From the NCBI RefSeq assembly GCF_016592555.1, contig NZ_AP014546.1:1553501-1617500 (forward strand): 64,000 bases of DNA, in the 5' to 3' direction. A program made the position numbers and the translations under genes. Positions within the stretch are counted from its first letter, which is position 1. Each line of letters begins with the position of its first letter. Below, piece by piece: positions 1 through 64,000 of this stretch. The DNA comes from Neptunomonas japonica JAMM 1380 (GTDB lineage Bacteria; Pseudomonadota; Gammaproteobacteria; Pseudomonadales; Balneatricaceae). The notes beneath the pieces are model-generated. The model ran no database searches. It was not told the DNA's origin and saw only the letters and a list, made by a program, of their open reading frames with translations.

Positions 1-2
1 GT

Positions 3-608
3 CTTGAGATATCTCGACTGGTTGAATCTCGCCATGACAATGTAAAAATAGCTATTGATAGGCTGGTTGCTAGAGGCGTAATTCACCAACCTGCAATGCA
101 GGATGGGATTAAAGCGTCAAATGGGGTAACCACTTCAGAATACCTAGTAAAAAAACGCGATAGCTATGTTGTCGTTGCTCAGCTATCACCTGAGTTTACA
201 GCTCGGCTGGTGGACCGCTGGCAGGAGCTAGAAGAGCAACTAGCCCCGCAAGTGCCTACTAATTTCGCTACCGCTCTACAGCTAGCAGCAGATCAAGCCA
301 AACAGTTAGAGCTCGCAGCGCCTAAAGTGGCTTTCGTTGAAAACCTAGTAGAGCGCCATACATTAATGACTGCTACCCAGATCGCGCAAAAGCACGGTAT
401 GTCAGCAGTAAAGCTTAATCGGCTACTTGATGAGCTGGGTGGCGTTTACTCTAAAAGCGTTAAGCGTGGACGCGCATTCATTCAGTCGTTTATTGATAAC
501 GGCTACGGTGAGCTTAAGCAGACAGAGCATGGGCACTCTCAGTGCTTGTTTTCAACTGCTGGCGAAGTATGGATTCACTCTAAGCTAGTTAGCGAGGGAG
601 TCTGTTAA
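3..608 (+). CDS. Rha-family phage regulatory protein with KilAC-like C-terminus (5' partial)
   Basis: The reading frame is open from the window edge, so the gene starts upstream and the first ATG seen here (position 96) is internal. The N-terminal half reads like the phage Rha domain: EISRLVESRHDNVKIAIDRL is a wHTH-like segment, followed by the SYVVVAQLSPEFTARLVDRW stretch typical of that family. The C-terminal half (NLVERHTLMTATQIAQKHGM onward) resembles the KilAC/ANT antirepressor domain that ends in a winged-helix fold. Rha-type proteins are phage-encoded regulators that interfere with lysogeny or growth in some hosts; an antirepressor role here is inferred. The stop overlaps the next start by one base (taATG), so the two genes are probably translationally coupled. 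Confidence 0.8.
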   Translation, partial: LEISRLVESRHDNVKIAIDRLVARGVIHQPAMQDGIKASNGVTTSEYLVKKRDSYVVVAQLSPEFTARLVDRWQELEEQLAPQVPTNFATALQLAADQAKQLELAAPKVAFVENLVERHTLMTATQIAQKHGMSAVKLNRLLDELGGVYSKSVKRGRAFIQSFIDNGYGELKQTEHGHSQCLFSTAGEVWIHSKLVSEGVC

Positions 609-1585
609 TGAGCCGTACTGCTACTGACTGGGCGTGGTCGCTCAGTATTAAGCCTGCATCATTAAAGCTTTTGCTGCTATCGATGGCTGATAGAGCGGAT
701 GAGGGGCATTGCTGCTACCCATCTATTGCGCGCTTAGTGAAAGATACCGGGTTAAACAAAAAAACCATCCAGTCGGGTATTTTAAAGCTGGTGGAGATGG
801 GTATTTTAGAGGATACGGGCGAGCGTAAAGGCCCAACTCAGCGTGTGCGTGTGTTCTGTTTAGAGGGTATTAAGAGCGGGCGCACTAATTACGATGCTAA
901 ATCTAAAGACCCCAAAAACGGTAACATTAAAAAACAGCTAGATTCATCATCTAATGATACCGAAAATGGTAATGTTCCCGAAATTGGGAATGTTCCCAAA
1001 AACGGTACTTTGAACGATACCGAAAACGGTGTTTTGAATGACCCCGAAAACGGGGTACAGAACCACCCATTAGAACCACCCATAGAATCAACTGCTGCAG
1101 CATGCGTGGGATATGATGAAGCCGCTCCCGGTTCTGATCAAACTCAAAGCACGGTAGTGCTCGCACCCTCGAAATTATTCGACACTTCAACTCCTGATCA
1201 CAAGCAAACTTTCCAGATGCATGTTGATTGGCAGCCAACAGCCAAATTTTCAGAAATGTGCCGATTCAATCAAATCAATCTAGCGTCGATTGATGAAGAT
1301 GAGCAGGGCGATATTTTACGCGAGTTCATCACGTACTGGATAACCAATGGTGACCGCCCAGCTTCTCAGGGGGAATGGGAGCGCCGTTTCATGAACCAGA
1401 TTAAACGCCTTCAAGTACGTAAGTTCGATTCACCTCAGACAATCAGAGCTCAAGTGACGGCTGAAGTTATGGACGTAGGTAACTTGGATTGGATGAAGGG
1501 GAATATTGACCCGCTCAAATCGCCAAAAAACAAGCGAGCTGATGTATCCAGAGCAATCATGAACGTGGGAGATACAGACTGGTGA
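608..1585 (+). CDS. O-like phage replication initiation protein (HTH_36-type)
   Basis: The first 90 residues form a winged-helix domain (DWAWSLSIKPASLKLLLLSM, then CCYPSIARLVKDTGLNKKTI) as in lambda O-type and HTH_36 replication proteins, which bind the phage origin and recruit the host helicase machinery. Residues about 100-160 are a low-complexity linker built from repeats of the type PKNG/TENG/PENG, encoded by iteron-like DNA repeats (see 910-1060). The C-terminal part contains REFITYWITNGDRPASQGEW, a pattern common in the C-terminal domain of O-like and DnaT-like proteins. The position just after an early regulator fits a replication gene. No separate helicase or loader gene (P or DnaB-like) is recognisable downstream, so the host helicase is presumably used. 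Confidence 0.8.
   Translation: MSRTATDWAWSLSIKPASLKLLLLSMADRADEGHCCYPSIARLVKDTGLNKKTIQSGILKLVEMGILEDTGERKGPTQRVRVFCLEGIKSGRTNYDAKSKDPKNGNIKKQLDSSSNDTENGNVPEIGNVPKNGTLNDTENGVLNDPENGVQNHPLEPPIESTAAACVGYDEAAPGSDQTQSTVVLAPSKLFDTSTPDHKQTFQMHVDWQPTAKFSEMCRFNQINLASIDEDEQGDILREFITYWITNGDRPASQGEWERRFMNQIKRLQVRKFDSPQTIRAQVTAEVMDVGNLDWMKGNIDPLKSPKNKRADVSRAIMNVGDTDW
910..1060 (+). repeat. Iteron-like repeats inside the O-like gene; candidate replication origin
   Basis: Six related 19-bp units occur at 910, 958, 976, 994, 1018 and 1042, each of the form YMCCRAAAAYGGTRNTKTT with an inner near-palindrome such as ACCGAAAACGGT or CCCGAAATTGGG. The spacing is 18, 18, 24 and 24 bp for the last five, with a 48-bp gap after the first that is A+T-rich. 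Lambda carries its origin as iterons within the O gene, so this is a candidate origin. The repeats also encode the repeated PKNG/PENG peptide linker, so the DNA and protein repeats cannot be separated without comparison. Confidence 0.55.
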
Positions 1586-2121
1586 GCATCATGATAGATA
1601 TTTTAAAATCAGTTGAGCGTCTTTGTGATCATTGTGGTACGCCGTTAAAAAGGAAAATTTACAAGGGTGGTAGAGCTGAAGCACTCGCCCCTTTTAAAAA
1701 AAGGAAAACGTGTAGTAGAAAATGCACCGGCTTATTGATGAGCATAAGCGAGAAAAAGAATAACTGTGACCAATGCCATAAGCCGCTTATTAGAAGATCT
1801 TATGCAGATGGGCGGACAGAACCCTCTGCAAATTTTAGGAAAAGGAAGTTCTGTAATAGTGATTGTTACGCCTTATCAATATCAGGCAAGAACCATTGGA
1901 AGCCAAAAAAAGCAGCGCTCAAAACCCCTGTGATTCCGATAGTAATCGCCGCGCCAGATTTGCCGCTTCGTCTAATTCCTAGTGATGCGACACACAAAAA
2001 TGAATGCGGAATATTCAAAAAAGTAGGTAAACGGTGGTTTCGTCACGATGGGTTTGGGTGGGTTGTTTCTAATAACACCAACTCTAAATACAAGATTAAG
2101 CCTATAGGGGAGGTCGCTTAG
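1582..2121 (+). CDS. Duplicated zinc-finger-like hypothetical protein
   Basis: It begins with GTG overlapping the upstream stop (gGTGA); an in-frame ATG at 1591 is the alternative start. The protein has two tandem copies of a roughly 50-residue unit: CDHCGTPLKRKIYKGGRAE ... CSRKC and CDQCHKPLIRRSYADGRTE ... CNSDC. Each has a CxxC pair and a CxxxC pair about 30 residues apart, a likely treble-clef zinc-binding site, and is very basic. A third unrelated C-terminal segment (GIFKKVGKRWFRHDGFGWV) follows. I do not recognise a named family; the layout suggests a DNA- or RNA-binding accessory protein of the early operon, which is inference. Confidence 0.7.
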   Translation: MSIMIDILKSVERLCDHCGTPLKRKIYKGGRAEALAPFKKRKTCSRKCTGLLMSISEKKNNCDQCHKPLIRRSYADGRTEPSANFRKRKFCNSDCYALSISGKNHWKPKKAALKTPVIPIVIAAPDLPLRLIPSDATHKNECGIFKKVGKRWFRHDGFGWVVSNNTNSKYKIKPIGEVA

Positions 2122-2333
2122 TGCAATCCCGCATCGGATCAGCCGTTGAGGCTATTCAAAATATCATAGTTGGTTATACGGTGAATATGCTCGCCAATTT
2201 CGTTATTTTCCCTTTTTTTGGCTGGGATTTATCGCTACAGCAGAACTTAGCGCTGGGCGTTATCTATACCGCGATTTCGTTTGTGCGCAGCTATGCCATT
2301 CGCCGATTTAATAATTGGAACCTAATGCAATGA
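2121..2333 (+). CDS. Small two-helix membrane protein, DUF7220-like
   Basis: This 70-aa protein starts at a GTG that overlaps the upstream TAG. It has two hydrophobic segments (IIVGYTVNMLANFVIFPFFG and LALGVIYTAISFVRSY) and ends with a basic RRFNNW tail. The pattern matches the small phage membrane proteins grouped as DUF7220, found in early regions of many Gram-negative phages; their function is unknown. The stop overlaps the next ATG (ATGA at 2330), consistent with a tightly packed operon. Confidence 0.65.
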   Translation: MQSRIGSAVEAIQNIIVGYTVNMLANFVIFPFFGWDLSLQQNLALGVIYTAISFVRSYAIRRFNNWNLMQ

Positions 2334-2560
2334 AAGATCCTGAAAAGGTCGTTGAGTACGTACTGACAACACAGCGCGATATTCCTGCTGTTCTGAATAA
2401 GGTCAGGCGCCAGATGGAGCTAGGGCTAAAAGAAGGGCCTTTCGTTGTCCATATAGGCCGTCAAGTTGTTGATGGGTGTCGTTCTGGTGACCATAAAGAC
2501 CACCAGCAGATTAAGGGAGTTTTAGAGCGCATAGCGGCTGAGGTAAACAATGGCAGCTAA
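2330..2560 (+). CDS. Hypothetical early phage protein
   Basis: I chose the ATG at 2330, which sits in an ATGA overlap with the upstream stop, rather than the TTG at 2315. The 76-aa product (MKDPEKVVEYVLTTQRDIPA ...) is charged, soluble and predicted mostly helical, with no motif I recognise. It overlaps the following HNH-like gene by a few bases. Nothing beyond membership of the early accessory operon can be supported. Confidence 0.6.
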   Translation: MKDPEKVVEYVLTTQRDIPAVLNKVRRQMELGLKEGPFVVHIGRQVVDGCRSGDHKDHQQIKGVLERIAAEVNNGS

Positions 2561-2828
2561 ACAGAAGGCATTCAGAAGCCCTAAGTATTTGAAGTGGGTT
2601 AAGTCTCTTCCTTGCTGCATGTGTGGGGGTAATGCAGACGATGCACATCATATCGTTGGGATTGGTCACTTGGGTGGTATGGGCACTAAAGCCCCTGATA
2701 GCTACACAATGCCTTTGTGCCGCCAGCATCACCAAGAGATCCACCAGCAGTCTGAATTATGGACTGATCAATGGGAGTGGGTAGCCAGAACACAGGCAAG
2801 AGCGATTAGTGAAGGGGTGGAGGTGTGA
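2550..2828 (+). CDS. DUF968/Ref-type HNH-like protein
   Basis: The 92-aa protein contains CCMCGG, then DAHHIVGIGHLGGMGTKAPD, then PLCRQHHQEIHQQ. This order (CxxC, DxHH, CxxHH) is the metal-binding core of DUF968/Ref-type HNH proteins such as the RecA-dependent nuclease Ref of phage P1. In lambdoid phages such genes sit in the nin-like region between replication and Q, as here. A nuclease role in recombination is inferred from the motif; the protein is shorter than P1 Ref and lacks its N-terminal extension. Confidence 0.7.
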   Translation: MAAKQKAFRSPKYLKWVKSLPCCMCGGNADDAHHIVGIGHLGGMGTKAPDSYTMPLCRQHHQEIHQQSELWTDQWEWVARTQARAISEGVEV

Positions 2829-2911
2829 TAGATATGTGGGCAATTTCCATCTTAAAAATAATTTTAGGGTGTTTAGTATTTAAGCTGCTTTCTAGCGAGG
2901 CTTCGGTATGA
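2825..2911 (+). CDS. 28-aa single-helix membrane peptide
   Basis: This short frame starts with GTG overlapping the TGA of the HNH-like gene and ends in an ATGA overlap with the next gene. The product, MIDMWAISILKIILGCLVFK plus LLSSEASV, is one hydrophobic helix. Without it there would be an 80-bp gap in an operon where every other junction overlaps, which is the main support for it being a gene. No homology is claimed. Confidence 0.45.
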   Translation: MIDMWAISILKIILGCLVFKLLSSEASV

Positions 2912-3195
2912 GCAAGAGAGAGCTGAAGGGTTTTAACATTACAGCGAGCGCAGCAGATTTTAATAAATCGATCAAAGCGGTGGCTTGCGCTTTTCAAGCA
3001 TTAAAAGCGTCAATGGAGGTTGAAATACTCCCTGTTTCAGATGGTCGCCAGCGATGTAAAGCACCAGGGCACCCGACGAGGTTAGCAACCCACTATACCG
3101 AGCATGGGCATTTCTGCCCCGAGTGCGCTCATAGAATTAAGCAACAACACCAATACGGCGGTAAAACGCTTATGAGGAAGATTCAGCATGGCTAA
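2908..3195 (+). CDS. Hypothetical protein with Cys/His cluster
   Basis: The 95-aa protein starts at an ATGA overlap. Its C-terminal half has CKAPGHP, THYTEHGHFCPECAHRI, a plausible zinc site built from Cys and His residues, and is basic. The N-terminal half (ADFNKSIKAVACAFQALKAS) is likely helical. It belongs to the early accessory operon; no family is recognised. Confidence 0.6.
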   Translation: MSKRELKGFNITASAADFNKSIKAVACAFQALKASMEVEILPVSDGRQRCKAPGHPTRLATHYTEHGHFCPECAHRIKQQHQYGGKTLMRKIQHG

Positions 3196-3397
3196 GCTAA
3201 CAGTGCAAGTAAGTGTAGAAACTGTATTTCAAAAAGCGCTAACACGTGTCGTTGAAGCAATTGAAAAGGAACATGGGATTAAGATTTCTAATGTTAACTT
3301 TAGCTGGAATGACTTTACTGATACATCAATGATTAGCCATGTAAGCAAATCAAACGTATCTGAATGCGAAATAACCAGCTCATTATCTATCAAGTAG
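3188..3397 (+). CDS. Hypothetical small protein
   Basis: A 69-aa frame overlapping the upstream gene by 8 bp, preceded by a weak GAGGAAG ribosome-binding sequence. The sequence (MAKLTVQVSVETVFQKALTR ...) alternates beta-like and helical segments and has no recognised motif. It is accepted on the basis of operon packing and spacing to the next gene (10 bp). Confidence 0.5.
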   Translation: MAKLTVQVSVETVFQKALTRVVEAIEKEHGIKISNVNFSWNDFTDTSMISHVSKSNVSECEITSSLSIK

Positions 3398-3407
3398 GTG
3401 AAGCCTG

Positions 3408-3845
3408 TTGAAAAAATGGACAGCTCCACCAGCAGCTAAAAAATCTAAACCCCGTAAGCCAAAAATAGATTGGGAAGGGAATGAGCAAACCGTTTTCTTC
3501 AACTGGTTACGCCTACAGCACAAAGCGGCTTTTAATATGGCCTACCACGCACCTAATGGAGGGAATCGAAGCGAATCCGAAGGGGCTCGGCTTAAGAGGC
3601 AGGGCGTAAAGGCGGGCGTTCCTGATGTGTGTATTGCTATCGCTAAGGGTGGGTATTTTGGTTTGTATATTGAGTTTAAGGCCACCCCACCAAAAAACTC
3701 AGCCGTTTCAGTAAGCCAGGGCGAGTGGCTCGCAAAATTAAATGCGCAAGGTTACAAGGCTGTTTTGTGCAAAGGGCTAGATTCAATAATGGCTGAAGTG
3801 TCTGATTATCTGAAATTACCGGCAACAGTTGTAGAAAAGGATTAG
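3408..3845 (+). CDS. VRR-NUC domain nuclease
   Basis: The only in-frame start that fits is a TTG at 3408, 3' of a GTAGGTGAAG sequence. After a basic N-terminus the protein shows the VRR-NUC fold (PD-(D/E)XK superfamily): EQTVFFNWLRLQ, HAPNGGNRSESEGARLKRQG, then GVPDVCIAIAKGGYFGLYIE with the catalytic PD...E-x-K (IEFKA). Such stand-alone proteins are common in nin-like phage regions and are thought to process branched DNA, such as Holliday junctions, during replication or packaging. The length of 145 aa is normal for the phage form. Confidence 0.85.
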   Translation: MKKWTAPPAAKKSKPRKPKIDWEGNEQTVFFNWLRLQHKAAFNMAYHAPNGGNRSESEGARLKRQGVKAGVPDVCIAIAKGGYFGLYIEFKATPPKNSAVSVSQGEWLAKLNAQGYKAVLCKGLDSIMAEVSDYLKLPATVVEKD

Positions 3846-3850
3846 CGCCG

Positions 3851-4168
3851 ATGAAAGAAAAATCAAAACCTTTAGCCGTTGTTATCCCTGATCTAATCCG
3901 TTGTGATAACCCTGCATGTCATGGGGGCGTTATTAGCGGTTTGTTTGGCAGCAAAAACCCTTGTTATAAATGTAATGGTTCTGGTCTACTGGATAAAAAC
4001 ACAGTAGAGGCGGTTGATCCTGTTTTAATGGTCTACGCGCTAACGGAACAGATAAAACAGTTACAGATAAAGATTAAAGCGTTAGAAGCAAACCAGAAGC
4101 CTTTAGAAGAGTTTCATCCTCATGCTGGTGCATCGAAAGCGCTTGGCGGTAGACGGACAATGGATTAG
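3851..4168 (+). CDS. Small zinc-ribbon/coiled-coil protein
   Basis: The 105-aa product has CDNPACHGG and CYKCNGSGLL, resembling half of a DnaJ-type CxxCxGxG zinc domain, followed by a short coiled coil (ALTEQIKQLQIKIKALEANQ). Proteins of this type often precede the late antiterminator gene in lambdoid phages. The function is unknown. It lies 5 bp after the nuclease gene and 10 bp before the candidate Q gene. Confidence 0.6.
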   Translation: MKEKSKPLAVVIPDLIRCDNPACHGGVISGLFGSKNPCYKCNGSGLLDKNTVEAVDPVLMVYALTEQIKQLQIKIKALEANQKPLEEFHPHAGASKALGGRRTMD

Positions 4169-4178
4169 CGGGTGATTA

Positions 4179-4643
4179 ATGGATAGTGACGTTATTGAAA
4201 TAGTAGATAGGCATATATCTCTGCTTTCTGTAGATGCCATTAATAGCGAGATCGGATTCAGAGGTGCTCCGAATATAATCAATCAGCTAATAATCTGCAA
4301 AGGCTGCCTGCCTCGCAGTGATGGGTGTATTGGCGCGCACGACGATAACATGGTCAATAAGGTTGATTCGATGCTAAAACCTATTGTTAGTAAATATAGC
4401 TGGTGGTGTGATGGATGTATGAAACTATTAAAAAACCAAAATAGCGATAGCCCGTATTGGTGTCTAATAGCTGAGGTTTATTTATCATCTCGCCCAAACC
4501 GAGCAACCGGCAAAAGCAGCCATACGCAAGCAGATATTGCCGCGATAGTGGGTCTTAGTCGCTCGTCGTATCAAGCAAACGTGAGCAAAGGCGCTCAATT
4601 CATTAAACAATTGGTAGATTTACGCAGCATTGAGGCTGCTTAA
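4179..4643 (+). CDS. Candidate Q-like late-gene antiterminator/regulator
   Basis: The 154-aa protein has a central Cys-rich part (ICKGCLPRSDGC ... WWCDGCMKLL), suggesting a zinc site, and a C-terminal helix-turn-helix (SHTQADIAAIVGLSRSSYQA). Several phage Q proteins combine a zinc-binding element with DNA binding near the late promoter. The position, last gene of the early operon and directly upstream of a terminator-rich gap and the lysis genes, is where Q sits in lambdoid phages. Family membership is inferred from layout and architecture, not from a clear signature. Confidence 0.5.
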   Translation: MDSDVIEIVDRHISLLSVDAINSEIGFRGAPNIINQLIICKGCLPRSDGCIGAHDDNMVNKVDSMLKPIVSKYSWWCDGCMKLLKNQNSDSPYWCLIAEVYLSSRPNRATGKSSHTQADIAAIVGLSRSSYQANVSKGAQFIKQLVDLRSIEAA

Positions 4644-4716
4644 TAATTTATTTTGATTTATTAATTTAGAGCCTTGATTTATCAGGGCTGAAAGAGTACT
4701 GTATTTTGTATTGTAG

Positions 4717-4744
4717 GAGAGTTGCGAAAGCGCTCTCTTTTTTT
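4717..4744 (+). terminator. Intrinsic terminator after candidate Q gene
   Basis: GAGAG (4717-4721) pairs with CTCTC (4733-4737), with GC/GC closing around a GAAA loop, and a seven-T tract follows directly. Confidence 0.6.
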
Positions 4745-4953
4745 ATGCCTGCAATTTCGCGACAGAACTTAATCCAGCGGGGTGAGTCATGTAAATTTAT
4801 TGTTGTGGTTCGGGTTTATCTAACGGCCTGATCATCAAATGTTAGGCGTGCGCAGCGACATATCCCGCACGGTGGCCGATAGGCATGGATTGAAATAGGT
4901 TGGGGTGGCATCCCATTTGCGCGTTCAGCTTGCCGTACATATATGTCTTTTAG

Positions 4954-4978
4954 AGCCTCGCTTATGCGGGGCTTTTTT
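4954..4978 (+). terminator. Intrinsic terminator upstream of lysis genes
   Basis: AGCCTCGC (4954-4961) pairs with GCGGGGCT (4966-4973) across a TTAT loop and is followed by a T-tract to 4978. It lies just before the first lysis gene, where a Q-antiterminated stop would be expected. Confidence 0.75.
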
Positions 4979-5002
4979 GTGCCTCCTATTTAGAGAATGT
5001 TT

Positions 5003-5218
5003 ATGTCAGACGAACGGATACAGCTGCTCGAATGGAAAGTAGGTGAGCATTCGTCTGCTATCAAAGAGCTGCGAGCTGATCACCATAAACTCAGCAATGC
5101 GCTTGTTGGAATACAGAATTCATTGAAACAGATTAAATGGACTGTGCTTGGCGCTGTGCTTTATGCAATGGCTACTGAGGTTGGTTTGCTTAATGCTATC
5201 AAGGCGGTGCTGGTGTAA
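5003..5218 (+). CDS. XhlA-like membrane-anchored coiled-coil protein (lysis cassette)
   Basis: I prefer the second ATG (5003), which has TAGAGA upstream at usable spacing, over the ATG at 4997. The protein has a charged heptad-rich N-terminus (RIQLLEWKVGEHSSAIKELR) and a C-terminal transmembrane helix (WTVLGAVLYAMATEVGLL). This layout matches hemolysin XhlA-type proteins that accompany holins. Its stop overlaps the endolysin start, so a role in lysis is likely, but it could itself be the holin. Confidence 0.6.
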   Translation: MSDERIQLLEWKVGEHSSAIKELRADHHKLSNALVGIQNSLKQIKWTVLGAVLYAMATEVGLLNAIKAVLV

Positions 5219-5595
5219 TGGGTGATCTAAGCAAAGATTTCAGCAGGAATGAGTTTTCCTGCAAGTGCGGCTGCGGTTTGGATGATGTGAATCCTGCGCT
5301 TATCACTGTGCTGCAAGATCTAAGGGATTGGTTTCGCCAGCCGGTCACTATTAATTCCGGTTGTCGATGCTATGACCACAATGAAGCGGTTCAAAAGAAA
5401 GCTAACCCAAATTACATAGCGAATTCCTCTAAGTCACAGCACATGCTTTGTGCTGCTGCTGACATTGTTGTCAAGGGGATATCAGCGGGCGAAGTAAGTA
5501 GGCATCTCGATATTCAATATCCTAACCAATGCGGCATTGGTTCATATAACAGCTTTACACATATAGATGTTAGACAGCGCAAGGCCAGGTGGTGA
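5218..5595 (+). CDS. M15-family endolysin (peptidase M15A-like)
   Basis: The 125-aa protein has the M15A/DacB-like layout: FSRNEFSCKCGCG, NSGCRCYDHNEAV, SQHMLCAAADIVV and FTHIDVR. The zinc ligands are the His of SQH, the Asp of AAD and the His of THID. M15 enzymes cleave peptidoglycan stem peptides (D-Ala-D-Ala type or related bonds). No signal peptide is present, so release through a holin is expected. Neighbours on both sides are small membrane proteins of the lysis cassette. Confidence 0.88.
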   Translation: MGDLSKDFSRNEFSCKCGCGLDDVNPALITVLQDLRDWFRQPVTINSGCRCYDHNEAVQKKANPNYIANSSKSQHMLCAAADIVVKGISAGEVSRHLDIQYPNQCGIGSYNSFTHIDVRQRKARW

Positions 5596-5598
5596 TAT

Positions 5599-5919
5599 AT
5601 GAGCGACTACAAAGGCAGCTATCAAACGTTTGGTAGAACAACTGTTGAGAAGCGGCATTCGTGCCCGCTCTGCTTTCGTTATGTGCTGCGGCTGGATTTT
5701 GTTGATGAGTCTTCTTTTGCAGCAACTGTTACCGTTGAGGACAGGCCCACGGCGAATGATGGTAGTCGCACTATGTATGTATGCATTGCGCTCTCTCAAA
5801 AGCCGGGTAACGGCCACCTCACACGAATGATTGCTGATACACGTCAGTACTTTAAAGATGAGGGTTATACGCACGCTGAATACGTGATTGATAAAGAACA
5901 ACAACGGATAGAGTTATGA
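5599..5919 (+). CDS. Hypothetical protein in lysis cassette
   Basis: The 106-aa soluble protein has a CPLC pair (HSCPLCFRYV) and alternating beta segments (SFAATVTVEDRP, TMYVCIALS), then a helix (HLTRMIADTRQYFKDEGYTH). It lies between the endolysin and a holin-like gene and overlaps the latter by 4 bp (ATGA). I do not recognise it. Confidence 0.55.
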   Translation: MSDYKGSYQTFGRTTVEKRHSCPLCFRYVLRLDFVDESSFAATVTVEDRPTANDGSRTMYVCIALSQKPGNGHLTRMIADTRQYFKDEGYTHAEYVIDKEQQRIEL

Positions 5920-6104
5920 CCGCAGACAATCGTTATCGAAGCCGTAAGTTTTGGCTGGCTGCTACCGCGTCATTAGTTTCTCATGCCGCTTTGTTATCTT
6001 CCGGCATGACTGGCGCGGACTGGGTGTCAGCTCAAGCCCTCATCCTTATGGTGTATAACGGCGCTAACGTAGGGGAAGCTTATGCCATTAAGACTACTAA
6101 GTAG
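5916..6104 (+). CDS. Small holin-like membrane protein
   Basis: A 62-aa protein beginning NRYRSRKFWLAATASLVSHA with a second hydrophobic segment (SAQALILMVYNGANVGEAYA). The motif of an N-terminal SRKF followed by a helix and then YNxANV is common in small phage membrane proteins of lysis cassettes. A holin role is inferred from position and size. The Rz-like gene starts inside its 3' end. Confidence 0.6.
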   Translation: MTADNRYRSRKFWLAATASLVSHAALLSSGMTGADWVSAQALILMVYNGANVGEAYAIKTTK

Positions 6105-6441
6105 TTTCCTCGCATCTAAGGTGACCACCATTGTTCTTATGCTTATGCTTATGCTTATGCTTTTGCTAAGCGGTGGCGCTTGGTTCATCTACTCAGAGCT
6201 ACAGGCTAAGGCTGTTATCGCAAAAGAACTTAAGGATATCAAAGACAACCAAGCGGCTGTTAATGCTGCTGATCATGGCTTAGTGCAGGTTGAGGCAGTA
6301 CTTAAACGTAATGCAGAACAGATCAAAGCGGCGGTACGGCATGCGACCAATACAAACACTAATGATCTTACTGATGAGTCTATCAGTATCATCCTGTGCT
6401 CTAACGGACTGGCTCACCCCTCGGCGTGTAGTGATCCCTGA
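6082..6441 (+). CDS. Rz-like inner-membrane spanin
   Basis: The 119-aa protein has one N-terminal transmembrane helix (residues about 14-38) followed by a periplasmic helical region (LQAKAVIAKELKDIKDNQAA), the usual i-spanin layout. The C-terminal third is double-coding: Rz1 starts at 6341 in another frame. i-spanins bridge to the outer-membrane lipoprotein Rz1 to fuse the membranes at the end of lysis. The transmembrane helix contains a run LMLMLMLLL encoded by a hexanucleotide repeat. Confidence 0.75.
   Translation: MPLRLLSSFLASKVTTIVLMLMLMLMLLLSGGAWFIYSELQAKAVIAKELKDIKDNQAAVNAADHGLVQVEAVLKRNAEQIKAAVRHATNTNTNDLTDESISIILCSNGLAHPSACSDP
6136..6165 (+). repeat. (CTTATG)4 hexanucleotide tract in Rz transmembrane segment
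   Basis: Four perfect CTTATG units (6136-6159) and one imperfect unit (CTTTTG) encode alternating Leu-Met in the Rz transmembrane helix. Changes in copy number would keep the frame and alter helix length by two residues per unit. Confidence 0.8.
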
Positions 6442-6610
6442 TCGATACCTAGCCGACTGCCATCAGCCATTAGCAATGGGATTCAGTAAGCAGTTATTAC
6501 TTGAGTGGGGATTAGACCAGCATGAAGCGAGTGATCTTTGTAATGCTCGCCTGCTATGTGCTCGTGAGATTAATAGCGGACGAATTAAAGACTGCAAGGT
6601 TAAGGAGTAA
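6341..6610 (+). CDS. Rz1-like outer-membrane spanin lipoprotein
   Basis: I place the start at the ATG at 6341, because it gives a proper lipoprotein signal: MRPIQTLMILLMSLSVSSC with the lipobox Cys at residue 19. An upstream ATG (6290) would bury the signal inside the protein. The mature part (about 71 aa) starts in the Rz frame and continues past it. The partial overlap with Rz is the classic Rz/Rz1 arrangement. The mature protein has three further cysteines (DC, LC, LLC) and a proline (TPRR) near the lipid anchor. Confidence 0.75.
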   Translation: MRPIQTLMILLMSLSVSSCALTDWLTPRRVVIPDRYLADCHQPLAMGFSKQLLLEWGLDQHEASDLCNARLLCAREINSGRIKDCKVKE

Positions 6611-6614
6611 AAGT

Positions 6615-6995
6615 ATGCCGCCACGGACGCCGAAGGCATGCAGGCTGCAAGGATGCCGTCACACAACACAACATAAGCACGGCTACTGTGATGAGCACGC
6701 GCATAAGGCAGAGCGCAAGGCGTGGGCTAACTCAGGGAAAGGTAGAGGCGGCAGACCTTGGCGACGTAAGCGCGACATAGTTAAAGCTAATGCTGATGGG
6801 CTGTGTGTCTTGTGTCGATTGAAGAGAATTATTTCGACAGGTTCTGTCTGTGATCACATCGTGCCAGAGGCCGAGGGCGGCTCGTCAGACATAAGTAATC
6901 TTCAATGGTTGTGTGTGCCTTGTCACGACGAGAAAACCGCTAAGGAATCAAAGCGTGGAGTATCACGCACGCCCACAAGGGGAGGGGCGGGGTAA
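6615..6995 (+). CDS. Phage HNH endonuclease
   Basis: The start is the ATG at 6615 with AAGGAG at 6602-6607; a longer frame back to 6522 would run through Rz1. The N-terminal part has a Cys/His finger (CRLQGCRHTTQHKHGYCDEH). The HNH core is CVLCRL, then CDHIVPEAEGGSSDISNLQW and LCVPCHDEKTA. In HK97-type cos phages an HNH protein encoded right beside terS works with the large terminase in genome cutting and packaging. The context here is exactly that. Confidence 0.88.
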   Translation: MPPRTPKACRLQGCRHTTQHKHGYCDEHAHKAERKAWANSGKGRGGRPWRRKRDIVKANADGLCVLCRLKRIISTGSVCDHIVPEAEGGSSDISNLQWLCVPCHDEKTAKESKRGVSRTPTRGGAG

Positions 6996-7075
6996 ATCTC
7001 TACAGCCTGCGCACACGGACACCGTCCCCCTTGGTCACATTTTTATGTGTCTAAAATTAAAAACTGAAACCGGTG
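6996..7075. other. Candidate cos (packaging) region
   Basis: This short non-coding gap sits between the HNH gene and terS, the usual place of cos in HK97-type phages with an HNH nuclease. It is relatively G+C-rich with a CGGACACCGTCCCCC stretch (7015-7033 area). The exact cut site cannot be read from sequence alone. Confidence 0.3.
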
Positions 7076-7549
7076 ATGATCATGGGCGGAAAATCAGCGG
7101 TGCCTGGTCGTGGCCGAAAGCCAAAACCGAATTCTAAAAAACAGCTTTCTGGTAGCCGTAACGCTAACGATAACGCTGTTGAGTTTGATCTGATTACTAA
7201 TATCGATCCTCCTGTTTGGCTTGATGAGCTCGGCCAAGGCATGTGGAAAACAGTTGTTCCCCATCTCTGTAAAGAAAAAGTTTTAGCGGTTACCGATCTA
7301 CATAACGTCGAAGCCTTCTGTTCTGCTTATTCAACCTTCCGCGCGGCTGAAGTTCACATCACTGAGAACGGTCTTGTGGTCGCGGGCGCTACGGGCGGCC
7401 CAATGAAAAACCCAGCTTGCACGGTTAAGAATGAATCACTTCGACAAATGACAATGTACGGCGCAGCGCTTGGGCTTGATCCAGCATCACGCGGTCGATT
7501 AATGGGCACAGGCGGCAAAGAAAAGGGGAATGATTTCGAGGGTTTCTAA
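7076..7549 (+). CDS. terS: Terminase small subunit, P27 family
   Basis: Three closely spaced starts exist (GTG 7073, ATG 7076, ATG 7082). The protein opens with GRGRKPKPNSKKQLSGS, the P27-type basic tail, and continues with PPVWLDELGQGMWKTVVPHL, LCKEKVLAVTDLHNVEAFCS and ends ASRGRLMGTG. P27-family TerS proteins recognise the packaging site and regulate the large subunit. The length of about 157 aa is typical. TerL starts 4 bp downstream. Confidence 0.9.
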   Translation: MIMGGKSAVPGRGRKPKPNSKKQLSGSRNANDNAVEFDLITNIDPPVWLDELGQGMWKTVVPHLCKEKVLAVTDLHNVEAFCSAYSTFRAAEVHITENGLVVAGATGGPMKNPACTVKNESLRQMTMYGAALGLDPASRGRLMGTGGKEKGNDFEGF

Positions 7550-7552
7550 TAC

Positions 7553-9280
7553 ATGGCTAGTTATCCCAACGTCAACGCGGCGAACAAATACGCCCGGGAT
7601 GTTGTTGGTGGCCGTATTCTTGTTTGTCGATATATACAGTTAGCATGCCAGCGACACCTCAACGACTTAAAAGCAGCGGAATCAAGATCATTTAAATTCA
7701 ATTTTGATCGTGATGCGGCTGAACGTGTTTGTGTATTTGTTCAAAAGCTTCCTCATACGAAAGGAAAGTGGGCGCGTGAACGACTCAGAATAAAGCTTGA
7801 GCCATGGCAGTTGTTCCAATTTTGTTGTGTGTTTGGCTGGAAGATAAAGAAAAGCGGTTTTAGAAGATTCCGCGAAGCTTACTCAGAGATCCCGCGTAAA
7901 AACGGAAAGTCTGCGATTGGTGCCGGCGCTGCGCTCTATATGTTCGCTGCAGATGGTGAAGCAGGCGCAGAAGTTTATGCCGGCGCAACAACAGAAAAGC
8001 AAGCCTGGGAAGTTTTCCGTCCTGCTCGGTTGATGTGCCTTCGTACTCCTGATTTAACCAGTTATTTCGGTATCGATGTAAACGCTAAAAACCTGAATAG
8101 ACCCGCTGATGATTCGCGCTTTGAACCGCTGATAGGTGATCCTGGCGATGGTTCCTCGCCTTCATGTGCAATTGCTGATGAACGGCACGAACACAAAGAT
8201 AATGCTTTGTACGATACGATGATATCAGGCATGGGTGCGCGTGATCAGCCGTTGATATGGGCTATTACCACATCCGGCTTTGATATCGCTGGGCCTTGTT
8301 ATGATGACCGCCGCCGAGTGATAGAAATGCTCGAAGGCACCACACCAGACGACGAGCTTTTTGGTGTTATTTATACGGTAGATCCTGAAGACGATTGGAC
8401 CACACCTCAAGCACTGCGCAAAGCTAACCCAAATATGGGCGTTTCTGTTAGTGAAGAGTTTCTTTTAAATCAGCAACAGCGCGCCATACGAAACCCACGT
8501 TTAGCCAACACCTTCAAAACAAAACATCTTGATTTATGGGTATCCAGCAAAAGCGCCTTTTTCAACATGGAAGAGTGGAAAGCGTGCGAGGATTTAACCC
8601 TAACGCCTGAAATGTTCGCGGGTGAAGATAGCTATTTAGGGGCCGATTTAGCGCGCAAACTCGACATGAACTCAGTCCCTCGGATATTCGCTCGAGAGAT
8701 TGATAGCAAACTTCACTACTACTGTGTCGCGCCGCGCTTCTTTGTACCGTATGACACCGCTTTTGATACCGACAACAAGCGCATGGCCGACCGTTTCCAA
8801 GGATGGGTTAACAAGGATCTGATGATTCTTACTGATGGCGCAGAGATTGACTACCGCGAAATACTGCACGAAGTCTTAGGCATGCGCGACACCGCACCGA
8901 TCAAATCAATCGCAATCGACCCTTCAGGTGCAACCAACCTAAGTCATCATTTAATGGATGAAGGCATAGAAGCGATAACGATCACGCAGAACTACACCAA
9001 CATGAGCGACCCCATGAAAGAACTCGAAGCCGCCATTAAAACAGGCCGGTTTCATCATGACGGTAACCCAATAATGACCTGGTGTATTTCCAACGTAGTC
9101 GCTAAATACCTACCCGGCAATGACGACATAGTGCGGGCAGTCAAAGAAGGAAACGACAACAAGATAGATGGCGCAGTAGCGCTCATCATGGCGATAGGTC
9201 GGGCTCTGCTTGATCACAACACGCCGCACGAAGATGACATTTCTGATCATCTCGAAACATACGGAATCAGGACACTTTAA
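7553..9280 (+). CDS. terL: Terminase large subunit
   Basis: The 575-aa protein fits the Terminase_1 family. The N-terminal ATPase domain has a Walker A-like [12 protein letters not shown] (around residues 113-124) and a Walker B-like [10 protein letters not shown]. The C-terminal RNase H-like nuclease domain begins [14 protein letters not shown]. TerL powers DNA translocation into the prohead and cuts the genome. It sits in the standard terS-terL-portal order. Confidence 0.95.
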
Positions 9281-9282
9281 TA

Positions 9283-10500
9283 ATGGGCTTACTTTCTTGG
9301 TTCGGTCGTAAATCATCGACACAAATCATAGATACACCAGAAAAGCTGGCCGCCGCTATTGGTTACGGACACGACACCTACACGGGCCGCGCCGTTTCAG
9401 GCCAGCAAGCCTTACAGTTAACCACTGTTTTCGCGTGTATCCGTGTGCTTTCTGAGTCGATGGGCATGCTTCCTTGTAAGCTTTTCGAGCAAACCAACAA
9501 CACACGCACGCCAGCCACAAAGCATAAACTCTATTCGCTGTTAACCATCGCACCCAATAACTACATGACCGCCCAAGAGTTTTGGGAATTGCTTATGGTG
9601 TGCCTATGTTTGCGCGGTAATTTTTACGCCTACAAAGTAAAAGTGATGGGCGAAGTTGTTGAGCTTCTACCGATTGACCCAGGCAGGGTATCCCCAAAGC
9701 TCGGCGATAATTACGAACCGGTTTATACCGTCACATTTAAAGACGGAACAACCGAAACACTCACACAAGATGATATTTGGCATGTTCGTACCTTAACCCT
9801 CGATGGGCTGGTTGGCCTTAACCCGGTAGCGTATGCGCGTGAAGCGATAGCGTTAGGGCTGGCCACAGAAGAACATGGCGCCAGAATGTTTAAAAACGGC
9901 GCAACGCCTACCGGAATACTGCAAACCGCAAACCAGTTATCAGAGCCGGCATTCAATCGCGTTCGGGACCAGTTTCAAGAAAACCATCAAGGCATGGCAA
10001 ACAGCCATAAACCTATGATTTTAGAAATGGGACTTGATTGGAAGCCGATTAGCTTAAACGCTGAAGATTCACAGTTTCTTGAAACCCGTAAATTTCAACG
10101 TGATGAGATATGCGCTATTTATCGCGTTCCTCCTCACTTGGTAGCTAACCTAGAAAAAGCCTCTTTCAATAACATTGAAGAGTTGGGTTTGAGCTTCGTG
10201 AACTACGGGCTTGTTTCATACATGACTCGTATCGAAAGCCGTATCAATACCGGATTGCTCAAGCCGTCAGACAGAGGCCGCTATTATGCCAAGTTCAATG
10301 CGGCCGCATTGCTGCGAGGTAATCTAAAAGCCCGTTTCGAATCCTACGGGCAAGGCATTAACTGGGGGATTTTAAGCCCTAATGACTGCCGGGAACTAGA
10401 AGATATGAACCCGCGTGAAGGCGGTGACCTTTACCTAACACCGCTTAATATGACTACACAACCGGAGAGCAATAACAATGCTGACAAAGAAAAGGCTTGA
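9283..10500 (+). CDS. Portal protein, HK97 family
   Basis: The 405-aa protein has hallmark segments of HK97-type portals: SGQQALQLTTVFACIRVLSE near the N-terminus, ATKHKLYSLLTIAPNNYMTA, FWELLMVCLCLRGNFYAYKV, and ICAIYRVPPHLVANLEKASF. It forms the dodecameric ring through which DNA enters and leaves the capsid. The 3' end overlaps the protease gene by 23 bp. Confidence 0.95.
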   Translation: MGLLSWFGRKSSTQIIDTPEKLAAAIGYGHDTYTGRAVSGQQALQLTTVFACIRVLSESMGMLPCKLFEQTNNTRTPATKHKLYSLLTIAPNNYMTAQEFWELLMVCLCLRGNFYAYKVKVMGEVVELLPIDPGRVSPKLGDNYEPVYTVTFKDGTTETLTQDDIWHVRTLTLDGLVGLNPVAYAREAIALGLATEEHGARMFKNGATPTGILQTANQLSEPAFNRVRDQFQENHQGMANSHKPMILEMGLDWKPISLNAEDSQFLETRKFQRDEICAIYRVPPHLVANLEKASFNNIEELGLSFVNYGLVSYMTRIESRINTGLLKPSDRGRYYAKFNAAALLRGNLKARFESYGQGINWGILSPNDCRELEDMNPREGGDLYLTPLNMTTQPESNNNADKEKA

Positions 10501-11140
10501 TGTTGCCCTTAACATTAAGAGCGTAAGCGACACAGGCGAGTTTGAAGGTTACGGCTCTGTGTTTGGTGTTAAAGATAGCCAAATGGATATTGTTGTACGT
10601 GGCGCGTTTGAGAAAAGTTTATCGACTTGGAAAGAGAAAGGCCGGTTACCTGCGCTACTGTGGCAGCACAACATGAACGAGCCAATCGGTATCTACACCG
10701 AAATGAAAGAAGATGATACCGGCTTATATGTTAAAGGGCGCTTGCTGGTGGATGATGACCCGTTAGCAAAACGCGCACACGCCCATATGAAAGCCGGTTC
10801 GCTTTCTGGTATGTCGATTGGTTACATGCTGAATGACTACGACTACGACAGCGAAAAAGACGCTTTCATCTTAAAAGAACTCGACTTATGGGAAGTCTCA
10901 CTCGTTACCTTCCCCTCTAACGATGAAGCACGTATTTCCAATGTAAAAAATGCACTGGATCACGGAACTATTCCGCGACCTAGTGAAATAGAGAGAACCC
11001 TGCGAGAGGTTGGGTTTTCACGTTCGCAAGCTAAAAGCTTTATGGCTAATGGCTTTAGTGCGCTGGAGCTGCGAGACGCAGACACAGATAAAGCACTGCA
11101 ATCCCTTAAAACACTTTCCAACCTCTTTACGGAGAAATAA
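10478..11140 (+). CDS. Prohead maturation protease, HK97 family
   Basis: The 220-aa serine protease has GEFEGYGSVFGVKDSQMDIV, the catalytic His segment LLWQHNMNEPIG (around residue 65) and the Ser segment GSLSGMSIGY (around residues 107-116), followed by LWEVSLVTFPSNDEA. These enzymes remove the delta domain of the capsid protein during maturation. The extra C-terminal part contains a short helical region (REVGFSRSQAKSFMANGF). It is placed between portal and capsid genes as usual. Confidence 0.93.
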   Translation: MLTKKRLDVALNIKSVSDTGEFEGYGSVFGVKDSQMDIVVRGAFEKSLSTWKEKGRLPALLWQHNMNEPIGIYTEMKEDDTGLYVKGRLLVDDDPLAKRAHAHMKAGSLSGMSIGYMLNDYDYDSEKDAFILKELDLWEVSLVTFPSNDEARISNVKNALDHGTIPRPSEIERTLREVGFSRSQAKSFMANGFSALELRDADTDKALQSLKTLSNLFTEK

Positions 11141-11142
11141 TC

Positions 11143-12345
11143 ATGCCTGTTGAATTAAAAGATATCGAACTTGTAGCCTCAGAAATTAAAGGCCAGTTTG
11201 ATGAATTTAAAGCGAAGAACGATAAACGTTTTGACGCTATCGAATCAGAAAAAGGCGCACTGGCTGGTCAGGTTGAAACCCTGAACGGCAAACTGTCTGA
11301 TCTGGATGAATACAAAACCGCACTTGAAAAAGAACTAGCTGGTTTAAAGCGCCCAGGTGCAACCGGTGTATCAAAAGAAGTAGAAGCCCATAAACAGGCA
11401 TTTACTCAGTTTATGCGCAAAGGTCGTGAAGAAGGCTTACGCGAACTTGAGCAGAAAGCACTTAATACCACGGTTGATGCCGATGGTGGTTTTGCAGTGC
11501 CAGAAGAACTGGACCGCACTATCATTGAATTGATGCGCAATGATTCGCCAATGCGTCAAGTGTGCAACAGCATCACCGTATCAACCTCTGATTACAAAAA
11601 ACTGGTTAATCTTGGTGGCGCTGGTTCCGGTTGGGTTGGTGAAGATGATGCTCGCCCAGCAACAGGCACGCCAACGCTTGCACAGGTTATCGCCTCAATG
11701 GGTGAGATTTACGCTAACCCGCAAGCTACGCAAACTTCACTTGATGACATGTTCTTCAATGTTGAAGCATGGCTAAACAATGAAGTATCAATGGAGTTTG
11801 CAGAAAAAGAAGGCTCTGCGTTCCTGTTGGGTGATGGCACCAATAAGCCAAAAGGAATCTTGGCGCACACGTTAGCGCTTACTGCTGATGCTGTGCGAGC
11901 GTTTGGCAGTATCCAAAACATCAAATCAGGAACGGCTGGGAACTTTGATGGTGATGATTTGCTAAGCCTAATCTATGGATTGAAAAAAGGCTATCGCAAC
12001 GGTTCACAATTTATGATGGCGGGTACAACGTTGCATAAAGTGCGTACCCTGAAAGATGCGCAAGGCGCTTACCTGTGGGCTCCTGGCTTACAAGCTGGCC
12101 AGCCTTCCTCTTTGCTCGGTTATGCCATCGCAGAGAATGACGATATGCCGGTTGTGGCAGCGGATGCCAACGCGCTGATGTTCGGTAACTTCATGCGTGC
12201 TTACACCATTGTTGACCGTATCGGTACACGAATCCTTCGTGATCCATACACCAACAAACCAAACGTGGGCTTCTACACCACAAAACGAGTAGGCGGCATG
12301 CTGACCGACTCTAACGCGGTTAAAGTACTTACGCTAAGCGTTTAA
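11143..12345 (+). CDS. Major capsid protein, HK97 fold
   Basis: The 400-aa protein has an N-terminal coiled coil (residues about 1-75; IKGQFDEFKAKNDKRFDAIE), which serves as the scaffolding delta domain. The shell domain starts near TTVDADGGFAVPEELDRTII, where the protease probably cuts nearby. Other family marks are MRQVCNSITVSTSDYKKLV and AFLLGDGTNKPKGIL. An intrinsic terminator follows immediately. Confidence 0.95.
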   Translation: MPVELKDIELVASEIKGQFDEFKAKNDKRFDAIESEKGALAGQVETLNGKLSDLDEYKTALEKELAGLKRPGATGVSKEVEAHKQAFTQFMRKGREEGLRELEQKALNTTVDADGGFAVPEELDRTIIELMRNDSPMRQVCNSITVSTSDYKKLVNLGGAGSGWVGEDDARPATGTPTLAQVIASMGEIYANPQATQTSLDDMFFNVEAWLNNEVSMEFAEKEGSAFLLGDGTNKPKGILAHTLALTADAVRAFGSIQNIKSGTAGNFDGDDLLSLIYGLKKGYRNGSQFMMAGTTLHKVRTLKDAQGAYLWAPGLQAGQPSSLLGYAIAENDDMPVVAADANALMFGNFMRAYTIVDRIGTRILRDPYTNKPNVGFYTTKRVGGMLTDSNAVKVLTLSV

Positions 12346-12364
12346 TACTGGCTGATAAAAAAAA

Positions 12365-12386
12365 GACTCCTTCGGGGGTCTTTTTT
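12365..12386 (+). terminator. Intrinsic terminator after capsid gene
   Basis: GACTCC (12365-12370), loop TTCG, GGGGTC (12375-12380), then six T. The preceding A-run makes it potentially bidirectional. It probably lowers expression of downstream genes relative to capsid. Confidence 0.8.
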
Positions 12387-12400
12387 ATGGAGAAACTAAA

Positions 12401-12604
12401 ATGTCAAAAGTCATTATTGTAGAAAAAACATTCCTTCATGCAGAAGATGGCAACACGGTTACCGAATACGCAGAAGGTGAACACTTGGTAAGTGAACGCT
12501 GCGCTGAAGTTGCTATTAAACAGCTGAAAGTGGCGAAAGAAAGCAAAACAAAAGCGGCTGACTTTATCGCCGCACAAGAAAAAGAAGCGGCTGAAAAGGC
12601 GTAA
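12401..12604 (+). CDS. Small hypothetical virion-region protein
   Basis: The 67-aa protein (MSKVIIVEKTFLHAEDGNTV ... AEKA) has a GGAG ribosome-binding sequence overlapping the end of the terminator. It ends in a Lys/Ala/Glu-rich helix. Short genes at this place between capsid and head-tail connector occur in many HK97-type phages; the function is unknown. Confidence 0.65.
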   Translation: MSKVIIVEKTFLHAEDGNTVTEYAEGEHLVSERCAEVAIKQLKVAKESKTKAADFIAAQEKEAAEKA

Positions 12605-12607
12605 ACC

Positions 12608-13186
12608 ATGCCAATTATCACCCTAGAACCTGCAACAACCGAACCGGTCACACTCGAAGAAGTGCGAGCTCAATGCCGTATAGATGGCGATATAACCGAC
12701 GAAAACACATTGTTGCAGGGGCTAATATCAACGGCGCGTGAATACTGCGAAAACCACACGGGGCGTCACTTTGCTGCTAAAACGCTGCATTACATTGGTA
12801 ATTGGTGCGCTAATAAGATTGAGCTAACCCCCAACCTTAAAACAGTCAGTTTTATTCAGTACCGCGACCATAACAACGAACAGCAATCGTTTCCAGATAC
12901 AAAGTATTACGTTGATTCAGTTTCGCTGGTGGGTGCGGTCATCCCGCTGAGCACTTGGCCGAGCACCTACCCGACACACCCGCAGCCGGTCACTATCGAA
13001 TTTGAAGTGGGCGACACAGATGAAAGCGGCAATTCATCATGCCCCTATGGGGTGAAGCAGGCCATTTTATTGCTGGTGGCTCATTGGTACGAAAACCGCA
13101 GTGCTGTTGCCTTTAGTGGCACAAGTAAAGAAGTTGAGTATTCCGTTTCTGCATTGCTCTCACCGTACAGGGTTTTAAACGTATGA
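12608..13186 (+). CDS. Head-tail connector protein, gp6-like
   Basis: The 192-aa protein starts ITLEPATTEPVTLEEVRAQC and continues LLQGLISTAREYCENHTGRH, the signature of the Phage_connect_1/gp6-like family that forms the adaptor ring beneath the portal. The C-terminal part (PYGVKQAILLLVAHWYENRS) is the helix expected in this family. It overlaps the next gene by 4 bp. Confidence 0.88.
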   Translation: MPIITLEPATTEPVTLEEVRAQCRIDGDITDENTLLQGLISTAREYCENHTGRHFAAKTLHYIGNWCANKIELTPNLKTVSFIQYRDHNNEQQSFPDTKYYVDSVSLVGAVIPLSTWPSTYPTHPQPVTIEFEVGDTDESGNSSCPYGVKQAILLLVAHWYENRSAVAFSGTSKEVEYSVSALLSPYRVLNV

Positions 13187-13596
13187 AGCGCTTACATGCC
13201 GGAAAACTCGACCAGCGCATAACGCTCTATAAGCCGCTCACAGGCAAAACAGAATCAGGCGCACCCATTACCCATAAATTTGAAAAAGTAGGGACGGTGT
13301 GGGCGGCGGTTGAGCTGGTAGGTATTGCAGAAGATAACAGCGGCGAAAAAGACCAAGCCACCGGAAAGCACCTAATAACAATGCGTTGGCGCAACGTGGG
13401 TAAAAATTGGATAGGTATTTGGCGCAATCAAATTTTAAGAGTGATTGGCGTTGATGACACCGACCCACAAAAAAGGCAAAAACAGCTAACCGCCGAAACA
13501 GAAAACGCCGTCGCTGAAATGTGGATTAACGAAAACACCCTAGTAGATGATGCCACAGAGCGGCTAAGAGAGGTTGTTAACGAGGGCTGGCCGTAA
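13183..13596 (+). CDS. Head-tail adaptor (head closure) protein
   Basis: The 137-aa protein has the family start LHAGKLDQRITLYKPLTGKT, then GTVWAAVELVGIAE and the segment NQILRVIGVDDTDPQKRQKQ, typical of the Phage_H_T_join family (SPP1 gp16/HK97 gp7-like). It plugs the connector and docks the tail. Gene order supports this. Confidence 0.88.
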   Translation: MKRLHAGKLDQRITLYKPLTGKTESGAPITHKFEKVGTVWAAVELVGIAEDNSGEKDQATGKHLITMRWRNVGKNWIGIWRNQILRVIGVDDTDPQKRQKQLTAETENAVAEMWINENTLVDDATERLREVVNEGWP

Positions 13597-14030
13597 TGAT
13601 GAATGAAAGCTGGGAAATTACCGGGCTAGATGATCTTGAGAGGCAGCTCGCTGCGCTAGGGGGTGAAGATGGGCTAACAGCATTACGTCGTGCGTCTCGT
13701 GCGGCCATGAAGCCAGTCAAAGAACAGATGATAGCGAATGCCCCCTTTGATGATGATTCTCAGGGCGAGCACATGCGCGACAAAATCAGCATGACCACCA
13801 AAAAGACCGACAAGCGCAAAGCTGGTAAAAATAATGCACTAGCGGTGCGTGTTGGACCAACAAAAAAACATGCTCAAAAAGCGATAGCGGCAGAGTATGG
13901 CAACGAGCATCAAGAAGCCATCCCGTTTATGCGTCCTGCACTTTTCGACCAACGGCACCAAGTTGTTGATGGTATGCGTACTAAATTAGCGGTTGAGATA
14001 GAGCGAATCGTCAGGAAAAACGCACGATGA
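13596..14030 (+). CDS. HK97 gp10-family tail-joining protein
   Basis: The protein opens WEITGLDDLERQLAALGGED and continues LRRASRAAMKPVKEQMIANAP, the signature of the HK97 gp10 family. It also carries IPFMRPALFDQRHQ near the C-terminus as in relatives. This family contributes to tail completion at the head-proximal end. Starts overlap the upstream stop; the next gene starts 4 bp inside this one. Confidence 0.88.
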   Translation: MMNESWEITGLDDLERQLAALGGEDGLTALRRASRAAMKPVKEQMIANAPFDDDSQGEHMRDKISMTTKKTDKRKAGKNNALAVRVGPTKKHAQKAIAAEYGNEHQEAIPFMRPALFDQRHQVVDGMRTKLAVEIERIVRKNAR

Positions 14031-14398
14031 ACATAGGAAAAGGTTTAATCGCGTGGCTTGAGGCCGAACTAAAGCTGGATGCGTTCTGGCTAGAGCGTCC
14101 CGAAGGTGTAAAGCGTTGCTGTGTTTATCGATGCATTAGCCCTGGCACTATCAGTGGCAACCTAAAAAGCCCAGGCATAAAAGCCGATACGTACTCAATC
14201 ACGGTTTATCACGACGACCCCGACAAAGGCCATGCCGCCGCTGAGATTATCAGAACGAAACTAAATGATTTTACTGGCGATTTAGGCGGCTATCCAGTCC
14301 AGCAAATACAGCCAACAGGTGGCTTTGATCAGATCCTCAATGCAGAGGCCGGCATCAAAGTTTATCAATTCAACCGTGATTTACTCATTAACCATTAA
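14027..14398 (+). CDS. Tail terminator/completion protein, DUF3168-like
   Basis: The 123-aa protein lies at the position of the tail terminator, right before the tail tube gene. The segments TYSITVYHDDPDKGHAAAEI and YPVQQIQPTGGFDQILNAEA fit the alpha/beta fold of DUF3168/gpU-type proteins. The family assignment rests partly on gene order. Confidence 0.65.
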   Translation: MNIGKGLIAWLEAELKLDAFWLERPEGVKRCCVYRCISPGTISGNLKSPGIKADTYSITVYHDDPDKGHAAAEIIRTKLNDFTGDLGGYPVQQIQPTGGFDQILNAEAGIKVYQFNRDLLINH

Positions 14399-14409
14399 GG
14401 ATAAACATT

Positions 14410-14850
14410 ATGTCCGTCGCAGATCCTAGTACCTATGCAAAACTGCCAGCCGGAACCCGTTTTTTATGGGGGCCGCTTGGCACCGCAACTGCTGATCTTA
14501 AGCTGCTAAAAGATGCAAACGCGATTGGTGCCACTGGCAAAAAGGGCGGCTTTGTTGAAGCTGACCGGCTTATTGATACCGAGAAAAAATACATCGCCGA
14601 TATGAAAGACGGTGAAGATAAAGAATTTGCCTTTCTTGATGACCCTACCGACGATGATTTAACAGCATTTTTAGCGGCGGCAGATGCAGATCAAACCGTT
14701 ATCGTGCGCATTGAATTCCCTAATGGCCGCTTTGCCGATATGAATGTAGCGCTTAATGGCTGGTCTACCCAAGAGCTCGATAAAGGTAAGCCGATGATGC
14801 TGGTTGCTTCTGGTAAGCAGAACGCAATTAACCGCGGCATGATCGTTTAA
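14410..14850 (+). CDS. Major tail tube protein
   Basis: The 146-aa protein (MSVADPSTYAKLPAGTRFLW ...) contains GGFVEADRLIDTEKKYIADM and FAFLDDPTDDDLTAFLAAA, like tail tube proteins of HK97/lambda-type siphophages. Position between tail terminator and the frameshifting chaperone pair is diagnostic. Confidence 0.8.
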   Translation: MSVADPSTYAKLPAGTRFLWGPLGTATADLKLLKDANAIGATGKKGGFVEADRLIDTEKKYIADMKDGEDKEFAFLDDPTDDDLTAFLAAADADQTVIVRIEFPNGRFADMNVALNGWSTQELDKGKPMMLVASGKQNAINRGMIV

Positions 14851-14879
14851 TAGCCCCTCTCTAATATTCGGAAAAAATC

Positions 14880-15230
14880 ATGAAAAAACAATCGTTAAAA
14901 GCAAAGCTATTAAACCCCGCTAAACTGACCCCGCTTACCGTCGCTATTTTTGGTGATACATATCAAGTTGCGCGCTCATCAGCGGCGAAAGTAGCGCTTG
15001 TGAATAACCAACTGAACGATACCGATGATCCTCAGGTGTTAGAAAAAATATCGGCGCAGTTTATTTTGGAATCGATTATTGATGAAGACGGTGTTTCGTT
15101 ATCAGAAAGCGTTACAGCTGAAGAACTGCTTAACACTTATGATCACGTATCTGTGCGTGAAGCATACACAAAAATAATGAAAGTTAATTTTGGTGGTTCA
15201 GAAGGTATCGAAGAAGCAAAAAAAGACTAA
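14880..15230 (+). CDS. Tail assembly chaperone (gpG-like)
   Basis: The 116-aa protein begins with a basic segment (MKKQSLKAKLLNPAKLTPLT) and ends GGSEGIEEAKKD. It lies between the tail tube and tape measure genes, as lambda G does. The final codons GCA AAA AAA GAC TAA contain a seven-A slippery run at 15218-15224, allowing a -1 shift into an otherwise orphan frame that runs to 15430. Confidence 0.8.
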   Translation: MKKQSLKAKLLNPAKLTPLTVAIFGDTYQVARSSAAKVALVNNQLNDTDDPQVLEKISAQFILESIIDEDGVSLSESVTAEELLNTYDHVSVREAYTKIMKVNFGGSEGIEEAKKD

Positions 15231-15430
15231 CCAGCAACCCGGCTTTAAGCGTTTGTTTTGAGCTGGGCGAACTGCTGGGCCTAGCCGATCCACGCGATAT
15301 CTATCATGCAGATGCCGAACTCATCGCCTTATGGCGTGCTTATTTCAATCTGAAAAACGAACCACAAACAACCGAAAACACTAACGATGTTGATGCGCAG
15401 GTAAATGCCTGTGAGCGGCTTTTGATGTAG
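14880..15430 (+). CDS. Tail assembly chaperone fusion (gpGT-like) by programmed -1 frameshift
   Basis: If ribosomes slip back one base on the A-run at 15218-15224, translation continues from 15224 in the -1 frame for 68 codons to a TAG at 15428. The added peptide includes NPALSVCFELGELLGLADPR and HADAELIALWRAYFNLKNEP, a well-formed acidic/helical sequence with no start codon of its own. In lambda the G-GT fusion, made by the same kind of slip, chaperones the tape measure protein during tail assembly. The frame ends 16 bp before the tape measure start. The fusion would be 183 aa. Confidence 0.8.
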
Positions 15431-15446
15431 CACCTAAAGGATTTAT

Positions 15447-17645
15447 ATGTCAGATATAGCAAAGCTAACGGTTGCGCTATATGCCAACTCTGCGCAGTTT
15501 GTTAGTGAACTGCAAAAATCACAGCGTAAATCTAATGAATGGAAGCGTGAAGTTTCAGCAGCCTATAACACGGTTAAAACAGCCGGAGCTGTAGCGGCAG
15601 CGGCAACCGTTGCAAGCCTTACTCTCATCTATAAGCAGCAATCAAAACTCATTGATCAAACCGCCAAATTTGCCGACCGAATCGGCATTAGTACGGAGTC
15701 GCTAAGCCAGTTTCGCTATGCGGCAGAATTAACGGGCGTAGGGCAAAAGTCACTTGATAACTCTCTTCAAGCAATGGTTCGTCGTCTTGCTGAAGCTGAG
15801 CAAGGAACGGGGGAGGCTGCAAAATCTCTTAGGCAGCTAGGGCTTGATGCTGAAGAGTTAGGACGGCTAACACCAGATGAGCAGCTCTATGTATTAGCTG
15901 ATGCGTTCAAAGGCGTAGAGAGCCAATCAGAGCGCGTAAGAATTGCATTTAATCTGTTCGGGCGCGAAGGCGTAAGCATGGTTAACATGCTCGCTGGTGG
16001 CGCAGATGGTTTGCGTGCTATGGCAAAAGAGGCCGACGATCTAGGGCTTTCATTGTCGCGTGTCGATGCCGCCAAGGTTGAGATAGCTAACGATGCTTTT
16101 TTGCGGGCGACCAAGGCTAGCACCGCATTTGAGCAACAGATTACAACACAACTCGCGCCGGTTATCGCTGGCCTCTCTGATGAGTTTGTCAGAATGGCGA
16201 AAGAACACGGCGGCATGAGTAAAGTTGTGACTGATGGTATTTACTCAACAGCCAAAGGGGTTAGCTATGTTGGTGATGCTTATAGAGGCTGGGCATTCAT
16301 TTTAAAATCAGTAGAGGTTGCGTGGCTGCAATTAAAGCTCGTAGGAATGGAAGCCATGAACGCAATGGTACGTGCCGCTTATGATTTCGGCACGTACATT
16401 GTTCAATATATGGTTTGGCCGACACTAAAAGCACTGGATGCTATGGGGCTTGTAAATGACTCAGCTAAAGAGATGGCCGACAGTTTACGTGAACTAACCA
16501 CGATCAGTGGCCCGCCAATATTCAACCTAGAAGACACCTATCAAACGCGCAGCGAACTAAAGCGATCAGTAGATGAGTTTAGAGCGCTACTCTCTGAGCC
16601 TTTGCCCTCTGACAACATTGAAAATTGGTATCAAGAAAACAAAGCGCGAGTCGAAGCGTTAGCGCAGGATATGGCCAGCAGCGTTAACCGAAATTCAGCC
16701 ACAGCCGGAGCACTACCCCCTAAAGGCAAGCCAGCAAAAGAAGGCCCGACAGAGCAAGAAAAAGCACTAGAGCGCCACCGCTTAGAAATGGATAGTATCC
16801 GGCAGGGGTTTTTAGAAAAAGACCAGCTAGAGTATGAACAATGGCAGGAGCGACAAAGCAAGCTAGCTGATTGGTTCCTTGCTGAATACGAAGCGTCAAA
16901 AAGTAATAAGGCGCAAATGGCTGCGCTAGAAGATCAGTATCTAACGCTAAGCCAAAACAACCATAAAAAATACCAAGACAATATCAATAAGATTGAGTCA
17001 GCTCGAATGCAGACGCGGTATAAAGCCGCTTCTAGCATGTTCGGGTCAATGGCTGATCTGGCTAAAACATTTGGTGGTGAACAGACCGGCGCATATAAAG
17101 CACTATTTGCTGTAAGCAAAGCTTTCTCTATTGCTGAATCAATCATGGCGATTCAAACCGGCGTAGCTAAAGCGGCCGCGCTGGGGTGGCCTGCTGGTAT
17201 TCCAGCAATGGCGAGCGTGTTATCTGCAACATCAGGCATTATTTCAACGATCCAAGGCACGGGAATGCCGACCTATCACACAGGTGGTATGGCGGGCTAT
17301 GGATCAGATAATTTCAGTGACTCTTTAAAAAGAAACGAAGTCCCCGCGATATTAGAACGCGACGAAGAAATACTTCCAACCTACGACCCACGCCACCGAA
17401 AAAACCTTAAAAAAGGCCGGGGCGCTGGTGGCGGTGGTTTTCAATGGACTGGGAGCATCATTATTAACAACAACGGCGAACCAGTGAGAGCAGAAGCCAG
17501 CATGGACGATGAAGGCAATCTTCAAATGTGGCTAGAGCGCGCAGACGAATATATTGCACAAGGATTTATCGAAGGAACGGGCCAAACCTCACAAGCAAAC
17601 GATGCTGTTAATGGCAGTGGTCGCGCTAACACGGCAATCAGATAG
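15447..17645 (+). CDS. Tail tape measure protein
   Basis: The 732-aa protein is long, helical and has the classic start DIAKLTVALYANSAQFVSEL. The conserved tape-measure region includes IGISTESLSQFRYAAELTGV, and hydrophobic segments occur around residues 545-600 (AFSIAESIMAIQTGVAKAAA). The C-terminus has a Gly-rich part (KKGRGAGGGG). It sets tail length and passes into the host envelope at ejection. By comparison with lambda gpH (853 aa) a slightly shorter tail is predicted, roughly 110 nm using the usual 0.15 nm per residue. Confidence 0.92.
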   Translation: MSDIAKLTVALYANSAQFVSELQKSQRKSNEWKREVSAAYNTVKTAGAVAAAATVASLTLIYKQQSKLIDQTAKFADRIGISTESLSQFRYAAELTGVGQKSLDNSLQAMVRRLAEAEQGTGEAAKSLRQLGLDAEELGRLTPDEQLYVLADAFKGVESQSERVRIAFNLFGREGVSMVNMLAGGADGLRAMAKEADDLGLSLSRVDAAKVEIANDAFLRATKASTAFEQQITTQLAPVIAGLSDEFVRMAKEHGGMSKVVTDGIYSTAKGVSYVGDAYRGWAFILKSVEVAWLQLKLVGMEAMNAMVRAAYDFGTYIVQYMVWPTLKALDAMGLVNDSAKEMADSLRELTTISGPPIFNLEDTYQTRSELKRSVDEFRALLSEPLPSDNIENWYQENKARVEALAQDMASSVNRNSATAGALPPKGKPAKEGPTEQEKALERHRLEMDSIRQGFLEKDQLEYEQWQERQSKLADWFLAEYEASKSNKAQMAALEDQYLTLSQNNHKKYQDNINKIESARMQTRYKAASSMFGSMADLAKTFGGEQTGAYKALFAVSKAFSIAESIMAIQTGVAKAAALGWPAGIPAMASVLSATSGIISTIQGTGMPTYHTGGMAGYGSDNFSDSLKRNEVPAILERDEEILPTYDPRHRKNLKKGRGAGGGGFQWTGSIIINNNGEPVRAEASMDDEGNLQMWLERADEYIAQGFIEGTGQTSQANDAVNGSGRANTAIR

Positions 17646-17653
17646 GGTAAAAA

Positions 17654-18145
17654 ATGGATATAACCGATTTAGAACCCTGGCCGCTTGAGCAGTTGGACTA
17701 CCCGTTAAAGCGCGGCTACCGCTACACAGTGCGGGATAATCGCGAAATATCGAGCATGTATTCTGGCCCCGGTATCTCGCGCCTAATATCACGCTTTACC
17801 ATTACCGATTATCAAGCCTCATTACTGTTCTCGAAGGGCGAAGAGCTCTATTTCAGATGGTGGATATCGAACAAGCTAAACCATGGTAATGACTACTTTG
17901 CTATGCCGCTACTAACCGGCGCAGGGATGAATACCGTTGCTGCAATATTCAGCAAAAACGGGATTGGCGCCAGCGTCTTAGACGGCAATCGATACCGAAT
18001 TAACATTAAGCTCACGTCGTTTGCACTACCGGCTGAATCAATGACAGAAGCCGAGGCGCTAGCGGCTTTAGAGACAGATCCGGTACTGATAGCGTTGGTC
18101 GAATCGAAAAACAAATTATATAACATTGTTCATGGGGATTGGTAA
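17654..18145 (+). CDS. Minor tail protein (hypothetical)
   Basis: The 163-aa protein (MDITDLEPWPLEQLDYPLKR ...) contains YSGPGISRLISRFTITDYQA and ELYFRWWISNKLNHGNDYFA. This composition, following the tape measure, resembles distal-tail/minor tail proteins of other marine and Pseudomonas siphophages, but I cannot name a family with confidence. Its stop overlaps the start of the tailspike-like gene (taATG). Confidence 0.65.
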   Translation: MDITDLEPWPLEQLDYPLKRGYRYTVRDNREISSMYSGPGISRLISRFTITDYQASLLFSKGEELYFRWWISNKLNHGNDYFAMPLLTGAGMNTVAAIFSKNGIGASVLDGNRYRINIKLTSFALPAESMTEAEALAALETDPVLIALVESKNKLYNIVHGDW

Positions 18146-20511
18146 TGGCTGATATCGCAACAGTAGCAGACGAACTTGAAGTTTTAAAAAATAAATTTGC
18201 CGAATTTATAAACGGAAGCGAAACAGACATAGTCGCCACGAATAGCGGCCCCCGCGATAGTATAGCAAAAGCAATAAAAGACGCGCTCGATGCAGGCGCT
18301 ATTAGCGGTGACATGACCGGTGAGCAGATAGCTGAGGCTCTCTTTTCGCAAGCTGATTTGAATGCGTTTACAGATAAAGAAAAAGACAGAGTGTCCGTAT
18401 CGTTAGCGCAAGTAGGCACTCTTGATGAATTACGAAATTTAGAGCCTGAAACAAACGGCCAGCAGATCGTTTTAGCGGGACATACTGTAATAGGCGTGGG
18501 CGGTGGTGAGTTTTATGCAGACGCTGCTAGTGAGTTGATAGATGATGATGGATTAACTGTTGTAACGCCTCTGGGCAATCGTTGGCGGCGGCGTGTATCA
18601 GACGGCGGTTATATTGGTATTACTGCATTTGGAGCACAAAAAGGCCAGAATAATTCAGCTTATCTTTCAAAAATGAAATCAATAGTTGAGCTGATATCAG
18701 TTGATATTGATTCAATCATTGACTCAGTAATAATTGACAATACGGATAATGTAAAAAAAATTAAACTGGATGCTAGCGTTTCTATGCTAGCTGGCTCATC
18801 TGCAATGCTTGTGATTAATTCTGTTGAATCAGGCATGACTGTAGATGGTAATCGTGAAGCAGGCCATAAAGTCACTCGTCCTGACACGGGTCGGGTTGTT
18901 AATATTATTGGTGATAAAGACTATGCAAATAAGGATATTTTAATAAAAGGGATTGACGCGTCAGGCGGCACGGGTGAGTTTATGTTTTGGTCAGCCTGTG
19001 ATGGAATTGAGTTTAGAGATAATTTTATACATGACGGTGTTGGCTCGGCGATTTATAATTTAAATACACAAATAGCAGACAGCTATAAAAGCCAAAATGT
19101 AAAATTCATTGGTAATATTATTCGTGATTTGGGCGTTGGTACAAATATAAAATCTCACGGCATCAGTATTAACTCATGGCGCTATATTTATGGAGTAACA
19201 GTATTAGATAACGATATTCGTCGAGTGCGGAATAATGGGATCGAAATATGGGCAGCATTTGTGAGAGTTTTGGGTAACTATGTTGAAGATGTGCGAATCG
19301 CGTATAGCTACGGCCAGTGCCACTATCTGACTCACGCAGGGGGGAACATCGCTTTTAATTCTGTGCCAAATACAGCGAGCGATCCGAGCAGTGTAGGAGG
19401 GATCGGGATAGAGATCGGTGGCTGCACTCGCGTGACGTTGAGTGATTATATTATTGATGGTTTTAGATCCGGCATTGATGCTACTGAGTCCGTTATTAGC
19501 ACGCCTCAGGATTCGCTATGGCATGACCCAACATCTCTCTGGCTCGGCGAGAGCGGTGTGTTAACTGATGCAGACAGTCCTTCGTTCGTTCGATTAAAAA
19601 CGCTATCTGGAGATCCGAAATTATCAGGCTCATATTATGTGTCGATAGGAGCGGGAGTTATTACTAATTATTTAAATTTTGGGATTCGGTGTAGTGCTGA
19701 TAACCAGTACAGAGATGCATACGTTATAAATGGGCCGAGAATTTCTCACGGCGGAAAGTTTGCAGGCAGTACATCGCCTGCTGCGGCTGGGATTATTGTT
19801 GTTAATGCGGCGGCAAGCATCAGCGGTGCTGTTTTATCTGATTTATCACATTATGGAATTAATGCCGATCAGGGCAGGTTGTCGCTGGGTGTTAATTATT
19901 TTAGAAACATTGATGGTGACGTAGTTAGATTGGTGGGAGCGGGGAGCAGCCTACATTGCCCGGCAAGCCAGGATATTCAAAACTGTTTAGATTTGGGTTC
20001 TGCGTTGGGGGGGGCGCCCACTCAAGGCTCGTTCAGTCCTGGTCAAGAATGGGCTAATCATTCTGCAAATGATAATGGGCAGCCGCGCACATTTGTTGTT
20101 AGCCAAGGCGGAACATATGGGAATATGTTATCAACAACCGCTGATGTAATTGCGGGTTCTGATATAGCAGTACTTAAGCGTGTTGTTAATCCGTTGGGCG
20201 CTGTGCAGCGTGATATGTATATTGATATTTTAGGCGTTACCGGGGCATTTAAAGTGCTGGATGTGGGGGTTCCAGTTAATACTGGCTCAGGATGGACGAT
20301 GGATGTTAAGTTATCCGTGGCTTCTGATGTAACTATTGATGATGCTGCAGTGAGTCATTCGGCCCCTGTTTTGCAGATTGTAGGGCAGTACGGGTTTAGA
20401 AAAAGCGTTTCTTCAAAACCCGATTTTATTGGTCAAGAAGCCATTGTTGGTGATTTGATTTATAAGTCCACAGGCACTACTTCTAGCGCCGACTGGAGCC
20501 AATTAAATTAA
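18145..20511 (+). CDS. Tailspike-like protein with right-handed beta-helix
   Basis: The ATG at 18145 overlaps the upstream TAA and is preferred over a TTG at 18139. The 788-aa protein starts with a helical segment (VADELEVLKNKFAEFI), then a middle region rich in repeated Asn-Ile/Val turns (IEFRDNFIHDG, VKFIGNIIRDLGVG, VTVLDNDIRRVRNNGIEIWA, FVRVLGNYVEDV), the signature of a parallel beta-helix. The C-terminus ends STGTTSSADWSQLN, as in many phage fibres. Beta-helix tail proteins bind or cut surface polysaccharide. The gene is clearly more A+T-rich than its neighbours and lies unusually inside the tail module, suggesting module exchange. A terminator follows. Confidence 0.8.
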   Translation: MADIATVADELEVLKNKFAEFINGSETDIVATNSGPRDSIAKAIKDALDAGAISGDMTGEQIAEALFSQADLNAFTDKEKDRVSVSLAQVGTLDELRNLEPETNGQQIVLAGHTVIGVGGGEFYADAASELIDDDGLTVVTPLGNRWRRRVSDGGYIGITAFGAQKGQNNSAYLSKMKSIVELISVDIDSIIDSVIIDNTDNVKKIKLDASVSMLAGSSAMLVINSVESGMTVDGNREAGHKVTRPDTGRVVNIIGDKDYANKDILIKGIDASGGTGEFMFWSACDGIEFRDNFIHDGVGSAIYNLNTQIADSYKSQNVKFIGNIIRDLGVGTNIKSHGISINSWRYIYGVTVLDNDIRRVRNNGIEIWAAFVRVLGNYVEDVRIAYSYGQCHYLTHAGGNIAFNSVPNTASDPSSVGGIGIEIGGCTRVTLSDYIIDGFRSGIDATESVISTPQDSLWHDPTSLWLGESGVLTDADSPSFVRLKTLSGDPKLSGSYYVSIGAGVITNYLNFGIRCSADNQYRDAYVINGPRISHGGKFAGSTSPAAAGIIVVNAAASISGAVLSDLSHYGINADQGRLSLGVNYFRNIDGDVVRLVGAGSSLHCPASQDIQNCLDLGSALGGAPTQGSFSPGQEWANHSANDNGQPRTFVVSQGGTYGNMLSTTADVIAGSDIAVLKRVVNPLGAVQRDMYIDILGVTGAFKVLDVGVPVNTGSGWTMDVKLSVASDVTIDDAAVSHSAPVLQIVGQYGFRKSVSSKPDFIGQEAIVGDLIYKSTGTTSSADWSQLN

Positions 20512-20531
20512 ACAAGAGCGCAAAGCTAGCG

Positions 20532-20553
20532 GCCCGCCAAGTGCGGGCTTTTT
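20532..20553 (+). terminator. Intrinsic terminator after tailspike-like gene
   Basis: GCCCGC (20532-20537) pairs with GCGGGC (20543-20548) over a five-base loop and is followed by five T. Confidence 0.8.
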
Positions 20554-20576
20554 ATGCCTGCTTTTAAGGAACCTCA

Positions 20577-21107
20577 ATGACTTTGCAAGAAGAGGCTGCG
20601 CAATTACTGGCAGAGCATTATGCCAGCGCGCCGAGCGGCGAAGTGCGATATATAACACTAGAACTAAGGCATCCCGCATTTTTAATGGAGGGTTTGCCAT
20701 CGGGTGTTATTCATATTGTTCATGCCCCCGAACCGCTAACGGTGACGCTAGAAAATAATGACGTAGTAACGTGTTTAGCGGGTGCGTTTACGGTCCAATG
20801 GCCTGAAAAAAACACAAAAGGCCGTCGTGATATGCAGCTAGTGATGGATGCTATTAGCACAGATGTGATCGAACAATTAGAAAGAGTTGCAGATTACTCG
20901 CCCCGCACAAAAATAAGCGCCACTGTGCGTGAGTATCTATCAACCATGCTTACTCATCCTGGGCGAATCGAGGCGGGTTTAACCATGCTTAAGCCTTCGG
21001 TGCGGGGTGGCCGTGCTACCAGCACTCTAGTGTTTAGTGACTCTATTAATAAATCTGTTCCTAGTATTCCTTACACGCTTAAAACACACCCCGCGCTAGC
21101 ATCATAA
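20577..21107 (+). CDS. DUF1833 tail protein
   Basis: The 176-aa protein contains EVRYITLELRHPAFLMEG, APEPLTVTLENNDVVTCLAG and IEQLERVADYSPRTKISATV, matching DUF1833 proteins that occupy the minor tail position (lambda gpL-like region) before the NlpC peptidase gene. It probably forms part of the tail tip complex. Confidence 0.82.
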   Translation: MTLQEEAAQLLAEHYASAPSGEVRYITLELRHPAFLMEGLPSGVIHIVHAPEPLTVTLENNDVVTCLAGAFTVQWPEKNTKGRRDMQLVMDAISTDVIEQLERVADYSPRTKISATVREYLSTMLTHPGRIEAGLTMLKPSVRGGRATSTLVFSDSINKSVPSIPYTLKTHPALAS

Positions 21108-21125
21108 CCACCCCGGATAACCCAC

Positions 21126-21548
21126 ATGAAAAACAACTACCAATGGTTGAGCGACATGCTCGGCAAGCCGTGGCGTGCTTATGCCACAGGTGAAAATGTT
21201 GAAGGTGTAGAGGCATGGGATTGCTGGGGCGTTGTGGTCCATGCGTTTTATCAGCTTCACGGTGTTGCTTTAGATCGTCATCTAGATATCCCAACCAAAA
21301 GCCCGCGCTCCTTTGTGCGAGTGGTTGCACAAGAAATAACATCAGGCCATTGGCGGCAAATATCCCATCAAAAACATGGCTGTGTTGTGTTGCTGGCTAC
21401 TGCTACTCGTTTTCATCATATCGGTATCTGGCTAGATATAAACGGTGGGCGATTATTACACAGCACTGAAGGTGTTGGTGTGGCGCTAGATAGCTCAGCA
21501 CATTTATCAAATTACAACTTAGTAGAGTACTGGGAATATGTCGGTTAA
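21126..21548 (+). CDS. NlpC/P60-type tail tip peptidase (gpK-like)
   Basis: The 140-aa protein has the catalytic Cys in AWDCWGVVVHAFYQL (around residue 37) and the His in TRFHHIGIWLDINGG, with LLHSTEGVGVALDS after it. This is the NlpC/P60 fold. Lambda gpK-type proteins are tail tip components that are thought to cut peptidoglycan or process the tip. Overlap of 11 bp with the tip protein gene indicates coupled translation. Confidence 0.88.
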   Translation: MKNNYQWLSDMLGKPWRAYATGENVEGVEAWDCWGVVVHAFYQLHGVALDRHLDIPTKSPRSFVRVVAQEITSGHWRQISHQKHGCVVLLATATRFHHIGIWLDINGGRLLHSTEGVGVALDSSAHLSNYNLVEYWEYVG

Positions 21549-24500
21549 AGTCACAGTCCATAAGCACCCGTTAAGCTCAGTCGGCGCTAAAGAATTTGAT
21601 TATGAGCTAGATGTAACATCGGGTATCACACTAGAAGAGCTCGTATTAAAGCTAAACCCTGCTTTTAGACCGGGCACTTATCAGCCTGTTATTGCCCGCA
21701 TCAATGGGGAAGAAATACCCGCCGTTGATTGGGATATTACCCCTTTATGTAGCGGGCAGCACTTAACGCTACGCCCACGCCCGTTTGGATTAGATCCTAT
21801 TAGCTGGGCACTTATTGCCTTTACGGCTGTTACTGCGATATATACCTACACGCAAATGCAGTCCATGCAAGACCTCAATCAAAACCACAAAGACTTACCT
21901 GAGCAATCCCCAACTTATGATTTAAACGCGCAAGGTAATAGCCCTCGCCTTGGTCAGCCTATACCGGTCGGGTATGGGCGCCAGCGTGTGTGGCCTGATT
22001 TTGCGGCAATGCCGTTCAGACGCTTTATAGATGGTGAGCAATATTTATTCCACGTATTCGCTATAGGTCAGGGGGAGAACGCGCTTTCAGAAGCGAAAAT
22101 CGGTAATACTTTGCTCAGTAATTTCGCGAATTACGAGCAGCAAATCTGCCTGCCGGGTGAGCGTGTAACACTGTTTAATCCTGATGTTTATACCTCTAGT
22201 GATGTAAGCAATATTGAGCTGTTCGCGGCTAACGATGAGAAGCATTTGGGTTGGTCTGGCCCTCATACCGTTTCACCTGCGGGGGTGCAAGTTACCACTA
22301 TTGGTGCGGACCTTATCGCACCGCAAGGCTTGGGGCTTCAAGATAAGCAAACCGGCGCATTATCGCAGGTGTCTGTCACTATTGAGGCGGAATATCGTGC
22401 GGTAGATGAAAGCGATAACGGTATTGGTGCCTGGGCGCATCTTGATAGCTGGACATTAACAGGCAAAACCGTTGAAGCGATACGGAAAACGGTCACCACT
22501 GATGTTGCTGTAGGGCGTTATGAAGTCAGAATGCGCCGCAGCTCTGATAGTGCCGGGCCTACTAATATTCGTTTGCAAGACAGTGTTTTTTGGGGTGAGC
22601 TTAAGTGTGATATCGATTCTGACCACACTTATGACCACACCGTATGGGCGGTAAAAATCAAAGTGGACGGGCAGTTATCAGGCCAAAGTGAGCGTCGCTT
22701 CAACGTTATTCGTCAGCGATTATTACCCATTTGGGATGGTACAAACTGGAGCCAGCCACAAGCCACCCGCAGCCCAGCATGGGCCTTTTGTGATCAAGTA
22801 AAGGCCAAATATGGCGGCGAGTATGATGATAACCGCCTAGACTTGCCCGCACTAAAGCGGCTGGCTGATGTGTGGCTTTCACGCAATGATTTTTTTGATT
22901 TCAATATAGATACAAAAAGCTCGCTTGATGCTGTTCTGCAGATGATAGCCAAAGCAGGGCGCGCCGAAAAAATCGAATACAAAGGTGTGTATTCAATGGT
23001 GCGAGATGAGCCAAAGATAGTGCCAGACTATATGTTTGGCATGACAGAGATTATCTCCGGCTCTTTTGATCTGCAATACGACACGATGGATCAATGGGGA
23101 AATGATTCTGTAGAAATGGAATACCGCGACGCTGATACCGGTATGCCTGTGCAAGTACTGTGCGTACTGCCCGGTAAAGCAGGCATAAACCCTGTTAAGC
23201 TAAAACGCGACGGCATTACCAACCACGCACAAGCCTACCGTGAGGGCATGTTTGAAGCCGCTAAGAGCGAATACCGCAACCGTATTTGTCAGTTCAAAAC
23301 CGAGCTTTCTGGTGGATTACCCGAAAAAGGCAGCTGTGTTGGTGTTAGTCATTACTCAAGCAACTGGGGAACCAGCGGCGAAGTATTAGCCGTTGCTGAT
23401 AACGGCGATGGATCGCAAACATTAACGCTATCAGAGCACGCTATTTTTGAAGCAGGCAAAACTTACGTCGTGAGCTTGGCTGATAAGCTGCAGCAGCCCC
23501 AAGGCCCATACGTCGTAACAGCGGGCAATAATGCGAATCAAATAGTTATTAGTAGCACGCACAATGCCAGTATCTATACAGGCTTTAAGCGCAAGCGCAC
23601 CTCGTTTATGCTTGGTGAAGCTAACAAGCACCATCGCCGGTTTTTAATGCGCACCTCGCGCCCTGCAGGACCTTATAAGTTTAGCTTTACGGGCGAATAC
23701 GACGACCCGCGCGTACATGAAATTGACGACCTAATTGCAGATGGCACAATTAACATTCCGCCAGGCACCACGATTAATGAAAATGCGTTATCACTGGTTA
23801 CAGGTTTAAATGTTTCTTACAGCGGCACAGCGTCGCAACCTATTGTTAAATTTGGCTGGAACTCTGTTGATGATGCAACCAGCTATATATTGCAGATATC
23901 ACACGATAACGGCAGCACATGGCAGCCGTTCGGCACAAGTTCTGTGCTCACTCTCACTAAAAACGTAGATCCTGCAGCGGCAGTTGTGCGAATAGCCGCG
24001 CGTAATGAAGATATTATCGGTGGGTGGGCAACACTTAATATACTGCCTGGTATTACATCTTTGCCGGTCCCACCCGCACCCACTGGCTTTAGTGTGGTTG
24101 GCAAAACGGTATCAGTAGAATGTGTGTGGGATGATGCAACCGACCAGTATTTAAACCACTCACACACAGAGCTTTGGCGTAGCGGAACAAACGATATTGA
24201 AACAGCAGGTATCGTAAAGCCCGTTATCCACACACGCTACACAGATACCGTCGATCCCGGCAGTAGTTTGTATTATTGGATTAGGCACGTTAGCAAGGCC
24301 GATGTGCCAGGACCATTTAACGCGGAAGCGGGAGCGCATGTAGAAACCGGCACAGACCCTGCAGCAATATTAGAACTACTGGAAGGAAAGCTAACAGCAA
24401 CACAGCTTCATTCTGATATATCCGAGCCGTTAAATGATTTCACGGAGCAGCAATCTGTATTTGTTAAAGTTAGCACTCCCACTCAAGCGGCGGGGTATGG

Positions 24501-25077
24501 CATATCATTAGAGTCAGATGGGGAAGGGGGCTATATAAGCCAATTTCTCGCGATTGCGGATAGGTTTGGTTTTTTCCATCCAGCGGCTGCAAATGCTTTG
24601 GTTTTCGGTATTTCCAATGGACGCACTGTGATGAGCGGTGCCGATATAGAAGACGCTAGCATTAACACCCTGCAGCTAGCAGGGCAGGCGGTAACTATTC
24701 CGGCATCTGCGGAAGTATCGGGCACTAAAACACTGCTTCATCAAACATATACTGCTGTGAGTAAATTGTTTTCATCTGTAGGGAAGCCCGTGTTTATATC
24801 GGGATGCGTGGTTTTTAGAGGACAGCAAGTAGAAAGTACTATCACGTTAAAGCGCGGCACAACGGTATTAAAATCATTCCCTGTGGTTGTGAGAGGATAC
24901 GACTCAGCACCTGGGTCTGATCACCCTATTTATGTGGATGGTTATCTTGCTGTGCCTATTGTAGATAGAGATGACCCGCCTGCGGGTGATTTTGTTTACT
25001 CAATCGTGGTAACGGCAACAAATTCAACAAAGATATCAAACAGAGTTATTACGCTAATCGGAGTAAAAGATACGTGA
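21538..25077 (+). CDS. Tail tip/host specificity protein, TipJ type (gpI-gpJ fusion)
   Basis: The 1179-aa protein begins with a ubiquitin-like domain (VTVHKHPLSSVGAKEFDYEL ... LTLRPRPFGL, about 80 aa), followed by a hydrophobic helix (ISWALIAFTAVTAIYTYTQM) as in lambda gpI. It then continues as a gpJ-like tip protein: LPEQSPTYDLNAQGNSPRLG and QPIPVGYGRQRVWPDF. Fibronectin type III-like segments occur at about residues 755-940 (SWQ/W-rich, VSVECVWDDATDQYLN). The C-terminal 200 residues are probably the receptor-binding part. Lambda makes gpI and gpJ from separate genes; here one chain covers both. Confidence 0.88.
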   Translation: MSVKVTVHKHPLSSVGAKEFDYELDVTSGITLEELVLKLNPAFRPGTYQPVIARINGEEIPAVDWDITPLCSGQHLTLRPRPFGLDPISWALIAFTAVTAIYTYTQMQSMQDLNQNHKDLPEQSPTYDLNAQGNSPRLGQPIPVGYGRQRVWPDFAAMPFRRFIDGEQYLFHVFAIGQGENALSEAKIGNTLLSNFANYEQQICLPGERVTLFNPDVYTSSDVSNIELFAANDEKHLGWSGPHTVSPAGVQVTTIGADLIAPQGLGLQDKQTGALSQVSVTIEAEYRAVDESDNGIGAWAHLDSWTLTGKTVEAIRKTVTTDVAVGRYEVRMRRSSDSAGPTNIRLQDSVFWGELKCDIDSDHTYDHTVWAVKIKVDGQLSGQSERRFNVIRQRLLPIWDGTNWSQPQATRSPAWAFCDQVKAKYGGEYDDNRLDLPALKRLADVWLSRNDFFDFNIDTKSSLDAVLQMIAKAGRAEKIEYKGVYSMVRDEPKIVPDYMFGMTEIISGSFDLQYDTMDQWGNDSVEMEYRDADTGMPVQVLCVLPGKAGINPVKLKRDGITNHAQAYREGMFEAAKSEYRNRICQFKTELSGGLPEKGSCVGVSHYSSNWGTSGEVLAVADNGDGSQTLTLSEHAIFEAGKTYVVSLADKLQQPQGPYVVTAGNNANQIVISSTHNASIYTGFKRKRTSFMLGEANKHHRRFLMRTSRPAGPYKFSFTGEYDDPRVHEIDDLIADGTINIPPGTTINENALSLVTGLNVSYSGTASQPIVKFGWNSVDDATSYILQISHDNGSTWQPFGTSSVLTLTKNVDPAAAVVRIAARNEDIIGGWATLNILPGITSLPVPPAPTGFSVVGKTVSVECVWDDATDQYLNHSHTELWRSGTNDIETAGIVKPVIHTRYTDTVDPGSSLYYWIRHVSKADVPGPFNAEAGAHVETGTDPAAILELLEGKLTATQLHSDISEPLNDFTEQQSVFVKVSTPTQAAGYGISLESDGEGGYISQFLAIADRFGFFHPAAANALVFGISNGRTVMSGADIEDASINTLQLAGQAVTIPASAEVSGTKTLLHQTYTAVSKLFSSVGKPVFISGCVVFRGQQVESTITLKRGTTVLKSFPVVVRGYDSAPGSDHPIYVDGYLAVPIVDRDDPPAGDFVYSIVVTATNSTKISNRVITLIGVKDT

Positions 25078-25457
25078 GTAATAATATACGAGCACTTATT
25101 TATGATTTAGCCACAGGCGAGGTCTTGAAAATGGCTGCTGATACACCGCTTCTGCTCTCGAAAGAGGCGGGCATAAGTGGTGGCTGGGTGGCGGCAGATG
25201 AAGGCGACACGGACGAAAATAGTTATATGGATGTAACCACTTCGCCGCATTCAAAGCACCGTAAAATGGATTACACGCTAGAGACACACCCTGTTCCTTG
25301 CACTGCAATTATTGAAGGTGTTGAGTACTCTATAACAGAGCCAATGAATTTTGCTTTTGTGCCCGGTCCGGTGGCTGTTGATTACGAAATTATCATTAAC
25401 GGTGGCATTCAATATTTAGAAAAGGAGTTTATTGTTCATGAAAACGCTGCTACATAA
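25074..25457 (+). CDS. Hypothetical tail-tip-associated protein
   Basis: The 127-aa protein starts with GTG overlapping the end of the tip gene. It contains NIRALIYDLATGEVLKMAAD, HRKMDYTLETHPVPCTAIIE and SITEPMNFAFVPGPVAVDYE and looks beta-rich. Its position after the tip gene suggests a fibre or fibre-associated protein. No family is recognised. Confidence 0.6.
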   Translation: MSNNIRALIYDLATGEVLKMAADTPLLLSKEAGISGGWVAADEGDTDENSYMDVTTSPHSKHRKMDYTLETHPVPCTAIIEGVEYSITEPMNFAFVPGPVAVDYEIIINGGIQYLEKEFIVHENAAT

Positions 25458-25725
25458 CTCGCCGCCTGAGATTTTAGCTTTACGCAAAAAGGCACATAGA
25501 GACAGCGAGGTTTCAAAAATACTCGTCACGACCTCTACAGGTAAAGTTTTTGATGGTGATGAGAAGTCTCAGGATCGAATGGCGCGTGTTGTTGCTGTAG
25601 GTGAGGCAGGAATGACCACTCAATGGAAAATGGCAGATAACTCAACTCAAACCGCAACATGGGAAGAAATAAAAGAGGCGCTTTTACTAGCAGGGCAAGC
25701 CCAAACTAACGTTTGGGTTGCGTAA
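25438..25725 (+). CDS. DUF4376-like fibre-associated protein
   Basis: The start is ATG 25438, with AAGGAG at 25422-25427; it lies inside the 3' end of the previous gene. The sequence VTTSTGKVFDGDEKSQDRMA and WKMADNSTQTATWEEIKEAL matches the DUF4376 pattern, found C-terminal to or next to phage tail fibre proteins, often thought to be fibre chaperones. It closes the late operon. Confidence 0.75.
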   Translation: MKTLLHNSPPEILALRKKAHRDSEVSKILVTTSTGKVFDGDEKSQDRMARVVAVGEAGMTTQWKMADNSTQTATWEEIKEALLLAGQAQTNVWVA

Positions 25726-25735
25726 CTATAGCCTC

Positions 25736-26032
25736 TTATTTCTCTAGCAGCTTTAAAACCGCTTTCCTCTTTTCTTCGCTTAGCTCTCTGAGCCATTTTA
25801 TTACTGCTTTCTCATCATTTGTTAGCGTGTCCATGTGCTTCCCTGTGATATACCACGTTGTGTTTATTCCCAATACAGAGCATAGACGCTCTACAACAGT
25901 AAGAGAATTTGGCTCTGTATCTTTTTCCCAGTGCCGATACGTTGAAACGGCTATTGATAATTTATTGGCTACTTCCTGTTGTGTTAGATTCAGCTTCCTC
26001 CTTGCTTGCTTTAGTCGGAAATGCTTACTCAT
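25736..26032 (-). CDS. XRE-family repressor-like DNA-binding protein
   Basis: The 98-aa protein has an N-terminal XRE helix-turn-helix (LKQARRKLNLTQQEVANKLS IAVSTYRHWEKDTEPN, split here for length), then LCSVLGINTTWYITGK as in phage C1/Cro-type regulators, and a short helical C-terminus (KAVIKWLRELSEEKRKAVLK) instead of a peptidase domain. It lacks a LexA/CI-like cleavage domain. It lies at the right end of the prophage, opposite to the late operon. It may be the lysogeny repressor or a second immunity-type regulator; the left part of the prophage is not visible. Confidence 0.8.
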   Translation of the reverse strand: MSKHFRLKQARRKLNLTQQEVANKLSIAVSTYRHWEKDTEPNSLTVVERLCSVLGINTTWYITGKHMDTLTNDEKAVIKWLRELSEEKRKAVLKLLEK

Positions 26033-26241
26033 ACACGCAACTCGTTTTTATATCTTGTTTGAATCAGTGTAGCTTAATAATTGACTACTCGTTCCACAAT
26101 TGGCGTACAGGGTGCGACAACCATAGAGATATTTAAAAAAAGTAACGTCCCGAACGCTATTGGTTTGCACCGAGTGTGCGTTTTAATGATCATGTTGGTG
26201 GGTGTGACACGGCGTCGCAATGGAGAGACAGGGAGGCTTTA
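26033..26241. promoter_or_regulatory. Divergent promoter/operator region of repressor
   Basis: This 209-bp gap separates the leftward repressor-like gene from a rightward small gene. A TTGACT at 26081-26086 is a possible rightward -35 element, but its -10 partner is poor. Repressors of this type usually bind operators in such divergent gaps; no clear inverted-repeat operator could be fixed by eye. Confidence 0.35.
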
Positions 26242-26418
26242 ATGCAATCGGTTATTCAAAAGATAGAAACAGATATGGATATTGATATGTGCCTTGGTGT
26301 GCTTTCAGCACTACTTACTCATAACGGGTTAGATTTAATTAGTCAGGATGACATGCATTCGTGCTTAAAGGTGCTAGATGAAAAACTACGGAAAATTAGA
26401 GGGGAGGGGGAAGCTTGA
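26242..26418 (+). CDS. Hypothetical small protein divergent from repressor
   Basis: The start is ATG 26242, supported by GGGAGG at 26231-26236; a GTG at 26176 gives a longer frame without such support. The 58-aa product (MQSVIQKIETDMDIDMCLGV ...) is acidic and helical. It ends just before a strong hairpin and converges on a small leftward gene. Function unknown. Confidence 0.55.
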   Translation: MQSVIQKIETDMDIDMCLGVLSALLTHNGLDLISQDDMHSCLKVLDEKLRKIRGEGEA

Positions 26419-26421
26419 AAG

Positions 26422-26598
26422 CTAGCCCCTGCTTAGGGGCTCTGTTTCTTTAGTAACTTCTTTAACTTCGCTAGCAACCTCTTTTGCAGCTTCAGCAATA
26501 GGCTTCGTTATAGCCCTGGTTAAATCAGCTGTAATTTCAACAGGGGCCGCTACGGTTTCAGCAACATCTTTTACAACACCTATTAAGCTTTTAAACAT
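26422..26598 (-). CDS. 58-aa phage protein, leftward
   Basis: A leftward frame of 58 codons starts at 26598 with CAGGAG upstream (RBS) at good spacing. The sequence MFKSLIGVVKDVAETVAAPV continues VEITADLTRAITKPIAEAAK and EVASEVKEVTKE, an amphipathic Val/Ala-rich pattern that occurs in small proteins at the ends of other prophages. Its last codons fall in the 26424-26441 hairpin. Function unknown; it may be expressed from the lysogen. Confidence 0.6.
   Translation of the reverse strand: MFKSLIGVVKDVAETVAAPVEITADLTRAITKPIAEAAKEVASEVKEVTKETEPLSRG
26424..26441. terminator. Hairpin between converging small genes
   Basis: AGCCCCT (26424-26430), loop GCTT, AGGGGCT (26435-26441): a perfect 7-bp stem followed on the + strand by CTGTTTCTTT, so it may end rightward transcripts. 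On the - strand it overlaps the end of the 58-aa gene and has no T-tract. Confidence 0.5.
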
Positions 26599-26739
26599 GG
26601 TTTATTTCTCCTGTGCCGCTCCATTACACAGCTAATATACAGCTGCCTAAATTTAGTAAAACATTGATAAAAAAGGTGTTTATTTAGCATTTATATTAGC
26701 TGGGGAGGGCTTAAGCTTATGATTAATAAAGGATTGCTC

Positions 26740-26788
26740 ACGGACTGCAACTCCGTTAACGCCGGTTCGATTCCGACTCGCGCCTCCA
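26740..26788 (+). other. tRNA-Cys 3' remnant; prophage attachment site (right end)
   Basis: The segment contains an anticodon arm (ACGGA, loop CTGCAAC with anticodon GCA, TCCGT), a T-arm (GCCGG-TTCGATT-CCGAC, with one C:A mismatch) and an acceptor 3' strand ending in U73 and CCA. No 5' acceptor or D-arm lies upstream, so it is not a functional tRNA. A 3' tRNA fragment at one prophage end is the usual result of integration into a tRNA gene; the intact tRNA-Cys and integrase should lie left of this window. Confidence 0.8.
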
Positions 26789-26799
26789 TTATTAAAATC

Positions 26800-26821
26800 A
26801 GTCACTTAGGTGGCTTTTTTT
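26800..26821 (+). terminator. Terminator after tRNA-Cys remnant
   Basis: AGTCAC (26800-26805), loop TTAG, GTGGCT (26810-26815), then a T-tract. It is likely the original terminator of the host tRNA gene. Confidence 0.7.
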
Positions 26822-27171
26822 ATGTCTGAAATTTGGTTTCCGACTATTTGTAAATGTAAATTTGCGGTCTTTTTGGCACTGGCTTGCGCACTTTTTGTCA
26901 CACACTCTAAGCCTTACTTCAGCTAAAATTTCCTATCAATAAAACTCTTCTAGTACATATCAATCACTACCTTAACGAACGAAATAAAGTTATCAAATAG
27001 GCTCAGAAATCTAGAGCAACTATCGAGTAATTTCTGTTCAAATATACAGTGTATTTATGGGTTGGCGATATTTATGCTGGTTTTGCATAAATTGTAACGA
27101 GACAAATGCTTGTATTGCTTCAGGTGCTGAGTTAAAAATATAAGTAAATCAGACAGATGGATGTCTAGCAT

Positions 27172-27197
27172 GGGTAGATATACGGACCCCCGTATAT
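27172..27197. repeat. Hairpin repeat copy 1
   Basis: A 26-bp unit beginning GGGTAGATA with a perfect inverted repeat ATATACGG/CCGTATAT separated by ACCC. It recurs with one mismatch at 27305. Each copy is followed within a few bases by TGTTA. Confidence 0.8.
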
Positions 27198-27253
27198 CAA
27201 TTGTTAATACGCATGCGCGGTTTGTCACGGAGGATACCTCTATATTGCTAAAG
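27198..27253. repeat. Array-flanking repeat, left copy
   Basis: This 56-bp segment starting CAATTGTTAATACG matches the segment at 30769-30824 at about 47 of 56 positions without gaps. The two copies flank the cassette array in the same orientation. Confidence 0.75.
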
Positions 27254-27304
27254 ATTTTCCTTCCTTTTCAAACGGTTACATCTGTTTTTAACTAATGGCG
27301 GTGA

Positions 27305-27330
27305 GGGTAGATACACGGACCCCCGTATAT
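27305..27330. repeat. Hairpin repeat copy 2
   Basis: Second copy of the 27172 unit, with one changed base in the left arm (ATACACGG). It is followed by ACAAATGTTAGCC; the GTTAGCC (27337-27343) is the exact complement of the GGCTAAC that opens the first attC site, so it probably marks the left boundary of the first cassette. Confidence 0.75.
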
Positions 27331-27369
27331 ACAAATGTTAGCCGTATATGAACTTATGAGAAAATTTGA

Positions 27370-28320
27370 ATGAAGTGGACAGATTCGGAGTTAATTAAAC
27401 CGCTATCATTAGGAATTATAGAAAATGAAAAATCATATTGGGCAAATCATTTTTATGCTGTCATTGAATGTTTAAATTCACATAAAGGCCCAAAGTATTC
27501 TCCACGACGTATCGAAGGGTTTCCTATTTGGTCGTTGAATGAGTTACGGGGATGCCTCCCTCCAAATTTCTTTGAAAATATTCAGGACTATTTGAAAAAC
27601 TGGGGCTTTCAATATTTTCTTGTTAGCTTTCTAAATCAAAAGGCCTCAAATAATATCGTAAAAGAAATTATCACAAGGCTGGGGAATTTATACGGAGTGA
27701 CATTTGTATCAGGATTATCTGAGTATTCATTTCATATTTCTGGGAATGATTCAGCATTAAGCTTTGATTTAAATGACAGGTTTTCCGAAGTTTTTCCAAT
27801 GAAAGTAGGTTTGAACAAGCCAAACATTCAAACATTAATATCTAATTCTGATATTTGTTTGGTTCTACACAATCCTATCGCCAATGCTAAAGTCGGTATT
27901 TTTGGTGAAATTGAAGGTGTTTACGGAAATAGATTGAGGAATCAATCTTTTTGGGACTCAAAGCAAGATTATTGCGTTTTTAATATTGGCGTCATAAACG
28001 GGAAGGGCAAAGGTTGCTACATTGAAAATTTTCATTTGAATGGAATAAACAGGGTACATGTTTATTTTGAAAAAAATCACTTTGTTGTATCTGATTTTGG
28101 TAAAACGTTAGAATGGTTTAAGCAACTTTTGATATATGGACCTCACTTGAAAATCACATCAGGTATCGATGAATTAGACTTTTTTTTAGATATGCTAAAA
28201 AGATACTGGTTCAAGCCTGCAAGTGAATTACTTGCAGAGTTAACTAGCTATATTGATGGTGAGGATTTGGTTGGGAAATCTGATAAAGCAATATCTATTA
28301 TTACTGATATTAGAGCCTAG
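27370..28320 (+). CDS. Integron cassette 1: unknown 316-aa protein
   Basis: The gene lies between a GTTAGCC core-like site (27337) and the attC site at 28339, so it fills one cassette. It is strongly A+T-rich with codon use unlike the prophage. The protein is soluble. A central segment, VGIFGEIEGVYGNRLRNQSF, has an E-x-E...K pattern vaguely like PD-(D/E)XK nucleases, but this is too weak for a call. No family is recognised. Cassette genes are commonly expressed only from nearby promoters; none is obvious here. Confidence 0.7.
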   Translation: MKWTDSELIKPLSLGIIENEKSYWANHFYAVIECLNSHKGPKYSPRRIEGFPIWSLNELRGCLPPNFFENIQDYLKNWGFQYFLVSFLNQKASNNIVKEIITRLGNLYGVTFVSGLSEYSFHISGNDSALSFDLNDRFSEVFPMKVGLNKPNIQTLISNSDICLVLHNPIANAKVGIFGEIEGVYGNRLRNQSFWDSKQDYCVFNIGVINGKGKGCYIENFHLNGINRVHVYFEKNHFVVSDFGKTLEWFKQLLIYGPHLKITSGIDELDFFLDMLKRYWFKPASELLAELTSYIDGEDLVGKSDKAISIITDIRA

Positions 28321-28338
28321 TATCGGAATAAATACGGC

Positions 28339-28452
28339 TAACAAGCGCTTCCACTGGGACAACTTTTCGCTACGCATTTTTGTGTTGTCGCTGCGCGCCA
28401 GTATTACACAAAAATGCTTCACTACAAGTTGCCCGTGAAGCGGGCGTTAAAT
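28339..28452. other. attC site 1
   Basis: The site opens TAACAAGCGCTTC and closes GAAGCGGGCGTTAAAT, with R''/R' boxes at the ends and long internal complementarity (GGGACAACTT with AAGTTGCCC; CGCATTTTTGTG with CACAAAAATGC). The length from TAAC to GTTA is 111 bp. It resembles Vibrio cholerae VCR-type attC repeats. Confidence 0.85.
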
Positions 28453-28462
28453 GGTATAGAGA

Positions 28463-28738
28463 ATGAGAATAGCTGCAATAATATTTTTAGTTATCGCCAT
28501 ATTGAGTCTGATATCTGGGATTGGGTATTTGGCTGTTGGGTTATTGAATGAAAGTTCTGGTCAAAATATGCTCTCCCCTTGGCCTGGAGTCGCTCAGGTA
28601 TTAATAGCTACGTATTTGCTATTATTTTCTTTGCTGTTTTTGAAGAATACAGAAAAGTATAAAAATTATTTTGTAAGTGGGATTTTTCTGTATGGGAGCT
28701 TTGTTATGTTTAGCTTCTATCAGCTAAATACCACTTAA
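28463..28738 (+). CDS. Integron cassette 2: small membrane protein
   Basis: The 91-aa protein has three hydrophobic helices (IAAIIFLVIAILSLISGIGY, WPGVAQVLIATYLLLFSLLF, YFVSGIFLYGSFVMFSFY). The TAA stop overlaps the TAAC box of the next attC site, a compact arrangement typical of cassettes. The start lies about 12 bp after the preceding attC. Small membrane proteins are common cassette cargo; no specific family is recognised. Confidence 0.7.
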   Translation: MRIAAIIFLVIAILSLISGIGYLAVGLLNESSGQNMLSPWPGVAQVLIATYLLLFSLLFLKNTEKYKNYFVSGIFLYGSFVMFSFYQLNTT

Positions 28739-28818
28739 CAAATTTGTCAACGATGCCCTTCGGGCTGGACAGCTTTAAGCGTGGCTTCGCCACAAAGCTG
28801 CCCGTTACAAAAACGTTA
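28736..28818. other. attC site 2
   Basis: Runs from ACTTAAC to GTTA (83 bp). The arms AACAAATTTGT and ACAAAAACGTT, the inner CAGCTTT/AAAGCTG pair and two GCCCTTCGGGC / GTGGCTTCGCCAC hairpins support an attC fold. Confidence 0.8.
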
Positions 28819-28834
28819 TATTTAGGGAGTAACA

Positions 28835-29299
28835 ATGAAGAAAATTGCAGTATTCTTATCACTAGTTCTCATGCTTTCAGGGTGCTCTTCCACAGGCCCC
28901 GTCTTTCAGCAAATCACATTAACGCCACCTGATAAATCGACTGTATACATATACCGTCCGCACCAAGGCTTCAACATGGCTGGCTGGCCAGAAATCTTCA
29001 TTGACGGTAAAAAAGAGTTTGCTCTAAAAAACGAAGGTTATGGGGTGGTTCATTTATCACCGGGCGAGCATAAAATAAAAGCTGAGGGATCTGTGATATT
29101 TACAAACTGGTATCCAGGCCCAATGGAAATCACAAAAACCTTTGAAGCAAACAAAGAGTACTTCATCAGGGTTACTCCAAAGATGACTTCTGCAATGGTT
29201 GTTGGGAGTTCAATGACAATGACGGGCAAGGCAAATGTTTCTGTCGTCACCGAGAGTAAAGCACTCTCAGAAATTGCTGAAACAAAGAAAGTTCATTGA
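28835..29299 (+). CDS. Integron cassette 3: DUF2846-like lipoprotein
   Basis: The 154-aa protein starts with a lipoprotein signal (MKKIAVFLSLVLMLSGC, Cys17 followed by SS), so it is probably lipid-anchored in the outer membrane. The mature part (KSTVYIYRPHQGFNMAGWPE, GVVHLSPGEHKIKAEGS, FEANKEYFIRVTP) matches DUF2846-type domains. AGGGAG upstream (28823-28828) supports the ATG. Function of the family is unknown. Confidence 0.78.
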   Translation: MKKIAVFLSLVLMLSGCSSTGPVFQQITLTPPDKSTVYIYRPHQGFNMAGWPEIFIDGKKEFALKNEGYGVVHLSPGEHKIKAEGSVIFTNWYPGPMEITKTFEANKEYFIRVTPKMTSAMVVGSSMTMTGKANVSVVTESKALSEIAETKKVH

Positions 29300-29309
29300 T
29301 AAAAAAATA

Positions 29310-29396
29310 TAACAAAGCAATCAACTGCCGCCAGCAAGCTGGCTCGGAACTCCAAAACGCTGCGCGTTTTTCCGTCCCGTTATTGCGGCGTTAAGT
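29310..29396. other. attC site 3
   Basis: Opens TAACAAAGCAATC and closes GCGGCGTTAAGT, where GTTAAGT fits the GTTRRRY core site. Internal arms AACGCTGCGCGTT and GCCAGCAAGCTGGC fold as hairpins. TAAC to GTTA is 84 bp. Confidence 0.82.
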
Positions 29397-29427
29397 GTTA
29401 AAGACACATCCAATTTATGAGGAACGA

Positions 29428-29940
29428 ATGAAAATAGAAAAGTATTTAGGTTTGATAGCGGCAATACTGGGTGTGATTACATTTATCGATCAGTATTTAT
29501 GGAAATCCAAGCTACTAAATAACCTAGCAATACCTGATTCAATACCAACTAGTATTTTTTTAATAGTATTAGCCGTAGTTTGTTTTGTATTTTTCTTTTC
29601 TTCACGCAAGGAGATAGCACTGCCTTATCCCGACCAAAGGACAGTGGTTCAGGATCTGAATGATAAATTGCGGTCCTCTGAAGAAAGGATTGACGAGCTA
29701 TCTCATAAAAATGAAGAGCTTTTACCTTTAAAAAGGCTATTTGATGGCAATGAGCATCTACAAGATAAGATTCATGGTATTTTACTAAAAGGGAGTCTCA
29801 GCTCGGACAACCTAATAAAGGAACTTGAAATAAGCCCTAAAAATAAAGACGCTATAGCTAACTTTCAAGCCGTCATAGGGCGTATGGGTAAACAAGATTT
29901 AGTAAGCACAACATCTTTAGGCTATTACAAATTACCCTAA
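29428..29940 (+). CDS. Integron cassette 4: membrane protein with coiled coil
   Basis: The ATG at 29428 has GAGGAACG upstream and is preferred over the GTG at 29395 that lies within the attC core. The 170-aa protein has two membrane helices (YLGLIAAILGVITFIDQYLW, SIFLIVLAVVCFVFFF), a coiled coil (LNDKLRSSEERIDELSHKNE) and a C-terminal domain that may be a winged helix (ELEISPKNKDAIANFQAVIG). Not recognised as a named family. Confidence 0.68.
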   Translation: MKIEKYLGLIAAILGVITFIDQYLWKSKLLNNLAIPDSIPTSIFLIVLAVVCFVFFFSSRKEIALPYPDQRTVVQDLNDKLRSSEERIDELSHKNEELLPLKRLFDGNEHLQDKIHGILLKGSLSSDNLIKELEISPKNKDAIANFQAVIGRMGKQDLVSTTSLGYYKLP

Positions 29941-29946
29941 AACACT

Positions 29947-30005
29947 TAACAAGGCGCTCAAGCATGGACGCAGCAAAGCTGCGCCGCTTAGCTTGGCGCT
30001 ATACG
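29947..30005. other. attC site 4 (short, degenerate core)
   Basis: Opens CACTTAACAAGGCGCTCAAGC and closes GCTTGGCGCTATAC; the hairpin GCAGCAAAGCTGC sits in the middle. It resembles the short Pseudomonas-type attC, but the core site reads GCTATAC where GTTATAC is expected, so recombination at this site may be impaired. Confidence 0.75.
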
Positions 30006-30013
30006 AGTCGAGT

Positions 30014-30451
30014 ATGAGTAAGAGTGAAATAAAGGAGAATATCGAAGAGTGCGGGTGGCATTTTCTCTTTGTATTCGATCCAAACGGCGAGCATGAGGAT
30101 TTCTCGTACTCAGTCGGTTTAGAGGAAAAATTCGATCACCCAGAAATAATTATCTTTGGACTTAAAAAAGATTCGGCTCACGCGATAATCGCGGACATCG
30201 TCGAAGACATAAAGTCTGGTGTGAAAATGGAGCCTAATACAAAACTTGGCAATGTCATCGGCGGAGGTTTTGAGGTCATGTTCAAGCCAATTATCAGTTC
30301 CGCATACAAAGAGTACCTAGGCACTGCCGTGGACTATTACGGTAGGGAGTTTAGGGCGCTGGTAATGTTTTGGCCAGACAAGTCAAATCTCCTGCCAACT
30401 GAAAAAGGGTGCGAGGTAACTGTTCAAGATGAAGCGCTTGCAATCGTATGA
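30014..30451 (+). CDS. Integron cassette 5: DUF4262 family protein
   Basis: The 145-aa protein (from ATG 30014) contains CGWHFLFVFDPNGEHEDFSY, SVGLEEKFDHPEIIIFGL and LGTAVDYYGREFRALVMFWP, a clear DUF4262 pattern. DUF4262 proteins are small cytoplasmic proteins of unknown function often found on mobile elements. It starts directly after attC site 4 and overlaps the following small gene (ATGA), so this cassette has two genes. Confidence 0.85.
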   Translation: MSKSEIKENIEECGWHFLFVFDPNGEHEDFSYSVGLEEKFDHPEIIIFGLKKDSAHAIIADIVEDIKSGVKMEPNTKLGNVIGGGFEVMFKPIISSAYKEYLGTAVDYYGREFRALVMFWPDKSNLLPTEKGCEVTVQDEALAIV

Positions 30452-30720
30452 TCTGCATGAATATTCAAGAATCAGAACAATATGAAGAGTTAGCTACTGA
30501 GTGGCAATATCAGATGATAATTTTACTAAAAAATGCATTAGCCAAGCATGGCATTAATCAAGATCAAACTAAAGAAATTATAGGAGAATTTGCCTTCGAT
30601 TTTGCTATGTGGCATGACCAAGAAGAAATAAAGCAGGAAGGAAAGTCATATAATCCTAGAATAAGTTTTGATGATTTATCCGGTAATATTCATATCAGTT
30701 CTGAGAAAAAACCTTCATGA
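30448..30720 (+). CDS. Integron cassette 5: partner protein of DUF4262 gene
   Basis: The 90-aa acidic protein starts at an ATGA overlap; ATG 30457 is an alternative. Segments YEELATEWQYQMIILLKNAL and IGEFAFDFAMWHDQEEIKQE are helical. The overlap suggests a functional link with the DUF4262 protein. No clean attC follows; only a TAACAATTGTCAAC-like half-site lies at 30766 within the flanking repeat. Confidence 0.65.
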   Translation: MICMNIQESEQYEELATEWQYQMIILLKNALAKHGINQDQTKEIIGEFAFDFAMWHDQEEIKQEGKSYNPRISFDDLSGNIHISSEKKPS

Positions 30721-30768
30721 GTACGCTTTCAGAAGTACAAGTGAAGCATTTGGCGAATAGGCTTATAA

Positions 30769-30824
30769 CAATTGTCAACACGTATGCGCGGTCTGCCACG
30801 GAAGAGGCCTCTATATTTCTAAAG
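30769..30824. repeat. Array-flanking repeat, right copy
   Basis: The partner of 27198-27253, same orientation, 56 bp. It is preceded by TAACAATTGTCAACACG, which resembles the opening of attC site 2, so it may be a truncated attC derivative. Confidence 0.7.
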
Positions 30825-30878
30825 CCCCCCCCTATTCATAACCCTTCCTAGTGCAATTAATTAATTCATACTTCTAAG

Positions 30879-31325
30879 CTAGTTTGTAGGCTTTAAAGTC
30901 TCAAGCGCCTCTTTGCTTATATACTTTCCAATTCCACCGATATGGGCGTTCACTTCTTTATTTCTCATTAGTTCTTTCATAGCGACTTTTCCAAGTACTT
31001 GAAAAGCAGCTACGAAGGCAGCTTTATCTTCGTATTTTAATGCCTTTTTAGCTGTGGCAGTGCAGCGCTTTGTCATTAAATCTACCACTAACTCGGCTGT
31101 TCGCTGGTTTAAATGCTGAGCTTGTTTGTCTGTTATAGTTGAAGAACTGGATATTTCTGGATGCTTAGACATTCCGGCATACATCCACTTCATGATAAGA
31201 GTCTTATCTGAGCTAGTAGTTTTTTCTGTTAGGCATCTTGTTAGATCATCGCTGAAAATTCCTGCATAAGAAACGGTAGAGAATAAAATAAGCGATGTTG
31301 CCATGATTCCTTTTATAAAACGCAT
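30879..31325 (-). CDS. Exported hypothetical protein
   Basis: The frame is on the - strand; the start may be the second Met (31325). The N-terminus (MRFIKGIMATSLILFSTVSY AGIF) is a Sec signal peptide with an AXA-like cleavage site near SYAG. The mature part has two Cys residues (TRCLTEK, TKRCTATA) likely to form a disulfide and is otherwise helical. Small periplasmic proteins of this type occur in many Gammaproteobacteria. Function unknown. Confidence 0.65.
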   Translation of the reverse strand: MRFIKGIMATSLILFSTVSYAGIFSDDLTRCLTEKTTSSDKTLIMKWMYAGMSKHPEISSSSTITDKQAQHLNQRTAELVVDLMTKRCTATAKKALKYEDKAAFVAAFQVLGKVAMKELMRNKEVNAHIGGIGKYISKEALETLKPTN

Positions 31326-31386
31326 AAACATTCCTTTAAGTAGTAAACCCTATCTTATACTATCACCGGCCGATAGGCAGAGTTCT

Positions 31387-31581
31387 ATGAGTTCTTTTCA
31401 TGCGAATTTAGAGTCAGAGTCGACTTTGTTTTTAGTACAGGTAATGTTCGATTCAATCCTAACTGTCGATGATATCGAGTCTCCGAGGGGTGGCAGAATT
31501 AAAGTCATGTTACAAGAGGCGCGAAGTAAGCTTGGTGTTATTGCTTTGGCTGTAGGAGCAGACCTATCTCCGCAAGTTTGA
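31387..31581 (+). CDS. Hypothetical small protein
   Basis: The ATG at 31387 gives a 64-aa protein (MSSFHANLESESTLFLVQVM ...) with ILTVDDIESPRGGRIKVMLQ and EARSKLGVIALAVGADLSPQ. It is divergent from the exported protein gene. There is no good ribosome-binding site, and an upstream extension to 31303 would overlap the neighbour. Weakly supported. Confidence 0.4.
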   Translation: MSSFHANLESESTLFLVQVMFDSILTVDDIESPRGGRIKVMLQEARSKLGVIALAVGADLSPQV

Positions 31582-32124
31582 GAGAGGATTGTTGTAGTAG
31601 GTGATAGGGAGAGATTCTTGCTCACCTCTCGGCTCTATCAAAGCGTTGTACTTGATTACTTTCTGACACCTAGCTAAGCGGGGGGGGATGGTGCAGTCTT
31701 CTGTGGCAGTATCCCAGTGCCAGGCCGAATGTGTAAAAAGTGGCTTAACGGTTAACTCATTATTGGCAGGGTGTGGCTGTATGACAGCACCATCTCATTG
31801 GCAAGGTTCAACACTGATGCAATGGGCACTTTGCCGCTGTAACTGAATACATTAGTAGGTATTGACCAATCTGGTGCGCTTCAGTTGAGTGTAAAGCCTG
31901 TACCAAATAGCTCGTTAGTGGCGATTTGTGCGGCGGTTGATCTGCGGGCTTCGGTATGTGTCTTTTGTACGCTATAGGGTAATGAGAGCAACTTGGTTTT
32001 ACTGTAGGCATGTTACCTAAACGGGGTGGGTAGTTTGGGATATGCTGACATCCTTAATTGGTTGGGTAAATCCCTAGAGCAATAGTGGCAGTGTCAGCAA
32101 TCTGTAAAGCTTGGTGTTAAACAG
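31582..32124. other. Gene-poor stretch
   Basis: This 543-bp stretch has stops in all frames and a poly-G run at about 31680. Short open pieces (for example the one reading SVKPVPNSSLVAICAAVDLR near 31900) suggest decayed coding DNA of unknown origin. No RNA gene or attC was recognised. Confidence 0.4.
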
Positions 32125-32385
32125 TTAGAAGAAAGGATTCAGGGGTTGTTGAATGAAAAGCAAAGATAGCTCTGAATACTCAATATTGCATCTTTGTCGG
32201 AAGAGAGTTAGTTCATGTTGGGTCGGGTTTTTATGATCTTCGAAGTGTTCGGATAAATCAAAATCATCATAACCTCGCATTAGCCATTTTAACGTCTTGG
32301 CTTTGTGGTTAACGCTGAGCATTTGGCCCTGAGGGTTATAGCGTACGTAGTGTGTATTATCGTCTGAGGTGATTACTTTAAACAT
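32125..32385 (-). CDS. Hypothetical protein
   Basis: The start is the internal ATG at 32385, which has GGAGG at ideal spacing on the - strand. The 86-aa protein (MFKVITSDDNTHYVRYNPQG ...) contains MLSVNHKAKTLKWLMRGYDD. It is soluble and not recognised. It lies alone between poorly coding stretches. Confidence 0.55.
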   Translation of the reverse strand: MFKVITSDDNTHYVRYNPQGQMLSVNHKAKTLKWLMRGYDDFDLSEHFEDHKNPTQHELTLFRQRCNIEYSELSLLFIQQPLNPFF

Positions 32386-32631
32386 ATTGCCTCCGTGCAT
32401 TATGTTGGTATTTAAGAAACAAGTTTAATTTTAGACTAGTTTTGTTGAAAGTCTCTATTGTGATTTGTGAAGGTTATGCCTTTTTAATGGCTATAAGGTT
32501 TGTATCTAAAGCATGCCAAATACTGCGTTACAGTTCGGCGGTATGATGGCTTGGGTCGATCGAATTGTTGGCTATGGAGCGGGCCGCTTGAGCGAGGTTG
32601 TAGCATTTGCCCAAGCGGTGAATCGATATTC

Positions 32632-32766
32632 TTATTTATCTATTTTAACTGAGCTACCTTCACCAAACCATTTTTCGGCTAGTGCTTTGGCTGCTTTTAA
32701 GCTCATTTCTTTAGAGTGGATATCGCCAACAGGGCGTCCATCTTTATTAAATATTTTGTAACTCAT
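32632..32766 (-). CDS. 44-aa hypothetical protein, leftward
   Basis: A - strand frame with GGAG upstream of ATG 32766 encodes MSYKIFNKDGRPVGDIHSKE followed by MSLKAAKALAEKWFGEGSSV and KIDK. Composition is balanced, unlike the + strand frame over the same DNA. The short size and lack of homology keep confidence moderate. Confidence 0.5.
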   Translation of the reverse strand: MSYKIFNKDGRPVGDIHSKEMSLKAAKALAEKWFGEGSSVKIDK

Positions 32767-33285
32767 CTCATAGCTCCAAGCTTTTATTTTTTCCGTTCAT
32801 ATTAAATGTAGTCTATTTTTTGACAGTATTATGGATTTTAGTTCGTTTCTTTGTGTTTTCTTTATGTTTACAAGATAAAAGCTTAGAGAAACATCGAGTT
32901 ATCATGTTTTTTTGTAAGCGGTAAATAGCATGTTTAGGAATGGCGTTAGAACTCGTTGATTATACTTTAGTTGTAAAAATCGAACGTTTGCTTGAATTGG
33001 AGTGCAGTGCCGAGCAATCTGGTCTACAAGATTTGGTGTTAGCAGTTGAAGTTAATGCAGCAAAGATAATGTGCATGCTTGTTATCAGCTAAGGCAAATA
33101 CTGTCTTATCTTCATTAATCCCTTCTTTATACATGAGTGTATTGTCATTCTTATTTTACGTAAGTTCGGCATACAGCATGCGCATCTGATAATTATAATA
33201 AATTGAACTGAGACGCGTAACGATACCGCGGCAAGGCTATTCACGGTTCGTTACTACCTAGAGGCTTCTCAGTTTAGGAGGCGGG
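32767..33285. other. Intergenic region upstream of hydrolase gene
   Basis: About 520 bp, mostly A+T-rich. A 50-codon frame from ATG 32940 to 33092 (MALELVDYTLVVKIERLLEL ...) has no properly spaced ribosome-binding site and is not called. A TATAAT at about 33195 could be a -10 element, but no -35 is evident. AGGAGG at 33276-33281 serves the hydrolase gene. Confidence 0.4.
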
Positions 33286-34272
33286 ATGCTATTTATTACG
33301 AATCGATTTCCCAAACAAAATATAGAAACTGAAATTGGCCGTATTTTTGACTTTGATCTTGAAAATAATGCGTCGAGTAATTCGGTGTTTTTCTGTGAGC
33401 GTACGGGCAAAAAAGAATACACTGAGATTGGCAGTATTGATTTTTTAACGCGTCTTAAAGAATCCAAATATCGTCAGGTTCTTATCTACATTCATGGTTT
33501 TTCTAATCTCCCCGAAGATGTTTTTGCTGGTGCACAGGAGTTCCGTGATCTGTGCGAGAAGCAAAAAAAGAAAGAAGTTTTGGTCATTCCGTTGATCTGG
33601 CCTTGTGATAATGATCTTGGCGTTGTTCAGGATTATTGGGATGACCAGAAAGCGGCTGATCAAAGTGGCTTTCCTTTTGCCCGCGTACTAGAGAAGTTCT
33701 TAGCATGGCGTAATGATGAAAAGCTAAACCCTAGTGATAACCCTTGCCTCAAACGCATTAACGTTTTGGCACACTCTATGGGTAACCGAGTCCTTCGCGA
33801 AACCCTATCGGTATGGAAGAAGTATGACCTTCCCCAAGGTGTGCCGCTCATTTTTAGAAATACCTTTTTAGTGGCAGCGGATGTGGTTAATGAAACACTA
33901 CACGAAGGTGAAAAAGGCGAGGTGATTTGCCATGCTTCGCGTAATGTTATTGTTTATCACGCCTCTGATGACCTCGCGTTACGTGCCAGTAAAATATCTA
34001 ACTTAAAAAACAAAATAGCTTCACGAAGGTTAGGGCATACCGGCCCCGAAAAAATTGATGAAACTCCGCAAAATGTCTATTCGGTAGATTGTGACGATGT
34101 CAACAACAGTTACGATAGACCTAAAGGCCACTCGTACTTTAGATCAGGCAGTAACAAAGGCTCACCGGGTAAAGTGTTCAAGCACATATTTGCGTGCTTG
34201 TTATCAGGGCGGGTGTTTCCTGATGATGAAGATCGCCGCACATCGATTATAAATTCAAAGAAAAAAAGCTGA
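33286..34272 (+). CDS. Alpha/beta hydrolase, DUF900-like
   Basis: The 328-aa protein has the core of DUF900-type serine hydrolases: RQVLIYIHGFSNLPEDVFAG (oxyanion region), ending strand LVIPLIWPC, the nucleophile elbow INVLAHSMGNRVLRE and a late His in KGHSYFRS. A conserved Asp is likely in VDCDD or YHASDD. No signal peptide is seen, so it is cytoplasmic or carried cargo. It has its own strong AGGAGG site and lies about 30 bp before the sigma-54 activator gene. Whether it belongs functionally to the eCIS is uncertain; it could be lipase-like cargo or an unrelated neighbour. Confidence 0.8.
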   Translation: MLFITNRFPKQNIETEIGRIFDFDLENNASSNSVFFCERTGKKEYTEIGSIDFLTRLKESKYRQVLIYIHGFSNLPEDVFAGAQEFRDLCEKQKKKEVLVIPLIWPCDNDLGVVQDYWDDQKAADQSGFPFARVLEKFLAWRNDEKLNPSDNPCLKRINVLAHSMGNRVLRETLSVWKKYDLPQGVPLIFRNTFLVAADVVNETLHEGEKGEVICHASRNVIVYHASDDLALRASKISNLKNKIASRRLGHTGPEKIDETPQNVYSVDCDDVNNSYDRPKGHSYFRSGSNKGSPGKVFKHIFACLLSGRVFPDDEDRRTSIINSKKKS

Positions 34273-34304
34273 CTTTAATTCGCACCTTCTAAAGGAGAAT
34301 AGAA

Positions 34305-35672
34305 GTGGATACGGGTCTGATAACAGTTGTACCTTTTTCGACACCAGAGCGTTTTAGTGAGTTAAAAGTGGCGTTAGATACCTTGCCATATAATATCAAT
34401 GTTATATGGCCAGAGGATTGGGCGCGCTTAACTCAAGCAGAGCTGGGCAGTGCGCTTGTGGTATTCATTTCTGAAGAGCAGGCATCAAATCTTGAGTTAT
34501 GCCAGTATTTTGATGAACTGGGAGGCCTTCCTAAATTATGTATTTTGGATGGCATTAGTGGCTTTAAACAGCGACGTATTATTGATCGCTGCCATGATGT
34601 GATGACATGGCCATGTAGCGCCGAAGAGATTAGTTATCGCTTTTGCCGGATGCTGGAAAACAACACTCAATCTGTAGGGGAGAAGTCTCTGGATGCCGAG
34701 CTTAAACAAGCTTTTATTCAGATGAACTTTATTGGTGAGTCTCCGGTTTTTTCACAAGCACTCTCGCGTATTCAAAAGGCTGCTAAGTATGATGTGTCTG
34801 TTTTGTTAATGGGTGAAACAGGCACAGGTAAAGAGCTAGCTGCCCGTGCTATACATTATATGGGAGGGCGTAATGCACAGCCTTTTATCCCAGTTAATTG
34901 TGGTGCATTGCCAGAAGAGATCTTTGAAAATGAGTTGTTTGGCCATTCACAGGGCGCTTATACGGATGCTAAAAAGAACCAGTTAGGGTTGGTCGCTCAG
35001 GCAGAAGGAGGGACGCTGTTCTTAGATGAGATCGACTCACTGTCTTTAAAATCTCAAGTAGCGTTGTTGCGTTTTTTACAAGATCATCAATATAGACCAT
35101 TAGGCTCACAAGGTTATGTGAAAGCTAATGTGCGCTTGCTTGCAGCAACCAATGCCGATTTGGCTGAATTGGCACAAGCCGGTACTTTTAGGGAAGATCT
35201 ATTTTATCGTCTCAATATTATGCAAGTCACCATGCCAGCTTTACGTGAACGTACTGATGATCTTCCTCTTTTAACGGACCACCTCATAAAGCGTTTTATG
35301 CTAGAACACGGCGGTGAAGATAAGCATTTATCTGCGGGTTGTTATGCATGGATGCGTCAGTATTTGTGGCCAGGTAATGTGCGTGAGTTGGAGAATGTTT
35401 TACTGCGAGCCTTTCTTGAAACAGAAGGTTCAGCAATTTTGTTATCGCCACCCGCACAATGGATTGAGGAAAATGAAAGCATTAATATTTCCGGTGTTAA
35501 TTGGGATGTGGATTACAACCAAGCTAAAAGCCTTGTTGTCGGCGCGTTCGAAAAAAATTACTTAATGCATGTACTTTCAAAAGCCGATGGCAATGTCTCA
35601 CGAGCCGCTAGGCTTGCCGGTAAAGAGCGGCGCTCGTTAGGTAAGTTAATCAAAAAGCATGGTCTCAGGTAG
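34305..35672 (+). CDS. Sigma-54-dependent transcriptional activator
   Basis: It starts at GTG 34305, with AAAGGAG at 34291-34297. Residues 1-135 form an atypical N-terminal sensory domain with a response-regulator-like feel (VVFISEEQASNL, VMTWPCSAEEI) but no clear phosphorylation site. The AAA+ domain has Walker A GETGTGKE (170-177), the sigma-54 contact loop as GAYTDA (217-222; consensus GAFTGA) and Walker B GGTLFLDEIDSL. The C-terminus is a Fis-type HTH (ADGNVSRAARLAGKERRSL). Such proteins bind upstream and activate sigma-54 promoters. It precedes the eCIS operon, so it is likely its regulator. Confidence 0.9.
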   Translation: MDTGLITVVPFSTPERFSELKVALDTLPYNINVIWPEDWARLTQAELGSALVVFISEEQASNLELCQYFDELGGLPKLCILDGISGFKQRRIIDRCHDVMTWPCSAEEISYRFCRMLENNTQSVGEKSLDAELKQAFIQMNFIGESPVFSQALSRIQKAAKYDVSVLLMGETGTGKELAARAIHYMGGRNAQPFIPVNCGALPEEIFENELFGHSQGAYTDAKKNQLGLVAQAEGGTLFLDEIDSLSLKSQVALLRFLQDHQYRPLGSQGYVKANVRLLAATNADLAELAQAGTFREDLFYRLNIMQVTMPALRERTDDLPLLTDHLIKRFMLEHGGEDKHLSAGCYAWMRQYLWPGNVRELENVLLRAFLETEGSAILLSPPAQWIEENESINISGVNWDVDYNQAKSLVVGAFEKNYLMHVLSKADGNVSRAARLAGKERRSLGKLIKKHGLR

Positions 35673-36004
35673 TTTTCTGCTCCTTCATTTTTTTATCTAG
35701 CGTTTATTTATCCCTAAGCATGGCGATATACCTCTCTGGGTTAAAAACAACCCACCTACACACGCTGTAACCCATGGCGTTATAAAACAACCCCACTTCA
35801 TACAAACATATGTATTAACTAAAGAATTCTTCAACCGTTAAATGCTAGCGCTTATCGCGCATAAGTTAACCGGGTTCCTTTTGCCCCACCTAAAACAACT
35901 GGTAATTATTAATTCATTAAAAATCAATACTTTATGTTTTGGTATGTATCTTGAATTGATTAAAAGAGTATCAACCTTGCTGTAACGAATATGAGTAGGC
36001 AGGC
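35673..36004. promoter_or_regulatory. Upstream regulatory region of eCIS operon
   Basis: A 332-bp A+T-rich gap between the activator and the first eCIS gene. Short inverted motifs, such as TGGGTT-6-AACCCA (around 35738-35755) and TAAC-7-GTTA (around 35767-35782), are possible activator sites. A candidate sigma-54 promoter is at 35940-35955. Confidence 0.45.
35940..35955 (+). promoter_or_regulatory. Candidate sigma-54 promoter
   Basis: TGGTATG-TATC-TTGAA resembles the consensus TGGCACG-N4-TTGCW with the correct GG-to-GC spacing (10 bp between), but the -12 element reads GA instead of GC. It lies about 50 bp before the first gene of the eCIS operon. Confidence 0.45.
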
Positions 36005-36274
36005 ATGCAAAACAACCACAGTGATGAGATCGAAATAATGCGCATCGCCAGTGAAATTAGACGCTACCTGGGTAATCACCCACAAGGGGTAGACACGATT
36101 GATGGCATTACAAAGTGGTGGTTGCCACAGCAGCGTATTGAAGAGTCATCTCTGTTAGTACAACAAGCGTTGGACTATCTGGTTTCAGAATCTCGTATAG
36201 AGCGCATAACTAGCTTAGACGGTAAGTACTTGTATTTTGACTCAAATTCAGTACATGGCGAGCAAAAACATTAA
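36005..36274 (+). CDS. Small winged-helix-like protein at start of eCIS operon
   Basis: The 89-aa protein (SDEIEIMRIASEIRRYLGNH, TIDGITKWWLPQQRIEESSL, VQQALDYLVSESRIERI, LDGKYLYF) has the helix-helix-wing pattern of a small winged-helix domain. Homologous-looking short genes precede sheath genes in other eCIS loci. It may be a regulator or an assembly factor; no experimental role is known to me. It is 27 bp before the sheath gene. Confidence 0.65.
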   Translation: MQNNHSDEIEIMRIASEIRRYLGNHPQGVDTIDGITKWWLPQQRIEESSLLVQQALDYLVSESRIERITSLDGKYLYFDSNSVHGEQKH

Positions 36275-36301
36275 TGCAATCAAAGGTAGAGGAGTAAGGA
36301 C

Positions 36302-38194
36302 ATGCCAGTTTCTCTCACATACCCCGGTGTTTATATTGAAGAGATCCCTAGCGGTGTGCGCACTATTGCGGGAGTCGCAACATCGATTACTGCCTTTGTT
36401 GGCTATACAAGTAAAGGCCCGCTAGATAAGGCTACGTTTATTAGTAGTTTTTCCGATTTTGAACGAAACCACGGTGGCTTACATCGAGATAGCCCACTCT
36501 CTTATGCGGTTCGGCAATTTTTTTCTAACGGTGGGAGTCAGGCTTATGTGGTGCGTGTTGCTTCAGGGCAAGCGGCCGCACGCTGGCAAATGAATGATGG
36601 CGCAGGCCCAGTGTTGGATGTTGTCGCATCGAGCTCTGGCGCGTGGGGTAATGATCTACGAATGAGTGTTGAGCATATCGGTACACGTAATCCTGATGCT
36701 GATTTTAATTTAGTGGTATCTCAAGTTGTGCTTTCAGGGGGCGTGCCTCAAACGGTAGTACTTGAAACACACCGTAACCTTAATCTTAATCCCAACTCGC
36801 CCAATTACGCGGTGGCAACGGTGAATGCTGAGTCTGCGTCGATTCAAGTAACGCAATCACCGTTAGTCTTTGCTGCTTCGGGGGTTGCTGTTAGTCAGGC
36901 TATTACGTTTCCTTTGGTACTAACTAATAATCTATTGTCAGGGGCAGTGGATGGAAGCGAGGCATTCTCGCTAATACTTACATCCAATCATGCTGATATC
37001 GGTGCATTAATAACAGATGTTAACTCAGCCATTACAACAGCGGGGCTTGCTACAAGAATGGTGGCTGTTGAGTCTGGCCTTGATGGTGATGTAACCGGCA
37101 ACGGCAGCTTACGGATAGGGTCTTTGGCGGTAAATGAGTCATCTTCAGTGGGTGTGGCCGTCGGTGATTCAGGAGGTTTAGCGTCGGTTATTGGCTTAGG
37201 TTTGGCCAGTGGCGGTCGTGAATTCACAGGTGATGCAGAGCATCGGCCGAACGTAGTTAGTGATCTGTTGCCGTTGAGTGTGGGCAATGATGGAAGTAAA
37301 GGCGGTGCACTTGAGCTTATCGGTAGCCCAGCGGCTAAAAGCGGGATATATGCATTGCTTGATGTTGACCTCTTTAACCTATTGTCGATTCCTGAAAGCC
37401 GAGACTTGCCACCGGTTCAGGCTGATCCATTAATCCAGGCAGGAATAAAGCTCTGCGAAGATGAGCGAGCTTTCTATATCGTTGACCCTCCAAGTGGCCA
37501 GATATTAACGAACATAGGTAGTTGGGCAAATGGTGTTTCTCAATCGCGCAATGCGGCGGTGTATTTCCCAGCTGTGCTGGTCTCTGATCCACTTGATAAC
37601 TTTAGGGCGCGTGCTATGGCTCCTTCAGGTTCTGTGGCAGGCGTCTTTGCGCGAACCGATAGCACGCGAGGTATTTGGAAAGCACCCGCAGGAACGGATG
37701 CAACCATAAATGGCGTGGCGGCTATTAGTCCTACGATGAATGATATTGAAAATGGCCAGTTGAATATTCTGGGTGTGAATGCACTTAGAACATTTCCGAC
37801 CTATGGGAAAGTGATTTGGGGATCACGAACGATGAAAGGTGCAGACGCGCAGGCTGATGAGTATAAGTATGTTCCAGTGCGCCGTTTAGTGCTGTTTTTA
37901 GAAGAGAGCTTATATCGCGGTACCCAATGGGTCGTGTTTGAGCCTAACGATGAGCCATTGTGGTCTCAAATTCGGCTGAACCTTGGTGCATTTATGCAGA
38001 ACCTTTTCCGCCAAGGGGCTTTTCAGGGAATGACACCGCGGCAGGCTTACTTTGTTAAGTGCGATAAAGAAACCACCACTCAGAATGATATTGACCGAGG
38101 TATTGTCAATATAGTGGTCGGCTTTGCCCCACTGAAACCTGCTGAATTTGTCATTATTAAATTCCAGCAGATCGCTGGCGAACTTGAGGTTTGA
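36302..38194 (+). CDS. eCIS contractile sheath protein
   Basis: The 630-aa protein begins VSLTYPGVYIEEIPSGVRTI and AGVATSITAFVGYTSKGPLD, the standard start of contractile tail sheath proteins. The C-terminal domain includes YGKVIWGSRTMKGADAQADE, YKYVPVRRLVLFLEESLYRG and NEPLWSQIRLNLGAFMQNLF. Residues about 95-330 form a variable inserted domain. The sheath surrounds the inner tube and contracts to drive it out. A GAGGAG site precedes the start. Only one sheath gene is seen in the window; Afp and PVC have several. Confidence 0.95.
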   Translation: MPVSLTYPGVYIEEIPSGVRTIAGVATSITAFVGYTSKGPLDKATFISSFSDFERNHGGLHRDSPLSYAVRQFFSNGGSQAYVVRVASGQAAARWQMNDGAGPVLDVVASSSGAWGNDLRMSVEHIGTRNPDADFNLVVSQVVLSGGVPQTVVLETHRNLNLNPNSPNYAVATVNAESASIQVTQSPLVFAASGVAVSQAITFPLVLTNNLLSGAVDGSEAFSLILTSNHADIGALITDVNSAITTAGLATRMVAVESGLDGDVTGNGSLRIGSLAVNESSSVGVAVGDSGGLASVIGLGLASGGREFTGDAEHRPNVVSDLLPLSVGNDGSKGGALELIGSPAAKSGIYALLDVDLFNLLSIPESRDLPPVQADPLIQAGIKLCEDERAFYIVDPPSGQILTNIGSWANGVSQSRNAAVYFPAVLVSDPLDNFRARAMAPSGSVAGVFARTDSTRGIWKAPAGTDATINGVAAISPTMNDIENGQLNILGVNALRTFPTYGKVIWGSRTMKGADAQADEYKYVPVRRLVLFLEESLYRGTQWVVFEPNDEPLWSQIRLNLGAFMQNLFRQGAFQGMTPRQAYFVKCDKETTTQNDIDRGIVNIVVGFAPLKPAEFVIIKFQQIAGELEV

Positions 38195-38205
38195 AGGAGT
38201 AAATC

Positions 38206-38736
38206 ATGGCTCAGTTTAGTGTTAATCCACAACGATTTGATCCCTACAAGAACTTCAAGTTTCGTGTGAGATGGGATGGCAAATATGTCGCAGGCATCAG
38301 CAAAGTAGGTGCGCTTAAGCGCACCAATGAACCGATCACTCATCGAGAAGGGGGAGACCCAAGCACCGAACGTAAGTCGCCGGGACAAACAAAATTTGAA
38401 GCAATCACGCTAGAGCGAGGCGTTACTCACGACAAAGAGTTTGAGCAGTGGGCCAATAAAGTATGGAACTTTGGCTCAGGTTTAGGCGCGGAGGTATCAC
38501 TCAAAGATTTTCGTAAAGATATCGTTATCGAGATGTATAACGAAGCGGGGCAGTTGGCCATCGCGTACAAGGTGTTCCGTTGTTGGGTATCTGAGTACCA
38601 AGCCTTACCCGAACTGGATGCCAGCGGTAGCGCTGTTGCGATTCAGTCCTTGAAGTTAGAAAACGAAGGTTGGGAGCGTGACTATGATGTGTCTGAGCCT
38701 GTTGAACCTGAATTTACAGAGCCTGCAGCTGGGTAA
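38206..38736 (+). CDS. eCIS inner tube protein
   Basis: The 176-aa protein has the T4 gp19-type tube pattern: FDPYKNFKFRVRWDGKYVAG, ISKVGALKRTNEPITHREGG, SPGQTKFEAITLERGVTHDK and VFRCWVSEYQALPELDASG. It stacks as hexameric rings that carry payload in the lumen. It lies 11 bp after the sheath gene. Confidence 0.95.
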   Translation: MAQFSVNPQRFDPYKNFKFRVRWDGKYVAGISKVGALKRTNEPITHREGGDPSTERKSPGQTKFEAITLERGVTHDKEFEQWANKVWNFGSGLGAEVSLKDFRKDIVIEMYNEAGQLAIAYKVFRCWVSEYQALPELDASGSAVAIQSLKLENEGWERDYDVSEPVEPEFTEPAAG

Positions 38737-38742
38737 TGGCTG

Positions 38743-39480
38743 ATGAAATCTCTAAACGCAGACGAGCTGCTTAATGTATGGGAGCAAGGGTTGAACCAGC
38801 CTTTGTTGCAACGTGCCTTAATGTTGTTGGCTGCTGCGTTTCCAGAAATAAAATCAGACAGTCTAGCAAAGTTGAGCATCGGGCAGCGCGACCTACTACT
38901 GATGCAGTTACGCGAGCGTTTGTTTGGGCAGTTACTGTTAAATAGGTCGGCATGCCCTGAATGCGATGAACAACTGGAGTGGCAAAATAACCTGTCTGAC
39001 TTCATGGTTCCTAATGGTAAACACGCCAGTGATCAACACTTTGAGCTTGAGAAAGATGCGTATCAACTGCAGTTCCGCTTACCCAATAGTTTGGATATTG
39101 CGGCGGTTGTAAACAGCAAGAGTGCATTATCAACACAGCAGCAATTGTTATCTCATTGTGTATTAGAGGTGAAACGTGAAGGCTCTGATTATGAACCTGA
39201 TCATTTACCGGAGACGATTGTTCAAGCTCTGATGGGGCGTATTGAGCAGTTAGATCCTCAAGCTGATATCCGCATTAATCTGGCATGCCCTGAGTGCTCT
39301 CATGAATGGACGGTATTGTTTGATATTGCCTGCTTTCTCTGGGAAGAGGTTAACGGCTGGGCTGAGCGTACGCTGCAAACCGTTTATAAATTGGCGGTGG
39401 GATATGGCTGGAGTGAGCAAGAGATCTTGAGTCTTAGTCCTGTTCGCCGGCAACTCTATCTAGGGATGATGGGGGCATAA
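38743..39480 (+). CDS. T4-type baseplate chaperone-like protein with two CPEC motifs
   Basis: The 245-aa protein carries two zinc-like knuckles: ACPECDEQLEWQ and ACPECSHEWTV, around residues 68 and 182. Helical segments (RALMLLAAAFPEIKSDSLAK, RDLLLMQLRERLFGQLLL) precede the first. This matches T4-type baseplate hub assembly chaperone-like proteins found after the tube gene in eCIS loci. A role in assembly rather than in the finished particle is inferred. Confidence 0.7.
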   Translation: MKSLNADELLNVWEQGLNQPLLQRALMLLAAAFPEIKSDSLAKLSIGQRDLLLMQLRERLFGQLLLNRSACPECDEQLEWQNNLSDFMVPNGKHASDQHFELEKDAYQLQFRLPNSLDIAAVVNSKSALSTQQQLLSHCVLEVKREGSDYEPDHLPETIVQALMGRIEQLDPQADIRINLACPECSHEWTVLFDIACFLWEEVNGWAERTLQTVYKLAVGYGWSEQEILSLSPVRRQLYLGMMGA

Positions 39481-40400
39481 TGGATTTTATTCAAAGCTTA
39501 ATGACGCGCAACCAAACCGATAATGCTCAGACACATACGCTGTCTGGTAATAGGCTTATCGTGCAACCGCGACAGCCATTAAGGTTTGAAGAAAAAAGCT
39601 TAAAAGAAACTGCTCAGGTGCCTGTACAAGAGCATGACTCGCCACATATAAGGAGTGAGTTATCCGCAAACATGCGGCCACAAGAGCAAAGCAGCCTTGA
39701 GCCAAATAAAACAGTCCCTGTACATAATCTCTCTAGTCTAGAAACAATTAAAAAAATCCCTGAGCTTAATTTATACAGTGCTGATGTTAAGACTAACTCT
39801 TTGGAGAAAAACCAAGAGCCGCTTTTTAATAACTCAATTGAATCTTCTTTTTCTAAAGGTTCGTTTGATGGGCCATTTTCTGCACCATTTATTCGCAATA
39901 ATGGAAAAACAAAACCAGTATCGCAAGAGAAACCATTATCAGAAGAGAAGCAGCCGCCGCTGATCGTTGATCATGCTCTTAATCAACGTATTCAAACCGT
40001 CCTTCAGAGCTTAAGTACAAACACACATACCGTCACAAATATAAGTACGGACGATCAATTACCTCTACGTGAGCCAGTTAAGCTTGCTAGCCAGCCAGCT
40101 AGTTCTGTATTGGGCAAGCCTGATGTTAAACGGCAAGCACTCAGCGAGCAGAATATATCGACTGGAGAATTACAAACACCAGACTGGTTGGCAGAGCTGC
40201 GCTCTGGGTTACAGCAGCGCTGGCAGGCACAGAATCAAGTTGCAAATGTTGAACCGGTGATCAATGTCACCATTGGGCGTGTTGACGTACGTGCCGTAAC
40301 AGAGAGTACAGCCCCACAGGTTAATACGAGTAAAAAGCCAGTGAGTACCATGACACTGGAAAGTTATTTAGAGCAGCGTGATCGCCGGAGGCAGGGATGA
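39480..40400 (+). CDS. Disordered hypothetical eCIS protein
   Basis: The 306-aa protein is low-complexity: rich in Ser, Gln, Asn, Pro and Lys over residues 15-220 and without predicted domains. The last 90 residues (TPDWLAELRSGLQQRWQAQN, PVINVTIGRVDVRAV, TMTLESYLEQRDRRRQG) are more ordered; the motif INVTIGRVDVRA followed by LxxYLxxR is common at the end of small proteins in this position in eCIS loci. Function unknown. It overlaps the DUF4255 gene by 4 bp. Confidence 0.65.
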   Translation: MDFIQSLMTRNQTDNAQTHTLSGNRLIVQPRQPLRFEEKSLKETAQVPVQEHDSPHIRSELSANMRPQEQSSLEPNKTVPVHNLSSLETIKKIPELNLYSADVKTNSLEKNQEPLFNNSIESSFSKGSFDGPFSAPFIRNNGKTKPVSQEKPLSEEKQPPLIVDHALNQRIQTVLQSLSTNTHTVTNISTDDQLPLREPVKLASQPASSVLGKPDVKRQALSEQNISTGELQTPDWLAELRSGLQQRWQAQNQVANVEPVINVTIGRVDVRAVTESTAPQVNTSKKPVSTMTLESYLEQRDRRRQG

Positions 40401-41602
40401 GTAGCCCCGCCGCATTAGCCACTGTCACTGCAACGCTAAAAAGCTTGTTGCATGGGCTCGTTGATAATGAAGCTAAAATCACGACGCAGCCTCCTAGCAA
40501 AGCGCGTAGCGGTGATGACGAACAGATCAATGTTTTTCTGTACGGCACACACGTTAACACTGCTTTCAATAATGCACCACTTCCCGGTACGAGCCGAAAT
40601 GGAGAGAGTGCGTATCCGCCAATGCCATTAACACTGAAGTATCTTATAACTGCTTACGGTGCTAATGATGATGATATTTCTGGCCAGCAGTTAATGGGGC
40701 AGTTAATGAGTCTTTTACATGATCATCCAATTTTAGGCCCGACAGATATCATTGGCATCATGCCGGACTCGAACCTACACCATCAGACAGAGCGCATTCG
40801 CATTACCGCTGATGGCTTGTCACTAGATGAGATGTCTAAATTATGGGCAAGCTTTCAGTCGGCAGAATATAGGTTGTCGGTAGGATATGAGGTGTCGTTA
40901 GTGCTGATCGAAAGTGCGCGCCCATCCTCAACACCTTTACCGGTACTCATCCGTGGAGAAGCTGATAAAGGTGTCATCGCTCAGCCTAGTCTTATTCCAC
41001 CGTATCCAGCTATTACAGAAATAGAGTTGCTTAGTCAGAACGAAAGCGCTGTGTTGGGGGACGGGTTACTACTGAAAGGGCACAACTTGGTTGGCGCCAG
41101 TATTGTGCGCTTTAATCACCAGAACCTTGCCAACCCTATTGAGATAGCGGCTCTAGCGGGTGGAACCAACACACAATTGCGTGTTGATATTCCTAATGCT
41201 CCTGCAGGTTGGCAGGTAGGGGTTTATGCAGTCGAGGCTGTTATTAATAAGGTGGGTGGGCAGAGTGTAACGAATATATACCCACTGACGATTGCACCTC
41301 AGATATTGTCAATTGCTCCCCCTAACCCCGTAGCGCGTAATAGTGTGGGTGCGGTGGCATTAACATTGATTTGTAGCCCGAATATCTTGCCACAACAGCG
41401 TGCAAGCTTACTATTAGGTGATAAAGAAGTGCTCTCGCAAGCACACTCAGCCTCGACCAATACATTGAACTTTATCATTGAAAGTGCAGCGCTGGGTACT
41501 CGTCATGTTCGCTTACGTATCGATGGTATCGATAGCTTATTGGTCAATAAAAGTGAAACGCCTCCTGTTTTTGACGCTGCAATGGAGGTGGTTATCGTAT
41601 GA
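40397..41602 (+). CDS. DUF4255 (Pvc16-like) tail cap protein
   Basis: The 401-aa protein begins with a DUF4255 domain: LATVTATLKSLLHGLVDNEA, DEQINVFLYGTHVNTAFNNA and PLTLKYLITAYGANDDDISG (residues about 1-185). In Pvc/Afp this protein (Pvc16/Afp16) caps the end of the tube and sheath. The second half (residues 200-400) appears to be two Ig/IPT-like beta domains (ITEIELLSQNESAVLGDGLL; VARNSVGAVALTLICSPNIL), longer than minimal homologues. Confidence 0.88.
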   Translation: MSSPAALATVTATLKSLLHGLVDNEAKITTQPPSKARSGDDEQINVFLYGTHVNTAFNNAPLPGTSRNGESAYPPMPLTLKYLITAYGANDDDISGQQLMGQLMSLLHDHPILGPTDIIGIMPDSNLHHQTERIRITADGLSLDEMSKLWASFQSAEYRLSVGYEVSLVLIESARPSSTPLPVLIRGEADKGVIAQPSLIPPYPAITEIELLSQNESAVLGDGLLLKGHNLVGASIVRFNHQNLANPIEIAALAGGTNTQLRVDIPNAPAGWQVGVYAVEAVINKVGGQSVTNIYPLTIAPQILSIAPPNPVARNSVGAVALTLICSPNILPQQRASLLLGDKEVLSQAHSASTNTLNFIIESAALGTRHVRLRIDGIDSLLVNKSETPPVFDAAMEVVIV

Positions 41603-43677
41603 AACAACATCCGGACTGGGTCAGCACCAATGAGCAATATCTATCAGCCATGTTGATATGGTTGCGCTTGGTATTACAGCAAGTCATACATAAAACTGAA
41701 CCTGAAATTGAGCCCCAAATTCAATCATGGGGTTCTTGGTTTAGCCGCAGAAAAGCGACACAAACAACGGTTCGTCATGATCATGCACCCAAAGATGAAG
41801 AGGTAGATAAGGCCCGTAAAGCTATGGAGGCGCTGGAAGAAAACGACCCTCCTCCTGCCATGGTGTTGTTATCACAAGCCCTTGGTTTGTCGAGGTTTGA
41901 TACTCAGGTGCTCGCGCTATGCACGGCGATGGAACTCGACACCCGCATTGGTGAATTGTGCGCTAAAGCACAGAACGACCGCAACAAAACTCACCCGACA
42001 TTTGCCTTAGCATTTACGCTTTTTGATGACCCAGATTGGAATGTATTAACCCCTCAAGCGCCGTTGCGGTATTGGCGGTTACTGGAAATTAACCAACCAG
42101 GTACACAGCCTTTAACGACCGCAGCATTAGGCGCTGACGAGCGTATTGTTAATTATATTAAAGGGCTAAGCTATCTTGATGACCGCTTGTCTCCTTTGTT
42201 GGACTCAATGGATTCTCAGTTGAATGCAGACTACGCGTTACCCCTTTCTCAACAGCAACAAGTCGATAAGGTGGTTGCTGTATTGCAAGCAAGTTTTGGC
42301 AGCCAAAAAATACCTGTTATTGAGTTGTTAGGGCATGACTCTGCCAGTAAACGCTTAGTGGCTGAGAGTGTCTCATCTGCTCTAGATGTGAATCTCTTTT
42401 CTATTAATTTGCAATCACTCCCCAGTAATAATGGTGATTTTGAAACCTTTAGGCGCCTTTGGGAGAGAGAGTCTTATTTAATGCCGCTTGCTTTATATCT
42501 CTATGTGTCTAATAGCAGTGATTCTGAAAAGCATTTACTTCAACGTTTTTTGGAACATAACAAAGGGATTACTTTTGTCAGTATTGAGGGAAGTAGGGGG
42601 GTAGGGTTTGAACGGCACGTCTCAATTGATATCAGTAAGCCAACGGCCCAAGAACAGCAGCAACTGTGGAGTAATGCATTGCAGCAATCTAACAGCGGGC
42701 ATTCTCAACGTTTGGCAGAGCAGTTCTCTTTTTCACAGCATGATATTTACTCTTTGGCACATACCGCTTTGCAACGATGTAAAGAGAGTGAAACCGCTTT
42801 AAATGGCGAACTATGGGGCGTCTGTCGTGTTTCTGCTCGTGCCGGTATGGAAAAGTTAGCACAACGAATTGATAGTAAAGCTACCTGGAATCAATTGGTC
42901 TTGCCGCAGGAGCAAACAGAGTTGCTTCGGCAAATTGTGGGGCAAGTGGCGTATCGCAATCATGTTTATGAAGGGTGGGGTTTTCGTGAGCAAATGAATC
43001 GTGGCTTAGGCATTAATGCTTTATTTGTCGGCGAAAGCGGAACCGGGAAAACCATGGCCGCTGAAGTGATAGCAAATGAGCTTGAGCTTGATCTGTATCG
43101 GGTTGATCTCTCGTCGGTAGTGAGCAAGTACATTGGAGAAACGGAAAAGAATCTTCGCAAGTTGTTTGATGCGGCAGAAGATAGCGGTGCCATTTTATTT
43201 GTTGATGAAGCTGACGCACTGTTTGGTAAGCGTACTGAGGTAAAAGATAGTCATGACCGTTATGCCAATATTGAAATCAATTACCTTCTACAGCGTATGG
43301 AGTCCTATCGAGGTCTCGCTATTCTCGCAAGCAATATGCGAAGTGCATTGGATAAAGCGTTTGTAAGGCGCTTGCGTTTTATTGTCGATTTTCCATTTCC
43401 CGCTATTGAGCAACGCGCAGACATATGGAAGAGGGTGTTTCCAGCACAAACTCCCATTGATGGAACACTCGATTATCAGCATCTTGCTAAATTGAGCCTG
43501 ACGGGTGGGAATATACATAACGTAGCCATTAATGCTGCATTTTTAGCCGCTCAACAAAACACTCAAATCAGTATGCCACTAGTTCTGAGTGCCGCACGCA
43601 GTGAATACAAAAAACTGGAACGCCCTGCTAAAGAGTCAGATTTTTGGTGGGATGAACCGGAAGGGACGGTCGCATGA
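41599..43677 (+). CDS. AAA+ ATPase (Pvc15/Afp15-like)
   Basis: The 692-aa protein has an N-terminal winged-helix-like region (DPPPAMVLLSQALGLSRFDT, residues 75-130), a first AAA-like domain with a degenerate P-loop (IELLGHDSASKRLVA), and a canonical second AAA domain: Walker A GESGTGKT (478-485), Walker B ILFVDEADALFG and a sensor region ILASNMRSALDKAFVRRLRF. eCIS clusters always encode such an ATPase; it is needed for assembly or cargo loading in known systems. It overlaps genes on both sides by 4 bp. Confidence 0.92.
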   Translation: MKQHPDWVSTNEQYLSAMLIWLRLVLQQVIHKTEPEIEPQIQSWGSWFSRRKATQTTVRHDHAPKDEEVDKARKAMEALEENDPPPAMVLLSQALGLSRFDTQVLALCTAMELDTRIGELCAKAQNDRNKTHPTFALAFTLFDDPDWNVLTPQAPLRYWRLLEINQPGTQPLTTAALGADERIVNYIKGLSYLDDRLSPLLDSMDSQLNADYALPLSQQQQVDKVVAVLQASFGSQKIPVIELLGHDSASKRLVAESVSSALDVNLFSINLQSLPSNNGDFETFRRLWERESYLMPLALYLYVSNSSDSEKHLLQRFLEHNKGITFVSIEGSRGVGFERHVSIDISKPTAQEQQQLWSNALQQSNSGHSQRLAEQFSFSQHDIYSLAHTALQRCKESETALNGELWGVCRVSARAGMEKLAQRIDSKATWNQLVLPQEQTELLRQIVGQVAYRNHVYEGWGFREQMNRGLGINALFVGESGTGKTMAAEVIANELELDLYRVDLSSVVSKYIGETEKNLRKLFDAAEDSGAILFVDEADALFGKRTEVKDSHDRYANIEINYLLQRMESYRGLAILASNMRSALDKAFVRRLRFIVDFPFPAIEQRADIWKRVFPAQTPIDGTLDYQHLAKLSLTGGNIHNVAINAAFLAAQQNTQISMPLVLSAARSEYKKLERPAKESDFWWDEPEGTVA

Positions 43678-43943
43678 GTATTAATTTGCATATCGAGACG
43701 CTGGTGTTGAATGGAATTGATGTTCAGGCGCACCAGACACAAGCGCTCAATACCGCCTTGGTGCTTGCACTGAAGGCCAAACTACAGGAGCAGCGAGTGT
43801 CTCAAAGGAGCGCAACAACATTACTGCCCTTCATATCCAACCCATATGTTAAAACCCATCCTATTTTCATTAACAGCAGCCAAAGTGCCAGAGATGTTGG
43901 TGAAAAAATTGGTAATGCGGTGTATTGGGGGATCAGACAATGA
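43674..43943 (+). CDS. Small eCIS-associated protein
   Basis: The 89-aa protein (NLHIETLVLNGIDVQAHQTQ ... DVGEKIGNAVYWGIRQ) has the IExLVLxG start and GxxIGNAVYxG end that recur in short genes preceding DUF4157 genes in eCIS loci. It overlaps both neighbours. Function unknown; a chaperone for the DUF4157 protein is a guess. Confidence 0.7.
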   Translation: MSINLHIETLVLNGIDVQAHQTQALNTALVLALKAKLQEQRVSQRSATTLLPFISNPYVKTHPIFINSSQSARDVGEKIGNAVYWGIRQ

Positions 43944-44905
43944 CAATGTTATATGTGCCTCAAATTAAAAAAATTGATCGATCAACGGCGTTATTATCAA
44001 GACATATTTTGCAACGTAAGTGCGCTTGTGGTCAGCATAAGAGCGTGAGCAGCCCATGCGAAGCATGTAGCAAAAAAAATGCCCAAGCTAATGAGGTTCC
44101 TGCTTCGGTATACGATGAGCTGCAATTAGCTGGACAGCCGTTAGATTCTACAACGCGCTCTTTTATGGAGCAGCACCTAACACAAGCATTAGTGAATGCG
44201 CCGATAAGCTCAACTCAAAGAGGCGTTGCTGCAAGTAGTCTGAGCCTAGGTGCAGTGGATAGTCTTTATGAAAGAGAAGCCGATCAAGTGGCAGATGCTT
44301 TACCTTCAAGCCCTCTTCATTTTTCATCAGTACGTGAGCAAATAAAACCATACACACAACTAGATCTTTCTAGCGTGCGCATTCATACCGGTTCTAAAGC
44401 CGCTGAATCAAGCAATGCTATTAATGCTCGAGCTTACACCGTTGGTAGTGATGTAGTTTTTGGTGCTAATCAGTATTCGCCTAATACACTCTCCGGTCGT
44501 CACTTGTTAGCGCATGAGTTAACACATGTAGTCCAGCAATCGGCTAATGGTCAGGTATCCCGGGTTATTCAGCGGGCTGGATGTGCAGGGCGAAATGGTC
44601 GCAATTGTAATGGCGCTAGATGCACCACGCCTGCCGGCCGTAGAGGCATGTGCCAATGGGGTGGTATGAAATTTGGCTGTAATTGTAGGGATCAGTCCGG
44701 TGATGCACCCACTCCTGTGAATTTGCCTTATTGGATAAGCGTGTTATTGGGCGCTGCGGCTACAGCAGCGGTAATTGCTTGTTTTGCTTCAGGCGCATGT
44801 GAGTTTGGGCTGATTGTTGGTGGCTTAGGAACAGCCGCTGCTGCCGCTGTTATTGCGCTACTCAACGCGGCAGGAGTTAGAGATAGTGGTGAAGGTTCGG
44901 CTTAA
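43940..44905 (+). CDS. DUF4157 (eCIS core) protein with Cys-rich/transmembrane C-terminus
   Basis: The start is ATG 43940 in an ATGA overlap. Near the N-terminus is a double Cys motif (LQRKCACGQHK ... CEACSKK). The DUF4157 metalloprotease-like domain holds VRIHTGSKAAESSNAINARA and HELTH (residues 192-196, gluzincin HExxH). The last 105 residues differ from the paralogue: a Cys cluster (GCAGRNGRNCNGARC, CQWGGMKFGCNC) followed by two hydrophobic helices (ISVLLGAAATAAVIACFASG, GLIVGGLGTAAAAAVIALL). DUF4157 occurs on eCIS payloads, so the C-terminal part is a possible pore- or membrane-acting domain; this is inference. Confidence 0.85.
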   Translation: MTMLYVPQIKKIDRSTALLSRHILQRKCACGQHKSVSSPCEACSKKNAQANEVPASVYDELQLAGQPLDSTTRSFMEQHLTQALVNAPISSTQRGVAASSLSLGAVDSLYEREADQVADALPSSPLHFSSVREQIKPYTQLDLSSVRIHTGSKAAESSNAINARAYTVGSDVVFGANQYSPNTLSGRHLLAHELTHVVQQSANGQVSRVIQRAGCAGRNGRNCNGARCTTPAGRRGMCQWGGMKFGCNCRDQSGDAPTPVNLPYWISVLLGAAATAAVIACFASGACEFGLIVGGLGTAAAAAVIALLNAAGVRDSGEGSA

Positions 44906-44933
44906 TGAATCAACTTAAGATTGGGAAAAGCTA

Positions 44934-46640
44934 ATGAGTCACGAGCGCATGGACAAAACAAGTAATACGCAGCACCAAGCAGCGCCTCGTTTATTACAAC
45001 GTAAGTGTGCATGTGGCCAGCATAGTCCAAAAGGTGAGTGTGAAGCGTGCGCTAAGAAAAAATATGCAGTGCAAAGGAAGCTTGTAGTCGGTGCCAGTAA
45101 TGACCCATTGGAGCAGGAGGCGGACCGGGTCGCGGATCAGGTTTTAACCATGCCACTGCCAACATCAACTGTTGGTTTTCCACGTATACAGAGGTTTTCA
45201 TTATCGTCAGGTGAGCCGTCAGGTGTGGCGCCAGAGAGTGTAGATCGGGCGCTAGTGAGTCAGGGGCAACCTCTGAATAAAGACCTTCAGCAAGATATGG
45301 GGCAACGGTTTGGATATGACTTCTCGGGTGTGCGGGTGCATACCGGTAGTTTGGCTAATCAATCAGCACTGGAGTTGGGTGCTCAAGCCTATACGGTTAA
45401 ACAGGATATTGTGTTTGCTGCGGGGCGGTTCGCTCCACATACCTCTACAGGGCGACGCCTGCTTGCCCATGAAATGACGCATGTTGTACAGCAGGGGCAG
45501 TCGCAACAGAATAGAGCACCGTTAATGCCAATTTCTTCTTTAGATAAAGGCGTTATCAGATTAAAACGTGATCCGGATGTTGCTCAGAAAGGATATTACA
45601 CATTCAAATTATTAGCAGGAGGAAAAAAAGAGATAGCCGTTCAATTCTACTATCCGGGAAGTGGAAATAAGGTCAAAGTTAAAATGGCTTCATTGCGTAA
45701 ACCCAAGGTTGTTGAGGATGAATATATTTTGAGTAACCCCGGAAAATTCTCCCCATCGATTAACTACGAAGATGGGGTAACGACGTTTTTTGATTTGACT
45801 GGGAATGACCAAAAAAACGTTGAAGCTCATGTGACCATGGATGCGCTTTATAGTGTTGATTTTTTAACTGCGGACTCTAATCCTGCAGATCCTAAGTACC
45901 AACGGCACGAGATTACGAATACATTTGCGGTGATGAGTTGGGAAGGTGTTAAAAAAGTTATCAATATTAGTGAAGGTGAGAATCAGCAAGCTTGGGTTAT
46001 GAGGCCACACCCTCACCCTAACGTGCATTTCATGTATTACAACACCGTGACTCGAGAGGCATTTATACCCTCAGTATTGACCTCAAACAGTAAGTTTAAA
46101 GGTGTACGTTCCGGCAAGAATGCTATTAAGAAAAAAGATGTAACGGTTTTGGATTGGGGGGATAGCTGGAACGGGTTCAACGTAGCAGGGGGCATTTTGA
46201 CATGGGGACAAATTGATGCATCCAGTGTTGAGGGGATGGTCAAATCGATAGAAAGCGAATTAGAAGTGGGTAGTTGTATGGGCTCATTAACCATTATAGG
46301 ACATGGCTCTCCAGGTAGTATTTCAGTTGGAGACGGTACTGGAAGCGTTGCAGGTAAACATATCAGAGGAGGTGCCCTGGACTCTACATCGGATATTTAT
46401 GATGCGGGAATGGCAAAACTCCTGGCTAGGTTGACCCCTAGATTTTGTGGTGACGGAAAAGCGGTTTTACGAGGTTGTAATGTTGGAGATGGGAAGCTTG
46501 GAGAAAGTTTTAGCCAGTTACTTGCCAATCTTTGGCGGGTCAATGTTAAGGCGCATATAGGAACGGTTAGAGGTGGTGGTTATTGGACTACAGGTAAATG
46601 GCAAAGATCATCTCCTGCTGATAAAACGCAAGAGGATTAA
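44934..46640 (+). CDS. DUF4157 protein with caspase-fold-like C-terminal domain (candidate payload)
   Basis: The 568-aa protein repeats the N-terminal layout of its neighbour (LLQRKCACGQHS, CEACAKKK), with the segment VRVHTGSLANQSALELGAQA and HEMTH at 179-183. Residues about 205-440 are unassigned and beta-rich. The C-terminus (about 450-568) has LTIIGHGSPGSISVGDG with His457, and VLRGCNVGDGKLGESFSQLL with Cys515. This HG...GC spacing and order matches DUF4347/CHAT/C80-like clan CD cysteine peptidases. It is therefore a candidate self-processing or toxic effector. No signal peptide is present. Separated by 28 bp from the previous gene. Confidence 0.82.
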   Translation: MSHERMDKTSNTQHQAAPRLLQRKCACGQHSPKGECEACAKKKYAVQRKLVVGASNDPLEQEADRVADQVLTMPLPTSTVGFPRIQRFSLSSGEPSGVAPESVDRALVSQGQPLNKDLQQDMGQRFGYDFSGVRVHTGSLANQSALELGAQAYTVKQDIVFAAGRFAPHTSTGRRLLAHEMTHVVQQGQSQQNRAPLMPISSLDKGVIRLKRDPDVAQKGYYTFKLLAGGKKEIAVQFYYPGSGNKVKVKMASLRKPKVVEDEYILSNPGKFSPSINYEDGVTTFFDLTGNDQKNVEAHVTMDALYSVDFLTADSNPADPKYQRHEITNTFAVMSWEGVKKVINISEGENQQAWVMRPHPHPNVHFMYYNTVTREAFIPSVLTSNSKFKGVRSGKNAIKKKDVTVLDWGDSWNGFNVAGGILTWGQIDASSVEGMVKSIESELEVGSCMGSLTIIGHGSPGSISVGDGTGSVAGKHIRGGALDSTSDIYDAGMAKLLARLTPRFCGDGKAVLRGCNVGDGKLGESFSQLLANLWRVNVKAHIGTVRGGGYWTTGKWQRSSPADKTQED

Positions 46641-46729
46641 CGTCGAGAGTGGTTATGTGGTGAGTTTTAATAGTCAGTCGTTCGCATAGAAAATATAAGG
46701 ATTGATAACAGTTAGCGGTTAGGAGGCAT

Positions 46730-49231
46730 ATGATGAATAAGTCAGCTAAAACCTACACCTATCGTGGCGGCCAGAAGGTCGCACTGGAAAAAAGTCCAGA
46801 CCAAATGGTCGTTAGAGCACTGTCTGCAGGTTTGGATGATGGCGCTATTGCATCATCAGAGCAGGTTTCATCTGCATCAACACGTGTTAATACGAGCGGT
46901 GCGGAGCTTGATGCTTTGATGTCACGTAGTCGTATTGTTGCGCCAACCCACCACGCATATTACGAGTCTGATTCGGGCGCTGAGTTTTTAATCACGGACC
47001 GCATTTTCGTTACTTTCAAACAAGCACTCTCAGATCAACAAATTGATGATTTTGCTGGCCGTTACGGTTTGGTAAAAACGGCTAGTTATAGCGATCGTGA
47101 TTACCTGTTTCAGTTAACCAACCATACGGGGATGAATCCGGTTAAGTTGGTTGTGAAACTGACAGAAGAAGAGCCCTTACTTGAAGCCGCTGAGCATGAC
47201 TTAAATCAGCGAATGAATGCTGAACAATTTTCTCTTCCGACCGACCCCGATTATGCCAGACAGTGGCATTTACATACGCATTTGAATAACGCGGATTTTG
47301 ATGCGCGTTCTAGTGTTTTATGCGAGAACTCCTGGGGGCTGCTCGATGGATTTGGCAGTGACGAGGTTGTCATTGCTGTATCCGATGATGGTTGCAAGCT
47401 GGATCACCACGACTTTGATTCTCCTGATAAGTTTGCATCATGGGGCTATTTTCGTGGATCGCGTTTGGTCACTGCTGTGGATATTGATGCAGACCCTCAA
47501 CAGATGTACAAAGCCGGGTCTAATCATGGGACATCATGCTGTGGTGTTATCGGTGGTGAGATTGATTCGGTACTTACGGTAGGGGCTGCAGCGAGTTGCC
47601 AACTGTTACCGATTCAATGGGAGTCTTCAGGGCCCTCTCTGTTTATAAGTGATTCAAAATTGCTGACAACGCTTAATTATATTGCTGATAAAGCCGATGT
47701 GATGTCCAACTCATGGGGCGGTGTGCCGACCAGTGTTTGGGCTTTGCCGGTTATAAATCGGATTAAAGCATTGGCATTAACGGGCGGACGGCGTGGCAAG
47801 GGCATTGTATTTCTCTGGGCCGCAGGCAATGAAAACTGTTTGATTAATCATACTGCGAGTCAACCCGTTCCTTATGATCATGGTGTTGAAGTGCAAGGTG
47901 GTGCGCTTGTTTGGGTGGGGGTAAGAACCACACGCGTGTTTCGCAATAATTTAGTGGGTATTGCGGGTGTGATGCATATTGCTGCACTGGCGAGTACAGC
48001 CAGGCGTAGCCATTACTCAAATTATGGCCCAGGTATTGGTGTGTGCGCACCTTCCAGTAATAGCCATGCCTATTACCGTATGACAGTGAGGGGCTTAGGC
48101 ATTACCACTACAACAGGTGAGTCAGGCGGTGTAACCCATAGTTTTGGCGGCACATCCAGTGCAACGCCTCTCGTTGCCGGTATCGCTGGTTTGGCAATTT
48201 CTGCAAACCCCAGTTTAAGTGCGCTTGAGGTTATTTCCATACTCAAGCAGACAGCGTCTAAAGATCTTGATTTTAGTGGTTATCCACGCACGCCACCGGC
48301 TAACTTTGACATGAATACTGATTGGGATGTGTCACCTGTCTCTCCTTTTGATGCCGGTACTTTCATTGATACAGGAGAGCCCGAGGGTAGCTGGAGCCCA
48401 TGGTTTGGGCATGGGCGTGTGGATGCCAATGCCGTTGTCGCTGAGGCGTTAAGCCGTAATCAACCAGTGGGAGATAAAACCTTCCAAGGTGACTCTACTC
48501 CGGACCGAAGTATTCCCGATAATAACGAGAGAGGCATAAAGGATAAAATTGTCTGTGCACGTGAATTTTCATTGGCATCTATCAAGGTCAACGTTGATAT
48601 AAGCCATACCTATATCGGTGACTTACGCGTCTCCCTAATATCACCCTCAGGCTCGGTTGTACCGTTACATGATCGTACCGGTGGTAGTGGCAATGACCTT
48701 CATGTTGAGTTTGATAACACCTCGGCTCCTGGATTATTGGCGTTAATAGGGGAGTCGGTTAAAGGGGAGTGGGCATTGCATGTTCAGGATCTGGCGCTGG
48801 TGGACCGTGGTCGATTAAAAGCGTGGTCGTTGGAGGTTAAAGGGCAAGCAGACACCTCAATTGTAGTTGAAGAGAGCCCGGGCGTGATTATTCCCGATAA
48901 TGTCCAAGGTGGTATTGAGCGCTCTTTAGCTGTTTCTAAAACCGGGCGTCTGGATAGCATCGAAGTTTCACTGGATATCACGCATACCTATGTGGGTGAT
49001 TTAAAAGTGGAGTTGACCTCCCCGAGCGCTACTTCTGTGTTGCTGCACAACCGTACCGGCGGCTCTGCCAATAATGTGATTAAAATTTATAGCTTATCAA
49101 ATGCCTCTGCGCTGCAGGTTTTCCAAGGTGAAGCGGTTAAGGGTGCTTGGAAGCTAAGAGTCTCGGATCATGCCGGTGTTGATCAGGGTAAGTTGAATCA
49201 CTGGGCGTTAAGGATTGTATCAACCACATAG
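46730..49231 (+). CDS. S8 subtilisin-like protease with two P-domains
   Basis: The 833-aa protein has TAGGAGG upstream and ATG ATG at its start. Residues 1-195 lack a signal peptide and include a probable prodomain (RIFVTFKQALSDQQIDDFAG). The S8 triad is Asp219 (VSDDGCKLDHHDF), His266 (NHGTSCCGVIGG) and Ser476 (GGTSSATPLVAG), with Asn in SNSWGG at the oxyanion hole. Two consecutive P-domains follow (about 590-705 and 715-833), each with THTYVGDL-type DLxVxLxSPSG and LHNRTGGS motifs. It sits between the DUF4157 genes and the hub genes. It may be loaded cargo or process eCIS parts. Confidence 0.92.
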   Translation: MMNKSAKTYTYRGGQKVALEKSPDQMVVRALSAGLDDGAIASSEQVSSASTRVNTSGAELDALMSRSRIVAPTHHAYYESDSGAEFLITDRIFVTFKQALSDQQIDDFAGRYGLVKTASYSDRDYLFQLTNHTGMNPVKLVVKLTEEEPLLEAAEHDLNQRMNAEQFSLPTDPDYARQWHLHTHLNNADFDARSSVLCENSWGLLDGFGSDEVVIAVSDDGCKLDHHDFDSPDKFASWGYFRGSRLVTAVDIDADPQQMYKAGSNHGTSCCGVIGGEIDSVLTVGAAASCQLLPIQWESSGPSLFISDSKLLTTLNYIADKADVMSNSWGGVPTSVWALPVINRIKALALTGGRRGKGIVFLWAAGNENCLINHTASQPVPYDHGVEVQGGALVWVGVRTTRVFRNNLVGIAGVMHIAALASTARRSHYSNYGPGIGVCAPSSNSHAYYRMTVRGLGITTTTGESGGVTHSFGGTSSATPLVAGIAGLAISANPSLSALEVISILKQTASKDLDFSGYPRTPPANFDMNTDWDVSPVSPFDAGTFIDTGEPEGSWSPWFGHGRVDANAVVAEALSRNQPVGDKTFQGDSTPDRSIPDNNERGIKDKIVCAREFSLASIKVNVDISHTYIGDLRVSLISPSGSVVPLHDRTGGSGNDLHVEFDNTSAPGLLALIGESVKGEWALHVQDLALVDRGRLKAWSLEVKGQADTSIVVEESPGVIIPDNVQGGIERSLAVSKTGRLDSIEVSLDITHTYVGDLKVELTSPSATSVLLHNRTGGSANNVIKIYSLSNASALQVFQGEAVKGAWKLRVSDHAGVDQGKLNHWALRIVSTT

Positions 49232-49244
49232 GAGTGATACCTGG

Positions 49245-49901
49245 ATGACGACTTTTCCAAATTCTCCCCGCGTTATTAAAGGCGGCATTGTGTTGGTTGA
49301 CCCTGCATCTGCGCGGGTACTTCGGGTTATTTCGCTGCAATACAACCCTGGAACACTGACGCGTACTTTTCAGGCGCAACGGATGGGAGATGGAGCCTCC
49401 CAATCTGAAGCGTTACGCCTTAAAGGCCCTGCGTCAGAAACACTGAAGTTGGAAGCAGAGATTGATGCTGCTGATCAGTTGGAATTTCCCGAGCAACATC
49501 AGTCCGTGGTTGAATTTGGTGTAGCGCCGCAATTGGCGCTCTTGGAAGCCTTGATAAACCCCGCTAGCGCTAGCTTGTTGGCGAATAAGGCATTAGCTAA
49601 TGCTGGCACGTTGGAAATTGCCTCCATGGAGTCAGCGCTAACGCTGTTTGTGTGGGGAGCCAATCGAATAGTGCCAGTGCAAGTCACTGAGTTTTCAATT
49701 ACTGAAGAGGCCTTTGACCCTTCTTTGAATCCGTTAAGGGCCAAAGTAAATCTTGGGTTACGTGTGCTAACGATTGATGATTTGGGCTTCGACCACAAAG
49801 GTGGTGGTTTATTTATGGCCTACCTTCAGTCGCGTGAGCAGTTAGCGAAGAAGGCCGCAACTTTTGGTTTTGATGCACTAGGGATAGGAGGCATACCATG
49901 A
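49245..49901 (+). CDS. CIS tube/hub adaptor protein (Afp7 N-terminal-like)
   Basis: The ATG at 49245 is preferred; TAGGAG lies 11 bp upstream. The 218-aa protein has the CIS tube protein pattern: IKGGIVLVDPASARVLRVIS, LQYNPGTLTRTFQAQRMG, LKGPASETLKLEAEIDAADQ and PVQVTEFSITEEAFDPSLNP. In Afp7 this domain is fused with LysM; here the LysM protein is the next gene (overlap 4 bp). It likely joins the tube to the central hub. Confidence 0.85.
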   Translation: MTTFPNSPRVIKGGIVLVDPASARVLRVISLQYNPGTLTRTFQAQRMGDGASQSEALRLKGPASETLKLEAEIDAADQLEFPEQHQSVVEFGVAPQLALLEALINPASASLLANKALANAGTLEIASMESALTLFVWGANRIVPVQVTEFSITEEAFDPSLNPLRAKVNLGLRVLTIDDLGFDHKGGGLFMAYLQSREQLAKKAATFGFDALGIGGIP

Positions 49902-50260
49902 TTGATCCTGTTAAAGCATTCATGCAAGCGAATGCGCTGAGCACCTCGGCATTTGCACCGGGGAGCCGTTATCACGGTTTGGATACCGCTCAATGGGCAC
50001 AACCTGATGGTGAGCTGATTACCTATGTTCGGCGGCGCTTTATTCCACCACCAGAGAACTTTGCTACCTTGCAAGAGCATCAAATAGTTGAAGGCGACCG
50101 TTTAGATAATCTTGCGGCAAAATACTTGGGGGACCCTCAACAGTATTGGGGTATCTGTGATGCGAATGGTGCGATGCGCCCCGATGAACTGACAGAGACT
50201 TTGGGTAAACGTTTGCGTATCACCTTACCTGAAGGAGTACCGGGAGGCGCAGATGTCTAG
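49898..50260 (+). CDS. LysM-domain baseplate protein
   Basis: The 120-aa protein has an N-terminal RRRFIPPPENFATLQEHQIV followed by a LysM-like domain EGDRLDNLAAKYLGDPQQYW and ICDANGAMRPDELTETLGKR. LysM/gpX-type small proteins link tube and hub in phage and eCIS baseplates. It overlaps the gpD-like gene by 8 bp. Confidence 0.88.
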   Translation: MIDPVKAFMQANALSTSAFAPGSRYHGLDTAQWAQPDGELITYVRRRFIPPPENFATLQEHQIVEGDRLDNLAAKYLGDPQQYWGICDANGAMRPDELTETLGKRLRITLPEGVPGGADV

Positions 50261-51392
50261 TGCTGTGCATATGAGCCTGATGATTGGGCCTGTGGTGCCT
50301 ATTCCTGTGCCCGCCATGATGATTAATGCGCTCGAAGAGGCAACGGTAACAAGCGCTGCTGATTCATCCAGTGGTTTTCAGTTACGTTTTAAGGTTCATA
50401 GTAAGTCAGAACTGAACACGATTTTTTTAATTGCGGTAGGGCAAAATACCAGTGTGGGTACACCACCATTGCGTGTAGTGCTGATTGTTACACTCAACGG
50501 TAGGCCGCGCCCTTTGTTTGATGGTGTTGTCACCAATGTTGAGGTGCAAGCCGGGCAAAATGGCCAGCCCGGTAGTATCACGGTGACCGGCGATGATTTA
50601 ACGAAAGTAATGGGGCTAATCGATTTTAGTGGGCTTTCCTATCCTGCCATGCCTATTACCGCCCGAGTTGCACTGATCTGTGCTAAATATGCAGCCTTTG
50701 GCATTATTCCATTGCCCATCCCTGCATTGTTTCCCGATGTACCTATTCCGGTAGAGCGGATACCTGCGCATCAAGGCACCGATTTAGAATATTTACAGCA
50801 GTTAGCGAGTGAAGTGGGCTATGTGTTCTACATCGAACCTGGAGAAGCCCCGTTAACCAATATCGCCTATTTTGGCCCTGAAATAAAAATCGGGCCACCG
50901 CAGCCCGCACTTAACCATGATATGGATGCACACACGAATGTAGAATCACTGAGCTTTAGCTTTGATCCTACTAAAGGTGTTTTGCCGATAGTTTATATCC
51001 AAAACCAACTGACGCGTGCACCTATCCCTATTCCAGTCCCCAATATTAATCCACTGCAACCGCCGCTGGGCTTGTTACCTGCCCCCATTGCCAATATCAA
51101 AGTGATGAAAGACACCGCAAAAATGAACCCCATGCAAGCACTCTCTAAAGGGCTGGATGAGGCAAAAACATCACAAGATGCGGTGACAGGATCAGGGAGT
51201 TTAGATGTACTGCGCTATGGAAATATTCTTAAACCTCGCAAGCTCGTTGGCGTGCGAGGTGTGGGTGTTGCTTATGACGGGCTTTATTACGTAAGAAGTG
51301 TGACCAGTACACTTAAACGAGGTGAGTTCAAACAGAGCTTTAGTTTAACGCGTAATGGTTTGATCTCGATTACGCCGAGGGTGCCTGTATGA
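50253..51392 (+). CDS. Baseplate hub protein (phage late control gpD-like)
   Basis: The 379-aa protein contains DSSSGFQLRFKVHSKSELNT, VVTNVEVQAGQNGQPGSITV, GTDLEYLQQLASEVGYVFYI and VRGVGVAYDGLYYVRSVTST, as in gpD/gp27-type hub proteins. With the next gene it forms a split VgrG/Afp8 (hub plus spike). A Pro-rich loop (PIPIPVPNINPLQPPLGLLP) may be an insertion. Confidence 0.88.
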   Translation: MSSAVHMSLMIGPVVPIPVPAMMINALEEATVTSAADSSSGFQLRFKVHSKSELNTIFLIAVGQNTSVGTPPLRVVLIVTLNGRPRPLFDGVVTNVEVQAGQNGQPGSITVTGDDLTKVMGLIDFSGLSYPAMPITARVALICAKYAAFGIIPLPIPALFPDVPIPVERIPAHQGTDLEYLQQLASEVGYVFYIEPGEAPLTNIAYFGPEIKIGPPQPALNHDMDAHTNVESLSFSFDPTKGVLPIVYIQNQLTRAPIPIPVPNINPLQPPLGLLPAPIANIKVMKDTAKMNPMQALSKGLDEAKTSQDAVTGSGSLDVLRYGNILKPRKLVGVRGVGVAYDGLYYVRSVTSTLKRGEFKQSFSLTRNGLISITPRVPV

Positions 51393-51898
51393 GTGAAACT
51401 TACTTTGGTAAATACCGGGGTGTGGTACTCAATAATATTGACCCTATGCAGCAAGGGCGCTTGCAAATACAGGTACCGGATGTGGCCGGTTTGGTGCCTA
51501 CCAGTTGGGCGATGCCTTGTGTGCCAATGGCAGGAATTCAAAACGGTATGGTGGCGTTACCCATTATTGGTTCGGGTGTTTGGGTAGAGTTTGAGCAGGG
51601 AAACCCGGATTACCCTATCTGGGTGGGATGCTTTTGGGGCAGTACAGCCGAAATTCCTGCACTGGCACTGCTTACCCCTCCAACGACACCGGCAATTACA
51701 TTTCAAACACCGCTGCAAAATGGCATGACGATATCGGATATGCCAGGGCCAACAGGCGGCATCATGTTGAAGAGCACAACGGGGGCCTCTCTTATTGTGA
51801 ATGATACGGGTATTTATATTCAGAATGGCAAGGGGGCAGTGATTACGCTGGTCGGCCCCACTGTGACGATTAATAACGGCGCACTTACGGTGATTTGA
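51389..51898 (+). CDS. Baseplate spike protein (gpV/gp5-like OB fold)
   Basis: The 169-aa protein starts FGKYRGVVLNNIDPMQQGRL and has VPTSWAMPCVPMAGIQNGMV, GVWVEFEQGNPDYPIWVGCF, the gpV/gp5 OB-fold signature. The C-terminus (SLIVNDTGIYIQNGKGAVIT) is a short beta-helical spike stem. It forms the trimeric spike tipped by the PAAR-like protein encoded 1 bp later. Confidence 0.92.
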   Translation: MSETYFGKYRGVVLNNIDPMQQGRLQIQVPDVAGLVPTSWAMPCVPMAGIQNGMVALPIIGSGVWVEFEQGNPDYPIWVGCFWGSTAEIPALALLTPPTTPAITFQTPLQNGMTISDMPGPTGGIMLKSTTGASLIVNDTGIYIQNGKGAVITLVGPTVTINNGALTVI

Positions 51899-51899
51899 T

Positions 51900-52220
51900 A
51901 TGCCAGGACCCCTATTGCATGTAGGCGCAACCGTGTTATGCGCTCACGGAGGTACGGCTACACCAGCAGTGCCGAATCCAAGAGTTACGGTAAGTGGCCA
52001 ACCCACAGTTATCATGAGTTCACCTTATATGATTGCGGGTTGCCCATTTAATGTGTCAGGAAGCCCAGTACCATGCATCACGGGCCAATGGGTAATGGCA
52101 GCGACACGAGTACTCTCTAATGGACAACCGTTACTGCTTATGGATAGCCAGGCCATTTGTGTCCCCAATGGTACACCGCTGATGCCCGTATCAGCACAAA
52201 CACGTGTGATAGGGAGCTAA
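51900..52220 (+). CDS. PAAR-like spike tip protein
   Basis: The 106-aa protein (PGPLLHVGATVLCAHGGTAT, VTVSGQPTVIMSSPYMIAGC, VLSNGQPLLLMDSQAICVPN) has the repeated short beta segments, Cys and His residues of PAAR/DUF4280-like tips that bind zinc or iron at the apex. It lies between the spike and gp25 genes. Confidence 0.82.
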   Translation: MPGPLLHVGATVLCAHGGTATPAVPNPRVTVSGQPTVIMSSPYMIAGCPFNVSGSPVPCITGQWVMAATRVLSNGQPLLLMDSQAICVPNGTPLMPVSAQTRVIGS

Positions 52221-52222
52221 CA

Positions 52223-52588
52223 ATGACTCAGCATGTTCACTTTCCCTTACAGTTTGATGGCCGTGGCCGAACCCGTGATGATGACGAGGCATTATGGATT
52301 CGAGGTTTAATCGAACAGGTTCTATTTACTGTGCCGGGTGAGCGAGTCATGCGACCGGATTTTGGTAGTGGCTTGCGAGAGTTAGTTTTTGCACCCAATA
52401 GCCCTGAGCTTGCCGCTACTACTCAGTTTTTGGTTCAAAGTGCGCTGCAGCAATGGATGGCTGATCTTATTACCGTTGAATTGGTCGAGATTGATGTGGC
52501 TGATTCGCGCTTATCTGTGAATATTCAGTATTCGATTCGTCGTACGGGTATGCGTTATCAGGAAAACTTCCAACAAGGAGGTGGCTAA
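52223..52588 (+). CDS. GPW/gp25-like baseplate wedge protein
   Basis: The ATG at 52223, 2 bp after the PAAR gene stop, is used; a frame back to 52157 runs into that gene. The 121-aa protein has GLIEQVLFTVPGERVMRPDF, GSGLRELVFAPNSPELAATT and ITVELVEIDVADSRLSVNIQ, the gp25 fold. gp25 joins wedge to sheath and starts sheath assembly. Confidence 0.93.
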   Translation: MTQHVHFPLQFDGRGRTRDDDEALWIRGLIEQVLFTVPGERVMRPDFGSGLRELVFAPNSPELAATTQFLVQSALQQWMADLITVELVEIDVADSRLSVNIQYSIRRTGMRYQENFQQGGG

Positions 52589-55161
52589 TGATTTACACCT
52601 GTTGTGAAGAGAAACGCCGTGCTGCCGTTGAAGCTCATGCAACACTCAATGGTATTGATTGGCTGGAGGTTTTGGATCTTGATGCCCCGGTCGGCAGCCC
52701 GCGCCAGCAGACGTTAATGCTACGGCTGTTAAAACCTGTTCCTTCTGGGTTAAGCGTTGACAATATCCGCATTGAGGGTGGAGAACGTATTCGCCATATT
52801 ACGGTGGAGTGGATCGCTATTGCGAGTGAATCGCCTGCAATGCCGGATATTTCACTGGTTGAGCAGGCATTCTTTACAGCGCTTCCTGACGCTGATCAGC
52901 TGCTCTTAATACGCACAGGAAGCAGCGGTGATTTTTCGGGTTATCAACTGACTTTGATTAAAAGCAGTGTTAGCGATGAGCCGTTAAACGGTTTTGATCC
53001 GCGCTTATCGACGATCAATTTCACATTTAAAGTTGAGTGCCCTAGCGATTTTGATTGTGCAGACAAAAGTGATTGTTCTGAGAACCTAACTAATGCACCT
53101 GATATTAACTATTTAGCGCGTGATTTTTCTAGCATACGCCGTCTTGTCATTGACCGGCTGAGCCGCCAGATGCAGGGGTGGCGTGATCGCAGCCCGGCAG
53201 ATATGGCAAGCACGATGGCAGAACTCATCGCCTATGTGGGGGATTTCCAACATTATCATCTGGATGCTATCAGCACCGAAGCATACCTGCACACAGCACG
53301 TCGGCGTACGAGCATCAGAAGACATGCACTGCTGGTGGATTATCATATGCATGAGGGGTGTAATGCTCGAACATGGTTACATTTGCATGTTGATGAGGGG
53401 GCAGCTTTTGCGTTGCCCGCAGATATCCGCTTCTATACACATGTGCCTAGTGTGCCGGTCCGGATGTTGTCGGGTTCCCCTGAGGAACGTCTGGCATTAC
53501 AGGCTGGCCCATTAGTGTTTGAACCTATGCATTCTTTGACGCTTAGGCCAGAACATAATGAGTTTGAGTTCTATACGTGGGGAGATGCTAGTTGTTGTTT
53601 GCCGGTAGGTGCAGTGCAAGCAACACTTCGAGGCCATTGGCCTGATTTAGAAGTGGGAAGTGTGCTGATCTTTCGGGAAATGATGGGGGCACAAAGTGGT
53701 GTGGTTGAGGATGCCAATCCACAGAATCGTCACGCAGTGCGGCTACGCTATGTTAACGTTTTTGAGGGGGGAGTTCCCCTTACTGACCCTTTAGACGGTA
53801 CGCCTATTACTGAAATACATTGGTATAACGGTGATGCGATGCCATTTCCACTGTGCTTATCTGCACAAAGCGATGAGGCGCATGGTGAAGTATTACTTGA
53901 TAATGTTAGTTTGGCGTTTGGTAACAATGTTTTAGTAGATCATGGCGTTAGTATAACGGATAGCCCTACTGAGCCAGTACCAGCCTCTCGCTTACATTAC
54001 CCCTCTAAAAAACAGGGTGGCTGTAATGATCAAAAACCACAACCTCTCCCCGTACGTTTTCAACCGTATTTAGCTAGAGCTCCAGTGACTTACCAGGGTC
54101 ATAGTTTAAAAACCTATTCTGAACTCGGTGTAGGGCATAGTGAGTGGGTGCTGTTTGATTCACAGGCTAGTGCGCATTCTGTATTTGAATGGCGCACGCA
54201 GGATGCATTACCGGTTGCCACACTGACAGATACAACGTCTAGCTGGCATGCGCGACGAGACTTGCTATCAAGCCGTGCAATCGATAACCATTTTGTCTTG
54301 GAAAGTGAAGATGATGGCACAGCTCACATACGTTTTGGTGATGATGTACATGGCCGGCGTCCGGATAGCGGAACCGTCTTCACAGCACATTATCGGATAG
54401 GTAATGGGCCGCAGGGTAATGTGGGGGCGGGCAGTATTGTGCATCTGGTCAGCAGTGAGGGCCGTATCAACAGTGTGACAAACTTCTTACCCGCACGTGG
54501 CGGTCGGGCCCCTGAAAGTCGTCATGAGGTTAAGCGTCATGCTCCCTATGCATTTCGTACACAGGAAAGGGCAGTTACTCCCGCAGACTATTCAGAGGTT
54601 GTCGAACGGCTTGAGGGTGTTCAAAGAGCTAGCAGCAGGCTGCGTTGGACGGGTAGTTGGCATACGGTGTTCGCAACGGTTGATAGAAACAAAGGATTGT
54701 CTGTTAAAGAGGGTAGTTTCGATGCCACAGTCGTTGAGCATTTAGATAGATATCGTATGGCTGTCCACGATGTACACGTTAATGACCCTGTGCATGTGTC
54801 ACTTGAAATCGACATCTTGGTGTGTGTGAACCTTGATTATTTTCGCAGTAATGTTCGCCAGGTGCTGTTAGATGTGCTGAGTAGCTCAGTACGCAGCGAC
54901 GGTACATTAGGTTTGTTTCATCCCGATAATTTCAGTTTTGGCCAAACTGTTTATCTCAGTACGATATATGCGGCAGCCCGCAGTGTTGCTGGTGTGGACT
55001 CTGTGCAAGTAACGCGATTTCAGCGCCAAAGTCAGCAAGACCTTAAACCACTAGCCGATGGTTATATGGATTTGGGGCAGTTGGAAATAGCGCGTCTGGA
55101 TAATAATCCTAACTTCCCTGAGCACGGAGTGCTGCGACTAGCGTTGCACGGAGGAAAATGA
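52588..55161 (+). CDS. Baseplate J-like wedge protein (Afp11-like)
   Basis: The 857-aa protein has the eCIS baseplate segments PDINYLARDFSSIRRLVIDR, SPADMASTMAELIAYVGDFQ, HYHLDAISTEAYLHTARRRT and later IRFGDDVHGRRPDSGTVFTA, with HYRIGNGPQGNVGAGSIVHL and RTQERAVTPADYSEVVERLE typical of gpJ/gp6-type wedge proteins. An N-terminal domain (residues 1-165) with Cys residues precedes. It overlaps the downstream gene by 4 bp (ATGATG). Confidence 0.92.
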   Translation: MIYTCCEEKRRAAVEAHATLNGIDWLEVLDLDAPVGSPRQQTLMLRLLKPVPSGLSVDNIRIEGGERIRHITVEWIAIASESPAMPDISLVEQAFFTALPDADQLLLIRTGSSGDFSGYQLTLIKSSVSDEPLNGFDPRLSTINFTFKVECPSDFDCADKSDCSENLTNAPDINYLARDFSSIRRLVIDRLSRQMQGWRDRSPADMASTMAELIAYVGDFQHYHLDAISTEAYLHTARRRTSIRRHALLVDYHMHEGCNARTWLHLHVDEGAAFALPADIRFYTHVPSVPVRMLSGSPEERLALQAGPLVFEPMHSLTLRPEHNEFEFYTWGDASCCLPVGAVQATLRGHWPDLEVGSVLIFREMMGAQSGVVEDANPQNRHAVRLRYVNVFEGGVPLTDPLDGTPITEIHWYNGDAMPFPLCLSAQSDEAHGEVLLDNVSLAFGNNVLVDHGVSITDSPTEPVPASRLHYPSKKQGGCNDQKPQPLPVRFQPYLARAPVTYQGHSLKTYSELGVGHSEWVLFDSQASAHSVFEWRTQDALPVATLTDTTSSWHARRDLLSSRAIDNHFVLESEDDGTAHIRFGDDVHGRRPDSGTVFTAHYRIGNGPQGNVGAGSIVHLVSSEGRINSVTNFLPARGGRAPESRHEVKRHAPYAFRTQERAVTPADYSEVVERLEGVQRASSRLRWTGSWHTVFATVDRNKGLSVKEGSFDATVVEHLDRYRMAVHDVHVNDPVHVSLEIDILVCVNLDYFRSNVRQVLLDVLSSSVRSDGTLGLFHPDNFSFGQTVYLSTIYAAARSVAGVDSVQVTRFQRQSQQDLKPLADGYMDLGQLEIARLDNNPNFPEHGVLRLALHGGK

Positions 55162-58100
55162 TGAGCGGACATAACAGTAATAAGTCTGATTGTGGTTGCT
55201 GCAGTGGTGTGAATGCAATAACGCCGCGCCGATTACATAATCCACCGGGGCTGCTGCAATTCACTTACCGGGTCGGCAGGCACAAGGACTTTTATGAGTC
55301 TATACAAGCCCGTTTATCAAGTGAAAAATATCCTGCATTGGCTGCGCTTACTACACGTGAGAGTAGTGATTTCACTATTGCTATCGCCGATGGGTTGGCG
55401 TGCTCATTGGACGTGTTGAGTTTTTATACTGAGCGTTTTGCACATGAACATTATTTAAGAACAGCAACCGAGCGTTTATCGGTAGGTGAGATGGCGCGAC
55501 TTATTGGTTACCAATTGGCCCCTGGGGTTGCTGCTAGTACACATTTAGCATTTACGCTTCAAAGCGTGCCGGGTTTAGTCGCACCTGCGATTGACATTCC
55601 AATTGGCACTCGCGTGCAAAGCGTACCAGGGCAAGATGAACAAGCACAAACATTTGAGACCGTTTCGTTAGCCAGGGCCCGTGCTGAATGGAATGCAATA
55701 AATGTCCAACAGAATGAATTTAAAACACCTGTATTTGGCGATACTCAGCTGTGGTTAGAGGGAATTGATACAGGACTGATAGTGGGGGACTTAATTCTCA
55801 TAGTGGGCGCTGAGCAGGAGCGAGATCCGCAGGGAGAGCGTTGGGATGTAAGAGTAATAACCGCGCTAGAGATCGACACAGCGCGTAGTTTGACAAGAGT
55901 GAGTTGGCAGCTAGGGCTTGGCCATTCGCGGCCTTTTGTATTACCCGCCCATGAAAGTGTTCAGATTTATACTTTTCGAACACGTGATGCGGCATTTGGT
56001 CATATTGCTCCAGACTGGCGAAGCTTGTCAGATGATAGTAAGGCTGACTACATTGGGCTGTTAGGTGCTGATGAGCTTAAGCGGCCAGAAGATACACAAG
56101 AGTGGCCAGACTTTAGCGTGCGCGCTCCTGTTTTTCCTGAGCGGCGTAGTGGCAGCGCTGAGTTATCTGAAACACTCATCGCAGCCACCGTCGATGACAT
56201 TGTTCTCGCTGCTAATAGCGCCGCCCATGGTGCCGCCGCGATGGCTATGCATCGAGCCGCGACTGCAGGTACGGGTGTGGTGATGGCGGGTGGGAAAATT
56301 GCTGAGGGAGCCATGAGCATGGCACGTGAAAGTGCTGAAGGGCTCTCTGAGGTGGCGAATTTAGCCGTGAATGAGGTTACTCAACGTGCACGTACATTGA
56401 TTCTTGCTCAGGGCCAGTCCTTACAAGCGCTACAAATCAATGGCAACGACTTGATAAAGGTATTCGCTCGGGATTTTTATCAGCAAGGTATTGCCGACAG
56501 CCTTGTGGGCTTACCTAATAAAGTTCATGAGCTTGCTGAGCAAGGTTTGATTCATCGCCTTGATATTGCAAAAGCCGTTTTAGATGATTTGATCAATACG
56601 TTGAGCAATGGGCAGGGGAGCTTTCCAGTAGCAGTACTGCCAGGCTTGGAGCAGGTATGGAAGGACGCTGTTGATGAGGCTGTTCAGGCTATAACTGATG
56701 TGAAGTCTGATTTAGACGGTAGTAATAATTGGTTCGAAAGCGCCGTCAATGCTTTAGATAATTTGGATGAAGGGTTGGCAGGAGCTACAGCAGCATTGCA
56801 GCAAGTGTCTTCTGAAGTTGGCAATATACCCTCAAGTGTAAATTTGAGCTCTACTGCATCTATTATGGGAGAAGTGGTTGACCAGATAAGAAGCTCAATA
56901 GGTGAGGAACTCACAAATGCAGATTTTTCGGACTTAGTTAACCTTTCTGGGATATTTACAGACGTGAGACTATGGACGGAAGGGTTGTTTGCTGCCGGGT
57001 CTGATATTGCCCAATTGATTAAAAAATTACAGGATGAAATCGCTAATTCTGCTGGCGTTATGTTTTCCAAATTAGGGCAAGATGTTGCCAAAATGGCACG
57101 CGAAGCACAGTCAGGTATCACTGATACAGCTGCGTTGCTTAATCCCGCGCAGGCATTAGTAGCATTAGGTGATGCTGCTTTAGAGATGAAAGAACTTACT
57201 CATTCTGCGGGAGTGGCTGCATTGGGTGCAGCGGCGGCCGCTGATGTTGCTGCGCTTGTCAGTACAGCCGTGACCATTGCGCGTAATTTGCCTGCTCCTT
57301 TCCCGCCTGCAACCCCTGAAAGTATTGCTGAAGTTGCACGCCATTTTGCAGCGGTTGGGGTTATGCGTGCAGGCGGCCCCCCCATCAGTGAATCTACTTC
57401 AGGCACTATGATGGCTCAAATAGAGTCGATTATGCCGACATCCTTGCAGGTGCCGCTTGAGTTGGTTGAGCAGCTGTTACCGATGGTTGAAGATGCTGAG
57501 GCGCTACTGAATGCGCCTCGACATGCTGCTGAGACTGCTTATCAAAGTATTGTTGTTGATGTAGATCGGGCTCTCGTAGGTAAAATTGTGGTCGCTTCTG
57601 GTCGGCGGGCCCCATTAGTTCGTACCCCTGATGAGATTGATCTGAGCCGTGTGCATGATTCGGTGGTCGCCGGTGGTTGGGCATTGTTGTCGGTGCCTAA
57701 CTCCATTGAGCTGTATAAAATCAATAGCGCGGTGGCAGCGAGCCGCGCTGAATATTTAATGTCAGGGCAAACTACTCGGCTAGGGTTAAAAGGCGAGCTA
57801 CCTGAGGGACGTTTACCCAGCGAATTTGAACATGCGGTTCGTAGTTTGAGCGTGCATGTAGATAGTGAAGAGCTACCGCTTGCACATGTTCCACTTGATT
57901 TCCCGGTTTATGGTGAGGCTATTGCCTTGGCCGGGCATGTCGAAGAGTTAACACCTGAACAACCACTCGCAATAAGTGGTAAACGTCAGCGGATTATAAT
58001 GCAAAGAGGTATTGCGAACCTTGTACTGTACTGTGAGGACGGCACAGACCGGCCGTTAGTAGAAGGTGACAGCCTGATGCTAATGGCAGCGCCACTGCGT

Positions 58101-59462
58101 TTGAGCAGCGGTACCCCCAGTTATTTATCCCCCAGAAGTTTTGCACGGCTAATAGGCAGAAGAGGTATTAGATTTCAGCTGACGTTGAAAGACCGAGATG
58201 CATGTATCGGACAGGTGGAACTCAGTAGTGCAGATTTCATGTTGGATGCTGAGCGTGAAGACGACCCTGTTATCTCTGAAGTCGTCTTTTTAGTGGGCAA
58301 CGATGATGCAGTGACTCATGATCGTGATCGTAGCTATTTAAAATTAACAAGTGCGACACAGCATGTTTACGCAAGAAATAGCACACGGATCAATGCCAAC
58401 GTTGCTCCAGCCACTCATGGTGAGTCGGTTGAAGCTATCTTGGGCAGTGGTGATGGTGGCCGGGCTGATCAAAGCTTCGAGCTGAATCAGAAACCGCTGA
58501 CCTATACCAGTGCCAACACGCCTAGCGGGCGCAGTTCAACATTAGAGCTGCGGGTAAATGATGTTCTGTGGTCAGAAGTGCCTATGTTACACGGCACTTC
58601 CCCAGATGCTCGCGTCTATGAGACGCTTCACAGTGATGATGCAGTTACAAAGATAAGCTTTGGTGATGGCAGTGAAGGCGCGCGTTTACCCAGTGGCGAG
58701 AGTAATGTTCGGGCTAGCTATCGTAAAGGTATTGGTACGGCGGGTAATGTTGATACAGCCCAACTTACTACCTTATTGTCACGTCCGCTTGGTGTAAGTG
58801 AAGTGGTTAACCCTGAAGCGGCTACCGGTGGCGAGAATGCTGAGTCATTAGTCCGAGCCAGAAGCAATGCCCCACTAACGGTACTTACACTTGAACGTGT
58901 TGTTTCAGAAGATGATTACGCCAATTTTTCTCGTGCTTTTGCTGGTATTGATAAGGCGCATGCTTTGTGGATTCCGGTGGGCCCGGCTCGGGGTATGTTT
59001 CTAACTATTGCAGGTATTGATGGCGCAGCTGTCCCAGAAAACAGTGATACATTTCGTAACTTACGTGATGCATTGGTTACGTACGGAGACCCTTTGGTAC
59101 CGTTACGTATCGCTAACTATGTGCAGGTACGTTTTCGTTGCCGTTTGTCAATCAAAGTAGAGGCAGGGCATGAAGTAGAAAGGGTGCTTGATAGCGTTGA
59201 TGCTGCTTTGCGTACCCATTTTGGTTTTGCTCAACGCACCCTTGGGCAAACAGTATCCGCTGATGAAGTAATCGCGGTTGCACAGGCTGTAATTGGAGTG
59301 GAAGGTGTGCACCTGACTCGCTTGAACCGCCTTTCAGCGGCTACATCTTCTGTTGAACCGCGTTTGTTTGCAACCTTGCCGGTCGCCTCCCTTATTGAGC
59401 AGCCTTCGCCTGGTGAAATGCTAACGATATCGGATGATATAGAGCTGGAGGTGCTGCCATGA
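55158..59462 (+). CDS. Large baseplate assembly protein with long helical insertion
   Basis: The 1434-aa protein starts with a J-like domain (NPPGLLQFTYRVGRHKDFYE, IADGLACSLDVLSFYTERFA, LSVGEMARLIGYQLAPGVAA) and ends with another (ISFGDGSEGARLPSGESNVR, RKGIGTAGNVDTAQLTTLLS, VVSEDDYANFSRAFAGIDKA). Between them, residues about 330-797 are an Ala-rich, almost wholly helical insertion (AANSAAHGAAAMAMHRAATA; ALGAAAAADVAALVSTAVTI) that is unusual for a wedge protein. No obvious separate tape-measure gene is found, so the insertion deserves attention. Overlaps both neighbours. Confidence 0.88.
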   Translation: MMSGHNSNKSDCGCCSGVNAITPRRLHNPPGLLQFTYRVGRHKDFYESIQARLSSEKYPALAALTTRESSDFTIAIADGLACSLDVLSFYTERFAHEHYLRTATERLSVGEMARLIGYQLAPGVAASTHLAFTLQSVPGLVAPAIDIPIGTRVQSVPGQDEQAQTFETVSLARARAEWNAINVQQNEFKTPVFGDTQLWLEGIDTGLIVGDLILIVGAEQERDPQGERWDVRVITALEIDTARSLTRVSWQLGLGHSRPFVLPAHESVQIYTFRTRDAAFGHIAPDWRSLSDDSKADYIGLLGADELKRPEDTQEWPDFSVRAPVFPERRSGSAELSETLIAATVDDIVLAANSAAHGAAAMAMHRAATAGTGVVMAGGKIAEGAMSMARESAEGLSEVANLAVNEVTQRARTLILAQGQSLQALQINGNDLIKVFARDFYQQGIADSLVGLPNKVHELAEQGLIHRLDIAKAVLDDLINTLSNGQGSFPVAVLPGLEQVWKDAVDEAVQAITDVKSDLDGSNNWFESAVNALDNLDEGLAGATAALQQVSSEVGNIPSSVNLSSTASIMGEVVDQIRSSIGEELTNADFSDLVNLSGIFTDVRLWTEGLFAAGSDIAQLIKKLQDEIANSAGVMFSKLGQDVAKMAREAQSGITDTAALLNPAQALVALGDAALEMKELTHSAGVAALGAAAAADVAALVSTAVTIARNLPAPFPPATPESIAEVARHFAAVGVMRAGGPPISESTSGTMMAQIESIMPTSLQVPLELVEQLLPMVEDAEALLNAPRHAAETAYQSIVVDVDRALVGKIVVASGRRAPLVRTPDEIDLSRVHDSVVAGGWALLSVPNSIELYKINSAVAASRAEYLMSGQTTRLGLKGELPEGRLPSEFEHAVRSLSVHVDSEELPLAHVPLDFPVYGEAIALAGHVEELTPEQPLAISGKRQRIIMQRGIANLVLYCEDGTDRPLVEGDSLMLMAAPLRLSSGTPSYLSPRSFARLIGRRGIRFQLTLKDRDACIGQVELSSADFMLDAEREDDPVISEVVFLVGNDDAVTHDRDRSYLKLTSATQHVYARNSTRINANVAPATHGESVEAILGSGDGGRADQSFELNQKPLTYTSANTPSGRSSTLELRVNDVLWSEVPMLHGTSPDARVYETLHSDDAVTKISFGDGSEGARLPSGESNVRASYRKGIGTAGNVDTAQLTTLLSRPLGVSEVVNPEAATGGENAESLVRARSNAPLTVLTLERVVSEDDYANFSRAFAGIDKAHALWIPVGPARGMFLTIAGIDGAAVPENSDTFRNLRDALVTYGDPLVPLRIANYVQVRFRCRLSIKVEAGHEVERVLDSVDAALRTHFGFAQRTLGQTVSADEVIAVAQAVIGVEGVHLTRLNRLSAATSSVEPRLFATLPVASLIEQPSPGEMLTISDDIELEVLP

Positions 59463-61552
59463 GTTTTGATGCACAAAAACTATTTGAATTGTTGCCGGCT
59501 ATTCACCGTATCCGTGATGCCGAACTGGCTAAGTCTCTTGGTCTTGAACGTGGCCCATTAGAAGAGTTAGTTGCTGTATTGGCCGAGCAAATTGATGTGG
59601 CAGAGGAGAGCCTAGACCAGCTTTACGATGACCTCTTTGTTGAGACGTGTGCTGACTGGATAGTGCCTTACATAGGAGACCTCATTGGATACCATAGTTT
59701 ACATAACGTAGTCGCTAAGGTAGCAAGCCCACGAGCAGAAGTGGCACATACGATTGCATTACGACGGCGTAAAGGTACAGCGCTGGTACTTGAACAATTA
59801 GCACGGGATGTAACGGCGTGGGATGCGCGCGTGGTTGAATATTTTCAGCGTATTAATACCACGCAATATATGAATCATATAAGGCCGCATAATTTACAAT
59901 CACCCGATCTTCGTAAAAGTGAAGCGCTTGAGTGGATTGGAACAGGATTTGAAACGGCTAACCGGACTATTAATGTTCGTCGTGTAGAGTCTCTTGGGCG
60001 CCATAATATACCGAATATTGGGTTGCATCTGTGGCGTATAAAAGCCTATCCACGTTCTCAAACGCCTGCTTATCGTGCTGGCCCGCATCGATACTTCATA
60101 AACCCGCTTGGTTATGACGCACCTCTATACAATCACCCGCAAGCAGAAGATGACATTAGTCATTTAGCTGAACCAGATAATGTTCCCCTGCCGTTATCTC
60201 GGCGGCGTATGCACCGGTATTTGGAACGCTATGTTGCCCAGCGCCCCAGTGTTGGCGAGCCGCTGGATAATCCAACGCCCAGTGTTGTGCTCAGAGTTGA
60301 TGGTGTGATGATTGAACGAGATAAAATTCGAGTCTGTAACTTAAGCGACGAGGGTGCTACGTGGGCAAATATGCCACCATCCTCAGGAAATTATGCCATC
60401 GATCCTGCACTTGGCCGCGTAGCATTACCGGCGGATGTGAATGATCCTACCGATGTGCGTTTGACGTGGTATGAAGGTTTCAGCACGGATGTGGGCGGTG
60501 GCGAATATGAGCGAGGCGAAAGCTTGCCAACGCCTTTAGAGGGTACACAACTAGTACGCGTGCCGGATGACCACTCAACACTGGCCGCGGCGTTATTGGA
60601 TATTAGTGGTGATGGTGTCATTGAGATTACTGATAACAGCCGTTATAGCGAGAGCTTAGAGATAAATGTGGTCGCAAATGGTCATGTGGAAATTCGTGCA
60701 ATGAATAATCGTCGACCCGTGCTGGAGTTGGCTGGGATGATAATCCGTGGTGATAGTAATAGTAGTTGCACGTTAAATGGGTTGTTAATGAGTGGAGCGC
60801 CGATGGTGATTCCTGATGAGCTGGGGAATGCCCTTTCTCAGCTTCATATTTTGCATACTACATTAGTTCCAGGTATCGCATTAAACGCTAACGGCTCTCC
60901 ACAGCACAGTGGTGAGGCGAGCATAGAGAGCGCGCTTACTGGGCTGAAAATACAAATTACTCGCTCGATTATCGGTGCCGTTAGAACGCATGCGCGTAGC
61001 CAGGTAGATGCTGAAGATAGTTTTATCGATGCGAATATGCCTGAAAATGTTGCTTTTGCTGCTGCTGATGGAGAAGCCTCGGGAGCTGAGTTATCACTTG
61101 TTGCCTGTACGGTGGTGGGCAAGGTGCATGCGAGTGAGTTTTCATTAGTATCAAATAGCATTTTATTTTCAGCACTGGCTAGCGGCGATAGTTGGATTAG
61201 TCCCGTTAGAGTGGTGCGTAAACAAGCGGGGTGTGTGCGCTTCTCTTGGCTGCCATTTAATTCGATTGTGCCTGCACGTTATCGTTGCCAACCTGATTCG
61301 CTACAGGCTGCGCAGAGTATCGTTCCGCATTTCACTTCTCTTCATTACGGTACGGCTGCTTATGGTCAGCTATCCAGCAGCACTGCAGATCAAATTGTGC
61401 GTGGTGCAGATGATGAAAGTGAAATGGGTGCATTTCATCATTTATATGCTTCTCAGCGTGAAACTAACTTGCATATTCGTTTGGCAGAATATTTGCGGGT
61501 AGGCATGAGCGCCGGAATTTTTTTACGAATCGTGAGGGAGTACAGATTATGA
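59459..61552 (+). CDS. Phage tail protein I-like baseplate protein with beta-helix tail
   Basis: The 697-aa protein begins with a tail-protein-I-like region: LFELLPAIHRIRDAELAKSL, YDDLFVETCADWIVPYIGDL and LRRRKGTALVLEQLARDVTA. Residues 350-600 contain repeated beta turns (LEINVVANGHVEIRAMNNRR, LELAGMIIRGDSNSSCTLNG), a right-handed beta-helix-like domain. It overlaps the next gene (ATGA at 61549). It likely forms the outer wedge that carries fibres. Confidence 0.85.
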   Translation: MSFDAQKLFELLPAIHRIRDAELAKSLGLERGPLEELVAVLAEQIDVAEESLDQLYDDLFVETCADWIVPYIGDLIGYHSLHNVVAKVASPRAEVAHTIALRRRKGTALVLEQLARDVTAWDARVVEYFQRINTTQYMNHIRPHNLQSPDLRKSEALEWIGTGFETANRTINVRRVESLGRHNIPNIGLHLWRIKAYPRSQTPAYRAGPHRYFINPLGYDAPLYNHPQAEDDISHLAEPDNVPLPLSRRRMHRYLERYVAQRPSVGEPLDNPTPSVVLRVDGVMIERDKIRVCNLSDEGATWANMPPSSGNYAIDPALGRVALPADVNDPTDVRLTWYEGFSTDVGGGEYERGESLPTPLEGTQLVRVPDDHSTLAAALLDISGDGVIEITDNSRYSESLEINVVANGHVEIRAMNNRRPVLELAGMIIRGDSNSSCTLNGLLMSGAPMVIPDELGNALSQLHILHTTLVPGIALNANGSPQHSGEASIESALTGLKIQITRSIIGAVRTHARSQVDAEDSFIDANMPENVAFAAADGEASGAELSLVACTVVGKVHASEFSLVSNSILFSALASGDSWISPVRVVRKQAGCVRFSWLPFNSIVPARYRCQPDSLQAAQSIVPHFTSLHYGTAAYGQLSSSTADQIVRGADDESEMGAFHHLYASQRETNLHIRLAEYLRVGMSAGIFLRIVREYRL

Positions 61553-64000
61553 CTTTCGATCTAAGCCGCATTCGTTTTGATGCCCGTAAGGATTTCTTGG
61601 GCGTCGTCATGCAGCAAGGCCGTGTCCAATTGGACTCTGATTGGAACGAGTGGGTCGCGCAATTGGCGCGCCGCCTACAGGCAGGCACGTTAGATACGTT
61701 CAATGGAAGCGTTGTTCCACGCACAACGCATGATGGTTTTCTTATTGAGGCAACGGGTGGCGCGCTGAGTATTGGCGCTGGGCGTATCTATGTTGATGGC
61801 TTATTAGCTGAAAATCATGGTGGTCCACCCCATGTTTGGAATGCACAACTGGCCGAACTGAACGGTACTGCAAGCGTTGATTTTACTCGTCAGCCTTATC
61901 GACGTGCCTATCCATCTGAGAGCTTTGATCGTGACCCATTACTAGGTGGCGGGCCTCATCTAGTGTATGTGGATGTGTGGCAGCGCGATGTGAGTGCATT
62001 GCAGCAGCCCGATCTCATTGAATCAGCTATAGGTGTGGATACAACAGGGCGCCGACAAACCGTATGGCAAGTCAAGGTGTTGGAAGATGTAGGCAATATT
62101 TCAAAAGATACCTTAGATGAAGATATTCGCGGTTGGCGTGAAGTAATAGCGCCTTCAGCTGGGCGCCTAACAACGACAATTAGTGCACCGCCAGTAGAGG
62201 AAGGTAATCCATGTTTGATAACTCCTGATGCCGGGTATAGAGGGTTAGAAAATCAACTCTATCGGGTTGAAGTGCATACAGGAGGGCCTTTGGGTGTCGC
62301 TACTTTTAAATGGTCTCGTGATAATGCTACGGTTGCTTCGCGTGTGACACATATTAACTCCGAGCGTGACAGAATCACGCTAGAGAGTATTGGCCGTGAT
62401 GATCTACTGCGTTTTAATGATGGCGATTGGGTTGAAGTGACTGATGACTGGCGTGAGCTGAACAACTTACCCGGGGAGCTACGTCGTATTCGAACAGGAG
62501 GTGGTGTTGATGAGACTGCCCGTACCCTTACATTTGATCAGCCTTTACCGGCTGAGCCTACGAGTAGTGCAGACTCTAGCCATTTTCCTGTGGGCGGTAA
62601 TAATGCCACAGATCCTAAACGTAATACGCGGGTTGTTCGTTGGGATCAATCAGGCGTAGTACGTCGTGAAGATGGCAGTGACGTTCATAACTTAAATAGC
62701 CCGTCCAGTGCTGGAGATATCGTTATTCCGTCATTGGCCAACGGTATATTTCTTGAACACGGTATTGTGGTGTCTTTTGATCTGGACTCAAATCCAGACC
62801 TATACCCTTCAGGAGGTGAATTTAAAAGTGGAGATCACTGGGTATTTGCTGCACGCAGTACAGATGCCAGTATTGAGCTGCTTGATAAGGCTGCTCCGTT
62901 AGGCATACACCATCACTTTGCACGATTAGCGCGTGTTGATTTTCCTAATAACGAAACAGATTTTAGAACTCTATGGCCCGCTATTCTTGATGGAGAGGAT
63001 TGTAGTTGTACGGTGTGTGTGACTGTTGAAAATCATAATAATGGCACAGCAACTATTCAACAGGCGATCGACACTATCAAAGATACCGGAGGTTCCATCT
63101 GTTTGGGCATTGGTACTTATAATATCGATCGTCCTTTAAGCATGACAGGTGCACGCTCGTTGACAGTAAAAGGTCAAGGGTGGGCTTCTTTGCTGGTGGG
63201 GACTGAACCAGGTGAGATTTTGGAAATTGCGGACTGCAAAGGTGTAACACTTGAAAACTTTACGGCTATCGCGTCGGCGGGTAAGTCGGGTACTAGCAGT
63301 GTAATTGCTGCACATAATGTTGTTGATTTACACCTTGATCATATCAACATACTTGGGCTTGCGGTTGAGCGTAGTACCAGTATCGGTATTGGCCTGTCAG
63401 GTTTGATTTTAGGCGCGAATATTAACCAATGTGTCATTGTTGCTGAGCGTGGGGTCGCCACTGTTACGACAGGAAAACGTAATTTTGTGATGACAGTTGA
63501 GCTTTGTATAGAAAAAAACCTGATGTTCTGTAGTCAACGGGCAATAAGCTTTGATGCAATTAGCATGCACTTTGGCAACACTCATATCGCTACAAATCTA
63601 ATGCTAGCGGGTAGTGATGCCGCACTTGTTATCACCGGCACTGTGTTAGAGCGTTCCAAGATGATTCTTACTGACAATACGATAACTAGTAGCGGTGATG
63701 GTATACGAGCTGGTGTGGGATCTTTAACGATCAGAAATAATAAAATAAGTGGTGCCGGTAAGAAGAGTGGTCATGGGGTTGTATTACAACAAGGACTTGG
63801 CCCGGGCCCCATTGATCAGGTTAGTATTACGGCTAACAGTTTGTCGTTATTAGATGGCAATGCTGTGGCGGTTAATGCTCGAATGCAAGCTATTACAATC
63901 GCAGATAACAGTATTGAAAAAATTGGCCTTGGCGCTTTGGTCATGAGTGAAGATGCTAGCGCTGAGTTGATGCTGATACGAGGGAATCGGTGTCATCATC
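61549..64000 (+). CDS. DUF6519-like protein with right-handed beta-helix (3' partial)
   Basis: The frame is open from ATG 61549 to the window end (817 codons, no stop). The N-terminus (FDLSRIRFDARKDFLGVVMQ, QGRVQLDSDWNEWVAQLARR) is the DUF6519 signature found in eCIS loci after the wedge genes. The second part, from ATIQQAIDTIKDTGGSICLG, is a beta-helix with turns such as LTVKGQGWASLLVG and VDLHLDHINILGL, followed by TIRNNKISGAGKKSGHGVVL. It may be the baseplate-attached receptor-binding or fibre base protein. No tail-fibre gene is visible in the window. Confidence 0.85.
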   Translation, partial: MTFDLSRIRFDARKDFLGVVMQQGRVQLDSDWNEWVAQLARRLQAGTLDTFNGSVVPRTTHDGFLIEATGGALSIGAGRIYVDGLLAENHGGPPHVWNAQLAELNGTASVDFTRQPYRRAYPSESFDRDPLLGGGPHLVYVDVWQRDVSALQQPDLIESAIGVDTTGRRQTVWQVKVLEDVGNISKDTLDEDIRGWREVIAPSAGRLTTTISAPPVEEGNPCLITPDAGYRGLENQLYRVEVHTGGPLGVATFKWSRDNATVASRVTHINSERDRITLESIGRDDLLRFNDGDWVEVTDDWRELNNLPGELRRIRTGGGVDETARTLTFDQPLPAEPTSSADSSHFPVGGNNATDPKRNTRVVRWDQSGVVRREDGSDVHNLNSPSSAGDIVIPSLANGIFLEHGIVVSFDLDSNPDLYPSGGEFKSGDHWVFAARSTDASIELLDKAAPLGIHHHFARLARVDFPNNETDFRTLWPAILDGEDCSCTVCVTVENHNNGTATIQQAIDTIKDTGGSICLGIGTYNIDRPLSMTGARSLTVKGQGWASLLVGTEPGEILEIADCKGVTLENFTAIASAGKSGTSSVIAAHNVVDLHLDHINILGLAVERSTSIGIGLSGLILGANINQCVIVAERGVATVTTGKRNFVMTVELCIEKNLMFCSQRAISFDAISMHFGNTHIATNLMLAGSDAALVITGTVLERSKMILTDNTITSSGDGIRAGVGSLTIRNNKISGAGKKSGHGVVLQQGLGPGPIDQVSITANSLSLLDGNAVAVNARMQAITIADNSIEKIGLGALVMSEDASAELMLIRGNRCHH

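Follow-up and report, generated by a model that had tools for sequence, protein, structure and literature searches.

The contractile injection locus of Neptunomonas japonica is a real single-sheath eCIS, and its structural operon is, with a probability that we place at roughly three in four (0.77), activated by a dedicated sigma-54 cassette. As a machine the eCIS is typical of its lineage; what is new is that the dedicated activator is one element of a sigma-54 cassette placed ahead of the sheath gene and made up of a sigma-54 enhancer-binding protein (bEBP) of its own clade, enhancer dyads, a -24/-12 promoter and a ~90-residue winged-helix protein encoded by the first gene. The genes, the clade, the DNA sites with their spacing, and the recurrence of the cassette are read from sequence. 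In the mechanism that we infer, which covers binding, looping, activation and the length of the operon, the bEBP encoded directly upstream would bind 16-bp dyads of the form GGGT-N8-ACCC, ~60 and 194 bp before the promoter, and would then reach the sigma-54 RNA polymerase via looping; on promoter opening, transcription would pass through the winged-helix gene into the sheath, tube and baseplate genes. The same cassette would drive eCIS in other phyla and, in some Pseudomonadota, a T6SS with fused TssBC.

The large single-sheath eCIS of the original prediction is borne out: Pfam matches the sheath (36302..38194; PF17482, PF04984), and this is the only PF04984 gene of the genome (4.1 Mb, one contig). 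The core components that had been listed are likewise present on the + strand, in genes that mostly overlap or abut, with weak matches for LysM and gpD. The markers of an eCIS (PF04984/PF17482 sheath, gp19 tube, gp25 and J-like baseplate, by Pfam and NCBIfam) are joined by a AAA+ ATPase, a Pvc16-type cap and two eCIS_core (DUF4157) proteins, all by Pfam. T6SS identity was rejected, the sheath being PF04984/PF17482 and not VipA/VipB (TssB/TssC). No phage head genes were found among the family matches of the operon, in ORFs from 33286 to the end of the window (the whole 64,000-nucleotide stretch that was analysed; very small ORFs left out), and NCBIfam and PHROGs recognised no tape-measure (Afp14-like) gene in the part of the cluster up to the window end.

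The sheath gene is followed, all on the + strand, by the gp19 tail tube (38206..38736; PF06841), a T4_baseplate-family protein (38743..39480; PF12322, phrog_150), a 306-residue protein of conserved position (39480..40400) with no family match and weak matches in some relatives, the Pvc16-like cap (40397..41602; PF14065) and the Pvc15-like AAA+ ATPase with its winged-helix domain (41599..43677; PF00004, PF22977). Two eCIS_core proteins are candidate cargo, the first with a C terminus that is hydrophobic by eye (43925..44905; PF13699), the second with a DUF4347 domain (44934..46640; PF13699, PF14252). An S8 subtilase gene also sits within the eCIS operon (46730..49231; PF00082 and, as a P domain in two stretches, PF01483); its product is a further cargo candidate. 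Next come the tube-like adaptor, CIS_tube (49215..49901; PF19266; one weak match to solved-structure sequences, E 0.23), and the LysM protein (49898..50260; weak NCBIfam and PHROGs matches). The gpD-like hub (50253..51392) is assigned through NF033848 (VgrG_rel; E 2.3e-6, below cut-off) and relatives L023 and L049; it had no match among solved-structure sequences, and a Pfam search with the L023 gpD gave no GPD domain. There follow the gpV-like spike (51389..51898; PF04717, Phage_base_V), a PAAR-like tip (51900..52220; PF14107 (DUF4280) and PF05488, each below its Pfam cut-off), the gp25 wedge (52157..52588; PF04965) and two baseplate J-like proteins (52588..55161 and 55158..59462; both TIGR02243), the second matching one J-like chain of solved structure at E 2e-9. 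A 697-residue protein without family match (59459..61552; 72% in L099) is baseplate- or fibre-associated by its place, and a protein that looks beta-helical by eye (61549..64000 and beyond, 817 residues inside the window; weak tail-spike PHROG, 73% in L099) carries the cluster past the right end of the window.

The split of hub and spike into gpD plus gpV, and tube-adaptor plus LysM, had been singled out as special. It is no novelty: CIS_tube and LysM are separate ORFs in 10/10 relatives in which both could be placed, gpD and gpV are separate in 2/2, and in the accessible part of a paper on Geobacter sulfurreducens (PMC10599522) GSU0982 and GSU0983 are a separate 'Phage protein D' and 'Phage tail spike protein'. 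Of the adjoining mobile regions, the left one stands, a siphovirus-like prophage filling approximately the first 25 kb (terminase, portal, head, tape measure and J among 10 ORFs scanned); an rRNA operon adjoins the eCIS on the right, and there is no sign that the eCIS is itself mobile.

The activator foreseen upstream of the sheath is a bEBP (34305..35672, + strand) by Pfam, alignment, HTH signature, AF2/Foldseek and clade, and recurrence of the promoter and dyads, the HTH signature and a clade of its own support its being dedicated. It carries the AAA+ sigma-54 interaction domain (PF00158) and a Fis-type HTH (PF02954), whose C-terminal, DNA-reading helix is AGKERRSLGKLIKKHGL. In the alignment its AAA+ loop is GAYTDA, not GAFTGA; relatives have GAFTDA, GAYTSA, GAYTDA or GAFTGA. 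Foldseek matches the AF2 model to NtrX/NtrC1/FleQ. The N domain is a (beta-alpha)5 receiver-like fold without the usual phospho-site residues, and several relatives do without this domain altogether, so that activation probably follows the level of the activator or a ligand, not a kinase. Sensing of c-di-GMP, considered on account of the FleQ and VpsR fold matches, was dropped; FRSSR, a FleQ-like motif, is not seen in the bEBP. In a quick tree, with long branches among 13 other bEBPs of this genome, the 35 bEBPs of the cassettes group in a single clade (SH-aLRT 99) that leaves those 13 outside; the L074 bEBP, in which the helix signature is absent, groups with the ordinary bEBPs. The genome has an rpoN (one PF04552 match, E 1e-70). 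An alpha/beta hydrolase gene (DUF900; 33286..34272, + strand; PF05990, E 4.9e-16) lies 33 bp upstream of the activator gene; the protein recurs at 96% in L005, with no match in the other 79 loci of that comparison, and at 89% in L098, which came from a separate one, and is encoded beside the activator only in the three Neptunomonas loci.

Between activator and sheath, and absent from the original list, lies the gene of an 89-residue winged-helix protein (36005..36274, + strand; profile A1), the first after the promoter. Its family (~90 residues; signature YL..HP.A.DT.EGI..WWL) is one without a Pfam model, and the window protein has no Pfam match; the AF2 model (pLDDT 80) is placed in the winged-helix fold by Foldseek. 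We suggest that it is a co-regulator, possibly feeding back on the same promoter. That it instead serves the structure or assembly of contractile machines, and follows the promoter only through operon order, is possible but rather unlikely. The gene does lie upstream of sheath or Pvc16 genes in several classes of machine, and its conserved residues (HP, D, G and WW around helix 2, then L, L, Y) include no basic run. Yet it is found in 26 of 27 relatives with a bEBP match against 1 of 53 without (L067; fetched stretch only), and in 27 of 28 loci with such a match once the window is included, L074 being the exception; it therefore tracks the regulator rather than the machine, and its fold also speaks against a structural role. 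In the L067 genome the top-scoring bEBP (460 bits) did not reveal the helix signature in a pattern search and was not counted. The genomes of L009 and L010 carry the promoter, the dyad and a bEBP but gave no winged-helix match.

In the window the distal dyad, GGGTTAAAAACAACCC (35738..35753, + strand), is perfect and is centred 194 bp upstream of the -24 element; the proximal one, GGGTTCCTTTTGCCCC (35872..35887, + strand), has one mismatch and is centred 60 bp upstream. The candidate promoter, TGGTATGTATCTTGAA (35940..35955, + strand), lies 362 bp upstream of the sheath ATG. It is degenerate (C to A after the -12 G), and its 9/11 consensus positions are reached by 18 of 100 shuffles. Run across the entire window, a strict sigma-54 pattern gives 40 matches where 46 are expected and is uninformative alone, and the window fails the strict test for a promoter-plus-dyad pair. 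The dyad occurs twice in the 64 kb of the window (0.35 expected), and it is not enriched genome-wide (20 sites, 23 for a control pattern), so that by itself it is no predictor of targets. The degenerate site, together with the absence of the winged-helix gene from 25 of 52 relatives of sigma-54-capable groups (a hand count), favours the reading that the eCIS is transcribed from another promoter of sigma-70 type, with the bEBP acting elsewhere and the -24/-12 match due to chance. Against this, which we consider improbable, are the perfect dyad at 35738, the conservation of dyads and promoter as islands across three Neptunomonas, the 10/11 site TGGCATGTCTCTTGTA at the same place in G401, and the strict pair, which is found in G401 and in many relatives and in none of 2,836 control windows.

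Further support for a sigma-54 cassette comes from its recurrence. Where a bEBP gene ends <3.5 kb before the sheath, 22 of 27 loci have a best upstream sigma-54 site of 10/11 or better (8 of 13 when Nitrospira is left out), compared with 3 of 51 loci lacking such a bEBP; loci found by the winged-helix profile alone have one within 330 bp in 19 of 24. The dyad GGGT-N8-ACCC emerged de novo, in 23 of the 38 upstream regions against at most 3 after shuffling, its cores being derived from loci later counted. Dyads lie mostly 58-83 and 139-194 bp upstream. In Nitrospira the dyad is GCGG-N8-CCGC, in 14/14 loci, at 67-70 bp and again at 139-142 bp, and the bEBP HTH differs too (GKERRSFQRLLRK). The strict pair is present in 20 of the first 28 loci, 14 of these being related Nitrospira (6/14 pass outside that genus), and in 14 of 23 in a second sample; failures are the window and 7 more of the 28, and 9 of the 23, and L078, L095, L097, L118, L122 and L126 do not pass the loose test either. 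As a held-out check, a perfect dyad occurs in just three of 50 loci, and these are L009, L010 and L039, the only loci with an 11/11 site and no nearby bEBP; each of their genomes has a signature bEBP gene at another place. Among the groups that carry the cassette are Nitrospirota, Acidobacteriota and Pseudomonadota. An eCIS does not need the cassette: 21 of 80 relatives, from sigma-54-capable groups and some at contig edges, lack the winged-helix gene, the bEBP and the L009/L010/L039 pattern alike. By record titles, counted by hand, 28 of the 80 are Cyanobacteria (14), Chloroflexota (10), Archaea (3) and Actinomycetota (1).

The 24 genomes sampled by the winged-helix profile alone place its gene before eCIS-type genes in 12 and before a T6SS with fused TssBC in 9. 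A bEBP is nearby in 15 of the 24, and five of the nine T6SS loci have one, within fetched stretches of which several span only 3.2 kb. It is slightly more likely than not that a single portable sigma-54 switch serves contractile weapons and was retained by, or passed among, unrelated machines (single-sheath eCIS, Pvc16-first eCIS, two-sheath CIS and T6SS with fused TssBC) of at least three phyla, that in Nitrospira dyad and helix changed in step, and that unlinked targets are co-regulated; the odds are lowered by the bEBP being seen in only 5 of 9 T6SS stretches. One such unlinked target would be a secreted PEP-CTERM matrixin, whose gene (genome positions 3514145..3514873) has a dyad and a -24/-12 site and which may be a second target of the bEBP. 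That the bEBP controls PEP-CTERM genes in the manner of PrsR, and lies beside the eCIS by chance, is very improbable: TIGR02915 is its second-best NCBIfam match, the matrixin gene bears those sites, and the cassette of G861 (L123) precedes secreted proteins that are PEP-CTERM-like by eye, but the bEBP scores 278 bits against a cut-off of 502.6, a true PrsR is encoded elsewhere in the genome (691 bits), and 21 of the 24 winged-helix-found loci precede injection-system genes.

Literature searches, one of them dominated by general sigma-54 papers (30 of 855 listed) and of little weight, yielded no report of sigma-54 control of eCIS; in the accessible part of the Geobacter RpoN regulon paper, phage comes up in the reference list alone, and the eCIS regulators named in the available portion of Geller 2021 are GerE, BTAD and RfaH, not sigma-54. 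As a machine, the N. japonica eCIS resembles the environmental systems of eCIStem/dbeCIS type (Anabaena tCIS, Streptomyces CIS, Nitrospira clusters), which have the same components and one sheath gene, eCIS_core proteins, Pvc16 cap and Pvc15-like ATPase included. As far as the excerpted tCIS paper (PMC8894136) goes, the spike of that system (Cis8) is VgrG-like and its LysM domain lies within Cis7, so that functions joined there are split in the window. With a bEBP and sigma-54 in front of a contractile machine, the cassette is like VasH-type control, which the partial sources consulted describe for T6SS; it differs in serving eCIS as well as fused-TssBC T6SS, and in its winged-helix first gene and shared dyad. 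The PrsK/PrsR regulon, in the consulted sections of Haft 2006 (PMC1569441), offers a similar layout, with an enhancer motif ~63 nt before the -24/-12 site (~60 in the window) and a cognate bEBP likewise found through co-occurrence; there, however, motif 1 ends in TTTACA and PrsR has a partner kinase, and the window bEBP falls below the TIGR02915 cut-off. A named activator, dyad and promoter make the question directly testable and provide a genetic handle on inducing conditions, in Nitrospira included. If the same cassette does stand before T6SS, then regulation, and not only parts, would have been exchanged between injection systems.

The sheath gene (36302-38194) of the extracellular contractile injection system (eCIS) is preceded in the window by a cassette composed of a gene for a putative sigma-54 enhancer-binding protein (bEBP; 34305-35672), a distal and a proximal dyad (35738 and 35872), a candidate -24/-12 promoter (35940) and a short first gene (36005-36274). 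When the genes of the window are compared with those of all 80 relatives retained from the 241 found, 26 loci besides the window have a same-strand bEBP whose gene ends under 3.5 kb upstream of the sheath. Promoters were scored as the best match, within the 700 bp upstream of the sheath, to TGGCAY-N5-TTGCW, a sigma-54 consensus fixed before the tests; 3 of the 80 loci, in which the sheath start is missing or lies at a contig edge, were excluded from the count. A best site of at least 10/11 is found at 22 of the 27 loci with such a bEBP, as against 3 of the 51 without; Nitrospira contributes 14 of the 27, and outside Nitrospira the site is present in 8 of 13. By hand count, the cassette is absent from all 28 loci of Cyanobacteria, Chloroflexota, Archaea and Actinomycetota, groups that mostly lack sigma-54. 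The control genomes agree: Sigma54_DBD matches occur in 4 of 14, none of these four being cyanobacterial, archaeal or actinobacterial.

The small protein encoded between promoter and sheath bears the signature YL..HP.A.DT.EGI..WWL and is, as modeled at pLDDT 80, a winged helix, the best match in the PDB having E 4e-3 and none falling below 1e-3. Among 17 members compared with Pfam, no family matches more than two (best E 0.0094). The gene is present in 28 loci including the window, and at 27 of these the stretch fetched also contains a bEBP; conversely, a single locus (L074) among the 28 with a bEBP lacks it. In a large protein database 220 proteins match the profile at E 1e-6, and those of the 120 matches listed that carry a name are mostly called 'hypothetical protein'.

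The search for dyads covered 38 of the 51 loci with the cassette and set aside L118, a weak locus, as well as 12 near copies, most of them from Nitrospira. GGGT-N8-ACCC occurs in 23 of the 38 regions, each taken as the 260 bp before the promoter, and in at most 3 in shuffled sets. Perfect dyads are centered 58-83 or 139-194 bp upstream of the -24 element, apart from one at 104 bp. The Nitrospira dyad is GCGG-N8-CCGC, located at 67-70 bp and again at 139-142 bp in 14 of 14 loci, which are close relatives and not 14 independent cases. The helix-turn-helix (HTH) of the Nitrospira activators reads AGKERRSFQRLLRK(Y/H)GI, one ending in YEI, and that of most other cassette bEBPs is AGKERRxxGKLxKKxGI or near it, a signature absent from the 13 other bEBPs that the window's genome encodes. 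A strict pair, defined as a sigma-54 site scoring 10/11 or better with a perfect dyad 30-240 bp upstream, is present in 20 of 28 first-set loci (Nitrospira 14/14, others 6/14), in 14 of 23 loci of a second sample and in none of 2,836 random windows of the same loci; the loose pair (9/11, one mismatch) is present in 27/28 and 18/23 loci versus 94 of the 2,836. Both the strict and the loose rates are optimistic for the dyad because its cores were found on overlapping loci.

Three held-out loci (L009, L010 and L039) have 11/11 promoters and neither bEBP nor winged-helix gene in the fetched stretch. Among 50 such loci, a perfect dyad no more than 800 bp from the sheath is confined to these three, with centers at 116, 129 and 165 bp before the -24 element. 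In each of their genomes a signature bEBP ranks first against the CIS profile, and its coordinates suggest a position at the distal end of that cluster. The winged-helix gene adjoins this bEBP in the L039 genome; its profile finds no match in the other two.

In the window itself, the two dyads and the promoter are islands of conservation across three Neptunomonas. The candidate promoter, TGGTATGTATCTTGAA, scores 9/11, a value equalled by 18 of 100 shuffles. Another Neptunomonas (G401) has TGGCATGTCTCTTGTA at the same place and a T6SS relative has TGGCACGTATCTTGAA, so that a substitution following the -12 G is seen more than once. The N domain of the activator is predicted to have a receiver fold and, on reading of the alignment, lacks the acidic phospho-site and the conserved lysine; the bEBPs of several relatives start directly at the AAA+ domain.

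The second sample came from whole-genome searches in which the winged-helix profile was the sole query. It has matches in 4 of the 398 phylum genomes, 5 of the 57 from relatives, 8 of the 390 from the order and 13 of the 369 from the class; these draws overlap, each includes the window's own genome, and together they yield 24 distinct other genomes, one of which (G398) also figures in the first set, as L005. In 19 of the 24, a sigma-54 site scoring 10/11 or better is found no more than 330 bp upstream of the winged-helix gene. Downstream, 9 of 24 have a fused TssBC sheath (VipA, VipB and VipB_2 domains confirmed in both of the two tested) and 12 have eCIS-type genes, called from a tblastn sheath match in 6, a Pfam sheath in 3 more (L119, L121, L094), a Pvc16 protein only in L117 and L120, and likeness to L121 in L122. 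The sheath does not immediately follow the winged-helix gene in L094 and L095; L118, a weak winged-helix match (47 bits), has no injection genes, and L124 lies at a contig end. A bEBP, in some cases on the other strand, is present in the fetched stretch at 15 of 24 loci, including 5 of the 9 T6SS loci; 4 of the 9 second-sample loci without one are known from 3.2 kb only. At L123, a bEBP, perfect dyads, an 11/11 promoter and the winged-helix gene are followed by secreted proteins resembling PEP-CTERM proteins, and no injection genes are seen on the 11-kb contig.

A quick maximum-likelihood tree built from 49 bEBPs (13 near copies, fragments and duplicates excluded) unites the 35 cassette bEBPs in a single group (SH-aLRT 99), apart from L074 and the 13 others encoded by the window's genome; the program warns of long branches among the non-cassette sequences. 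The T6SS rows are nested within a wider eCIS set and the labels require 2 changes, which would fit transfer of the cassette between machines, in either direction.

The activator possibly has a second target. Of the 18 other dyads fetched from the genome (out of 19, the one at window position 1053 being left out), one is paired, at the expected spacing, with a sigma-54 site scoring 10/11 or more. This dyad and -24/-12 site precede a minus-strand gene (L168 9143-9874; genome 3514145-3514873) for a 243-residue matrixin ending in a PEP-CTERM tail. The orthologue in G398, a genome with the cassette, has two perfect dyads and a 10/11 site, and orthologues in G399 (54% identical) and G404 (67%), genomes without the winged-helix gene, have no dyad/promoter pair; G401 has the cassette and no matrixin match. 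Control of the matrixin by PrsR instead of the cassette bEBP is also possible, because the genome encodes a true PrsR and the matrixin dyad contains TTTACA, given as part of the PrsR motif in the accessible text of Haft 2006 (PMC1569441).

The genome is a single 4.1-Mb contig with one sheath gene by PF04984, whose nearest named relative is that of N. japonica DSM 18939 (93%). The eCIS gene set of the original prediction is borne out by Pfam, NCBIfam and PHROGs, on one strand and with overlapping genes, the gpD, LysM and PAAR assignments resting on weak matches and position. The cluster extends past the end of the window and lies upstream of an rRNA operon (5S at 16058-16173 of the fetched locus L002, preceded by 23S). 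To its left is a siphovirus-like prophage (1-25500) with replication initiator, terminase, portal, major head, tape-measure and tail fibre J genes. Judged by domain and place, candidate cargo comprises an S8 subtilase with P domains (46730-49231) and two eCIS_core proteins. The subtilase gene lies inside the structural operon, with 95% and 85% counterparts in two other Neptunomonas and none in the remaining stretches fetched, which mostly stop ~10 kb past the sheath. One eCIS_core protein is joined to DUF4347 (44934-46640), and its C-terminal GHG and GCN residues may resemble those of clan CD cysteine peptidases. Within the window, no gene of the cluster was recognised as a tape measure; by place, the best candidate is a 306-residue protein (39480-40400). 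A DUF900 alpha/beta hydrolase gene (33286-34272), found at this place in Neptunomonas only, ends 33 bp before the activator gene and may share its transcript.

The split hub and spike, earlier taken as distinctive, turn out to be ordinary: in relatives, CIS_tube and LysM occupy individual ORFs at all 10 loci where both are placed, as do gpD and gpV in 2 of 2, and the G. sulfurreducens annotation, in the part of PMC10599522 consulted, has the same hub split. A literature search found no report of sigma-54 control of an eCIS, most subscription papers lying outside its scope, so that absence in print is unproven. Papers pairing a contractile injection system with sigma54 or RpoN deal, by title, with T6SS or other subjects, and the regulators named for eCIS in the accessible part of Geller 2021 are GerE, BTAD and RfaH.
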